DNA from: Hymenolepis diminuta
Lineage: Eukaryota > Platyhelminthes > Cestoda > Cyclophyllidea > Hymenolepididae
Direction: 5' to 3'
Length of the DNA: 64,000 nucleotides
Assembly (NCBI GenBank): GCA_900708905.1
Contig: CAADRB010000017.1
Span: 2,298,947-2,362,946, forward strand
Both the position numbers and the translations under genes were made by a program. The notes under the pieces were generated by a model, which searched no databases, had not been told where the DNA came from, and worked only from the letters and a program-made list of their open reading frames with translations. Below are positions 1 to 64,000 of this stretch, in pieces; position 1 is the first letter of the stretch; each line of letters begins with the position of its first letter.

Positions 1-1425
1 TAGTTCTACACTGCTTAGCTAGTAACCTCATATTGCTTATCCTTCAGCAACGCCTAAACGAATCTAAAATTTCTTTAAAGACGTCAATACAAACATTAGA
101 TACTGCCAATAAACACAGTTAACGTCAAAAATCAAAAGAAAATTAGTGAAGTAGCACACACAGGGTCATAAAATATATTTAATGCCCAACTTCTATTGTT
201 GCGTATTTTGTTACTATCGCGACATCGTGAATGCTTATTTATTTTATGTGGTACAATGAACATGGTCTCTTAGCAGCAACATTAAAACAATCGCTGAATT
301 TAATTGTTTGGTGGTCTCAAACGCCAAGGAAGTGCTATATTTTGTATAATTTTCCAAAAGATATGTTTTGCTTCCATGCGCTTCCAAAATGACGCACGCT
401 TCACAATTAAAATGGAACGAATCAAATAATTAGGATTCTAGTTTCATTATAGCTTTATTTAAACATGTCTTTTTAAATATATATAAAAATGTTCCGAATG
501 GGAGATTATGAATAGGTTCTAATAATGAAGAAACTGGCAAAAGGGAGAATACTGGTATTGATTTTCCACTGACATATATCCAACACATAGTTCATTGTCG
601 CAATACTTTTAAGGGAAGAAATCATAATTATCATCTAGAGTAAAACAAGACAAATTTTATAAATTTAAACAATAAGAAGAACAATATAATTCTCTAAGGG
701 TTAGGTGGGTTTAAACATAAATAGAAAATCGGTTAAAAGCGTAAGATTTAAATTCTAGTTTCATCAGGCTGTCCTCTTTCTGCATTGTATCCTAATATTT
801 CAATCTTCAGATGTAAAAATTTTCCCTCTGAATTCTTGATTGAGGATCTACTTTCTAAAATATGAAGCTTGTTGTACCATTCTGAGCCTCTACATCTTCC
901 ATCAACCATGGGCGATTTGCAGATACTAGCTTAAATGTTTTAAAACATCCGAATTATATTAGTTAAACTTTAATGACAAACAGTTCATTAGTTCTTGTAT
1001 GTTCGATTTGTCGGTCAATCTCATATATTTTTACTCAAATACCGGCTATACAAAAAGACCAAATATTATGCTTATGGTATGAGAAAAAACATAATGGTAG
1101 GGTGTTTCTGTTGGTCATTGGCTTATGATTAATACATTTGCCATTTTATTGCAAAAAATTCAGTGAAATTATTGTTTACTTGAACTTCAGTCCTAATAAA
1201 ATCCTTAGTTTAACATTGTAGCGGCAGATGGTTAACAGCAAATGGAAGAAAAAGAACATCAAGTATTGTGTAGACCAGATTGTATTGAACAAACCTCAGT
1301 ACAGAGTCTCAAGGAAAAATAGAGAATTGGAGGAGAAGGATTGAGCAAAGGGAGATGCGCCTGACGAGTTAGGATCCCTCTCTCTGTGTGTGTGTCTAAT
1401 GGAAGGCTATTTATAATCGACAATT

Positions 1426-1520
1426 TGGGTAAGGACACGCATAAGGATATAATTGCATGCGTGCTTTAATTAGTTGGGACGGCTGTAGGAAAAGGAAGGA
1501 CCAGTGCAGACAGGACTGGT
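1426..1520 (+). repeat. Dispersed repeat family B, copy 1
   Basis: Shares AAGGACACGCATAAGGATA, then GGGACGGCTGTAGGAAAAGG and GACAGGACTGG with the segment near 9.85 kb, in the same order and orientation. It lies among purine-rich sequence typical of an old transposon remnant; class unknown. Confidence 0.5.
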
Positions 1521-4500
1521 TAATAACAAAGCCGACTAAGCGGTGACTTTGCTACTATCGTCCGAGGTATGCTTACCTTTTCCGATCGATGAGAAATAGG
1601 TCAATTGAAGACACACGATGTTTGTCTATGGAGTGCTCAGGTCACAGGGCTGGTTAAAAGTTTACAGACATTACTATAAGGACAGGATAATCAAATTTGG
1701 TGATGATTAGAGATGACGTAAGATGAATATTTCGGGGCCGAGGGGATTCAACATCTTGCGTGAAACAGAGGAATTGTGTTAGGTTTTGGTACTCAAAGAA
1801 TTCTTCTATAAAAGTAAAATGAGCTGGCAAATCATAGAGATTACATTTTTTTCGTATCATTTATATTTGAGGCGACAATTTATATATGTTCTTCGGGAAA
1901 ATAGAAATAATTTTTTTGCAGGATGGGGTTTTTTGAATTTAAAATAAATCTAACAATATATATAAAATCATATGAAAAAAAGCAATAGGCAGAATTTACC
2001 AAAAAGCATCTTATCTATAGTCTAAAAAAAGTAATTTCAAATATTTAATTATATTTTATGTGATATTTTATATATTATTTTTGAAGAAACAAAGAAAACA
2101 GAATAATGGGTATTCACCATTTAATTAATGAAAGATTTGGTTCATAAATTTTTGCGTGAAATAAAATGAATGTATTTTGTCTATGTCGCAATTGGCTAAT
2201 GCGAGCTCACACACTAAAACAAGCAGAAATTTTAATAAAGGCATAGCGTACTTTCGTAATTAACATTTCTGGAGCTGTACCATTTAACTTACTTAATGTA
2301 TATTAAAATGGTCGAGCAAATCCTAATCTAATCTCAAGTAACTAAATAAAATATATTTCTAGATACGAAAATGTTTCTTCTGAGATTTTAAACAAAAATA
2401 AAACAAATTATTTCTCGAGTAATAAGCTGGTACGAAACAGTGCCCTTTTTGTCAAAAGATATTTTAAAAATTTCAAGAGCTCCTATAAATTGTATTCTAT
2501 CTTAAAAAGGACTAAAATTATGATATTTTGCTAAACAGTACAGGAAATCACGTCTTTATAATAACTTTAAAATTTCCGACAAGATGTAATCTTAATTTGC
2601 TTAAAATATAAGCGTAAACAATGTTCAAAGGCCCACAGTTAATTATTCGTCTATTGACACGTTGATTAATCAAATTTCATGAGTAATTAATTTTTAAATC
2701 CTACCTTAATGAAAAAAGGCTCATTAGAGCTTCTGAAATTTCTCTGCAAATGATAGACAAATAACTTTATTGACAAACTTGGTACTACAGGATCTGAACC
2801 AATCAAATTCATCAAGTCTACTATCGTAGTGCAAATATTATTATCTTGCTCTATTATATCACAGGGTCTCTAACTTGATGACCTGCTAATTGATTAATAT
2901 GTCAATGTTTTATTTTTAACAAGAAATTGCTATAGTCATTTGTTCTGACAGAATATAGCTGTCAGAAAGTTGTTACAATAGATGATTTACAATTCACTTC
3001 ATTAATATAATGTAGAGTTTTCGACTAAGATAAAAAATGTACGACTTTTGAAATCTGCTCAGTCAAGTAAAACAGTGAGATTTTTAATTGATCTAATTAT
3101 AAATTGATACTTTTCGATAATGCGCTCTTTAAAGTTACTACATTTCGCAGCCCTGGTGTAAATAAAAGGACAGTAGAATTAATTAAAACAGTATCTAATT
3201 ACACTTTAAAACTTTGGTTTATAATTAATTAATCTCTTGATGTTGCGCATTAACAGCTAACTTTTATGTTTTAAAGCAGTTCTTTGGATGAGAGAATATT
3301 GATTGATCGTTATGGAAGCAGATCAATGCAAAGACTCCTAGAGACTGTCAAACAAAACTTGTGGCCACGGGTTTTATACTAAGTTCTCTAGTGGTTTAAA
3401 AAATGGTAGAAAAACCATTATTCACTATTTTACTTTCAGGTGGACTCCTTAATTTTTTCTTTTATTTTAAAACAATTTAATTTAAACAGGTATTTACATG
3501 TAGATTTAATTTCTATTCATTTTAACTTTAAAAAAGCACTTAATATTCGAAATTTTATACAACTGAATAAATCATATACTTCACAGGTAGATGAGTTATT
3601 ACTGTTTGGCTACTCGGACCTTTTGTTATTAACAAAATTGGAGAAAATTCCAAAATTATTACTTATATATAATGTTAAACTTATGTGAGCCCATTACTTC
3701 GTCCTTCCGATAATGCACTAATACTACTTTATAAAAAATTTATTAATTTCATTGATAAAATAAACTAACTGGTTTGTTTTAAACTAAGCCAATATTTTAG
3801 ATGAATTGCAAAGAGGCGTTGTTTTGACAACTTCTAGCAAACTGTTGGCCATCAAACAGGTAAGAAAATCGAAAAATGAGAGTCGCGCCAATTTAAAATC
3901 CCTTAAACCTGCAGATACACACTCTCTTTGCAATCAGACAAAGTTGAAAAGATTTTTGTAACTCAGAATTGAGAAGGCGCAATCTAAAACAATCCTTTAT
4001 TCCTGAAAGCATTATATAATTAATTGTCTGCAAACGTAAGTTCTAACGGAAAGGAAATTTTTCTAATATCTCTTAGAAGATTGTAGGAACGAAATGACAC
4101 CAAGCGCAATCCAAGGAATGCTAAAATATAGCATTTGTGAAAAATATTTTCAAGTTTTTACTTCTTCTCTCACAGGAACTGTTATTCTGAAAGATATAAA
4201 TCCTTACCAAATTCATACTTGTGAATCCAATTTCTTGTCTAATGAAGTAAATAAAGAATACTGGAAAAAAGATATGTAAAATCAAACAAATCGGAAAATA
4301 TAATTTATATACTTAAATCTTCTTTCATTAAGTTAATTAATGTTTTATCATTTTCTCCATTATTATTCACAAATCTTTGTTTGAAACGAAGAAAATAAAG
4401 TTTAGATTGTTTAATAAAATCAACTCGTAATTGATATAAAAGTTTCACAGTAATTTACGTTAAGGAATGCCTTGTATATAATTTTATCAGCTAAGGTATT

Positions 4501-6662
4501 AATAGTGATAAATAGGTACTTCGTCCATATTTGAGACAAGATGCGGCCTTGAAGTATTTATGAAATGTTACGGCCTGGGTAATGAATGTAGTCTGAAATA
4601 CAATTAAAAAATCTTGACTGAATAATTTGCAAAATTTATTTAGTGATTGGAACTTAAAGCAGTTCAATATAGCTTACGGGAGGGCAAGATGAAAATTGAT
4701 CTTTGCTAATTCCATGGATATGTTTTCGATGTTCCAATAATTAAACTAGTCGCCTCTTTCCTGAGCAAAGTCATATTTGTTACGTCCAGAGTTTACTGAA
4801 AAGGAAATTAATTTTTGAATGATAGGACAGCCACTTCGCTTAAGGAATGAGTGCATAATTTGGTTCAGGATAGTGGAGCCAAGAAATTTTTGAATTTCAC
4901 TTGTAAGCTCTCATTTAAATTTGCCAATTTTTGACTACTTTCTCTCGTTTCCATTTTAAAAATTCAGCTGGAACTGGACCTTTTAATTAAGCACTAATAT
5001 TCCCCACCCCGATTTGATTTGAATGCTCTGTTGATATGTTGGGGATTTTTATTTATTTCTATCAGTGATTTGCATTGTAATATTTTATGTAATATGGGTG
5101 CCATGGTGTAAGCTAGAACTAACCAAAATCAAGGAAACAGGAAGAAGACTGCAGTAAGTAGTTTTTAATGACAAAATTTAAAATAATGTTAAATGATTTA
5201 TCATGAAGGGACGACTAACCGGGGAGGGGGGGGGTGAAGGAAACATCAATGTCTCTTGGGATCACCGATCACTTGACAATAATAACAATAAGGCACTTAG
5301 ATTAACTAGGGGGAGCTTGAAGGGAAGCATACACGTGATTTAGAGTCACGTTGTAGACATCAGAACATGTTAGTTTGAGATAATTAGTTAAAAATATAAC
5401 CGAAAATACTAGTTTAAATGTAAGAGAAGGGCCAATTAGCATAGATTCTGAAGGACTTTTCTCAATCGTTAGTATTTTGACTCAAGTCTCTTAAATGCGC
5501 CTTTACAAAAAGCGCACCAAACCTACTGACAACATAAACGATTCTGTTATCTTAACACTCTTGTTTAAACTTATAAGATTTAAATGGCCTTTTAGTGAAG
5601 CCATATACTAGTTTACACTGACTGACTAAGCACGTCGTGCATAGTACTATCCAGAGTGAGGAGAAGATGAAGTGAAAAATAGGCAAACGTTAAATAAATA
5701 ACCGCAGCAGTTTAGAGAGTGAGAGAGAGAAGACCGGCGGGAAGCTGCAAGCCTGAGGTTGATTAGGAAGTTACAACTGTATTATCGATTTGGTTTTAAA
5801 GGAATTAAGATCGGTATGATTATATGATTATACATTGTAGACTATCTAAACAGGTCAAACTGAATCAGTTATTAACGATGCTAGTTTAAGCTGATCTGAT
5901 GATTAATAATAAAGAGTATCCAGTGTTGCAGTCAATTGTTTAGATCTAAAATACTGAAATGACAACCATAGGATAAGGCTGACTCATAGCCGAAGCCCAA
6001 AAAAGTCATATTAGTTGAAAATAAATGAAAAAATATTTAAAATTCAAGTTAAACAACCGCAACATCTATATATACATATAAATGTATCAAGGTGGCCATG
6101 ATTAAATCCTCAATTTGATCCACTTGTCGAGCAACTCTAAACTCCATGGAGAAGGACTATTCGGCAGATAAAAATTTACAAAATATGTGAATTACAGGAT
6201 TCTAGTTAAAAATAGCGGTCAGATTCATTGTGTTTGAATGAGGAACATCTCAGCTTTTATACGACGAACAGTGATACTTAAAGTAAAAAGTTAGGAAGTG
6301 AGCCTATAAGCTGGTTCATTTCATGAATACACGTACATCGCAAGTCATTCTTCCATACTCCCATCCGTAATGTTATTATTTTCTTATTGTACTTGGGTAA
6401 TAAAAATGCTATTAAGTAAAAATAAAAATATAAGATTATATTTCATTATGAATAAATGATACTAAATTAAATTTAAAAGTGATGATAACGTAGTTTGCTT
6501 AAAAAATATAATTTGCTTGAGTAAAGCAGTATTTGTGAGCCTTGAAAAAAATACGAGTGAAAAGGCAGTCATCATAAATCTGGCGTTTAATTCAAGCAAA
6601 ATGAACACTCCATTTTGCGTGATTTGTTAGGGCAAAAGCAAACTCAGTTGCTATACAAAATA

Positions 6663-6682
6663 AACACACACACACACACGCA
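6663..6682. repeat. (CA)n microsatellite
   Basis: A short CA run of about nine units ending in CGCACG, in the 3' flank of the phosphatase. Confidence 0.8.
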
Positions 6683-7472
6683 CGAATCGAAAGTTTTATT
6701 GAATTATCTCAGCATAAATACAAGACAATTCACTGAATATTTATTATATCTGGACAAAAAAGCAGAGTAAACAAAATTTTGAAATTAAGTGAATATTCCA
6801 CGACTTGAGCAGAAGTAATAATTAAATGGCATTTAATGAATACGGTTGCGAACAAATTAGCATTTACAAAAGCAAAAGGGTCAACATAACTTCAGAGTTG
6901 GATTAAAATATCATTATGTAGAGCAAATAAAACTAATATCCTATACAAATCCCCCATAATCTAGACGCTCAAATATTCCAGAATGTCACACGTAATCGGC
7001 ACACTATGGTGTCATAAATCAGTTGTTTGAGCGTGAATAAGCTTAATTACGGAGTTACGTGCTCAAACCGATGCAAAGATAGTCAAAATCTCAAGGCCAT
7101 CTAACTAAGCCATTTGACAAACTGTAAACAAATGACCGTGCAAAATTCAAATTTCATATAAAACTTGTTTTTATATGCTCCTTTCGTGTTCCACTCTCAA
7201 AAGTGAAAATTAATTAATAAGCAACATTACCATTGTTATTGCCCATGACACTGCAAACAAATTTTTGATCATAAGATAGCGTCTGTATAAGGAGGAACAT
7301 CAAAATAAGATAGGAAACGAGAGAGGAGGTCAAGAAACGCAAATTACGAAGTTAGGGCATCAGTTTAAATTTATCTGCATTTAGGAGACCATGCGCTCTC
7401 CTCGTTTGCATAAAGGAGATATTCCTTTAAGTACATTATAACTATATAATGTATTCTCCTTACATTCATGTG

Positions 7473-7612
7473 CAATAACTTGGCTTCCGCACCATGGTTG
7501 AGATTATGTTCACGACATTCAGAGATTGTCGACCTGTTGATTTGGCCATGCCAACTCATATTAAAGAGTAGGTAGATAAGATTTGCCGAGACACTTTAGC
7601 ATAGTAGAAAGG
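7473..7612 (+). repeat. Dispersed repeat family A, copy 1
   Basis: Shares with the copies at 10.9, 17.3 and 21.0 kb an ordered set of blocks: a GAxTATG-TCACGA-AT-CA block, a GTTGAT-x-GGCCA-GCC block, then GAGTAGGTAGATAAGATTT and a final AGAAAGGTC. Divergence is high, so this is an old non-coding element. Class unknown. Confidence 0.5.
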
Positions 7613-9818
7613 TCTTAATTAAGACTGAAGTATTTTTATTCTAAGATATGGGAATTAAATTTTAATCACTCTCAACACATGATAGCATCACAGACTAGAT
7701 ATAGGTGACAGCGTCTAATATGTACCCCTACGTCTACACTAGATTTACCTTATTGTCCGACTGCCTTTAACTATTGGTCTAAAAAAGTGGCTTGTCTTGT
7801 TTATTTAATGAAGGCCCGGTCTAAAAATAGCCTAATTTAATATGTCTGAAATATTTTAATGCAAATTTATAAATACTCTAACTTAATACTGATGTTCTCT
7901 ATTCTCTATTTACGTAGATCATATTAACATTAGGACCCAAAGTTCCTATTTAAGGCGTATTTTTGCTTAGATACGCTTAATCTCCAGGATTATTTTAGTA
8001 GTAAAAGCGCAATTTGTCAGTTTCGAGTGAAATAATAAGAGGGACAACAATCCTTGATTCTTTTCATATTCGTATATTTAATAAAACTTTTCAATGCGAG
8101 GCGAGAAACCATGTGAAAAGAAACAGATTTCGATGAGGAAGTAAGAAAAGTCGCCCTTTTTAGCAAGAGCCAAATGGATCTGAATATATTCATATCTAGA
8201 GATATTAGCCGTTTATCTAAATTAAGGGTCATGAAACTAATGACTATTAGACCATATCAACTCCCGTTCTTCAGAATTGGGAAAGTTTGCTGTCGTCTGT
8301 CAGTTTTTAAGATTACAAGATTTCAAAGGGAATATCTCAGTAAGATAATGAAAATGACTTTATTTGGGATTAGGGCAACTTTAACCATTAACATGGACTT
8401 CGAGTAATTCAAAATATTATAAATACTGCATTTCTATAGAGCAGTTATTCTTTGCCAACTCTGCTCTTCACAGAGTGTTGATTTTCTTTTAAGAGTGATA
8501 GATCTCATTCAGTTCCCTCATGTACTTATATTTAAACACTCAACACACAACCAGCATATCTAATTTTCATTTCTTTCTGTTGTCAAGTTGTTTAGATCCC
8601 AGAAAGAGGGAGACAAGATTCGTTTATTTTCCAGATTTTGATGATACGGTTAAAAATCTGTCTATACACTTGATATTAGATTTGACCTGACTGTGATTGC
8701 CCGGGGAGGATTGAAGCAATCATAGATAGTTATTCGACTTCATCTCCGATATGATAGAATAAGACTGTTAAGACAACGGCCCAATCGATGACACACCTCG
8801 CTGAATTCGTCACCCAGTGACTCGCCAAGATTATGACGTGGATTTGACATGTCTTTGACTCTTCATGGATATTGCATTCTGATGCATGCCAAAGCGTTGT
8901 TTCGTCTTCTCATCCCTCTTATATTCATAAACAAGATTGCTCCAAGTGTGCTTTGACAAACCATAAGGAGCGAGAAGTGAGGGTTAGATAAAGTGTGGGG
9001 TTTCCTACGTTTGGGATCAGAAAAGACTGTTGTAAGGAAACGGTGTGAATATAAAGATAAGCCCGTTAAGAGCGAGTTCAGATCTAAATAGTTATCGTTT
9101 CATTGGGAGTGAACATATTGGGATAGTTGACAGTCTTATGAAGGAAAAAATACACTGAGGCCGTTTCCGCGGCAATTCACTGGTCTAATTGGTAACGGAA
9201 TACTCGAGGTATGCAATTTATCACAATTAACGATTTACCTCAAACACGGGCTTACCTATCTTTTAAAGTGAATCACCTGAAGGTAGTTAGTAAGCAGCGG
9301 GAACACAATCTCAAAAATAATAAGAAAATAACGATAATTTTTCAATTTAATTGAGCAGTAATAAGAAGACAGCCAAATAGGCCAATTTCTAAATTCTCTA
9401 ATTCAGTTAGGAATGAATAAGCGCATGCACTCCTCATTTAATTAGCATAGTATTTTAGAGTTTAGAAGGACGAGCATTAGAGCATTGTTTTCCCCGATAA
9501 TGCAAAAAATTACTCATGGTAAAGCATCTGAACACGAAAAAGGATGAAGGAATATAGAAGGAGCCTGTCTGAACTAACGAGACAGAACCAGACCTTAGAA
9601 ACTAAGACTATAGCTACCAGCTAACAACTGTAATTGGAAGTTCCAAAAAGTAGGAGAACAAGAGTTGTATTTGAGAAATTATATTGAATAGACCACAATG
9701 AAGATTAGAAGGCGTAAGAGAGGGGAGAGAAGATAAGAGACAAGCGTACAAACAGATACATAACAAGTGCGCATCTGTGTTTATGAGAATGGGACTACGG
9801 AGACAGTTTATATGAGTC

Positions 9819-9930
9819 ACCTGAGCAAGGACACGCATGAGGATACGAGCGCAGACGTACTTTTAAATGAAGCGGGATGGCTATAGAAATAAAGGGGAAT
9901 CAATAAATTCGTCTAGACCTGGCAGGTCAG
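9819..9930 (+). repeat. Dispersed repeat family B, copy 2
   Basis: Contains AAGGACACGCATGAGGATAC, then GGGATGGCTATAGAAATAAA and CTGGCAGGTCAGG, each matching a block of the copy at 1.43-1.52 kb. A 74-codon open frame on the opposite strand crosses it and is probably chance. Confidence 0.5.
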
Positions 9931-10860
9931 GATTTGAGGCATAGGGATATAAAAGCGAAAAATCAAAATGTTTACATTAAGAATGTGGCCAAAGTGTAGT
10001 TTTCGTAAGCTTATGGTGAGCCATCCTTCAATCTTTTCATCATTTGGTTTTTAGATTCAGGCATTCCACTCTTGTGAATAATTGACTGAAGTGTAATGTT
10101 CCAAACTTTGGATTTTGGAATTCGTCCACAAACTCCTGGAGGATTTCATCTTCGCTATAGTAGATTTCATTCAGTATGAACTCTAATGATTAATAGAGTA
10201 TGAAATTCAAACATACCTTTTTGACAAATTAGATGCTTCTGGTTCAGTCATAAATTAATCTAGCATTAAATTATTATTAACATAATGCTTTCATTTATTG
10301 CTCCATTGTTCTAATCAATAAATCCACAATAAATGTGAATGAACGGCAGAATACAGGGAGACATTTTACGTTTTCCACATAAATGCGCAAATGGAACAGT
10401 ACTTCATCCGGTTGTAAAGGCTATTCCAATAGCAAAATGCGGAAGTATTATAATGACAAAGATCGATGATATATCTTCCTGTTAAGATTGAAATAAGTCT
10501 ACAATTTGCTAGATGGCCATGAGAAGTTTACTACTTATTGTATGAGAAGTTCGAAGGTTTTACCTAAAAAATATTCCATTAAACTATGTTTTAAATTATG
10601 CCAAATTTCTATATTGAATACAATTTATTATATCCTCACCTTGTTTTCATTAAATTGCAGCAAAATCAAATTGAATCAATGGGATTTTGAATGAAAAACC
10701 GCTCTGGAATTTACAGCCAGGCTCCTCCTATTTGAATGATTTAAAGATGTGGTGACACCCAAGCCGACTTGAATTTGAAAGCATATCATGATTTATATTG
10801 CGATCCATCCCATCACACTCCCTATTTTTTGAGCTGCTGAATATAATTAATGAACACAAT

Positions 10861-10965
10861 TTAACTCCCGGGTTCACGGTAAGACTATGCTCACGATATA
10901 CAAAACTTCTTGACATTAATTTCTTGATATCTTCTTACAGAGAAGAGGAGATAAACAGAGTAAGA
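10861..10965 (+). repeat. Dispersed repeat family A, copy 4 (most diverged)
   Basis: Contains ACTATGCTCACGATATACAA, TTCTTGATATC and TCTTACAGAGAAGAGGAGAT. The last block matches the copy at 21.0 kb (TCTTACAGCAAAGAGAAGAT). The middle part is shortened relative to the other copies. Confidence 0.4.
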
Positions 10966-12673
10966 AAGAGAGTTTTAGTCATGATGGGGCCAACTAGAAT
11001 TAACGGGATTCGAATTTAACAGTCTTCATTTTCAAGCTTGATTGGCTACTGACCCATTTTCTCCATATATCTTGACTGAATCCAAATATTTTGAATCTTT
11101 AACCCCTTTTAAGCTAAACGTAGGGTTTGATGAGTGGAAAAATTTGTACCAAATATTCGGTTTCTAAAAATAAAGCCAAAATCTGTATTCCTTATGCAAG
11201 CTGGTTCAAAGGTCTTCTCGGCCCCTCTACTGACTCATACCTCCGTCCTAATCGTCAGTTATTTATCAACTAAAATAGAAGGCGAAATCTGCCAACAACC
11301 TTATTGTACCAAATATTGACTGTTTCGTTCAATACGGAGGCCTTTCTCTTTTCTTCCAACTCCTCTTCCGTCTCCTTCCTCTTTTCCTCTCTCGTTCATT
11401 TTCAATTGTCCAAAACGCATTTGGCACTCCTCACTCGGATAAAACTATTGTAACCTATTGGCCTCAGAAGCTCATTAGTTCTAGAATGGGATCATCTAGA
11501 GCAGTTTGGTGGAGTTCATAGAGTAGCTTTATTAACAAGATTATAGCTACTTTGAATTCGTATATATTTTTATAATCATTGTTTCACAAAGCAGTTTCAC
11601 ATTGTCTGGCCCCCGCAGCGAGCATGTAATTGTAACTGAATGGTAGCATAAGCCGATAATTAAAGCTGCATAATTACGGATGTATAAAATCTTATTTTTA
11701 ATGATTTAATAAGAGTGAACTGAGAAATGCCGGTGTTGGTTTACATTCAAATATGAAACATTTTCTAACTGTCGATTTTCTTTAACAATTCCAATTCCAT
11801 CCATAAGCAATCAAAATTTGAACCAAATCTAATAATTCACCGCTCTTTGTACTTTTGAATTAGAAAAATATGAAGCATAATTTATAACTAAAATTGATTA
11901 TCTCCTGAATCTGATTTTAAATCCTCCATTCATCATGCTAGAACAATAGAATGAATTTAAAAATTCGACCTTCAATCCGTCACATACGTCCATCCACACC
12001 ACTATTAAAAAAATGTCCTTTTATTGTAAAGAAGAAAGAATCTCTACTCCTGTTATTTTTTTATCGCTCTTTTAATTTAATTATACTAAACATCCACCGG
12101 ACGGACAAAAAATAGTCTCTTCACTCGTGAGGTAATTCTGCCTTCTATTGAAGTAGTTATAGAAAGGGTAGCCACGAATTGAGTTTGGATACTATTAAAT
12201 TATTTTATGCATGATTTAAATTTATTAGTGATTTAAATTATTTAAGTGGTTGATGATTGATTTTCATTTGCTAACAATAAATAATTTAAGTAAAATTATT
12301 TCATAATTATTAAGAAAAACTAGGTTTGCAGCTTCATTAAGAGCATGCAAGATGCCTAATCTAATAGTACCTAAAGTAGGAAATATTAGTTGAGGCGGCA
12401 AGACCCACTGTTATAATCGGTCAGCAACCACTCGATGTCGTGAGGAAGAATTTTTGCAGTAATGATGAAATTTGAATGGCAGAGCGTAAACTACTCATTA
12501 TATAAATTTTATACAACCTAATTAAAGAAATTCGGTGGAAACAAGACCTTTTGATATCCTTAATTTATTCAAAATTTGTAAATCTCGGTTCAGTTTTCTT
12601 TTTAGATTTATACAATATTTGACCTTAAAATCCAGAAGAAAAACACGGTTAGGATACAAAACAAGCCTAGAAT

Positions 12674-12705
12674 TTTATTCAACTGGTCCAAAGAGCAAGT
12701 TTATT
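12674..12705 (-). terminator. Candidate polyadenylation signals of the receptor PTP
   Basis: On the minus strand AATAAA occurs at 12705-12700 and again at 12679-12674, about 440-475 bases after the stop codon. The intervening stretch would be the 3' untranslated region. There is no direct evidence for the cleavage site, and AATAAA is common in such AT-rich DNA. Confidence 0.35.
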
Positions 12706-13148
12706 GTACATAGGTATCCATTTTCTCAGAAATAAGAAGAAGAAATGTATACTGAATTTTGGGACAAAGAGAGAGAGAGTATTAATAATTGCGTAAGTCT
12801 TGCGTGCATAGGTTATTTGATAATGCAGCTTGATAAGGACTTCTCTTTCTCTTTCTTTTCATTGATAGCTTCTCTATTACCCACTCCGTCATCCACAGGT
12901 TAATGAATGTAGATAGATATATAAGCATCTCAAAATTCAAATAACACACTGCCTCTCTTCTATGTTGTTGTACACATCTATAAAAATAGGGGAGCAAGAT
13001 ATATAGTAATAAATGAAGTCGAATAAGGTAAGATAAATAACTTGGCTTATCTTCGCTTGCATACTGATACAGTTAATGAAAGACCTAACAGAAATAGCTT
13101 ATATTACAATGAAAGGGAGAGGGAAGAGACGATAAGTATAGCTGAATC

Positions 13149-13937
13149 TTAGGAAATTTGATGGGGTTCTCCCAAAGAAGATGTCAAATATGTAGTTTCA
13201 GTTTCTGTCCTGATAAGAGGATGTCTTGGAGTCGTGAGACTGTCACCTAAATTTCGACCCCCATTGCATCTTACTGTGGAATAAGAGTTTGAACTAATAC
13301 CATCTTTGGATGGACCTTTATTAATCATTGAGGGAAGTATTTTTTTAGCCTGGGTGGAGGGTGGAAGTGGTAAAAAATGGCTTTGATCCTGTGGATTCTC
13401 GATTATGGAATGTAAAGTGGGGAGTTGTCTTCGTGCTGCATTTCCACCACCTGGAAGAATTCGATGTGAGCGAAGAATGGGAATGGAAACTTGTGAAGTC
13501 CTCTTTGGAAGTGGCATAGGGCGTTCTGATATCTTGTTAATAGGAGGTAGACGTCTAGTTATATTGTTCTGGTAGACAATTGGAAGCTTCCGCTTTGGTG
13601 CTTCGATGGGATGGAAATCTGTTAATGATGTGTGAGATGAGTATGATGAAAGAGTAGGAGAGAGTGAGGAAGATGAAGATTCGGACCTAGAGGGATTTTT
13701 TGACTTCTTGAGAGTGTGTTCATTGGACTCGAGTGATGAACGTCGACTTTCCTGTCTAGAAGGCTGCCCAGTGGTATCGATCAATTCTGGTCGGAATTCA
13801 CCCTCTGCTCGTTTACGATCGAGTTCGTCAAAGATTTCAATCGGGTCACGGCTGTGTTCCTGTTCATTTGCTTTGATTTTACCAGCTAGAAGGCTCATCA
13901 TTCGAATCGCGCAGTTGTAACACTGTTTGTACTCCAT
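13149..13937 (-). CDS. Receptor PTP last exon: end of D2 and Ser/Pro-rich cytoplasmic tail
   Basis: 789 bp, phase 0 in, acceptor TTTCAG, ending in a TAA stop. The first residues, [20 protein letters not shown], are the last D2 helix (family form: xxQYxFxYxxxLxL). After that come about 242 residues of low-complexity tail: acidic [16 protein letters not shown], a basic/serine block (RRSSLES), a Ser-rich run (about 13640-13700), proline patches ([15 protein letters not shown]) and a Gly triplet. The tail has no domain I recognise, is probably disordered, and offers many candidate kinase and proline-binding sites. Vertebrate R5 receptors have much shorter tails. Confidence 0.95.
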   Translation of the reverse strand: MEYKQCYNCAIRMMSLLAGKIKANEQEHSRDPIEIFDELDRKRAEGEFRPELIDTTGQPSRQESRRSSLESNEHTLKKSKNPSRSESSSSSLSPTLSSYSSHTSLTDFHPIEAPKRKLPIVYQNNITRRLPPINKISERPMPLPKRTSQVSIPILRSHRILPGGGNAARRQLPTLHSIIENPQDQSHFLPLPPSTQAKKILPSMINKGPSKDGISSNSYSTVRCNGGRNLGDSLTTPRHPLIRTETETTYLTSSLGEPHQIS

Positions 13938-16900
13938 CTGAAACAAATAATACGGAAAGTGTTACATTGGGTTTCGTTGTTTTTCGGCCAATGGCCTACT
14001 AAAATGGTGATCGGCAATCTCGATTGCTTTAATTGTAACTAGTGTTAGTGTAATGATTGCAGTGTTGTTCAATGTAGATAATGTAAAGATTTATAGTTAT
14101 TTGGATAAATAGCGGTTTTTGTCATTAAGGGAAATGTACATCATAAATCATAAATTTTTACTTAAATATATATATTTATAACTACCAAGGCCGTTTAGAG
14201 AAGTTTTTTAAAACTCATTCTGGATAAGGTTTAGCTTCGTAGAGCCCCCCGATGAGAGACTCGATGCTACCCTGTATACTAGCCCGACAACCAGTGTGGC
14301 TGGCCATTCCCTTCACTGGGTGTAAGCCAATGAGAATCAAAATTGTGACTTCAAACATAATAGGTATCCACGGTGACCGGTACGTCACCGATATATAAAT
14401 ACATATATGTGTTGTCAAAACATAACAGGTTACTGAAACCCTTATCAGACTCTTCTGTTTCAAATATTCATTTTTTAATTTTGTAAAATCTACTCATTGT
14501 TCTAAGGAGCGAGCAAGGAGTTCATTAAATAATATTTGAGCAAATAAATGTTTGATTGAGTCGCTGGGACAGATTGCATGAAACGTATCCCCAACATTTA
14601 ATTTAGGGTTAATAGGTATTGGAATTTTGCAACAGTAAAGTATGCAAATTAATACAAGCTCAATATTGTACTCCTGAGTAATGGATAAATTGGGACGATT
14701 CAATCACTGCAGTATTGCCGCCCACGTACATTTACCCAGCCATAACTGATAACACTCTTTTATTTCTAGTTGGATTTATGATTTTGAGTTCATGTCCCAA
14801 GTCTTCACGGCAAATGTTCTTAACCACAAATGCACATATATGTCTCTGCTCTTTGTGTGTCTTGTCCTCATCAACTCCGCTTTCACTATGCGTATGGGCT
14901 TGAATATACATATATATATAAAATGCAGTCATAAGCTAGTGCTCACCGATGCTCAGCATTTTATGCTTGATACTAGCCATATTATTGCTACTTATAAAAT
15001 CAGCTAGCATTTAGTTATTCTTGAAATAATCCCATGTCTAACACTATGGCGTAGGTGTCATTAAGTTTAAGTAGTATGAGGTTAACATGAAATATAATCA
15101 CACAGAAAATAATTAGTTATAAGATTCTGTGTGAGCCTCTTCAAAAGCTCGTTTGAAAGGCAGATGAGAATAGATGTAGTGGTTTCCAAACTTTCAAGTT
15201 AATTATTTTTTTCTCAATACAATTTTGTCCCATCGTAATGATATATTTTTTTCCCAGATAGTAATGAACTTTGTCACGCTTGGCCTATTCAGTGCGTCGA
15301 TGTGGCCTGATTTCTCACGATGCAGTGGGAATGCCATTGCTGTCAATTCTCAACTCAAACCACCTGCCTATCGCATCAGACGAATAATCTCACTAAATCG
15401 AGAATCCAACTACTACCATGTCTCAATCCATACATACTGATTGCTTTCCTCTCGCACTATACCTCTATATGAATAACTTTGTATGTGCTCATTAGGACAG
15501 TATCTCCTAACAATTCTTCTAAGGTCCAATGCACCACAGTCCCACCTCAATTCTTGTTCTAATTTGGGAAAGGTTATTGTATTCTGTTAGCCCTACTCAG
15601 TCAGATTATGGAAGAAGCTTTACTTGGGATTAGTGCTACTTTAAATTTACTTTACCTATTACCATATGTGCATTTGCATTAAACCTAGCATGGAATAATA
15701 ACAATAATACAGCTAGGATAAATAAAGTATCGGTAGGACATATCGAATTAATAATAAGGTTAACTCATTTAAAAATTGTAATTTATATAATCAATTATAG
15801 GAAAATCAAATTTTATTTGGTCCTTTTGATATCAATAAAATAGTAAAGCGATTATAAAAGGTCCAACTATATGATACTATAAATGAAATGAATTGTAAAA
15901 TCCGTATAATTTGTTCTCAAAAACTATGATACTTCTAAATGAATTTCACTATTGAAACATTTTACGGCCAAAGAAGACCATTTTATACTAAAAAATATCT
16001 CTGGAATATTCTTAAAGTTGACGCATCGGGTTCGGGCTTTTCTTTGAAGTGCGGTTTAAATAAGAAACTTATTAGACTTGAACAGATAGAATGAAAGCGT
16101 GTCGAGGCCTAATGGCAAAGGGGGAGCAATCATCTTCCCACAATGGCTATTTCTATCTCCAGCAGTAGAGGATAGTGTTTCTAGCTCCTCATTAGTCCCC
16201 TATATGTCTATGACAATCTGCACGCCAGCACCTCTCTTTTGTGCTAGCGAGCTCTTTAGCTTAGCCTACTTCAAATTTTAAATATCAGCGTGCTTGGTGG
16301 CTTACTCCTTAGTTGATTTTAGTCTGGGTGGTTCGTGTGGGTCCTTTTTATAAAATAAATGTATAAGCCATCATTAATAGTAAACGCCTAAGCCAGCCTT
16401 TCGTTGAATCAAAAAAAGGCGGATAAATAAAGTTGTCACTAGACAGAAACCATTGGTTCTGTAGTTACAAATATTTACGAAGTTTTACTGTCTCTCCTGA
16501 GTCGAACGCAACTATTTGTAATATTAAACACTTAGCGTTGTACGATCAATCCCTCAAAATGCTTCCTGCTTCCGTCAACAGTATGCAATCTTTAAAAACT
16601 TAATGCTGCAAACCTTTCAGCCCCAATGTATCTAAAGCAAAAGGTCAAAAGAGAATTTATTTGTGGGTACTAATGGGAGAGGATTTAGCATAAATTTAAC
16701 AGAAAGGAGATCTTCTAGGACACATCAGTGTTCAAAATGTAAGACGGTGTAAAAAGGTTTATTAATCCAAGAGTTCGCTGCGAATATAAAGAGTGACATT
16801 TCACAAATATAAAGGGAAAAACTTGGTTTTGATCACACAAGATCGTATGAATATGAGAAACAGTAAAGATTGTAGTAATTGGAGAAAGATTTAGATATGC

Positions 16901-19900
16901 GGGTAATCAAGTTGTGGTATCATGTATTTTAATTTTTTTGGATTTTTTAAATCACTGAGTCACTAATATTCTCATAATGAATAGAGTTTATTTTGTAAAG
17001 CGTAATGGTTCAATTTCAGGAATCTACAAGCCGATATCCCAACCAGAGGAAAGAAAAAAATACGAATTCTCGTTGTCATGGCGAAAAATCAATAAAGGTC
17101 AAACCAAATTATGTACACTATGACACAATTCATATTAGCGTACACAAATAATTTAAGAAATAAGCGTTATTTTCAGTATTCATAGGAAAAAAATTAATTT
17201 CGTCAAGGAAAAATATTTGCCAATCATTCATTATTATAGTTCCATCTTAACCGACTCCCTGATTGATGTATAAGATCATGTTCATGATATTCAAAGCTCG
17301 TTAGCCGATTTATTGATCAAGCCACCTCGATTCATTTATGCCTTGCTATAGCCAAGAGCAGGTAGATGAAGGTTGCAACGGTGTTTTAGAAATAGAAGGG
17401 ATCACTAAAGTTCACTAGCTCTGAGAACTGATGATAATATATATATTCTGCAACAGAGTAGCATTATTTACGGTTTCATAAAAGGTACTACTTTGAATTG
17501 TGAAAAGTAACTGAAATTCAAAGCAACGTAAAGATATCAAAGAGTCTTATTTCATTTGGTTTTTGGATTTTGGCAGCTCACGTTTCAAAAATTGAATGTT
17601 ATGATTCATTCCCATTATTAAAGAAAATTCTTGTCTGTGTCATTTGGTGCCTACTGAATGGTTTCTATTCGCGGTGGTCAGTCTTGCCGCTTCGATTTAT
17701 TTACTGTGTACACTGATATTCAGCACCTTACAGTCTTGAAATAGCAGAGATGAGACGACTAAAAATTTTGATTGGTGGAGCTAACGTGCCTTTATCATCT
17801 TCCTATCTCATGTGATTGGAGTTCTCAAAGCTAGGACATGTCTTAGTTCCACTAATTTCTTCTATTACACTTTGTGATTTAAATCCTTTTACCTCCCTAG
17901 ATTTTTATTTATGAGGTAGTCCTAGAAGTATGTGTCAAAATCTTACTTTTGAATGTTAGTTGGGAGAAGAAATCCTAAAACAAACTATAGAAAATATAAT
18001 CTCTACTCACCAAGAAAGCGTTATGGTCTGGTTTCCTAAAATGTCTACAAGTAGTTTAAAATCTAATTTGTTTAATTTATTGTGTCTACTTAGTTTCAGT
18101 CTTCCTGTCAGGGTTTTGTTTATTTAGAATAGGAGAAAAATCAAAATTGAAGCACGCACAAAATGTCGATAATTTGACGAATGTAAGCTAACCTATAATC
18201 AATTCAACTAAAACTCAAAATTCAAGCAATTTTTTTCTACAAATTTTAATACTTATTATCTGCTTCATTAGAAAAAATTATTTTTGAAGTTCTGCGCCTC
18301 TGTTCTGCGAAGTTGAATACAAAATAGTCGAAATGCAAAATACCACTGGTATTGTAACAATCATTTCATCGTAATCCTACTGCATAGGCGTAAACAAAAT
18401 GCTAGACAACAATAGTAACTAAAAATATTTGTTTCAAAGTGGTTTAATAGTTATATAAATGGTGGTATAAGTTGCCATTGATAATAGCCCTTTTTAAAAT
18501 AAAAAATTATTTTATATATTTTTACTCAACTATCTGTGGTGTACTCGTACTATTAAGACTAATGTACTAATAATATTTGATTTTCGAAAATTGAAATGAA
18601 TGTATATAATTCAGTTGAAACTCGAAATCCAATACTTCGAACTCATTCAAAATAGCAAAAATATGGGGACATAAATTAGTGTAAAGGATAAACATAAATA
18701 TGTCAAGATATCTATGTTGAAAAAATTGAGAAAGCTAAATGATCGCTTCTGCAATAGTCTATCTTCTAGCTGTCACAAGTAACAAATTAATACGGAACTA
18801 AAGCACCAAATAAAAGGCCTGGAATACTTTCGGCACATATTCAAAAACAGACAAATCAGAGCCTTTAAAACACAAAGATGGTTAGACGGTTCAGACCCTA
18901 ATTTCACAATTGGCTTCTTCTAGATCCCCTCCTCCACTTCATACTCTATTAAACTTGTCTATTTGTTACCGCCGACTTATATGATTTTCTATAAATCTAA
19001 GTTTAAAGGACTTGTTGCTTTGCCATTCGCAATAATAATAAATAGCAATATCATCTCACGGAACGTATGATTGCATAAATTAAACAAAAGTTATGTGAAA
19101 TTATGACTAATTAAATGATTAAATATAAGGACCAAAATAAACGACAATGAAAATTTCGGGGACGAAATAAGGGTGTAAGCTTAAAAATTAATTCAAACAA
19201 TGTCATCAGCAATGATGATGAAATTAAAAATAACTGAGGTCTATTAAAATGGAACAGTTTTTGGAGAAGAAGGAGGAGGAGGAGGAAGATTAAATCAGTG
19301 ACTTACAAGATCAGTGACAAGCTGAGGTCGGTTCTGCTTGACAATCTCGACAGCCCGAAAAACATCCACTTCAGACTGAGCCAAAATTCTCTCCATGCAG
19401 ATGCTTATCGCGCAGAAAACTCCGGCACGCGAAACTCCGTCACTAAATAAAAAAAGGGAGAAGGAAAAAATTATTTTCTTAATAAAAAATTTTTACTATA
19501 TTTCATTTTAGTTTTTACAACAAATTCTGGCCTCGCGTTGGTTCAAAAATTACCGATGTTTTAATCAATTGGGTTAAATAAACTACCAAAATTTTCATTA
19601 GACTATCAGAAGCTATGGTAGTGGCCTACTTTAAACCACGATAAGCACGTTTAGATACTACAGATAGGAGTTTTGCGTCATAAGGATTTAAAGACGTTAC
19701 TGCGGCTTCGTGGATGAGAAACCGACGTATTTTCATGAGGAATGCGAATAGAGAGTAATTCTGGAAATACATAGAGAGCCATCCTGTAATAGATACGCAC
19801 CAATTTTACTCTAATTTTTGCCTTTATCTATCCAAATCTGGTGACTTCTAAGCCAAAACATCTGCAGTAGTATAGAGAAAAAAACAATAATTCATTCTTC

Positions 19901-22900
19901 ATTAGTATCTATATAATCGATGCTAAGGCCAATGAAATATATCCTCCATAATGATAATTAAATAAATTTTAAATTGTTACATCTGTAAATATCATAAGAG
20001 TCTGATTTTTAAGTACAAATATTGCTGTTCAGTTAATAAATAAATTACCCCACTCAAATTAAACCGTATACACTTGTCCTTAACCGATGTAATTTCCAGG
20101 GCTAAATGGCCTTTCGGCATCATGCGACGGTTCGTTTACCCGAAAATTACCTCAGACCTTTTAACGTGACCAAAATTTAAATGGTGTACGTTATCGAAAG
20201 CAAATTCACTTGAAGGTAGTGATATGGACGAAAATGAGGTGAAACACAGTTGTAGGCATGTTATTAATTTTAGACATAACCCATAAGATTAAAAATAATG
20301 AATAACAGAGTAAGAAAGTAAAAACTAATCCATAATACTCAATATTTACTTTGGTATCTTCTGTTATTTCAATTATTATTCATTCATTCAAAAGAAATCG
20401 TATTTAGTTCGATAACTTTTCTTAAAGCCGGCATTTTATTAACACATATCGGCCACAATGTAAATTAAAATGGATTATTTTGCTTTAGATTAAGTGAATT
20501 CAAGTATGAATAAATTTAAATCGGTCTGCTATGTTGAAAATCACGCAACCCTATCCGTCCTTCTCAGTCTTTGAAAGGAAAAAATAAACATATGCGACCC
20601 AAATTCAAAAATTAAATGATGTAAAGCTTATTTGATGCACTGATTTTAGTTTAAGGGGGTATTCAGGAATTATCACTTTAACCATCAAAGTCTTTAATGT
20701 TCAACTTCCTTCTCTCAGTAATTTTATACCGAAACCTATATACTCTTCTGTTTAACTTACATCCTCTGTATGATCAGTTAGATTAAATAGTGTAAGCATA
20801 AATATTACTACTATTGAAAAAAAATACTTTCAGATTTTTGTATTTACATTTCTGATACATTTTGTTCTGAGTTTTCACATGTGAACAGCAGTTCTGTGAA
20901 CTAAATTTTATAACTCAACACCGAGATTTATGGACGAGACTACATTTGGAATATCAGAGCTTGCTGATCGATTTGTTGGACAAGCCACCTCGACTTATTT
21001 TTATATTCTTACAGCAAAGAGAAGATAAGATTAGTAGATTCATTCTAAACATAACAGAGATCACTGGAGGTGTCTCAAAGTGACTGAATTTCAAATTGAT
21101 AAACTTATAGGAACCGCAAGGGTATTTTGTGCCAGCCTTGAGATGTTTGCCATCTACTTTACATAATATTCCTCATATACTCCAAAATTTGGTTTTAATA
21201 TAAATTATATTTAAGAGAACACTCATACATTATTTTTGATACTTGCATTTAAAATTCAGATATAAAATAGCTATTAAATAAAATTTAAAGCAGATTCATA
21301 AAATACAATTATTAAATATATTATTTCCTCTATAAATTTAATGTTTTGGTTAGGTTATGCCTTCCGATAATGTGGTTAGAAATTTATTCCCCTTCTTCTG
21401 TTCTATTTCCATCATGTGAAAGCTAAATTATTAATCTATTTTACCTCTCTGTGGGATTCCGTGCAAAATTTCAGAAAAGGAGAAGATTCTATTCTCGCTT
21501 TACGAGAAAAAATAGTCAGATTTAAACTCTTTTAGGGCTTCTAAGCCTAAAATTACTCTCCAGTAGTCAACATACTTCCGGATCCCCCGACATAAAGGTT
21601 GACTTTTTAATGCATTAAGAACTAATACCCAAAAGACTCCAGAGAACATCTCTCAAATAGATCATTTCTAAGAATATTGCATCAGTTACAACGCTGTGGG
21701 GAAAGCCTATCATATTCAAGTCGTTCTGTCTCAAAGGTACTTTATCATTTTGTCAGACACTGAGTATCTGAATACCCCTGTTATAAGGGACAGCGATCAG
21801 TATATACACACGTGTACATTCCTTAGACTCTGTCAATTAATTGAAATACAAAATTAAGCTAATGAGTGCTCCCTTGTAGCCACTACTACATTTGTATGCC
21901 TTCAAAGATATAACAACATTGAGAGGGACTCCACTGTCCATTGTGTTTACTGAATGCCCAGAATCAACGAAATCTTTAATGCGCCTTCATTCAAATAATT
22001 TTTATGAATTCTACAAAATATTGAGAAAATAACTGATCTTCTTCCAATCTGGATGATTTTTAGCCATCTCATTACTGCCATGACCAAGAAAATCGATCTC
22101 AACGAAACTAACCAATAACTAAATTATGAAAATCAAAATTCGCAGCGTTTTCATTGGATCTTTTCGTTTACATAATGAATTAATGATGTATATTTATCAA
22201 AATATGGGCCATTTTGGACTTAAATTAATAAGTAATTTGATGACTCAACGTCATTTAGCATCAGGTCGTAAAACTAACGTTACCCACCACCACGTCACCA
22301 CTGTATCTCATTTTTCTATCTTAAAAAATCATAATCTTTCCTACTCTCCGGTTTAATTGACAGTCTGGGCAAAAAACGCACTTCTGTCGATTTGGCAGGG
22401 TAAAAGCGAGAGGGAAAGTCGTAAGTATTCAAACGGTGGAGATTCTTTTCTAAAGAGTTTAATTACGGCTATATGATGGACCAGAAACTGATGAATGCTG
22501 GATGGGTAAAATAGAACGTCTTTAATACCTTTTAATTAAAACATCTATATGCAAATGAATATTCAAATGGTAAGAAGCATTAAAAACTATCTTTGAATTA
22601 TTCCTGTCACTGTGGTATCCAGGTCGCCAATTGCAAACCACGTAATAAGCACCCTTGAGACAGGGCAACTTGAGCATGATTAACCTCCTCTGGTCCTCAA
22701 TTTAGTCTAGTTTTTCTATCTAATCTATCTAAAATATAATACTAAGGGAACTAGACCAGACGTGCTCTCTCTGAAATGCTCTGTGGTTTCATAGGTAGTT
22801 TTCAATATGTGATAATTTTCATTTATTTATGAATTTTAAATTAAATCTATACTAAAAGTCGGTTAGACTGGTTTTCATCGTAAAGGTTTTTGCAATTTCC

Positions 22901-23556
22901 ATTCATTTGAAACCGTCAGGCAGTCACCACAAATATTGTGCACTTCTCATACATTGAAAATAAAATCAGCAAACTTCTGGACATATTGTTCTTTGTTTTA
23001 TAATTCAATTTAGAGTGTGACGATGCTTGCAAATGATAGGTGTGCTAACATTAAGTTCGGCGTATTTCCTCAATGCCCGATGCTTGAAAGAGTATTTGCC
23101 GCTGCTTTTTCAAAGTTCCTTTGAAGACTCTTGCATCGAATAAATACGAATATAAATTTTTCAGTTACTTCAGTTTTTTGGCACTCATGACCTGACTTCA
23201 GAAGCAAGCTTCCGCCAGTGAAATTGCTGAAATTTCGCAACACTAATATTATGATATTTAATATTTATATTTATATTTAATATAATATATTTATAATATT
23301 TAATAACATAGGGGGGGAGGTGCAAATTGTCGTGCCCACTGCATTCTCAAGTGACTTTCATTTTAACTTAAAGGTAAAAATTACACATTTTGAAATATGT
23401 AAACGGTGGAAACTGTCTGTAAAATTATATAAGAGGTTCACCATTGCTACACTTTTTGAGAATATTAAGGTGTTCCGAGTACTGCGAGGGGACAACGATG
23501 TTACTCAGCGATTCTCTCAAGTTTTAATAAAGATGTTTTCGCCCATTTTAGAAAAC

Positions 23557-23610
<54 letters not shown>

Positions 23611-23626
23611 NNNNNNNNNNNNNNNN

Positions 23627-23680
<54 letters not shown>

Positions 23681-26600
23681 AGGTATTGCGTGATCATTAT
23701 AAAAAATTCTACTCAAAGTAGTAAATTAATTTCGTATACTACGAAAAAGGCGCCAGAGAAATTTACCTTAGGATAGCTACCTTATAAAGAGGAATATATT
23801 TAGCTTTCTCATCTCTGCCGTTATAATTGTAAGCCACTGATATAAAGTCAATTTGAATTTTTAACCAGTTGAAGAGAAAACTACCAGAAGTGGCAGGATC
23901 GACCATTCTTAATTAAAAAACCAATCAATAAGCGCTGAACATCGTAAATCAGAAGACGAATCATAAAATTCGGATTTTGAAACGTGGGTCACCTATTTAG
24001 TGAATATTGCACAACCGGAATACAAACTCTAAATGGAGTAGGACCCTTTAATACCTTGAGATTGCTCTCGATATCCTTTTGATCCACATCCCCTTATCAT
24101 TAAAAAAGGTAAATTTTTTGTACTGCTGTGGCTAATAATAATAGAAGGGAATACTATATGGCAAATGCAATAAATCCTCAATGACTTCAAATGCCCTATT
24201 TCTGAATGTTTTAAATCCTCTCAAAACACCAGAGATCAAATCACCTTCCATCAATCTATTACAGATTAAGTACAGTCATTTGAATTGAGCCTATATTTCA
24301 AAGTTTAAACTTGCCTGACTTTTATTTAAATAAATACTCACAATAGAAAACATGATTATTCGCCATTTTAGATAAGGACTTATTAATACTCATCTTAGAA
24401 AAGTAAAATTCAAGCAAATTTTCTTTATTTTCACGTTGAAGGCGCTGAATCTGACCTATTCTTCTGATTAGAGTAATAGGTGATCAGTTTATAAATAAAA
24501 GTATTCAACGCCAGATCTATAATTTATTAAAAGTTTTGTGCCTTGTGAAAGACGGCGATTTAGAGAGAGAGAAACAAGGCATAGATTTGTAAATATTTTA
24601 CATTTGAAATATCGAAATGTTAAGACAATTATGTTGCTAAAAGGAACAACTTTAAAATAAATAAAGCTCGGTTTACTTTTATGGACGTTTGAACTTGAGC
24701 ACATCATAAATTCATTTACGTTTCGACTTCAATAACTGCAAAGGGTTCAACCAGCATCCTTGTCCTAAAATGCCTTTATTGCGTATGATCTTAAAGTCGC
24801 ATCGGAGACTGAGTTTGCTCATGTGAATCAAAATCGACTTATTTAGTTTTAAACAAACCACTTTGTTGTGACTTCATGTATACTTTCCCCCATCTACCTC
24901 TTTCTTTATATCTCTTTAAATATCCATACAAATCTCTAATATATATTTTTTCTATAAATACACTCCCACGCACCAGCAACAACCAAAATTTGCAGGCTGC
25001 AATACTATTCCATCTACATCCCCCTCTCTAATCTGTGACTTCTGGCTCTTCACAAAAAATGCTCGCAACTATTTCACCACCCATTCTCCAGGTGTGTGGC
25101 GACGATCGCATAAAGTTAGAAGGGTGGTAGCTCAGACAGTTTCTATTATTCAGGCTCTAAGGTATCTTGACTATTTCTAGGATTAATTAGTGGAACCTCT
25201 TTAGAGGTAGTTTGAAGAATTTATCCAATTTAAATGGTAATTCTTCATTGCTGTCAAATGCGATCAAAGCAAAGGAAGAAATATGGAAATGGAAACTTTG
25301 ACTCCGGTGTTTTATCCTGCAGACTCATTTTACGTTTTGGGCAAAGTCTGCTTTCGGAAAAAGGAGAAGAATAAAAATCGTAAACTCTGCTCTTAATGGA
25401 AAATAAAATATTTAACGTGGGGGGAAAACCAGAGCTGCATTAAAGTGCTGGTAATTAGTTGAATGAAAATGTGAATCCCATTGTTTTATTTAGAATTATT
25501 TCTTCAAAATCCTCAACAGATAAAAGTGTCAAAAATGCTTTTTTAGGGTAATGGAAAGTTATTCTAAAGCCACTTCCATGAGAAACGTGCCATCTACGCC
25601 ACTGAATGTGCACCGGTGAACATACGCGCTCGTTAATATTTACTTTTTCAAACACCCGTATTAGTATTTAAAAATGAAGGAATCGATTATCATCTGTGAT
25701 TCTTAACGTATATTTATGTGTGACATTAAATGAATAACTTCATTTAGCTGCATGGGAGGTTTGCGTTAAGGAGACGCCACTAATTTAGAAGTCAGACACT
25801 CAAGTACGTCTATATGTCTAAAAACGGGGAGATAAGAGATGAGGGAAAAGCTTTGGGGGTGTGGAGATGCATTTTCGGTTAGCGAGACTATTTCACGCTT
25901 TGGTATAAATAAGCATTGAATTCGGATAACGTCTAAGTAATTTACCACACATGCGCGACTTAAGGTTGATCTGTTCTTACTTAACAGAATTCAGTAAATT
26001 TGAACTAGTTTAACTTATTTTCGACTTAAGAAAGCAGGATGAAACAAAATGGAGAACATGGACTGAATGATTATCTTTCCCAGCATTGCAAACTTTGATA
26101 TCATTAAGTAAGAATGGGGCGAATTCAGCGTAGAGATAGCAAGCTAAAGCAGTAAGTAGTGTTCATAAAGCAACTATTAGATACTATGAAAAATTGATGA
26201 ACTACTAGACGGTCGAGAAGATGTCATAGACAGAACGGCGTGAAGAAAGCGTAAAATGGAATTAAATCGATAAGCTACCGTTGGTAAGTCCAAAGTTACT
26301 AGAGCAGAACCTTCCTTACTTTTACTGTCTGATTTTAACAAAAATATCCTAGGGAAATGAGACAAATGAATGTACCAGTGAGTTACAGGTTGAGAATTTG
26401 GAGAAAATAGTTAATAAAATATTAAACCTATTCGGTAAACAATTAAGATGATTAGGACTGATTCATATTTCAACTTACTTGCTAACAACCAGTATTGGAC
26501 TTGATGTGTCGGTCACAAAGTTCCACTCCCTGGCAAGGTAGGCCATTTGAACGATGATATCACAAGAAGTGGCGGGAGTATCTGAATCAGGCCATTTCTT

Positions 26601-29600
26601 AGTGGTCAAGAGCGTTACATCTCGGCAGACATTATCGTTCCGATTTGGCATAAACTGAAATTGTAAAAGATTAACATATATAAGTAGTCAGAAAAGCAGC
26701 ACAGAAAATTGAAGTTGACACAGTCGAATTAATACGGACTACTGGAATTGGAGCAGTGGATTTTAATTTCTGAATAGTTATTAAATGAAATGGTTGGCTG
26801 GTTGATCATATGAGGTAGTGACTCAAATTTTCTGACAAGGGCGTCAATATAATTTTGCATCTAGAATGTCAATAGATTAGTTTCGAATATTCGTCGGACA
26901 GTGATTTTAGGGCCGAAAAATCCCTATCTACACAAAGAGATATCGTAAATTGAGCTAGGAATTATTCATATCTCTCTCTTTCTTTTAAAGAAACACATAT
27001 TTTTGATTCAAAAATGCCAGTTTAATTTAGCTAACTGATTTGGAAGAATGATAATTAACTGAAATTTGTTGAAAAGAATAAGAGAAAATACCATGACATT
27101 TAATATGTGATTTGGCGGACAATTGAATTGGTACCAGTAAATCAAACTTCGACTTAACGACTCGATTCAATAAATATTTAGAGAAATATGTAACAAAATG
27201 CCGCTTTCAATCTTCGAATGATCTGAAATCGGAGAAAATTTTAGTAAGAACATTCTAAACATGCTCAAATATATTAAGAGCTCTTAAATTATTATTTCCA
27301 TGTCCATGAATCCAGCCGCAAAAAATTTACGTCCACTACTCCTCTGATTGCTCTGGACTTCAGTTAACAACTTTGTGCACATAATTCTAATAACCAAATC
27401 AATGAGATTATTTGAGTTTCCAGTATTCCCATCGAAGCTATAAAGAACTCATGCAGGCATGTTCATGGTGATAGGTCCATTTAAGTATTGTATCGAGGAT
27501 ACGGATAGAAAAAATAAGATACGAGCACGGTAGTGGCCTTTCGCTTCGTTCGACCTAATTGTCACAACCAGTCGTATCTAACGGGATTCACCAGCTTTTA
27601 ATTAATTGTCATTGCTACAAATACTGTAACTACGGTATGCATAATTAATAGTTCCAAGATCTGGTTCAAAGCAAAATATCTCAATGAAGGCTTTAAACCC
27701 TTGTTGTACGGCTGGTTTGAATTAAGTTGTCCTAAAAATATTGAATAAAGTTTTTTAAAGTCTTAGCCCTATCTACATCCACTGCATTAGAATGTAGGAA
27801 TCATAGTAATATATATATATATATATAAATATATACATATATACATATATATATATATATGGATTGAATTTAATTAAATTAACTGGCAAATGGCAAAGTT
27901 ATCTCATTAATTTCCCAAAAATATCCGAAAATTTAGTTTTATCAAAACATAGCTCTTTTTCACAAAAGACCGGATAAATCAAGGTCAAACTGCTGAAAAA
28001 TTAATTAGCTGCATTAAATTATTAAATTTCATTTTTAAGGTAGAAATTAATGCCTTCTAGGGCTAAAACAGAAATCGGAGCTCGTTTTACAAATTTCACG
28101 GTTCGACAAGCTACTTCAGAGACAAAATCTTCAATAATTCAGCTAGCTCAGCGCACTTTGAAGTCAGATAAATATCTTGAAGATTTAAAACTAAATAATT
28201 TTATATACCGATATAATTTTTCCCAAAAAAATAATTTGAATGCTGAAAAATAGTTAAATTGAATGTAATTGCTATTTTTGCTTGAACTGAAAATATTTTG
28301 GCAAAAATCAGACACAGATAATGTGAGATGCAGCATGTTAAAATTTTGAAGCTCTGAGCAGAACTCATAAAATTCCATTAGTAAAGTTCTTTTCTAGAGA
28401 TTAATTTTATTAACTTCATTTAAACAATAAAATGATCAGTTAATAACCATGTTACAGATACGAGATATAAATGATATGAAGATAGATGTAAAACTTGGCA
28501 AATTACGCTAACCAGGAAGCTAAATGTATGCAGATTCTCCCTTTGAAACTCGAGTTGAAATTTGTGCAGTTTGATTCTCGACGTTTTTAGTAAACTTGAA
28601 GAAGTTATTTCCGTTGAAGATTAGTTTTTAAGACAATTTGAAGGTTAATTGCATTCATTTCATAAATGGAGATTTGAATTCTCTGTCACTTTCATGACAC
28701 CTTTTTCATAATTCAGCTCCGCTTTGTTTAACGCAAATAGAAAGCAAAAATCTCTAGTGCTTTAAGTACTACTTAGTGGATGCTGCTAAGCTGAAAGTTA
28801 GAGCTCATTTCAAAGTTGCAATTCACAGCTTATGTTATCTAAACGCTCCATAGAATTGAAAACGGGGGTAGTATAATCACATATTTTTTAAACTTGCAAA
28901 ATTCTGAGAAAATGAGATATATGGGTTAATATTTTGTACACTTTTATCTGGTAATGAGTTCGCTAAAATACTTTGTTACTGGCTAATCGAGTAGCCAATG
29001 AATTCTTGTTATTAATTTGTATATAAAGCGAGTAATATTTTGTATTAGTTTAGGTTCAATTACCCCTGAGTTGAGATATTTCCAATGACCAGGATTATCG
29101 TTACTAAGTCGGAATCATAAAGTCCCACATTTTCTGATGTTTATCTAAACCACATTTAGAGTTTCTTCGAAATAAAAAACCATATGCATTCTTAAGATAT
29201 ATAACATAATTGTACCCTTACAACAATTGTGCAACATCTTATATGCATTACTTATCTGTCTATTTCATTCTTCATTATGCTGGGGATCATTTAGAGATAA
29301 TGAAGGTAGTTTATCCAAATTTTCCAAAATCGTAACACTTAAAACATTAAATGACGACAAGCTAAGTCCAAGGTCACATGACTGAGGTCAAGTGATTATG
29401 ATGTCCAATGTGGAATAAGTGTTTAGTCACAGGAAAACAAAGCATTCATACTTGGCGCTAAAGTTGTCAATTAAATCTAGTAGGTAGTTCGAGAGACACA
29501 TTGTACTAAGATGTGATCTAGTCGAAACGTCTTTTAGGCCTTTGCACATAGTTCTCATTTCGCTATAATTAGTATTCTTAATATTTAAGAAGAGATCATG

Positions 29601-32600
29601 CATTCAAGTGGCATATCAATTTATTAGTCATATTCAATCTATGTGTGGACAAAGTAAAAGGACTGTTAAAAGAGGTTGACAGCATTTTTACTCTTTTGTG
29701 ATCCTTAGTATGGAAGAGTCATTTTGTCAGAAATTTCAAATTATCCTGGTTTATAAAGTTATTCGTAATGATATGCAAAGACAGTTTATGAGATCGAAGC
29801 GCATTTACTTAAGCATGTATTGTAATTTAAGATAATCAATAAAAAATAAAGAAATGGCAATTTTTTTGTTAAACTAATTTCCTTCTACTGGAGCACGAAG
29901 TTTCGCCGTACAAATTATAGACATGGTAAATATTAATTGAAAGATTAAAATGCTATCGAAATGAAAAGTTTGAAATCTTCTAGCCAATGTTCAGTTTATA
30001 ATCAAGACTTGCAGTACATTTTAAAACTACTCCTCTGTTGTTTAAATTCACTAGTTTCATTTAAAATGATTTGCTAAATGGAATCTTACTGAGCAGTTAA
30101 CCGATTTCTATCCTTTTAATTTCCTTTAAAAAGCAAATGCGAATCCCACGATAAACTTCCTAGATAATGCTTTAGGCTGGAAACTATATCAAAACGGCAT
30201 TATTTAGTCACAAATGGATTCCATCAAATGTAACTTAAATAAATGAATTCATTTTGAATAGATGATGCATTTTGATGCATAATGTGTCAGATAAATCAAA
30301 TCTACATTAAACAGTATGTTGTTAAAAGGATGATTCATGATTTCAAATAATGGTTGAGTAAAATTACATTTGCAAGATCTAAGAGAAGAATGGGAAATTA
30401 AAATAAGAACGCAGGGTTTGGATATGGGGGGGGGAGCATTATGGAAAAGATATTGCTTTTTATAGACGTTCCGTATACTAATACGGTAAATACTGTTGGG
30501 CAATTTTAACGGCCGAATACAATCACAAGTCTGAGTTAAATTAATTTAGCTCTGTTTAGCAATGAATTCATTCAAAATTCATAAATCTTTGTCCTTAATT
30601 TATGAAAAATTAACTACTCAAAGCCTTTCATTATAAAATGTGTTAGTAAAAATTTAATTTTGGTATCATCAAGCGATTCTTTAACATCCTCTTGTTGACC
30701 AGAATAAACCAATGCGGTCGGTTATCTACATTATCAGTTGTACTCCAATGTCCACTGATCTCGTGGCCTCTAAACTGGCACTCTCGGCGTCCAGCGCATA
30801 ACATTTTGCAATATCGAAAAGGAGAAGTAAACTATTAGAAGTGAAAACCATTCAAAATGTTAAAACTTCTTTAATGGCTTGTTATCTCTAGTTCCTCGGC
30901 TAATACTTCAGAACATATTCAATATGATAATAAACTTGAACCTACCTGGGCATCAGGGAATAAAATCTGTTATACGGGAGACTTTGAATCATTGGACTAT
31001 ATTTTTGGAGAGTTGGAAAGTAAATAATTTCTTTTTGTGGATCAAATTTGAATTTGTCGATGTCCCCTCCATTTAGTTCATATTGAACTGCTTTAATTTC
31101 CCATGCACCTTAATTACCTTCCTCAAGGAAGGAATTAAAACAAATACCTTGCCGTGGATAATACATAATTTATTACTTAATATCCTTACGCTGAGAAGTG
31201 TTTATTTCTAGGGCACTGCTTAACCTAACGTCATTAAAAATAAATTAATATCAACCAATCATAATCTCAATTTTTTAAGATATGGTTATCAAAGTAAAGA
31301 TTCTGGTGAACGTTCATGAATTGCATTTTTCATCAAATCTAAGTTCATTATTTCATCAAGGAGAATATAATGTATTCTTTATTGTGAAAATGAATATAAA
31401 TTGAATAACAACAAAATAATGAAGGATTGTATTATTAAAAAATTTATGACACAAAAATGCCCCTTTAAGTCACTTCACTAGAATCAGCTCATTAAAACGA
31501 AGTCACAACCGCAATTTGTTTAAAAATTAGCTATTGTACCAAACGCAGCAATTTGAAACACAAGTTAAAATTTTTTCGTTGATTTAAAATTTAAAAAAAT
31601 TTTAATAAAACGATTAAATAAATCTTCTATGAAAAAATTTTGTCTTTTTAATCCTTTTGTTAGATTTAGTTAACAATTGCATGATACAGGGCCGTATGAA
31701 ATATGATTTGTAATTGTGAGGTAGATTATTTTATACGTACATTATTATTTTTCAAATATCTGTCAGAAACAACTTCCACGTAAATATAAGTTTTGCAGAT
31801 AAGAACACCAAAGCATTTGCAACTAATATTTAAAAACAATCGGCCATGTTGGTGGGCTTATTTCAATAAAATCCGTGATTTTTCATGGCAAAATGAGCAG
31901 CTAATTTTATTTAATCCAATCCACAAAGATATATTAGAGTGAATAGGAAAAATTTGTATCAGCTTCTCTGTATTTTTTGAACAATGTGCATATGAAGCTG
32001 TTCACAAACACTGCTGTCAGATTGTCAAATTTAAATGTTTAAAAAGTGGTAAATGGTGTAAAAATGATGTAGAATTAGACGACAAGCGAGTCCAGCAATA
32101 GAATATTGTTTTAATCAAATCGAGTCCCTTTGTTCACAATTTGAATAATTTATCTTTAACAATAAAAATGCTCTAACGAGAAGGCAACATTTTAAAAGGG
32201 ATTAATTTATGAAATTAATTAATTAATGAAGTTAAATAACTGCAAAATGACAAAAGGGAAAATGATTTGCATTTTGGCTGCAATGAAAAACTCCGTAAAC
32301 CCTCGCCCAGTGAATCCAAAATGTATGAAAGAAACAACAAAATAAGAAATTGTTATCAAATTTTTATCGATTTGTATTTCCCGATCTCTTAATTTTATAA
32401 AGTCTGATAGCGATTTTTGATTTACTCATAAAAACCGGCGCATTAAAAATAGAACCATAAATGAAACTCATTTAAGAATGCGTTGCCCTGTAACGTCAAC
32501 AAATTTTCTAATAGAAGGTTAAGTTTAAATTTACCTAAAGGTGCGTTACTATTTCAAATAAGCTGAAATTTATATGTCATCATTTCGGATTAAAAAACAA

Positions 32601-35600
32601 CGATTAAAATAAATCTTTTGATAAGTAAACATTGAAGGCATTATTCCTACGTTATTCATTATATAGCAGAGTGCCATTCCTACTCTTCCTTGTAAATCCA
32701 CATCACGAAATATTTCCGTTTAAAAACGTACTATAAAAATCACAATCCATTAAAACAAATAGAAATATTGATCTAAAAATGCGCTGCCATTCAATGGGGC
32801 AGTGACAAACTTACTGGATTAAAAGCTGATGTGCCGCGTTTTTTGATGGAGAGAAGGAAAGCCCCAGGCACTGCCTCCGTCTCTCCATAAACTTCGCGCA
32901 TTTCCAGCCCAATGGAACCATATTGAGTAGACGGCTTCGTGGCTGTCTTTATTGATGGCCAAAATATGGGGTATTTTTGCTATAGTGCATGATGAAAGGC
33001 ACAGGTTTTTACAAATTATAGTACTTCAATTTATAATGGTTCTTAAAAGAACCTAAAATTTTTAAAAGTTATAATCTACTATCATTCTACTTAAAGTTTG
33101 CCATATAAATTGTGCAAGTTTATTATATTTAAGTATAAACTTTTAATCATCCTTCATTTAATTTCGAAAAAACTACTGATTAAGAATTTAAAGGGTTCTA
33201 TGACGGCTTTCAAAATTTTCATGGTAAATTTGTTCCGTGAAGGTAGAAAATGATACAATTTTACATTATCTAGTAAAATATGTGCAAATTTACATCCGCT
33301 GTAGTTATATTTCGTTCACTGTTAATTATTATCTTATTATATAAATTATTCTGTTAAAAACCTTTTTTTAGATGAAATTCAAATAATTTAGCAAAAAGGG
33401 GTTTTTTAGCCGTTGTTGTTTAATATGAACTACTTGAAACAGGAGGAATTAAAAATAAGTCACTAAGTTACTTAGCTCTAATATGTTTGACCGTCTAATT
33501 TTATAAAAAATTGTCTAAATAAAATATATGCCAGAGTGAGTTTTGTTTAAATGAATTTAACATAAAATAGTTAAATAAAAGAACGTATTTGCAAAATGCA
33601 ATTTGCCACTTTCAAAATGGACATTTTCATTTTTACCTCTTCTCTTTGTGAAATTTAAAACTCTTTCATTTATTTAACAATTTTGACTGGAACTCGAATT
33701 ATTCATTTTTAGTTGAGAAAACCCAAATTGAGAAACTTTCTCAAGCGTACTTAACTGAAAGATTTATTTGAATTTTTCTGGGATTCCACCCTGAGTAAAC
33801 AATAGCAAGTGTTTTAGCATTAGAGTGTCTCTGTTTGTCTGATTTTCCTGTCTTTGTCTCTAAGGAGACACAAGTTAATAAAAGTGACATGACCAATAAC
33901 AGAAGTAAAAAATCATCTGATAAGCTCCAACTGCTAAGTTTGTATGTAAAATTGGGTGTTATAATGTTAAAAATGAACGTCAGAGCAACACACTCTTCTA
34001 TACTTCTAATAAGAATACAGAAAAGGAAACGCTATAATTTTCAAAAAACTGTTGACACTTGATGTTATGTCTTCGTGGCCCACTTCTTCTTAACCTCCTC
34101 CCCATTGCATGCGTTCGCTTTTTTGCTCCTGTTCTTAGTTAGATGCTATCTTATGATTAAAACGCATAAAATGTTGTCGCGGTGACACTGACAAAAACAA
34201 TAAATTGTAATCCAAAGCAAAAATTTTTGCCACGAAAGTTATATCAAAAAAGTTTAAACTTTTTAAGTTATATATACGAAAATCGTAACGATTTGCCCTT
34301 CAGTATATCGTTGTTGAAAAATGGATGGATCTCAGGCACTTAACCTTTCTTTTTACTACCCCCATAGAAGCACTGCTTTGTCAGATATCAGGATACAGAG
34401 GACTAAGATGATGTGACGAAATTTGATTTATAATTTCAAAACAAAAGTTTAAACAGTTTTTTAAAATACTTTCTACTTTGTAGATAAATTTTTATGCAAC
34501 ACTGCTATTTATTTTAGGCATCTTTTATTTCATTAATGGTTATTAAAGAAAACGCACGTCTCCATAAGTGTATGGATTGAGCAATACAATGGCTGAGACT
34601 TGAAAGTCAACCACGAGGCACCAAAAGTCGCTGATTGTTGACATCAGAGGCCACTGGGTAACAATATACTGGTTCTTTGCGCGATAACCCTGAAAAGTGT
34701 ATAACAGTCATAATAATCCGTGCTATATATCATCAGTTGAAGAAAAATAGTTTTGAGTGTTATGCGATAAGGACTATTAGATTGTATACATAAATATCAG
34801 TATGTATTTTGCATGCTTATAAGAAATAACACGCACATCTACGAAAACAGCGTTGATATAATCGTTTTGATCCCCGCTATCCTGCGTTGTAAGATATGGT
34901 CGGGCCCGTTCAGCTACAAGAACAATTTAAATAATATGCGAATTATTTATATCTTTTGACTGTTATTTTACTGAATTTTTTTATATTTACGAAATAAATT
35001 AACATAATATTTAAAGAGAGAAATCATATGGAAGATCAGCCACAGTAATATCTGCAAATTTATTCAATTAAGCAATTGTTGCGTGATTAAAACAAATAAA
35101 TTTTTTGATTTGTCTTTTATGTTTGACCTATAAATTTCCTTTGGAATCTTGTTTATACTTTTGAAACTAGTTGAATTAAAATTATTTTAATTATATCAAT
35201 ACATTTAAAAAAATTGCTTTATTTTAATCGCAAACTGAACAGAAACATTCATCCAAAGTATATTTTTAAAGTCCCTGGAATAAAGTCTCATGCAGTCTAT
35301 CACTATTTGCAGATAAAATCTGGCAATTGGAGCAAGTTGGACGCTTTTCGCCTAACTGTTTTGGCTGCTGTGCTGCTCATGCTACTCAACTGATGATGCG
35401 GATTAAAAACCATCCTGTAATTTAACAAATGTGTGGTAACAAACGCCGGTCCTTACTCTGACAAAGCAACTTATTTAAAATAGTTGACAACTTTGAATTT
35501 GTTTCTAAGGCTGCGAGCACCAGGCGTAACTTAGCAAAGCAAAAATTTTGGTCATTTACTGATTTGAGCGAATAAAGAATCTTTCTGCTACCTTACTTAA

Positions 35601-38600
35601 TGTTGGATGACAGTCTAAAAAGGGGTCAAATTAGCGAACTCCATCTAAACCGTAAATTATACTGAGTATACGCCCTGTTGCTAGGTTAACAAAATAGGCG
35701 TCACTGTCTAATGTATTTAAATGTTTGATTTCCTTGAAACGCGTAAAAACTTGTTTGTGAAGTCTGTGTATAGAAAAAACTCAATAAAACTGACTTCTTT
35801 GTCAAGTAGATTGATAACCAATCAAATATTTAGATAGGAGACTAAAATTCTTATATCAAATTAATTTTAAATAAACATGACTATTTAGTATCAGTCTTAA
35901 TTCTGGGTTGACAATAACATACATCAGCTTACCAATTCCTCAGAATAACTGAAAATGTGCATTCCTATTTTATTTTTATACTTACAAATTAAGTTTGATT
36001 GCCCAATACCAAATCCATTATTATGTAACACTATTAAATAATGCAAAATATTGCCTTCCGTGGTAAGTTCCTTGTAGACATTCCTAATGAAAAATCATAT
36101 TGCCAAACCGTTTTTCATTATTAGCAATTTGCAAAAGCATATTTAATAAAAGACATTTACTTTGGTTAAAAATGGAAAAGTAGTACAGATTTTTGCATAT
36201 TTTTATTTAATGAGAAGATATTTCGGTAAGTGTAAATACTACTGAGCTTAAATAGGGCGTATAACCATTTATTAACAAAGGACTTGAAAGGTATCATATC
36301 TTTCGATAAAATAAATACTATGCCATCAGTTAGCGAAAAATAAATCAAACGTTATATTTAAATGAGAATATTTTCTACTTTACGACCAAACGAATTTAAT
36401 TCTAGACTTTGTTACCACTACTAATTTTCATTAACCAAATGTCTTTTTTCTTTCTCTTTTGCCAGTTCTGCGAACTTTAAAATCAGAAATAGAGATCAGG
36501 CTCATTAATTTTTCATAACAAAATTTAATTATTGCTGTTGACGAATTAACGTCTATAAGAAAATTTAAAAAAAAATCTGCCATGTTTAATTATTTTAAAA
36601 ACTAATTACCTCTTGGAGTTTAATAAAAGCGTAGCTTCAATTCATCTCGACTAAGCAATTAAATTGAACAAACTCTGTTTCCATTCCCGATAAAGCTATT
36701 ATCTAAATTAAAATTCAGTAAGTAATCACCAAATACAAGTGGTAGTTTGTAATTCATTCATGCATAAAACTATTTTTAAACAATTTATGAATCAAATACT
36801 CACATTGCCCAGTGAACAGGTGATTGCATAACTTAAAGGGTTTTGTCTGAATTATAAAGTTAATAGCGTTTAATAACAATTAATGCAATATTACTGAAAA
36901 AGCAGGCTGTTTTTTAGTTCTTTAAGTTGTATTGACAAAAACCATCAGCTTTTTCTATGAAGGCATGTATCGTTCCTTTATTTTAAATATCTGGAAACTT
37001 CATTATATTTTTAATAAAATTGAATACTTTTGCCATATCTGCTGATATTGGCATTTCTCTAAAACTGACAATTGAAATATGTCTATTAAACTGAATTTTG
37101 TGAATTGAAAATTGGATTTGATCAGAGTGAGTTTCTAAGCAAGACTTATTTCTTACTTTGTATCTTGCTGGATAATTTTAACTCGGGTATACTCGGAATA
37201 ACAAAAGAAATTGAGAGTTTTTGTGTACTTCAGTGGCATTTCATAATAAGGTATTTGTTAAAGATATTTGGAGAGATGTAACAACAGTCACTAATAAATT
37301 CTGAAGTTTTTGGTTTATATATGTGGTCTGCAGTAACAAAATGCATAAAATTACAAAATAAATGGTAAAAATACACAACTCCGTGACTTTAATGAAGCAT
37401 TAAGGAAAATTATTAAAACACAGAATTTCTTTATCTGAAGTTATCATGGAGCGAAATCAGTAAATTTGCATTGAGGGGACTAAGCAATTGGTAACAAATC
37501 TACTCAAAGTCTGATTTAAATTCATTTTATTAAATTTTGGTTAAAAATATAGCATAGCTCTTTCTCAAAATATCCATTTTTACTGGCAGGATTATTTGAC
37601 ATTCATCTTGTTAATCCCCCATATTTTGTGAGATCCAAACTTGTTGGCGTTAGTTTAATTGGGAGAGGACAAGTTAAAACCGATAATAGATTAAAATTTA
37701 ATATAATAATGATCAAACAACAGTTCCCTGTTTACGTTTTGATTAAAAAGTCTGATAGTTGACCCTTTATTTGGAAAAATTTGTATACGTTCATTAGATT
37801 TAAGTGAATCTCTAAATGTAAATGTTCTGCCATAATCTTTATTAATTTGGTTGACTTGGACGTTTGGCTAAAATATTAAAATATCTATTTAGTTCATCGT
37901 GTTTTATGCATTCAACATTGTCAAGGCCAAACGTATAGTGTCGGAATAATCAATAACCGTCGGCTACAAATTAGATCGATAAATGTTGATACATACGATT
38001 TAGTACAGTTTGATTTAACGCACAAGGTAATATTAATATATTTCTGTATGACATAAAATGTACATGCTAAAAATCTTAGAAATAAAGTTGCCATGGACGA
38101 CACTGTTGAAGCTGGAGCATCTTTTGCTACATTCCGAGTTCAAACTCATTTACAGCGTATTCGATAATGTTGTATTACAAACGCACTCGTTTTGCCAAAA
38201 TTTAAAGTTATAATTTTAAACGTGCATCTATTTTTATCTGTGAAATATCTACAAATATCTCAAGTCAGAAGAAGATCTAAGCGATAAGTGTCGCAATAAG
38301 AACAGCCGAAATAAATAAATGCTTATTATTAAGCTTTCAAAATTCAAAATTTCAAAATTGCGAACCATTAATATTAAACATAACTGAATAAATTTTGACT
38401 AATTCAACTGTAATAAGTTACTTACGGGGTTGGATAAGAACATTTCTGCTTTTCCTTCGATTTTCTATTCGATGTCCACCAGCGCATTCACCAACAGTCA
38501 AGGGTTTTACCAGACGATTTATGAGCTATAATAGAAGAATCAAACGCGAAAGTTTGACTAAATGGCTGGCGTCCATTTGGCTTGGATAAGAATAATTGGT

Positions 38601-41600
38601 TTGTCATTGTTGTGTGGGTGAATGCATAATATACTTACTCACGCATATCTTGGTATATTTTGATAGACGTTGCAGACGCGGTCTGCCATTCATTAGAGGC
38701 TGAGCGTTTTATCAAGTATTATTTTCTAATATGAGGACAGGAATTAATTAATTTCTTCGATTATGAAAAAGGATCTTTTATGATATGCAGACTGATTAGG
38801 ACTTTCCTTCAAAATACCCTTTGACAAGATTGACTATTTCAATTAAATATTCTAACTTATATACATGCAGTTGAATTTCAAAATGGCAATCTAACTAAAA
38901 AAGTTAATTTGATTCATTAACGGAAATGGAATATTTACCGGAATAAAACATGAAATCTGTCATCTCCGTCCTTAATTCCTGCATATCTTAAAGGTTACAT
39001 CTTGAATAATTCACTGATTGGCAAAGCAGTAAATATGTTTTAAGCAACATGTCAAACAAACATTCAAATTATCAGTTAGAAGATATATCACAAATATCTA
39101 ACCTTACAAAACAATTCTGTCTAATCAAAACTAAGAGAAAAGGTCGCTCATTTTCTATGTATGACGGAATTAAAATAAATGGGTGTAAGTAAAATGGGTC
39201 AAAGTTCAAATTATCCCAAAATTTTGGCGCCACGTTAAAATTATATGTCCAATGAGCCAAATGTTGGGAAATTAGTGATCATCAAAGCTAAATAATGCGA
39301 ATGATCGGCCTCCATTTGGGTGAGCGGAAGAGGAAAAGGGATGCAAGTTTCCCATAAGGATGACTCTTGAAGATATTTCCCATTTTCAAGTCAAATATTT
39401 ATGAGCCTTCACTTAAACACTTGCTTTTTTAAAGACACAGTAGACATGCAATACCAGTAGATTTTTTAAATTCTGCATAAGTAAAAATACGGAAATTCAT
39501 TGACAAATCCTTCCATCTTCTCAACAAAATTTAAAAACCCAAATAAAAACCAAAAAACTAAAAAATGAAGTCTTTTAAATTTCAAAAGAAGCATTTTAAA
39601 ACTGAAATCACTTTTCATTAATAATTTACCATCGCGTGAGGCTCTGCGGTGCAGGAAAAAATTCACCTCTTCAATTTACTCAAATGAAAGAAAAATAAGA
39701 TAAATGAAATAAAATTCATGAGATTGTTGAAAAACGAAATATTCTATTCCGCAATTCTATTGGAATTGTGGCATTCAGACTAGAGAAACTCAGCAAGCCA
39801 CCCACAGGAAAATAAAGCCTTTTGTACGAGAAAGTGAAATTGTAGCCCTCCAATGTAATACGCTTTTTTGCTGAGCAACAAATCTTTTCGGTTATGAAAC
39901 AAAATATTTCGCAGGAAATGAGGAATCATTTTGGTCTAAATTAAACCAAATTATTTTACTGATAAAATCAGCATAATACTTGGGGAAATGAGACAGTTAG
40001 TGATTGCATATATAAATTAATTTAATAAAAATGATTACTTATTTCGTAAATTGAACTCTAATTTAAGGGCAGAAATAAACAGCTTCAGATTTATTAATAT
40101 ATATTTAAAATGTATAAATTGTATTCAAATTTAACATTTCACTGAAGACAATGAAAAGAAACCACTTATTTACTGTCTTATGAGAATTGGTATCTTAGTG
40201 GGATTCGGTTTAATGGGTCTATTTAAATAAGAAAATGCACATTTTAAAAATGAAATACTACATTAGCAGTCGATTAATGTGTACATAACTTTGATTTGAT
40301 TAAAAATTTCATAATAATAATAAATTTATAAAAATAACTTTATAAAATTTACCTGTGGAATAAAACAAAATAATTTTCAGGTAAGATAAATTCCATTTAA
40401 AAGACTTAACTCATTACTCGTGAAAATAAAATTTGCACATTAAGTGGCCCTCTTTTGATAAGCAATGTAAATATAAATTAATTTTTTTCCATGAAAATAA
40501 TAGCTTGAGCCAAAATTTGAAAAATATATAATTTCCTCATTTTTGCAGACACTATTTAAGTTGTGAATAATTTTTAATCAATAATTTTATCTAAGTCTAT
40601 TCATTAATCATTTTAGATTAATGGAAACTTTATTTAGGTGGCGGCAATCATTGAAGATGTATAAACTGGTATAGCTTTCAGATTACCACAACAATAAATA
40701 ATTCCAAACCTCTCTGGGGAAAGGTTATTTGAAGCTTTTCTTAGATTAGCAGAAAATATCATTGAGTCCCTCCAGCGGAAAACCGGAATTCTGCCACTCC
40801 CTTTATTAGACAAACCTAGCCAGTCCGATTGGCCATTCCGCTAATTAGGTGTGCACTGACAGGCATCGAACCAGTAACCACGTACTTTGTAGGTGAGCTC
40901 GTAAGCATCAGTATTAATAGAAGAACTCATCAAAATTTATTGATGACTTGTTCCAAGAACTTTGAAATATTTTTAGTTATTTATTTGCATTATACTGTTA
41001 TGAAAGTCATAAATACAATGTATCCGACTTTTAAGCGCTTATTAATAATTTAATAACATCCTTCGGTCACCTAAACAAATAAATATTTTCTCATAATATC
41101 AATAGCAGTAACTTCATTGCACACTTATTTGAATGTGCAATTCATGATGATAATTAGATTATACTAAGAAAAGTAAGCATAATATTTTAGGAAATCTACG
41201 TTAAAATTATTTTGTTTCAGATTTCCAGACTTCATCTATAAAGTTAATCCTTTAACTCAATAATTTTCACAATAATTTTACAAACAGATATTCCAAAAAC
41301 AGAATGAAAAATACAAGTTCTCGTTGATATAGTAAAATTTTATTACGATCCCACCCAAACTCTATATAGTATATCGTAATTCACCTTCGTTTGCATTAAA
41401 GATTTAATATTGTAAAGGAGAAAAATTAAATAATTTTTCATAATTGCATTTTCTTCTTGATATCTCTCATTTCTAGGCTGCGCCATCCTTTTTCTCAAGT
41501 TTTGATTAAATTCCTTCTGGGCTGGTTTCGTGCTCCTTCTTTGTGATCTGTTTTTTATGAAAACATATCCGAGAGCTTCAGCTTCGGTTTGCCTTCTCTT

Positions 41601-44600
41601 CTCATTAATGATTCCATTAACAATTTTCCATCCTGCTGTGATTGGGCAGCAGTCAGAAATTCAAGAAAACAGATTTCAGCTATTCTGCCGTAGCTCCCTA
41701 CAAATTTTTGAATGACCTAACCTTCACCTTTCTCTCCGTCTGTTACCTTCGTTTTATATGCATAGAATGGAACACTGCCCCCACCTATGATTTCAAGGGA
41801 AGATCTTTCTTCTCTGTCCACTCAACAACATTCATTTTTAATTCTAGTTTCAGAATGCTGCTTACTTTTTTTCTTTTTCATTCTGCTCTTTAATATCACA
41901 TTCATGGAGACTCTTCTTTAGATTTTCAGTCCGTTTTACAGTCTTCCTCGAGTTGGCTATTAATTTTATCACCTAACGGACGATTATTTTGCCCTTCTTG
42001 ATGACGTTCTTCTTTCTGGATTCTGGTCACTTTTGACACACTGTTTCTCTGTGCTCGTTTGCCCCGCGTATGGCATTGGTGAGGTTAGTATGGGCGAAAT
42101 TAAGCAAATGGCAAATCATTTCAGAGGTAGCACTTCGTTAGAAATTTGCGGAGAGCGGAAATATTTCGGAATAAATTTTCATCAAAAATTTAATTTACAC
42201 AACTTTTTTATCCAATTTCTACTGCTTCAAGTTTTATACATTTGATGTCCAATTTTACACATTTATCATCGAGATAATTCAATGTGATTTTTTCATTTTG
42301 ATGAGTTTTAAACAGACATCATTTTCCCAAGGGTCAGACAGTCCAACCCAAAAATCCAATAAAGGAAAGGAAATTGAGCAGAAGTTGTAATTTATGTCCA
42401 GACGTTAGAAAATTCTCAAAAAATAATATTTGCATTCAGATTTTACCTTTTTCATATCTCAGCATTTCAATTTTAAGTTTTATAAACGACTTCCTTATCG
42501 AATTGGCCATTCTATTAATATAAATGAATGGTCAACCATTCCAGATTTATATTTTACTTTTCATAAGATGGTGAAAAATAGCCTTGTTTTAGCTTTAGAA
42601 AGCTCATTAAAGTTCATTCGAGGTAAACTCCATGAATGATGAATGATGATTTAACTAACACGCATACATATAATTTTTAAACCTCGTGCTTTCAATAAAT
42701 TTTTGCTTTAGCATTCTTACCATTAGTTCGGCCTCATACTTGGAAGTACAGTTCCCTGTGCCATATCCAGATCTCGGGGGCTTTTGTAGCTCTTGTACAA
42801 CTTCAGGAAGTTTGCTCAGTGGAATGCTTGTTTCTCCACCGGATCTAACCCACTCAGAGAGGACTGTGTAGATGAAGGAATACTGCTTTACATTATCAAT
42901 CATTTGAGGTCTTGAAGTGGCTACTTTTAATGCGTAGTGAGCTAAAGGGATATTGGCACCGATTTCATCCTTTCGAATGACGTCCAAAAGTTCATTTATA
43001 CAGATAAAAGTCCCTGTTCGACCGGATCCGTCTCTAGCAAATAAATAATAAGATAACAGTGCGTTTAACTTTTTTGAGTTATTGTAAACCGGTTTAAACT
43101 GGCTCCCTAAATAACAGAAGAGGTCATTTTAAGGAAAGTTTTAAAATAAAATAAGAATATTTGTTAATTGTGCTTTTGTAAATTTGAAAGGGACTCCATT
43201 ACTACCTATACGAAAACTAAATATATTGTATCGATTTTTATCAGAATGAAAAGGTTTTACTAATAGCATTGGTGGTAATTATTCTCATTACCCACAGTAA
43301 TGCAAAAGAGCTTTACAATTTTTAATTGCGCGAAGTAGCAACAGTCAGTTGAATAATAGTAAGTCGAAAAATTGTGAAAGGGATGGAATCAAAAGGGTGC
43401 ATTCTTTTGAGGCGAAACATATTTGTCAACTTTTGAAGAAAATTAGCAAGATCAAGAAACCGTTCACAAATAAAAATGAAACGTTGAGCCATTTTTGTCA
43501 TTTGAGCGGAGTAGCTAGAGAAATTTGAAAAAGGCAAATGAAATTTAAAGATAAATTAATATAAAACTCATGATATGGTTAAACGATCGATGAAAAATAA
43601 TTTAAGTTCAAGCGAGGTAGAGGTATGTCCTTTCTTTGCAAAATAGTCTGTTAATTTTAATGTATTTTTGTACCTTAAGTTTATACATTACTTGCAAATA
43701 TTTATACATAAAACACCACTCATCGGGCCAAAAAGCGCTACGGAATGCACGCACTTATTAAAGTGTTAAAACTCATATAAAACGCCCTAATAATAACTCT
43801 TTATTAAAAGGATTTGTTAGCAAATTAATTTGAATGATGGAAGAGTACCGAATGAGATATCAGTCAATAGATTACAGAGTGATACGTTAAAAACCTCAAA
43901 AAAGTGGCAGCTCATATGTTGTTGATGAGTTTCAAATATTATACACATGCGTATATATTTTGTACAAAGAAAAATCTGGATGTTTGAAAGAATAAAAGAG
44001 GTGAAAGATTAAATATTAAGAAATCAATCTGAGAAATTTTGTAGAGATAAACCAGTGAGCTAAAACTCCAAAAGAACGCAGCAATTTAAATGAATTGAAC
44101 AGACAATTTAAGCTGGAAAATATTTTGTTTTAATCAATAAATTGCCCTATTGCAAACACGTTAAGAATGAAGGCCAACTAATTTTACTCCACAGTTGAAT
44201 TAACTGGTTTAAATGAAGTAAAATTTGAAAGTAAGAAAACTTTTTGCCGACATTTTTGCCACATTTTAAAAATAATTGAAATTACCCCAATAATCTTATT
44301 TTGATTTAACAAACTCCAGTTCTTAATTTATTGAAAATAATTTGGAGCATGAAATAAGCGAAAATGATGAAATGAATAATCAAAAAATGAATTTTTAATT
44401 TAACTTCGAATACTTTATCCACTTTCCATAAGTACTGGATTTATTATGAAGTCATTATTTTATTTTATTAAATATATCTATTTTAAGATCTTATTTATTA
44501 ATGATGATTTATTTAATTTCATTACCACTTAAATTTGATCAAAATATTCGCGCAAAATTGTCAAATATCATTTGTCGCGAATTCAATGAAACAGTCATGC

Positions 44601-47600
44601 TAATTTAAGAATAAATGATGCAATAGGCATTAAAGTGTATATATTTTTAGATATACATGACTGTGAAATAAAGTCGGCCTTACGAGCAATGAACAACAAT
44701 AGGCCCGTCTCTTGTTTGTCTCCAGGCATAGAGTTTGGCGGTTAATTCAATAACTGCTCCAATTAAAGGCAGACCATTTTTATTCCATGAATCCAGTTGA
44801 AATTGCCTTATTATCCGCTTGACTTGAGGATTGTCATTCTGAAAGTTATACACAATTTTTTTAATAGACAGGAACAAACTTGCTTGATTAGTGCGTCTGC
44901 ATAATCAGTAAATTAAACACATTTGACAGTTACCTGAGAGACAGAGTGAAAGTAAAATTAATAAATTGGAGATTTTTAAGTTAGTATGTCAGTTAAAAGC
45001 TTTTCGGCTAAAAATTGCACTGGTCTTGAGTGGCACGAACTATAAGTCTTCTGGCAAATATACAACTCCATTGATTTTCATAATTTAAGCATTTTAACTA
45101 GTTCATCTTCATGATTGCAAATTTTTCAATTAAATCCATCCAAAAATTTAATTAATTTGCAGCAATAAATTGTTTTTATATTTTATCAAATTCAAAGCCA
45201 TATAAACTCCATTTCGTGACAAAAATTTTAATTTCGCAAAATATAATCAATGATTTTCATTATTTGTCAGTGAAATACTTCATTTCTTGCTAAAAAATAA
45301 TGCTAAATTAATTTATATTAATCATTTGGGAAATAGAAATATTAGATTTGAAAATGGAGGCTTAATTTATAATTATATTTAGAATTTTAAAGAATTTTAT
45401 TGACAAATTTTTTTATCTTTTAATGTTGCATTTACGACCCGCTTATCCAATGAAAACTATTTACAAATGCTTTAGATTATATTTATAAAACAAAAATCAA
45501 AACAACGCAATGAGAAATTTCCGTTTTTTATGTAAGTAACTTTGAATTTTTTCTTGAGTCCAACTCAAACTCAGCGAGAGGGAAGCGTTTCGCACTTCCG
45601 ACGTCAAAATTTTGCATTAATTCCTTTTGCCGTTTCCCTCATTGTGTAAAGTCACGCTAACCAAACCAAAATTTACTCAGGCAGAAGTTAACTCCAAATA
45701 ACCCGAATTTTATTCTTCCATACATTCAGACAAGTGGTGCTGTCCTGCAGTTTCAATATTTTTTATCTCTTTGAATAGATTTTACTGAAAAGAAGCTTCA
45801 AAGATCCCGGAAGCACGTCATGTATCGATGTTTTGTCGTTGTATTGTTAATAAGAAACGTCTAAATATGCTTCATCCAAACGTTAATTGCAAGAATGTGA
45901 GGTAAATTATTATGAAAAAAAGTAAAAAAACATATTTTAATGTTGAATTTTATCAAACTGCAACTAACCCGACTTTAAAATAAATCGATTTGCACGAACT
46001 TCAAAAACAAAAGCAGTAATTTAAAATTTTATTCCTGATGGCCAGGACATTAGAATAACTGCATCCTGATATTTTCTTAACTTGAATAAGTTATATTTTT
46101 TCCGCTTCCTTCCAATACTTCTTCGGCCTTTATTGATCACCATGACATTTCTGCAAATTATGACGCTTAATAACAAAAATGTTTAATCCTTTTTTCCTAT
46201 TCGCTACGTGTAAAATTGAAAATATTTAGAGGTTTGTTTACAATCATAAAGTTAAATCATTTTTAAAAATCGGGAAATATAAATTGGCTAAACGAAGCAA
46301 GCAGACTTAGTTTTGAAAATTTATAATTCTTTTCATCTGGAAAGCCTCTAATAATGATGATTCTTGTCAAATCTTTCTTTTGCAAAAGTTTCGCATTTTT
46401 ATTTAAAATGTCAATTTAATACTAATTTATTCATAAGTAATCAGAAGAAGTTTCACCTTATTTGACTATTGAAATTTTGAACACGTATTAGTTTAAATAT
46501 TATTCAGTAGTATTATGCAATAAAGTAGTATTTTAATCATAATACTATAATAGTTTTAGAATAATATTATTTGCTTTAATTCAACAAACCGGCACATCGA
46601 AAGAAATTTCATTATAACTTTTACTAAGAGGCATGTAAAAATAAAGTTGTACCAGTATTGAAATCAAGACTGCTATAAAGCCATGGGTGTGGTCATGGCA
46701 TCTTTGTTCTTAATGATGTCCTTCCCAGAGCATTTGATTGGGACTTGCCTTCAAAAGAAGTGCGTGAAAATTAAACTAGATGCTGATTTAACAGTGCAAA
46801 TGTTTATATTTATTTGCACTTTCTTAATTTAGATTTTCTCAATTCAACTAAAATTTTCTGATTTGAAAAATTTGACCAAGTGGAAAAATGAATCTTGAGA
46901 GTAACAAAGCCTTAATTGATTTAACCTAGCAAGATGTTCGCTCCAATGATCGTGATAGCAGAATGATTGTAGCTCACATGCTGGCAGAAATAAAACTTAT
47001 GCGCCTCATTTATAAATGATTTATAAACAAAACAAAATTACGACGGTTAAATGAATTTGTAGATAATTTTCTAACCTTAGACACCCGAAATTCTCGAATT
47101 GTATATTGAGCAGTACTGATGGCAACCCGACTTGTTACATTGATAGCACCGAATGTACAGCTGAAGGCAGGCCAGTAGCGTTCACATTGTAGCTAAATGA
47201 GGTACACAAAAATAAAAGTTTATTTTGCCCTCTCTTTCACACAAACAAAAGTTTTCCTTAAATTTTTCCCGTCGAAAGTTTATGGAAGTTATGCACGGAA
47301 TATGACTAGTATTTGCACGCTCAATTTTCGGTAAAATCTGACGGTCTCACTAATGAATAATTCACATAAGACCGAAACTCAATGTAGGAGTGAGTGCGAT
47401 AGGATCTGGAACTTTAAACAGCAGTATTTTTGAGAAACGTTCTTGTCCATCTGTGTATCTCTACATTCTCACGCTAAATCCTGAGAGAAACGCTGCTTCT
47501 TATTAAGAAATTGAATTTTTGAAAATACGGGAATACTTTAATAATTTATCTCTTTTAATATCAATAAAGTAATAAAAATATAATTTAGTCGATCAATGAT

Positions 47601-50600
47601 CTAAATCGCTGCAAAAAATGAAAATTGATCTTCAAGATTTTTTAATAAGAAACTGTAATTCATTAACAACCTGAATCCCTATTATGTGAATATTAAATAT
47701 CACTATTGTCAAAATTCAGCGGCACATTTAATCATATATTACTTTTTATTATTTAAAATCCGATGCCAAAATATTCTCTGCAATTCTAAATTAATCTTTC
47801 AGAGGAGCTCTCTCAAAATTGCGGCATTTTGCTTTGCCTCCACTTTAAGCGGAAATATACTTTGACATTTCAAAAGGCGGCCATGATTTCCTGAAGCATC
47901 ATTTCAAAGTTACGTAAAACAAAACATACACGGTACCTAAATCTGTCCACCTTTACCCCAAATTTAAGATTAAGAGTTTATATTTTGCGGTATTTTGAAA
48001 ATTTCGACAGTTTAAAAGTCATATGAAAGGAGGTATTTTGAACCGTCGATTCATAGAAGGAAGTTATATGACATTGCCCATTTAATGTCATATAAGATCT
48101 GTTTCTCTCTCAATCTTGGAAAAAAAGATCACTTGAAGTGGTGTGATGAATCAACTCGCTTAAAAAGTCGGTCAACAAGCCTTGGAAATCGTGGACAGAC
48201 ATTGATTGCAATCCGGAGAACAAATACTTAACCTTAAATTTTGAACTTGAACTATCTATTTACTAAATATTTTACAACACGAACCCAAAATTCAAATGAA
48301 GAAGGACTCCCATATTTCGTAATAACTAACTTATAATTTATTGGAGTTACCACAAACCGATTTCATCTGGTTTCATTACTAAAATTTTAATTTTTTAACC
48401 ATTGTTCTGTCTGATAAAAATTGAGTTTAAGTATTTGAAAAACTCAATCTCTTTCATGTCTACTGCGGTTCGTATAAATTAGTCCCATTGGTCATTACAA
48501 TTGCTAATTTACTGCCTAATAAATTTACAGACTGATTCAAATACGAGAGAAATTTAAAAATTAATGACAACTTTGTCGAATGTGTACTGAATGAAAGAAG
48601 CAGATTGGTGACCCAACGGAATAATTTATATTAAATTTTTAAAGTTTTTGTTGAAAATTATTCTTCTTCTCTTTCTTTCAAACATATTAATCCGAAACTT
48701 TATCTTTTTAACTATTCCACCGCTAAAACATCAAACTGAAGATTGTATTTGTATTAAATTTGAATTTAATTTAAATTCGAACATAGTTTTTTATTCTTTG
48801 TGTCTTACGTTTTATTGTCAAAAAATATTGACTTACACTTAATTAAAGATATTATTTTTAATCACAGCAAAAATTAAATTTTACAATTTTCAACTGGAGG
48901 TATCATCTGCAATAATTTTCTAGCATTTTGGATCCATTTAATTTATTTCTTCATCTTGTGTTGTAATTAATAGTGAATCGTATTATTTACAGAGTATGAA
49001 GATACGCTGATCATTTATATTTAAAGTATAGATTCACTTATTTAGGCTCAATACCAGTTATTGAAATGAAATGGTTAGCAAAAAACATTATTTTATGAAC
49101 TGTAGCTCTAGCATGAGGCAAAGCATTCATTAAAAAATCTATCAGCTCAGTACTGTTTTTGTCACTATTTTGATTTGATTGCAAGTCCGTTATCAAACAA
49201 TCACTAATAGTAATAAACAACTAGGAAATTACAAATAATAGCAGAAGTGGCATAAGAACATCGTGAGGAAACTTACGCGAGCGTGTTCAAACAAGCTTGT
49301 CACCATGACAATGCACTGACAGTTGTACTGCCAAACCATTCGCCAGAAATCAGAAATTGTATTCATATTTGGTCCCTGAGTCGCGATGTACTTTCTTTCC
49401 TGTTCTTGACCCTATAAATAGAACAAAGAAGATGCATAGAGCTTTACCAAATGAATGGGAATGCAAATACTGAAGTACTCAAAGTACTGTCATTTATTTT
49501 ATGATACAAGGTACAGCATATTTGTTTAAATTGACTGGGTATTTTATTGGTAGAATATGACAACGGAACTTACATTTCTTTTTAAATTTTAAATGATCTA
49601 TTTCTAACAATTTGCAAGTGAATCTGTAGACGATTTAAACCATAAAAAGTCAGGAAGCAGATGCAAAATTTAATTCTGCTATGATAGTGAAAGAAGACAT
49701 CATTTGACACTAAACTCTAAGCTCTCACTTAGTGCATATCTCGACCGATAAAGCATGTTTTCAAAGCGCATTTATGGAAATAATAACTGCCAAACAAGAT
49801 CTTAGAAACGGTTTACATACATAATCAAAAAATTACAAATTAAAAAGTAATTACAAATTATCTTATGTACTTTCCTGCATAAAAATTTTTAGTAAAACTG
49901 TGTGTTTTTCAGCTTACGATTCTCGTATCTTCTGATTATTCTGCAATATTCGTATTGAATTAAATATCTTTGCTCCTGTTTTACGAAGCATTTTAAAACA
50001 TTCTCCTCCAGTTTGCATTTAGAGGAACTCACTACTTAAAAGTTAATGCAAGAAACAAGTGTGCTCTTAACATTCTCAACATTCGTCCTAAAATACCTCC
50101 TTTTATCATGGCCCTACAAAGCGAAAAAATAAGTTTTTATTGCAAGTTATTGTTTATATTATAACTAAAATTTTAGAATACTAAGAGGGAGAAAAGATAA
50201 GGCAAATTTAATGTGATACAATAAAAGGGAAACTTACATCAACCCAACTTGCGTTAATGTATGTGGAATCCTCAATGCCTGGTTCTGGCTCCAAAACGAC
50301 ACAATTATCATTATCTGAATGAGTAAATAGGACAATTAAATTAGGCAGAAAATTACCAGAAAGTTATATTAATTGATTACTTAATTAAAAATCATATATG
50401 TAGAATTACACACACAAGTAAATTTGATTTGTAGCAAAATTTCGATAAAATATTAAAATAAATTTTACCATAAATGTTTCCAATTCTAATTAATATTTAA
50501 AAAAAATTAGCATTAAAATTAACTTTAAATTCATTAACTTATCTGATGTTTGTTTAATTATTTAATACCAAATTATTTAATAGTTTTTTTATATTCGAAT

Positions 50601-53600
50601 ACATATTGATTTGGTTTATGGAAGAAATCATTGAGGAACCAGTTTTTTATAAACAATATATCAAACGACCTCTCGTTCAAGTAATCATTTTAATTTCGTT
50701 AATTCATAGCTGGTGATCTTTTGCCCTCATTATGTATGCATTATGATAATACATAGTCAATGCTCTTGTTTCTTGCGCTTTGAAGTTTTTTCATACCTAA
50801 TAAATGGTTTTAAATTTCTTTTACGTACATATTACTATAACAAACTCTCCAAGATTGCCGTGACCTTGATAACATTGTTATCCTTAGCCCAATAAGGATG
50901 AGATTCAATTCTTTCTATTCCTTTAAAACGCTAGCTTCTATGAGCTACTTCTATCAAAGTTTTTCAACCACAGTGCAATTTAGTTTGTAACTTTCCTGCT
51001 GTTCTTTTCATGATCGTAATTTGATATCTTCTTCAGTCTCGTCTACCTGCTCATGGTTGTAAGAAGATGCAAACCAACCAAGGTGATATAATTAAACATT
51101 CAACTAAATCAACCCATTAAAAAATTTAAATATCACATACGACAAATTAATCACAAGTTCAGGAATCAAAATGGAGTTCTGGAAAATTTTAACATTACGT
51201 AGTGAATTATCATTCATATGAGAAAGTGAAAAAATTCAAAGCTCAAATGAAGGTAGACTTCATTTTCGACTAATGCTTCAGCCTTTACTGTATAAATTCG
51301 TTATTTTATGGGTTCAGGTGTTAATCTGTGATTAGAACCTGTAATATTTTGACAATGCAAAAGTAATAACATTAGATTTTGTAACTAAGGTCAAAAACTT
51401 TCAAATTGAAAAAAAATTGTATGGCAGTAGAGGATTTTTGAAAATTTCAACAGATTCATTAATCGAATAAAATATTATAATTGACTTAGTATTTATTGTG
51501 TTAAATTATCAAATTGGCTTGATCGGTTAAAATTAATTGACTTAATCATTTCGATCCTTAAATAGAAAAAATTTGCTTTAAATACATTCAGCCGTTTTAT
51601 TTTAATCACAACTTCTGGATTTGATTTCAAAAAATCTTATACTATTTGTCGTTGTTCGACTGGGTTTTATGACTTACCACCGGACAGGAAATGATCTTCA
51701 CTTCAGTTAATTTTAAAGTAGAAAATGCAATTTCGACAGCAGTGTATATAAAATGGGTAAAATGTCTAAAATATTTATTTAAACTCATTGTGCACCAGGC
51801 AGTATAAATGATATTTGTATTATTTTTTTAGAAATTTAAGAAAATCCTTCAAATAAAATTTAATTAAAGTTGACTGACAATTATTTCTCATGATATTTTT
51901 ATTAATCTATTGGGTGGCTGACCAGATAGTTTTTCAACAAATTTTAAGAAGTTAAAATTTTTAAAAGCACCACAAATTTTTGAGACCTCATCAATTTCGG
52001 ATATTATTAATTCAAGTGTAAAACGGTAACGGATCACGGCGAGAGCAAACTGTGAAGAGCATGAAGACGAGTGCTTGTGTTTAATTACAGTTAAAGTATG
52101 CAATATATATGATCTGATTTTGTTGTAAATCAAATGACAAACTCAATTACCTAATTTAAAATAGAAAACACTTTTCTGTTAAGCTACGTATAACAACAGC
52201 ACTATTATTTCACTTACCATCTTGTTTCATAAGACATTCCATGAGGAACTTTATAAATATTATAGCAATAATATTCGAAAGAACGTAAACTCACAAGGTA
52301 TAATATGCTGATTCTGATTTTTCTTTTCATTTTCTTCTAAGAATGCCGCCGCGCAAAATCCACCTTCGTCCATTTCGCCTTGTATTACCTTCAATATAAA
52401 AGCATTTTCGTCGCATGACTTATCGTATCGGTTTGTTATCAGGCATGTAATTCACCCATGTTTTTACTGCTAAACCTATGTTTATGATTCATAATAATGT
52501 ATTAACTGTCGAGTATTTTGCTATGGTATCGTAAATTTACAATGAGCAATTATTTGACAAAATTAAGTTAGTCAACAAAATTACATTAAACAAAAGAATG
52601 GTGGAAGCGATATCCTTCAACCATAGTTGAATGAAAAAAAGCGATTTCTCGAAAACAGAACAACCGAATTGGAGACTACATAATAAAACGTCAAAATACA
52701 TTATCTAAATTTAATTATTTGAAAAATTTTCCAAAATTGTTGATTTCAGTGAAATCTGTAAAAATTAGAGGAAAGTGCTGGGTAGCGTAGATCTCCTTAG
52801 TCATTGGAAATTAACCGGGGAATTTCGATCTCATTATCTCGGAACTGGTCCATGAATTTATTGTCATCAAAATTTCTGAAATTTATTCGTGTTTTTGAAT
52901 TACTTCTTGTACATATCATTTACATTCAGGTGAATTTAAAGAAAAAATCATTGCAATTTTGAATAAAAAGCACGTTAATTTCCTAAGGCGAAGCTAGACG
53001 CGTGACCTAAAATAAACAAATCCTTTTCATGGAGGGCTGTCTGAGAAATAGTACTAATAGAAACACAAAATTAAGGTAAATAAGTCGAAAAAATACACAT
53101 GTATGATAATGAAAAGCGTTTTCCTGGATTTACTATATTATTCTTGTATTTAAATATCTGATTTTATTTCTTAGTAGGTAGAATATCGCTAAAAAAATAA
53201 TTAAATTTTATTCACAAATGCAATAAATTTGACTGAGAAATCAAACAGGGATTTTCTTTAACTTCAACAAATAAATCAACCTAATAAAAATTGTCTGAAA
53301 ATTGTCAAATAAATAGAAAACAAAACACAGAAAAATGGAAAAGTATTTAGATGGAATCGATAGTTTACTAGATCCAACCCCTTACCGTTCCTAATAAACA
53401 TAATGGGTCAATTTTTCTCTTTTTTCTCCAATCGTGTACTCAAGTGATTTAATTTTATAAAAAATATGCCTTAAGTATTAACTCCAAATTGTGTATAAGC
53501 TGATACGCGTAGTACCATTTTTGTTTGCATAAGAAATGCTTTTCTGATTCATTAAAATTAATATCGCTCCCTAATCAAATTTGTTGTCGTGCAGCAAATT

Positions 53601-54238
53601 TTAATTTATGATAGAGATGAATTGATGCGAAAATATTTCTAAATGAATATTACAACTCGCAAACACAAACTAAAAGGAATATTTTTAAAATTCAAATGTG
53701 AAATCGGTAAAGTTGACTATCGACCCCCTCCGGTCAATTTTTTCATGATTAATTTACGTTAATTTAAAGCAGTTGAAATTCCCTAAAAATTTCAATTTCA
53801 TCACTGATTTTTATGTTTAAAGTTTGTAGTCTAAATGAAATAAAACCCATTCAATTTCGAGGAGCTTTCTTAAATGATATTTAAAATTAGCCTTTATGGT
53901 AAAATATAGGTCTTAGGAGATTATATTTCAAAATAGAACATACTATTCAAAGAATATTTACCCAAATTTTGCACATTGAAAGTAAAGTTTTAGAAAGTTA
54001 TCCGATAAAATAAAATTTTATCATTTTCCTCCGCAACGTAAAATAATTAAAAGAAATCGAATTAGTTTTTAGCATAATAACAAGATAATTTTACTTCCAA
54101 ACCAAATTGTTCTAAAAATGTACCTCAAATTCATATTTAAGTATTCCACTGGCAAGCTTATTCTCATAGATTGTCGGAAACATGGCAACGGGGATAGGAG
54201 CAGTTGAAACAGCCTTTAATTTTCTCCGATGTCTTTCT
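13149..54238 (-). CDS. Receptor-type protein tyrosine phosphatase, tandem D1-D2 domains plus long C-tail (5' end not found)
   Basis: Fourteen exons (54238-54124, 52388-52295, 50314-50238, 49411-49277, 47192-47076, 44838-44684, 43033-42721, 38525-38426, 34913-34837, 34689-34558, 32979-32815, 26654-26479, 19442-19307, 13937-13149) have GT-AG borders and matching phases. They join into about 859 codons. Order: basic juxtamembrane segment, PTP domain D1 (about residues 40-330), linker, D2 (about 335-617), Ser/Pro-rich tail (about 618-859). By family knowledge, receptor PTPs sit in the plasma membrane and remove phosphate from tyrosines or bind phosphotyrosine proteins. Here D1 has the phosphate loop HCSDGSGRTG but WNK in place of WPD; D2 has WPD but Ser in place of the catalytic Cys, so ordinary catalysis is doubtful. 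D2 resembles the R5 subtype (PTPRG/PTPRZ, Ptp99A), judged from remembered motifs only. Transmembrane and extracellular exons were not identified. The identity as a tandem receptor PTP is very secure; the subtype is moderately so. Confidence 0.93.
14270..14340 (-). repeat. Possible short interspersed element related to the one near 40.85 kb
   Basis: On the plus strand it has CTAGCCCGAC...GGCCATTCC...GGGTGTAAGCCAATGAG. The segment near 40.82 kb has CTAGCCAGTC...GGCCATTCC...AGGTGTGCACTGA. Order and spacing agree, but the similarity is weak. Confidence 0.3.
17246..17408 (+). repeat. Dispersed repeat family A, copy 2
   Basis: Holds GATCATGTTCATGATATTCA, GATTTATTGATCAAGCCACC, then AAGAGCAGGTAGATGAAGG and AGAAGGGATCACT. 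The block AAGCCACCTCGA is shared letter for letter with copy 3. It lies in the intron between the last two phosphatase exons, plus strand like the other copies. Confidence 0.6.
19267..19290. repeat. Short GGA-rich tract
   Basis: AGAAGGAGGAGGAGGAGGAA lies 16-40 bases beyond the donor of the 19.4 kb exon. On the transcribed strand it is a CCT-rich, purine-free tract close to the 5' splice site. Confidence 0.6.
19307..19442 (-). CDS. Receptor PTP exon: D2 phosphate-loop remainder and following helices
   Basis: 136 bp, phase 2 to 0, acceptor TTTAG, donor GTAAGT. It encodes [20 protein letters not shown], then [20 protein letters not shown]. The loop Arg is kept. VDVFxAVxxVxxxRPxLV is the usual PTP helix pair after the catalytic loop. 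In D1 the same region and the linker sit in one 313-bp exon; D2 has one more intron after this point. Confidence 0.95.
20910..21070 (+). repeat. Dispersed repeat family A, copy 3
   Basis: Contains GATTTGTTGGACAAGCCACC, AAGAGAAGATAAGATTAG and ACAGAGATCACTGGAGG in the same order as copy 2. It lies in a phosphatase intron. Confidence 0.6.
23556..23680. repeat. (TATC)n microsatellite with an assembly gap
   Basis: An uninterrupted tetranucleotide array runs from about 23556 to 23680 and is broken by 16 N at 23611-23626, so its real length is unknown. It lies inside a phosphatase intron. A 133-codon open frame across it (repeated Ser-Ile-Tyr-Leu) is an artefact of the array. Confidence 0.98.
26479..26654 (-). 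CDS. Receptor PTP exon: D2 WPD loop and altered catalytic site
   Basis: 176 bp, phase 0 to 2, acceptor TTTCAG, donor GTAAGT. It encodes [18 protein letters not shown], then an AREWNFV helix and SSPILVVS with a split Asn codon. The WPD motif with its general acid is intact. In the phosphate loop HCSxG is replaced by VSNDG, so the nucleophilic Cys is Ser. The intron interrupts the loop at the same place and phase as in D1. This is the clear sign of an inactive second domain. Confidence 0.95.
27517..27579. repeat. Inverted repeat, 8-bp arms around 47 bases
   Basis: AGATACGA (27517-27524) is the exact reverse complement of TCGTATCT (27572-27579). The loop is GC-richer than the intron and contains CGCTTCGTTCGACC. 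It could be a small insertion with inverted ends or a structured remnant; a tRNA fold does not fit. Confidence 0.45.
27808..27860. repeat. AT-rich dinucleotide repeat
   Basis: Imperfect (AT)n with a few AC units, about 53 bases, within the intron between D2 exons 32815-32979 and 26479-26654. Confidence 0.9.
32815..32979 (-). CDS. Receptor PTP exon: D2, FWPS and YGSI motifs
   Basis: 165 bp, 55 codons, phase 0 to 0, acceptor ACTATAG, donor GTAAGT. It encodes [20 protein letters not shown], then [20 protein letters not shown] and [15 protein letters not shown]. This corresponds to the YWP...YGxIxV block. It is longer than the matching D1 exon by 16 codons. Its base composition is clearly richer in G and C than the flanking intron, which helps define it. 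Confidence 0.9.
32980..34557 (-). other. Phosphatase intron, D2
   Basis: 1.6 kb, AT-rich, nothing visible. A 75-codon plus-strand open frame (33835-34062) has no supporting features. Confidence 0.75.
34558..34689 (-). CDS. Receptor PTP exon: D2, YIVTQWP and DFW motifs
   Basis: 132 bp, 44 codons, phase 0 to 0, acceptor TTTCAG, donor GTGCGT. It encodes [20 protein letters not shown], then [17 protein letters not shown] and a short end. This is the YIxTQxPLxxTxxDFWxMIWD block of receptor-PTP second domains, with Trp in place of the Gly of TQGP and Cys after DFW. It is the counterpart of the 135-bp D1 exon. Confidence 0.94.
34837..34913 (-). CDS. Receptor PTP exon: D2, DYINA motif
   Basis: 77 bp, phase 1 to 0, acceptor TTGTAG, donor GTGCGT (uncommon). 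It encodes [16 protein letters not shown] followed by [13 protein letters not shown] followed by a DYINA box recalls the same place in PTPRG D2 (from memory), which is one reason for the R5 assignment. Length and phases match the D1 exon at 50238-50314 exactly. Confidence 0.93.
34914..38425 (-). other. Phosphatase intron, D2
   Basis: 3.5 kb of very AT-rich sequence without visible repeats or exons. The short intron on its other side, between the 77-bp and 132-bp exons (34690-34836), is only 147 bp. Confidence 0.75.
38426..38525 (-). CDS. Receptor PTP exon: start of D2
   Basis: 100 bp, phase 0 to 1, acceptor TTATAG after a pyrimidine-rich tract, donor GTAAGT. It encodes [17 protein letters not shown] and then [16 protein letters not shown]. 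The last part fits the D2 segment (K)NRxxxxxP that precedes RxRVxL. The pocket Tyr of KNRY is Asn. Phases equal those of the first D1 exon. Confidence 0.85.
38526..42720 (-). other. Phosphatase intron between D1 and D2
   Basis: 4.2 kb. Holds a phase-compatible cryptic exon at 38639-38699, the SINE-like fragment at 40.8 kb and a 105-codon minus-strand open run at 41343-41660, each listed under findings. Confidence 0.75.
40790..40910 (-). repeat. Possible tRNA-derived SINE fragment with a B-box-like motif
   Basis: On the minus strand GGTTCGATGCC (40872-40862) matches the RNA polymerase III B-box GGTTCGANNCC. It is followed by GTCAGTGCACACCTAATTAG and a GC-richer tail unlike the surrounding intron. 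No clear A-box or full cloverleaf is seen, so it is not called a tRNA gene. Confidence 0.35.
42721..43033 (-). CDS. Receptor PTP exon: D1 phosphate loop to D1-D2 linker
   Basis: 313 bp, phase 2 to 0, acceptor GCTAG, donor GTAAGA. With the previous exon it completes [12 protein letters not shown], which fits C-x5-R-T/S; Asp after Cys-Ser replaces the usual Ala. It continues with [20 protein letters not shown], the Q-loop region with its Gln kept. Then come [18 protein letters not shown] and KYEAELM, the usual linker to the second domain. If the donor were ignored the frame would run 22 codons to a stop at 42655-42657. Confidence 0.95.
43034..44683 (-). other. Phosphatase intron inside the D1 phosphate loop
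   Basis: 1.65 kb, splits the Ser codon after the catalytic Cys. AT-rich, nothing else visible. Confidence 0.75.
44684..44838 (-). CDS. Receptor PTP exon: D1 WPD-loop region (WNK) and first half of the phosphate loop
   Basis: 155 bp, phase 0 to 2, acceptor TTTCAG, donor GTAAGG. It encodes [17 protein letters not shown] and ends GPIVVHC, with the Ser codon split across the intron. The RQF segment aligns with the PTP motif RxIxQFHFxxWPDxGxP. Pro and the general-acid Asp are replaced by Asn and Lys, so the loop reads W-N-K-N-G-L-P. The catalytic Cys is present. By family knowledge, PTPs lacking this Asp bind substrate but turn it over very poorly. Confidence 0.95.
44839..49276 (-). other. Two phosphatase introns of D1, either side of the 47.1 kb exon
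   Basis: 44839-47075 and 47193-49276. Both are plain AT-rich sequence. A 64-codon plus-strand frame at 48648-48842 is hydrophobic but has no upstream or splice context and is taken as chance. Confidence 0.7.
47076..47192 (-). CDS. Receptor PTP exon: D1, C-x-x-YWP motif
   Basis: 117 bp, 39 codons, phase 0 to 0, acceptor ATTTAG, donor GTTAGA (weaker than its neighbours). It encodes [19 protein letters not shown] and ends [12 protein letters not shown]. These match the PTP motifs (K)CxxYWP...YGxIxV and YTIRxFxV, which form the central sheet. The D2 equivalent is the 165-bp exon at 32815-32979. Confidence 0.95.
49277..49411 (-). CDS. Receptor PTP exon: D1, YIATQGP and DFWRMVW motifs
   Basis: 135 bp, 45 codons, phase 0 to 0, acceptor TTATAG, donor GTAAGT. 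It contains [20 protein letters not shown], then VWQ and [19 protein letters not shown] and DFWRMVW are hallmark PTP motifs, and this is the best conserved exon of D1. It continues directly into the exon carrying CERYWP. Confidence 0.96.
50238..50314 (-). CDS. Receptor PTP exon: D1, YINAS motif
   Basis: 77 bp, phase 1 to phase 0, acceptor ATTCAG, donor GTAAGT. It encodes [20 protein letters not shown] followed by ASWVD. This is the PTP segment RVxLxxxxGxxxxDYINASxIDG; the final Gly comes from the next exon. The D2 counterpart at 34837-34913 has the same length and phases. Confidence 0.93.
52295..52388 (-). CDS. Receptor PTP exon: start of D1, degenerate phosphotyrosine loop
   Basis: 94 bp, phase 0 to phase 1, acceptor TTGAAG, donor GTGAGT. 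It encodes an acidic linker, then [11 protein letters not shown], and the split codon gives Tyr. This is the position of the conserved KNRYxNIxPY segment of PTP domains. Lys, Asn and the P-Y end are kept, but the Tyr of KNRY, which sets the depth of the phosphotyrosine pocket, is Asn here. The matching D2 exon is 100 bp with the same phases. Confidence 0.88.
54124..54238 (-). CDS. Receptor PTP exon: juxtamembrane region leading into D1
   Basis: 115 bp, phase 2 in and phase 0 out, acceptor ACCCTAG, donor GTACAT. It encodes a basic run ([10 protein letters not shown]), then [16 protein letters not shown] and ILKYEFE. Receptor PTPs typically have a juxtamembrane motif of the type PIPxxxFxxxxxxLxxxxxxxxxxEFE just before D1, and this fits. 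The basic run would follow the membrane span. The 5' border is the less certain end, because the frame stays open further upstream. Confidence 0.8.
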
Positions 54239-54357
54239 CTAGGGTCGCAAATTTTATCGCGCACAGCTCCAAAACATATCCGCAGTAAATTCATGAGGTA
54301 AATTCAACCATCATTTGGCGGTTGCGGTGGTTGTAAATCCGATCCCATGAATCTTAC

Positions 54358-54392
54358 AGGCGCTTTCGGCATATCCCCCTATCACTCTGGCA
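54358..54392 (-). CDS. Candidate 35-bp juxtamembrane microexon of the receptor PTP
   Basis: A 35-base open segment lies between a pyrimidine-rich acceptor (ending ACACAG) and a GTAAGA donor. It enters in phase 0 and leaves in phase 2, which is what the exon at 54238 needs. It reads CQSDRGICRKR and would join to a second basic run, ERHRRK. Two basic runs ahead of D1 look like the cytoplasmic side of a membrane anchor. The other two frames hit a stop here or after the next junction. The exon is short and has no homology support, so it is tentative. Confidence 0.45.
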
Positions 54393-54539
54393 CTGTGTAT
54401 GGTTTAAAAAGGGTAAGAGAGTTAGACAGGAAATGAAAATTCCATAGATTTGAAGTCCAAGAGGCAGAGAAGGAAAAGAATGAGCTAAAGATTAATAGAC
54501 AGGAGAGAATAGTAGTACAGATACTGAAAATGCTGTATT

Positions 54540-54830
54540 TCACAAACGCACAGCGGCGACTAAAGACTGTTCATTCAACCCTCACTATGCCTCTCTCTCA
54601 TTGCCTCGTGTTTCGCTGCTAATGCTACTGCTGATTTTGTCCTAGTGACCAATCGTTGAGTGAGATAGTACCCAAGCACACCAATAGCGCATTGTGAAGC
54701 CTGCAGTTTCAATTTACTTCGTCTACTCACTAACACTCAGGCTGGCTCGGAGGAACTGAAATACTCGCCTAAGCTTTTGCTCTCTCGGTGTTTTTAAATG
54801 CGCCTTCTACATGCAGGCATTTGAGCAAAA
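54540..54830. other. GC-rich patch upstream of the D1 juxtamembrane exons
   Basis: About 290 bases stand out from AT-rich surroundings. On the minus strand a 43-codon open run (SQCAIGVLGYYLTQRL and onward) ends at TGA. On the plus strand a 45-codon run ends LLMLLLILS then stop. Strong donor-like GTGAGT sites occur on the minus strand, but none gives the phase the next exon needs. It may be a missed exon, a promoter, or a repeat fragment. Confidence 0.3.
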
Positions 54831-56404
54831 TAATGCCTTTTTGGCTGGTTTACGTTCAATTGTACGGTTTTAAGGTTGCAGTTTCCCGGTGGAAAGGAGT
54901 TTTTTAACCGAGCTTGTGATCGAAAATAACTGGTGATAAGTGGACTTGTAAAATACTAAGTGACTTCTTGTTAATACGTTCATATAGTAAAAACACTAAA
55001 TTTTTACATGCATTTACCACTATCAGTTTAGCTATATTAAAAGATATTTTCAGATCATGACAAATATCTAGATAATAATAAATGAATAAAATCATCAACA
55101 AAACACTTTTATAATTTTTAAAATTTGTAACACGATTGTTTTGACTCAGATTAAAATGTATCAAAGAAATCTAATTTTATGTATTGATATATATATATAA
55201 CATAGTTCCCTTGCATTTGAAGGAAAACTTTGCATTATGGAAAGTTCATTGTTATATTTGTTAAAAATTATTTCAATTGGGAGAAATAAGTTTGAGGTGA
55301 TAATAAACTAATTTGATAAATCACTGCCTGAGCTTGTGATTGTTAAGGGGATAAATTTGTTTGCTGTGAACTACTACTCACATTTATTAAGTAGAAATGT
55401 TTTTTTGTGTGTGCAGTTGTTCCAATGATGAGGGTGCACGACTATATAAACGTAAAATATTTAGATCTATTAAATCAATATCGTCTTGGATATGTCTTAA
55501 CCAAATACTGTCAATAATTAATGTAATAACCTTTAATTTTTTTCTATGACTAAGGAGTTATGTGTCTTGATTATTTAAAATTTCATTGTTTTTCTAAAAG
55601 TAATTTGGTTACATTTTTTGAAGAAATACGTTTTTCACATCAAAGCACATCTGTGATAAAACAATATAAAATAACAACTGAAAACCAAAAATCAAATGAA
55701 GTAAGACTCTTTGATACATTAACGTTGTTTTCTGTATTATTATGATGGCCTCCCATTAATTATTTCTGTGAAAATTCCTGATCCGTTAAAGTATTATATT
55801 TTCTTTTTTTGAGTTTTTACTATCAGCATCTGACTTTAGAAAAATACAAGTGGTTTAATGGCTCAGTAGAAATATCTGTTTGGTCGCTAGCCTTGAAGAT
55901 AAAAAAACTATCATATGGAAGGTTTTAAAAGAAATGCAAAGTGGTTCATAATGAATATAATAATTTTACTCGATTATTCCAATTTCTTTTAATTGATAGA
56001 TACGATCATTATTCAACAGGAAGTGTGACTTCTCAGAGTATACAAGTAATATAATGCCATTAATCAATTTGCTAAAAAACTAAAACTATTTCAATTTTTG
56101 AAGGAATTGTATTTTTAAAGGTTATATTTTATACCATTTACGTAACGTGAGGTCCTTTTTATCTACCATAACCATGTTATTGTGTTTTTTGCTTTTCCGA
56201 TTGAGTAATTTTCATTTATTTGTAGTACCCTTAAGTTTTCTGAAGATCTGATTGCAAAAAACGCATCAAATTAAAGTAATCAGACAGCTCAAGCACAAGT
56301 ATGGCAGAAGATCATAAAATTAAAAACTAATTAGCTTAACCCACAAACAACTGAAACTTGAAGTTTTGCTAATCAACTGACATTATTTATGTGTCCTACC
56401 TTAC

Positions 56405-56738
56405 ATTTGGGATAGAGTGTGTCCTCGAAACTCCTCCTTGTCTGTGCCCATTAAATTACTTAAAACAGACCTCCAAAAATATGGTCTCATTTGTACATGA
56501 ATGGAATAAGAGTATTCAATTACTCGTAGACTTCTAACTTTGAGGAGCATAGTGGGGCTAATGGCTAAGTGGCACAGGGTTGGTAGTCTAATATGGGGAA
56601 CATTCTCCATAGCGCAAAACTCACTTTTACTCAAAAATTGTCTTTTTAAGAGACAGTATTCCGAAGATAATGAAATCTTTTCAGAGACAGAAAATTTAGT
56701 TTTACTATGCCTAATATAAGGTAAAATTTTCCTTACTA
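56405..56738 (-). CDS. Candidate upstream exon of the receptor PTP, function unknown
   Basis: An open run of over 110 codons on the minus strand ends exactly at a GTAAGG donor. An acceptor (GGTTTCCAG) at its start gives phase 1 in, phase 2 out, over 334 bases. Phase 2 is what the 54238 exon requires, so a direct splice would keep the frame. The peptide includes SEYCLLKRQFLSKSEFC and MRPYFWRSVLSNLMGTDK; no known domain, signal or membrane span is recognised. An alternative acceptor lies at CTGAAAAG. Runs of this length can occur by chance in AT-rich DNA. Confidence 0.35.
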
Positions 56739-58012
56739 CTGGAAACCAAACTTTGCAGAAATCAAAAGGAATTAGCAAGAAAATCTTAATTTAGTATAGG
56801 GGGTAGTCAAATCTTCCCAAATTGCAAATCGCAAAGACGTTAATTTTGAAAGAGAAGATCATCGTATGACCATAGGAATATTTCTGAATCAACACAAAAT
56901 AAACTTCTGATGCAGACAATATCTTGTACGAGTAAATATTCGGACAGATATGTCACATTGCTCCATAATAAAATTTTGCTTTCTCGGAGTAAAATTAAAT
57001 TGAATTGAATTTCAAGCAAGATCGTGACTTCTGTATTTCGCTATTATTGTCCATGAATGGTTCAATCCTAACCAGTGGATTACCGTGCATGGTCTGTATG
57101 AATATGGGACCAAAGGCCCAGATTTAATACTCCGTAGGCCTTTCTTTGTGATTGGTTAAATGACGAGGTCTACTCAAAGTAACCAACAATTTTGAAAATA
57201 CTAATAAAATGATAAGAAGTTATTTCTGTCATTTCGCGATATGCACCAATGAAATTCTCTAACGGTTTGATAATTTGAAAGTGAAAATTGGAATTATATT
57301 TATTCTGTTCAGAAAATATTCATTAATAAATATTAAGACTTTGAAAGTGGGAATTTACTTTTCATTTACTCTGTGTTTATATAATATTACAGTTTTGCTT
57401 ATGGAATTGATAGTTTGTGATTTTGTTTTGGTTTATCTTGTCCATTCAATTGTTATTAATAATTCCGATACTGAATAATATAGCATTACGACAACGGTTC
57501 ACTGTTATGCTGCTCACGTTGCTATGTCAGAAATTCATAAGAGCTTCAATTCGATCAAGCAACAATGTATAAATTAATAATTAGTAGCATTGTCACGTAT
57601 TCCTGCCTTTAAATAAGCAAAATGTTGAATCTCGATCTTTATTTTATAAGTCTGTTATTAACAAATAGCATTGCACACAGTCATGTTTAATTGAAATATT
57701 TTGCAATAAAAGGTCATATTATATGTAAATTAAATGAAACATAGTTTTTTCACCTTTTTATTGGTCAGTAAAAGTTTTAGGATCACCCGAAAATCTAAGA
57801 AATAAGTTAGTTTTTGAGTTAATCAGATATGATATAATAACACAATATTATATTCTGATCCAACATGAATAAATTGTGTGTAATTTCAATAAATAAATCG
57901 AAATCAAATTTACTAAATAACCTGATTACATATATTGATTAAAACCAAACTTTAAAAGGGTTTTAAATATTTGAAATTATAATATCTGGCAGGATAACAA
58001 ACGGAAACTTAC

Positions 58013-58063
58013 GTTTGTATTCTAATTTTATCAATTTTCCATCATCTTTTGAATCGTGATTAA
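58013..58063 (-). CDS. Candidate small exon upstream of the receptor PTP
   Basis: A 51-bp minus-strand segment lies between an acceptor (ATGACAG) and a strong GTAAGT donor, phase 1 to phase 1. It reads NHDSKDDGKLIKLEYK. DGKLIKLEY is loosely like a strand of a fibronectin type III domain, and phase 1-1 exons are usual in receptor ectodomains. The evidence is slight. Confidence 0.25.
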
Positions 58064-59340
58064 CTGTCATTTTAAAAATTATTTGAGTACAGTCAATGAG
58101 AGTATAATAATCGATATTTTTTTTAGTAAATGAAGAGTTAGAAAATTAAGATCTCAAAAATATAAGATAGATTTTTCTGCTGAACTCTTATATGTCTGGT
58201 TATTGAAATCACAGATTTCATGTATCTTTTTAACTACTTTTAGATGTCTAGGCACTTTTAAGCTTTTTATTTCATTATTAAGAAAGATTATTAGAATACA
58301 TTTACTATATTCTTATAATAATGGAGTGGCTAATCTAAGTGGATTCGTTGTACTTGATTTTTGAGCTATGGGAGCAGTTTTAATAAAAAACTGCAACTTA
58401 TATTTTATTTATAGTAAAATTGTATAAACAAAGAAGCAGAATTTGGGTGAATAAAATGAATGAATGATCTTGATAAAGAAAGCTGAATGAAATAAAATCA
58501 GAAATCCCCAAAAGGATATGCGCTATCATGCAACCCATCCCTAACTTTAAACCTTACGCATACTAAAACTATTTTTCCTTCTTCATACTTTAATAATTTT
58601 GAAAATAAAGGATATTAGCTTGTTTATACTAATACAAATAACCCATTTTTAAGGCCCTAGCTAAATAAAGATGTAGCTACAACAGCATACTTTACCGCTG
58701 TAGGTAGACCTACAAGATCCCTTGAATTAAAGCCAAATCGCAAAAAACCATTTTTCTCCTAAAAATATATAATAAAATTTACTTTTTATTGGTATTACAC
58801 TAATTTATCTCTTTTTTCGTAAAGAGAGCAAAAAATTTCTCTGTGCGTTTATTTCATTATGTTTTATTAACTAATTTTAATTCATTTCGGTGACATGATT
58901 CGCAATTAGCCTATTTAAAATCAAATTATTAAAATATTTTAAAATATGGATAAAAATTTAAAAGATTCCAAATAAACCGTCACGCTATGAGTCCTGATTG
59001 TTAATTGTGATAATGGCAACAATGCCATAAGTCTACCTAATTTAATTACTAAGCTTAATACTTCAGTTGCTAACGTTCACCAAAATGGTTATTCATATTT
59101 TAAAAATCTTTCTCTTTTATAAATGTTAATGAATATCACAAAAACTTTAAGATAGAAAAATGGAACAATTAGTAAAACAAGCTACAATAACATGAGTAGC
59201 ATAGTAGGTATTTATTGACCGAAGCGTGCATACTGACTATTTATCCATTAATTTTGCTAATTTAAGTTAAATAGATATAATGCAAAATAAATCTACTATT
59301 TTCCAATTTTTATTCTCATAGTTCATACTCCCAAACGACT

Positions 59341-59502
59341 GGTTCTCGACAGTCCAATGAGAAAGGTGAAATTTTGATTGGTCAGTCAGAGAATTAATCC
59401 CACCAACACGAGCCTAACTGAGCTTACCTGAGTAAAACTTACAGCCAACCCGTCCAACAATTAAAAATGTGAATATTAGTACCCACATAATAATACTTAA
59501 AA
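59341..59502 (+). promoter_or_regulatory. Proximal promoter / 5' leader of the RGK gene with two CCAAT boxes
   Basis: CCAAT lies at 59354-59358 and its inverse ATTGG at 59377-59381, 23 bases apart, about 120-150 bases before the start codon. The segment is less AT-rich than its surroundings. An in-frame TAA just upstream of the ATG shows the coding start is not further 5' in this exon. The transcription start was not identified. Because the phosphatase runs the opposite way, the region could also serve it. Confidence 0.4.
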
Positions 59503-59781
59503 ATGCCCGGTGATAGTCAAACTCTAAAACTTAGGGAAATGTTCCGTTTCCGCTCATCGCAAAGGCACAAAGAATTACGTATGCAACATTCGGATGGTTC
59601 CAATCAGACTAAAAGAACAAATGGTCCACCAGCAGTGAATACTGCTCCTGCAAATGCTCCACAACCAGTCCCTATTGTTCGAGTCCTATGTGATCCATCT
59701 TTTGAAGCTGAAGAGGAATATGAGCGAGAATTATATCGAGTTCGGAGCTTTAAAAGAACGTCAAAAGGACTCATTAGTTTG
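59503..59781 (+). CDS. RGK gene coding exon 1
   Basis: The ATG at 59503 is preceded in frame by TAA codons, so it is the likely start. The exon encodes a basic, Ser/Gln-rich N-terminus (MPGDSQTLKLREMF), a Pro/Ala-rich patch, an acidic segment FEAEEEYEREL and the start of the conserved RVRSFKRTSKG block. Such N-terminal regions in RGK proteins carry binding and phosphorylation sites; none can be assigned here with certainty. Confidence 0.87.
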
Positions 59782-62073
59782 GTAAGTATAAAACTTTTAC
59801 CACAATAAGTTCACTAAAAACATAGACGTTCTGATTAATTTATTTTTGTAAGGCTTCTTGCTGCAGACATTTTCAGTTATTGGCAATGCCAATACTATTT
59901 ATATTTTGGAAGTAAAAAATTCTCTTCGACATAATCAGTGAGCTCGAAGAAGTCTATGGGCTTAACATTTAAATAGGACTAAGCTCCCTTTAAAAGATAC
60001 TAATGGCTTTTCGAAAAAGCCAACTTAATTAAGAAAAGTTCGGCGTATTGGAGCCCTTAATCACTCATTTAATTTATGCTAATTGTGTCTTTTAATTAGA
60101 GGAATACGGGAAAAATAAAGCCCGTATTATTACTCAAATTTTGAGAAAATTTTTTTCTTAAAAATATCTTTCGATTTTATAACTTCTCCTGTATTTAAGG
60201 TAATGCCCTTACATAATGTAATACCATTCGTTTAAAGTTGATTTGATATTTTACTAACAAATTATTTCGTAATAGAATTCATATTCAATTTTGACTTCCC
60301 CTTTTACTAAACCGCATAACCCTGAAAGTGAGATTTTTGTAAATATATAAAATTAGTATTTCACACTATCAAACGTGAAATCAATCCAACGGTGTTTTAG
60401 GTCGATATTTTATTTACAATCTTATATTGGGGATTTTTTTCTTTTATTAATAATTCAGGATAAATTTAACTTCTATATGGAGTACTCTAATTAATTTAAT
60501 TATCACGTACACTCAGTGGATTGAGTAATTTGAGAAATCGATTAAAAGCGGTGTATGATGACAAAACAAAATTGATAAAACTAACGATTTCTATATCTGA
60601 TTTTAAAATAATCAGTCGCGTTTATAATGAGGTGGAGTGAAATCCCAGCAATACATTTGGTGCTCTGATACATTTTATAGCTGGATTTCAGTTCTTCTTA
60701 GTTCTTTCATTCCGGAGTTGATTATTGTAATGAAGTTGTATATTTGTCGAGTTAAGCAGTATGGTTTTTAAGCTATATTATGAATCAAAAGTAATTGATT
60801 CAAAGTTATCATGCACGATGATTTCAGATGGAAATCATTGCCAGACACTTTCTTGGCACACAACCAGGATCGTTCACTGTATTATTATTTTTTCAATATA
60901 ATATTCAAACAAAGTTTGGTATTTTATTAAAACTAAAACATTTTACCTATTTAAAGACAAACAGAATGTTTCACAAGTATATTGACCTTTACAGTTAAAC
61001 TGTCTACATTATAAAAGTTTACGATTTTGATTGCTAATACTTACAATAAATAAAAAGTGGTCAATTTTCTAACTAATTATCGCCGGTTAATGTCATATTT
61101 AGCCAACTTCTTGTTTTCTCGTGAAAAACTTACTATTTGTTCTAAATATATGAACCAATGGCCTCCAAATATGATTTTAATGTGCTTATTTTAAGTAATT
61201 AAATTATATAAAGGAATTAACTCAAATTATTAATTTCTGAATATTTAATTAGAGAATATTTAGTTTATTTACCAATTTTATTACACAGAGCATTGCAAAA
61301 TATATAACAGTTGTTCATTTTTAGAAAGCAAGTATATCAGGTTGACAATGAGATCAATAAACGTTATGGGGAAAAGATTGAAAAGGTGTTCAAAGTAATA
61401 TCAAGATATCAAAAAGTCTGAATTCATTTGAATTTTGAAATCGGGTTGGATCAATAAGCTAATTCTTTCCCAGGATATTCACTGTTTATTTTTCAGTTGA
61501 TTATTTAATGTAGTTAGTCTTATCAGTTGGATTCGTTTTTTTTCTTCCAAAGGTTAAGGAATTACAACACTTTCAAATGATATTAGGGAGCTTACTTGAT
61601 TTTAACATAATTGGGCTAAATTTCTAAAATTCGTCTGACTAATTACAATCAAAATTTACTATTTACAGTCATTAACCCAACTATTCCTTTAATTCTCATT
61701 TGATAGGGTGACAGTTTTCGTTCCCGGAGTACTACCAACTGCAGTCGTGTATTTAACTCGTCACGAAGCTCAGTCATTTCTGAAATGACCTATCTTGACC
61801 GCAATAAAAAAAATTCTGAATGTTATGCGGAAATTCCTGGAGTAAAAGAACGGCATTCAACCACCTGTGGTGAGCCACCATTTGTGAAACTTGAAGGTGA
61901 ACACTTTTTTGACAATTCCCCAACTTCTTCCCTCCGACCACCCTCCACGGGTAGTCTCTCAAACATTGCAGTCCCTGTTAAAGTGCAGATCCTAGGAGGA
62001 CCAACAGTTGGCAAGACAATGCTCTGTCGCCAATTTCTCACTGCCGAATTTATGGGTGGTAAAACTGAATCAT
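59503..62073 (+). CDS. RGK-family (Rad/Gem/Rem) Ras-like GTPase, first two coding exons; 3' part outside the window
   Basis: Exon 59503-59781 (93 codons, phase 0 out, donor GTAAGT) and exon 61707-62073 (phase 1 out, donor GTGAGT) join in frame. The joined protein has a long N-terminal extension ending RVRSFKRTSKGLISL then GDSFRSRSTT, as remembered from insect RGK proteins. After a Ser/Thr-rich stretch follow VKVQILGGPTVGKT (G1 loop, GxxxxGKT) and LCRQFLTAEF (compare SLVxQFMTSEY of RGK). RGK proteins are membrane-associated GTPases that restrain voltage-gated calcium channels through the beta subunit and affect the cytoskeleton. The G2-G5 motifs and C-terminal tail are not in the window; no phase-compatible third exon was found up to 64000. 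Assignment to the Ras superfamily is certain; to RGK, strong. Confidence 0.85.
59782..61706 (+). other. RGK intron 1
   Basis: 1925 bp of AT-rich sequence between GTAAGT and TGATAG. I saw no repeat, exon or RNA gene in it. Confidence 0.75.
61707..62073 (+). CDS. RGK gene coding exon 2 with P-loop
   Basis: 367 bp, acceptor TTGATAG, phase 0 in and 1 out. It starts GDSFRSRSTTNCSRVF, continues with a Ser-rich linker (NSSRSSVIS; PTSSLRPPSTGS) and ends with the first strand and P-loop VKVQILGGPTVGKTMLCRQF. GGPTVGKT has the Lys and Thr that hold the nucleotide phosphates and Mg2+. A 95-codon open frame on the opposite strand (61823-62110) is only its shadow. Confidence 0.9.
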
Positions 62074-64000
62074 GTGAGTCCTCTTGTTGTCGTCTGTGTT
62101 TAGCGGTCACGAAAATATAAAAATAAGCCTGCGTGGCTTCAATGAGGTCTGCTCCTGTTTATGATTGAGTTATTTTTAATCTGATAGAAGATTTATTACA
62201 CTGGTTGATGCAATAAATGCTTACTTATAGAAAAGTAAAAAAAGAGGAGCAAATCACAAAATTCAGCATGGTAATGATATTATAATATTAAAGAAATTGA
62301 TTCGGACTCGATTTTTAATTTTAAAATTTTGTCTATAGATTGATTTTGATATTTGATCTCTCTGACGAGCCTCTCCTTATTAAAAATAGCCCATTTAAAA
62401 TTCAGTCTGAATTAGAATAATAATTATATTTTCAGGGGCCTGATAACCTCATATAAAATAACCGTGGAGAACCTATTTATTTGATTATTGTTCTTACATA
62501 AATCATTAGTTACTACTAACCAAAGGAAGTTCAAATACATCTCAACTCTTGAAACTCTAATGGATTTTGCTACGTCAGGATCATGTAGGATGACTCTGTT
62601 TCCTCGGTTGTTATTAAAATATTTAATTAGTGTGATAATACCAATCATTCTATTTAGTCAACTGGTAAATATGCGCTAGATATCGTGGAAAAGGTTAAAT
62701 TTTACAGTTTCGGTGATGAATTATGAACTTTGAGTTTTCGAACGCATGACAATAAACCAATTCAACCACATCCCCAGTCTGAAATTTAGATGAAGCAGAT
62801 TTCTTCTATTATTCCGACTTTATCCACAATAATTTTGCAATTCCGTATTGTTGATTTCTGTTACTCTTTTTAGGTTGCTTTTTCATGATGAAAAACTGGC
62901 CTTACTCTGAGTGAACCGGTTTTTTAACTTAGTTTATTACAAGTGAACAATTAAAATGCCTTTATTTTTAATAATAGTTACAATAAACTGAGATCAGACA
63001 AAATTTAGGGTCTGGTAAAATGGCGGCACATTTTTATGAAGGGAAATGTTAGAAAAAGGTTATTCCAATGTAAATGCTCACTTTTGAATAAAACTGAGTT
63101 TATCTCAGGAGGTAAACTAATTACTACAAGACGGATTTTTCTCTGATACAAACATTTCTCATTTGCAATTATTTTAACTGCACATTTAATGCATTGCACA
63201 TTAAATCTTTGGTTTATATTCGTTCAAGTCAGCTTAATTGCTGAATTAAGGAATATATTGGACAATTTGGATTCCGATTTATTTTATTCTTTTTCTCTAA
63301 ATGACGAATTGCTGGCAATTTTGAGAAAAATTACTTTATATAAATAATAAATACTGATATATTTTTAAACAACTGTTAATTGGATCTAAGCTAACTTTGT
63401 TATTCATTTAAATTTAGATGTTCATAGGTATGTGACCTTCTGGCTGGTTAATTACCTCTAATATGTGTCTGTTGAAAAATATTCTTGATTTTGTTTAAAA
63501 TAAATTCTAGGCTTCAATGAGCGGCTTTTTGGATTTAAAAATTAAGGCGTAGTTGCTTAATGAGTGTCTGTGTTTTAATATGCTTTTAACTGAGTCAGAG
63601 TGAATTCACTTCTCTATATACTTAAAATTAATACAATTAATAGATGATTGTTTTCTTCAAAAAAAGGCAAGCACAAGCATGTTTATTTGTATAATCAAAT
63701 GAGTTTACAAAATTGACTCGTGAGGGCAAATAATTGAAAGACTGAACGCAGTGATGGTAGTTCTTGTTTTGCTAAATGAGTTTACAAAATTTCAGGATAG
63801 CTTCGGCTGAATTAAACCTAGATCTTCGATGATGTTGGGACATATGCAGGTATAAATAGAAAGGTGAAAATAACTGATGGAAGTAAATAATAGCTGTATT
63901 GAAATTCGCCAATGAATAACATACTCTGGAACAAAACACAATAACCGACGGTTCATGAGATTTGCCCATTTTCCCGTGAAAGTATAAATTTGCTTTAAAA
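62074..64000 (+). other. RGK intron 2 (5' part)
   Basis: Begins with GTGAGT and runs to the window edge. Acceptor-like sites near 62435, 62719, 62872 and 63796 were tested and all lead to a stop in the needed phase. It contains an 18-bp direct repeat near 63.7 kb, listed separately. Confidence 0.65.
63697..63791. repeat. 18-bp direct repeat flanking a 59-bp segment
   Basis: AAATGAGTTTACAAAATT occurs at 63697-63714 and again at 63774-63791. The 59 bases between are less AT-rich than their surroundings. It may be a local duplication, or a repeat-flanked small insertion. Confidence 0.7.

What the first reader, a model, noticed from the sequence alone, without database searches (positions are those of the whole stretch)
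19307..52388. Complementary decay of catalytic residues in the two phosphatase domains
D1 has the loop Cys and Arg (HCSDGSGRTG) but W-N-K in place of W-P-D. D2 has WPD but V-S-N-D-G in place of H-C-S-x-G. In most tandem receptor PTPs, D1 is active and D2 carries the losses. Here neither domain has the full catalytic set, and each keeps the part the other lost. This predicts a receptor that binds phosphotyrosine or acts as a scaffold.
Basis: partly seen in the sequence, partly recalled or inferred. Interest (0 to 1): 0.78.

Follow-up and report, generated by a model that had tools for sequence, protein, structure and literature searches.

The report
Ancient phosphatase with two dead domains
A rat-tapeworm gene makes a double-headed tyrosine-phosphatase-like protein in which neither head has the full set of parts for the reaction; relatives in molluscs, other worms and arthropods lack the full set too, so it has probably long worked as a binding platform rather than an enzyme.

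Summary
The window matches Hymenolepis diminuta; the minus-strand gene is intact, single-copy, and larger than reported (tail exon to 13149; juxtamembrane exon from 54266). D1 has HCSDGSGRTG but W-N-K; D2 has W-P-D but VSNDGVSRAG (catalytic Cys to Ser, Arg kept).

The losses are old. Of 225 retrieved proteins, 86 (eight protostome phyla among the named ones) share the Cys-to-Ser D2 loop. None of the 86 has a complete canonical D1 set, against 134 of 139 others. Twenty-six representatives form one clade with motif columns masked (SH-aLRT 100), on the PTPRK/M/T (R2B) side; grouping with PTPRA/E or LAR is rejected. The D1 Cys is kept in 86 of 86.

"Complementary decay" is partly coincidence: the D2 Asp occurs in 5 of 86, and taeniids have WPM. 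The most conserved stretch is a linker motif, [12 protein letters not shown].

Best explanation: an ancient tandem pseudophosphatase acting as a scaffold, as proposed for PTPRU. Canonical phosphotyrosine binding by D1 is doubtful. A transmembrane exon was not established. Activity, binding and expression were not tested.

The parts
59428..59530 (-). candidate transmembrane exon (VLEFDYHRAFLSIIMWVLIFTFLIVGRVGCKFYS); weak, start uncertain
   Evidence: Only ORF on the gene strand of about 50 kb with a hydrophobic stretch ending at a phase-1 GT donor; but 40 first-order Markov simulations give a mean of 0.97 such ORFs and the plus strand has 1, so not above chance. No AG directly before 59530.
54124..54266 (-). 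juxtamembrane exon ([17 protein letters not shown]...KYEFE)
   Evidence: 100% to P0001; splice sites and phase; by eye like IRKRAMSPKQRHKRKLQ after the Lingula TM
52295..52388 (-). D1 exon with pTyr loop KNQN (canonical KNRY)
   Evidence: the database model extends this exon to 52418, unlike its relatives
50238..50314 (-). D1 exon, YINASWVD
49277..49411 (-). D1 exon, YIATQGP...FWRMVW
   Evidence: PF00102 match over cut-off at C62:2348220-2348366
47076..47192 (-). D1 exon, QCERYWP, with the backdoor Cys
   Evidence: Cys in 86 of 86 family rows
44684..44838 (-). D1 exon with WNK in place of WPD, ending VVHC(S)
   Evidence: PF00102 E 1.5e-7 for the frame holding it
42721..43033 (-). D1 exon with DGSGRTG, Q-loop MIDN (Gln lost) and D1-D2 linker
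   Evidence: PF00102 E 2.9e-9 for the frame holding it
38426..38525 (-). linker/D2 exon [32 protein letters not shown](P), family signature
   Evidence: most conserved 12-column window among 26 family rows, 0.88 against 0.44 in 36 other RPTP rows
34837..34913 (-). D2 exon ERARPYL...DYINAVFVD
34558..34689 (-). D2 exon [16 protein letters not shown]
32815..32979 (-). D2 exon [11 protein letters not shown]...GTSAFNP
26479..26654 (-). D2 exon with WPDSDTP, ending VVS(N)
   Evidence: alone below the Pfam cut-off (17.1 against 20.9 bits)
19307..19442 (-). D2 exon with (N)DGVSRAG, the Cys to Ser loop, and LVTDL
13149..13937 (-).
   Evidence: tblastn with the Echinococcus P0003 tail, 56%, E 5.7e-78; frame continues

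Best explanation
The gene encodes the tapeworm member of an ancient protostome family of tandem PTP-domain proteins that branches on the R2B (PTPRK/M/T) side of the receptor PTPs and lost the canonical catalytic set in both domains. D1 keeps its PTP loop (Cys, Arg) but lacks the general acid, the pTyr-loop Tyr and the Q-loop Gln. D2 keeps the loop Arg but has Ser for the catalytic Cys. Both domains are predicted to fold normally. It most likely works as a scaffold or decoy: the folded domains, the family-specific [12 protein letters not shown] linker and the C-terminal tail hold partner proteins without dephosphorylating them. In species whose member carries a TM helix it would do this at the membrane. 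Shown: motif losses, their spread, one clade, constraint on the domains, predicted fold. Inferred: inactivity, scaffold role, partners, membrane location in the tapeworm.
For: Exons intact and spliced; single copy in the assembly. Eighty-six of 225 retrieved proteins share the [VMIL]S D2 loop; in them D1 Cys is 86 of 86, Q-loop Gln 2 of 86, pTyr-loop Tyr 15 of 86. Complete canonical D1 set 0 of 86 against 134 of 139 others. Twenty-six hand-picked representatives form one side of a branch, SH-aLRT 100, with motif columns removed. Family plus 12 R2B rows plus a crinoid protein is one side of a branch, support 100, with four long rows left out; family with R4 (p-AU 0.00029) or LAR (4.15e-8) rejected. 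Domains more constrained than the tail against E. multilocularis: D1 227/256, D2 222/261, tail 150/255. Conservation has moved: WPD window 0.46 in family against 0.82 in others; [12 protein letters not shown] 0.88 against 0.44. Model of P0001: pLDDT 84.1, pTM 0.84, closest folds tandem RPTPs. Precedent: PTPRU, an inactive scaffold (PMC7320164, passages).
Against: No biochemical, expression or binding data. Ten of 86 rows (Tubulanus and nine molluscs) keep Cys, Arg and an Asp at the WPD position and might retain weak D1 activity; 15 of 86 keep the pTyr-loop Tyr. The 86 include near-copies (12 Trichinella rows, several oyster isoforms). dN/dS was not computed: only proteins of sister species were held. 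The PTPRK Afadin-binding residues are not conserved (G1273 is Gln, L1335 is Arg in the tapeworm), so the one R2B scaffold surface that I checked argues against that partner. Backdoor and loop Cys are also kept in the other PTPs (138 and 139 of 139), so they do not single out a redox role.
Confidence: 0.7

Rival explanations
1. Natural phosphotyrosine trap: D1 (intact loop, no general acid) or D2 (Cys to Ser, WPD and Arg kept) binds phosphotyrosine proteins tightly and shields them, as laboratory trapping mutants do.
For: D1 Cys in 86 of 86, D1 Arg in 73 and Lys in 13; D2 Arg 80 of 86. Loss of the acid and Cys to Ser are the changes used to make trapping mutants (recalled).
Against: The pTyr-loop Tyr, which packs against the pTyr ring (PMC7320164), is lost from D1 in the tapeworm (KNQN) and from D2 (KSRN). 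PTPRU, with its own changed loops, bound no phosphate or pTyr in crystal soaks (PMC7320164).
Confidence: 0.12
2. A weak or atypical phosphatase: D1 still hydrolyses some substrate slowly, or a non-protein substrate, using another acid.
For: D1 loop kept; 10 of 86 rows still have Cys, Arg and Asp; PTPRQ with a WPE loop is reported as a phosphoinositide phosphatase (mentioned in PMC7320164).
Against: In the tapeworm acid, Tyr and Gln are all changed; [quoted passage not shown]
Confidence: 0.1
3. Redox switch: the loop Cys and backdoor Cys form a reversible disulphide that changes the scaffold's shape.
For: Both Cys kept in 86 of 86 although catalysis-specific residues are gone; PTPRU forms such a disulphide (PMC7320164).
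Against: Both are kept in the other PTPs too (loop 139 of 139, backdoor 138 of 139), so retention may be structural.
Confidence: 0.15
4. A decaying gene on its way to loss in a parasite.
For: Long cestode stem branch, 1.05 changes per column.
Against: Open frame with regular splice sites to the stop; 85-89% identity of D1 and D2 to Echinococcus against 59% in the tail; the same kinds of loss in free-living phyla.
Confidence: 0.03

Closest known systems
PTPRU (vertebrate R2B receptor pseudophosphatase)
   Same: Tandem PTP domains, changed pTyr loop and WPD loop, loop Cys and backdoor Cys kept; reported as inactive and proposed as a scaffold (PMC7320164, passages). R2B side of the tree (PTPRU's place is from the paper).
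   Different: PTPRU has WPE and GSRQ; here WNK and KNQN, Q-loop Gln also lost, D2 has Cys to Ser, and no large ectodomain was found. PTPRU's MAM-Ig-FN3 ectodomain is recalled. No PTPRU row was in the trees, so PTPRU itself was not tested as sister.
PTPRK / PTPRM / PTPRT (R2B)
   Same: D1-D2 phylogeny groups with them; by eye the arthropod family D2 resembles hemichordate R2B D2 (WPMGH...VP).
   Different: All 12 R2B rows used have KNR[YF], WPD, HCSAG.GRTG and Q in D1 and Cys in D2.
Drosophila Ptp36E
   Same: Suspected fly member of this family (recalled). A spider paper uses that name for a spider gene (PMC10099834, passages); [quoted passage not shown]
   Different: No Drosophila sequence was retrieved, so membership is untested.
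PTPRA / PTPRE (R4) and LAR/PTPRS (R2A)
   Same: Best PDB sequence and fold matches; a short ectodomain, as in R4 (recalled), is seen by eye in Owenia and Lingula members.
   Different: Active D1 motifs in the rows used; grouping with either rejected by AU test.

Membership tests
Pfam Y_phosphatase (PF00102) | profile score over the curated cut-off | tested here: met
   Frames 44680-44904 (31.8 bits) and 42655-43128 (37.3 bits) over the cut-off of 20.9; the D2 WPD exon alone below it at 17.1; five places of the window's stretch over cut-off in the genome scan
catalytically competent classical PTP (D1) | KNR[YF], WPD Asp, CX5R and Q-loop Gln together | tested here: not met
   KNQN, WNK, HCSDGSGR, MIDN: only CX5R met
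catalytically competent classical PTP (D2) | CX5R Cys | tested here: not met
   VSNDGVSR: Ser at the Cys position
tandem-domain PTP | two PTP folds in D1-D2 arrangement | tested here: met
   AlphaFold2 model of P0001, pTM 0.84; RPTP alpha 6uzt_A TM 0.80/0.85
receptor PTP | transmembrane helix before D1 | tested here: inconclusive
   Candidate exon 59530-59428 at chance level. Of 78 family rows (of 86) with 19 or more residues upstream, 19 have a hydrophobic 19-mer of 1.8 or more; P0001 and P0002 do not
R2B (PTPRK/M/T/U) | D1-D2 phylogeny with R2B | tested here: met
   Family + 12 R2B rows + crinoid P0228 one side of a branch, support 100; R4 and LAR groupings rejected; groups were named after a first tree was seen, and four long rows were left out
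R2B (PTPRK/M/T/U) | MAM-Ig-FN3 ectodomain | tested here: inconclusive
   No Pfam match in three minus frames of window 50200-64000 or of L011 and L012; L013 and L014 not scanned; the scan also missed the two known D1 exons in that stretch, so it is insensitive to short exons. Filed as R2B-side, not as an R2B receptor
R2B (PTPRK/U type) | Afadin-binding residues G1273 and L1335 of PTPRK | tested here: not met
   Gln and Arg in the tapeworm; L1335 position is Arg or Lys in 13 of 15 family rows shown, as in the PTPRM-like row (residues from PMC9640194)
PTPRU-like pseudophosphatase | no catalytic activity in assay | not testable with these tools
   needs recombinant protein
Ptp36E family | clade with the Drosophila gene | not tested
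   no Drosophila row among the 120 listed in each

The most novel reading that the evidence does not exclude
The protostome branch of the R2B lineage replaced catalysis, before the split of spiralians and ecdysozoans, with a remodelled D2 ligand pocket framed by the family-specific [16 protein letters not shown] and PPERxRPYL motifs and a Ser-for-Cys loop. That would make R2B-type signalling older than chordates, with a non-enzymatic, possibly ligand- or redox-gated scaffold as its protostome form and perhaps its ancestral one.
Probability: 0.25. Interest if true: 0.75.

Novelty: new variant of a known kind. Interest (0 to 1): 0.6.

Why it matters
Vertebrates have one R2B receptor reported to have a dead D1 (PTPRU). 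A clade spread over eight protostome phyla with both domains degenerate suggests that a non-enzymatic tandem PTP protein can be kept for hundreds of millions of years, and gives dozens of natural variants with which to ask what dead domains bind. It also bears on the statement that the R2B family first appears in chordates (PMC6440744, passage): relatives on the R2B side exist in protostomes and hemichordates. Many members are named in databases as phosphatase epsilon, kappa or mu, which is probably misleading about activity.

Tried and rejected
Early exon guesses dropped: 31109-30944 (YFP), 37889 (NRY) and the NRY at 52433 look PTP-like by eye but are not in the homologous protein. An [16 protein letters not shown] piece of the first guess, with the true 38525-38426 and 32979-32815 exons missing, was in the queries, so those queries were partly wrong in D2; one search uses the corrected exons.

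Afadin recruitment as in PTPRK was considered and found unsupported. The residue numbers there were set by the CEE motif; the D2 contexts fit, but the control residue Y917 fell on another Tyr, so the numbering is trusted for D2 only. Redox gating is kept only as a rival. Transmembrane exon: proposed, then shown to be at chance level by the control. Alternative D1 exons: none. tRNA and Rfam scans of the window: nothing. Pfam scans of 1-13140 (three minus frames, two plus frames): nothing.

Literature: the listings of five searches aimed at this clade showed no description of it; searches for Ptp36E, PTPRU, phosphatome and Hatzihristidis gave the papers quoted. Of papers I saw listings and, for seven, passages found by terms; no whole text or named section. 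PMC4138107 gave only reference-list passages. Hatzihristidis et al. 2015 and Chen et al. 2017, which may name fly or invertebrate members, were not read, so novelty is limited to those searches.

Counts: homolog lists are cut at 120 rows (of 3593, 1951 and 7927 hits). The 225 are the distinct rows of the first two lists. The 86 rests on the rule that D2 has [VMIL] then Ser at the His-Cys columns; two of the 139 others have neither His nor Cys there and are probably members that the rule missed. The 26 family and 36 other rows were picked by hand. The tree left out four long rows (P0236, P0058, P0227, P0231); with them in, the crinoid and hemichordate rows still lie next to the family. Trematodes did not appear in the lists; the cut by rank and length means absence is not shown.
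Full report
What the window holds. The gene is on the minus strand. Its joined juxtamembrane, D1, linker and D2 regions are identical to database protein P0001, named Hymenolepis diminuta, and the window lies in an unnamed 170.6 Mb assembly, so the species is taken as the rat tapeworm. Fifteen exons are listed, the first of which is doubtful. From 54266 to the stop at 13149 the frame is open and all 13 introns have GT donors and AG acceptors. The database model stops early at 19298 and misses a 262-residue tail exon at 13937-13149, found with the Echinococcus multilocularis tail (56% identity, E 5.7e-78). D2 gives high-identity matches only on the window's contig; the best elsewhere are at most 41% identical, so the gene is single-copy in this assembly.

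The observation. D1 has HCSDGSGRTG and WNKNG; D2 has WPDSDTP and VSNDGVSRAG. The D2 loop aligns without a gap, so the catalytic Cys is Ser and the Arg is kept. No alternative exon in the window restores the D1 WPD loop. Nine of 16 other PTP stretches read from the same genome carry W-P-D and HCxxGxGR in the same stretch, so the losses are specific to this gene rather than to the genome.

How old the losses are. The first homolog search listed seven cestode proteins on top (Hymenolepis, Echinococcus, Taenia; 67-84% identity to the query); it and the second also listed proteins of a nemertean, annelids, a brachiopod, a bryozoan, molluscs, Macrostomum, arthropods and Trichinella/Trichuris. Of the 225 distinct proteins in these two lists, 86 carry Ser at the D2 Cys position after Val, Met, Ile or Leu. 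Those with a species name are all protostomes, eight phyla by my own knowledge of the names; some have no name. In these 86: D1 Cys 86; D1 Arg 73 and Lys 13; pTyr-loop Tyr 15 and Asn 47; Q-loop Gln 2; Asp at the WPD position 23. None has the complete canonical D1 set, against 134 of 139 others. Ten keep Cys, Arg and Asp together, Tubulanus and nine molluscs by name, so weak activity there is not excluded. The 86 hold near-copies.

The complementary pattern. The D2 Asp is present in 5 of 86: three Hymenolepis rows, the bryozoan and one unnamed row. The four taeniid rows have WPM and others have WPN, WPS, WPQ, WPL, WPA and more. So the D2 WPD is a local feature, not a kept half of an active site. 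What the family keeps is the D1 loop and the D2 Ser-for-Cys loop.

Family tree. With all motif columns removed, 26 hand-picked representatives form one side of a branch (SH-aLRT 100) in two trees (53 and 62 rows). Cestodes pair with Macrostomum (96 and 97), and arthropods with Trichinella/Trichuris (99). With four long rows left out, family plus 12 R2B rows plus a crinoid protein is one side of a branch with support 100. Holding the family with R4 (p-AU 0.00029) or with LAR (4.15e-8) is rejected; family with R2B alone is not (p 0.657). These groups were named after the first trees were seen. The 12 R2B rows, fish, mammal, shark and hemichordate by name, have intact D1 motifs. PMC6440744 states that the R2B family first appears in chordates, citing Chen et al. 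2017 (passage); the hemichordate rows and the protostome family suggest an older origin of this side of the tree.

Constraint. Between H. diminuta and E. multilocularis D1 is identical at 227 of 256 aligned positions, D2 at 222 of 261 and the tail at 150 of 255. Among 26 family and 36 other rows, the mean majority share of the WPD window is 0.82 in others and 0.46 in the family, while [12 protein letters not shown] is 0.44 in others and 0.88 in the family, its most conserved window; the D1 PTP-loop window is 0.93 and 0.78. Constraint has moved from the general-acid loop to the linker and the start of D2.

How it probably works. The nearest studied case is PTPRU, whose D1 has WPE and GSRQ, is inactive in the authors' assays, showed no bound ligand in soaked crystals, binds PTPRK substrates and is proposed as a scaffold (PMC7320164, passages). 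By analogy I propose a scaffold or decoy. The surface by which PTPRK D2 binds Afadin is not kept (G1273 is Gln, L1335 is Arg, residues from PMC9640194), so partners are unknown. Loop and backdoor Cys are kept in 86 of 86, but also in 139 and 138 of 139 others, so a redox role is possible, not shown.

Limits. No transmembrane exon is established: the only candidate is at the chance level of 0.97 per simulated stretch. Relatives do have a hydrophobic segment there in 19 of 78 rows with enough upstream sequence. No Pfam ectodomain domain was found upstream, but that scan also missed two known D1 exons, so it is insensitive to short exons. dN/dS, expression and activity were not tested. Drosophila Ptp36E is suspected to belong but was not retrieved.

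Verdict. Observation confirmed; interpretation partly supported; new variant of a known kind (tandem RPTP-like pseudophosphatase), with an unexpectedly old and wide spread.

Noticed in passing
L020 (G000:C104:913000-922999, minus): A second divergent tandem PTP in the same genome: KNRC pTyr loop, one loop VHCEDGK, another LCGDGATRSG. Possibly another pseudophosphatase.
   Followed up: no
window 13149-13937, 19298-19306 and 52389-52418: The database H. diminuta model reads into an intron after LVTDL and misses the 262-aa tail exon; it also has an [10 protein letters not shown] insert that its relatives lack.
   Followed up: yes
window 23557-23680: CTAT tandem repeat, 31 copies, in an intron; an AT repeat at 27809-27860.
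   Followed up: no
mollusc rows among P0122-P0147, P0161, P0219: Most mollusc members went another way in D1: W of WPD replaced by F (FND, FHD, FSD) and loop HCRCGGG[KR][TS][AS], with the Arg replaced by Lys in 13 rows; the Octopus row and a similar unnamed row keep W (WEMDD).
   Followed up: partly
P0236 (Ixodes scapularis), P0227 and P0231 (bivalves): Long-branched tandem PTPs with near-canonical D1 that fall between R2B and LAR/R4 in the tree; possible active protostome relatives.
   Followed up: no
tail exon 13149-13937: Blocks shared with Echinococcus, such as [13 protein letters not shown] and the C-terminal [13 protein letters not shown], in an otherwise diverged tail; possible binding motifs.
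   Followed up: no
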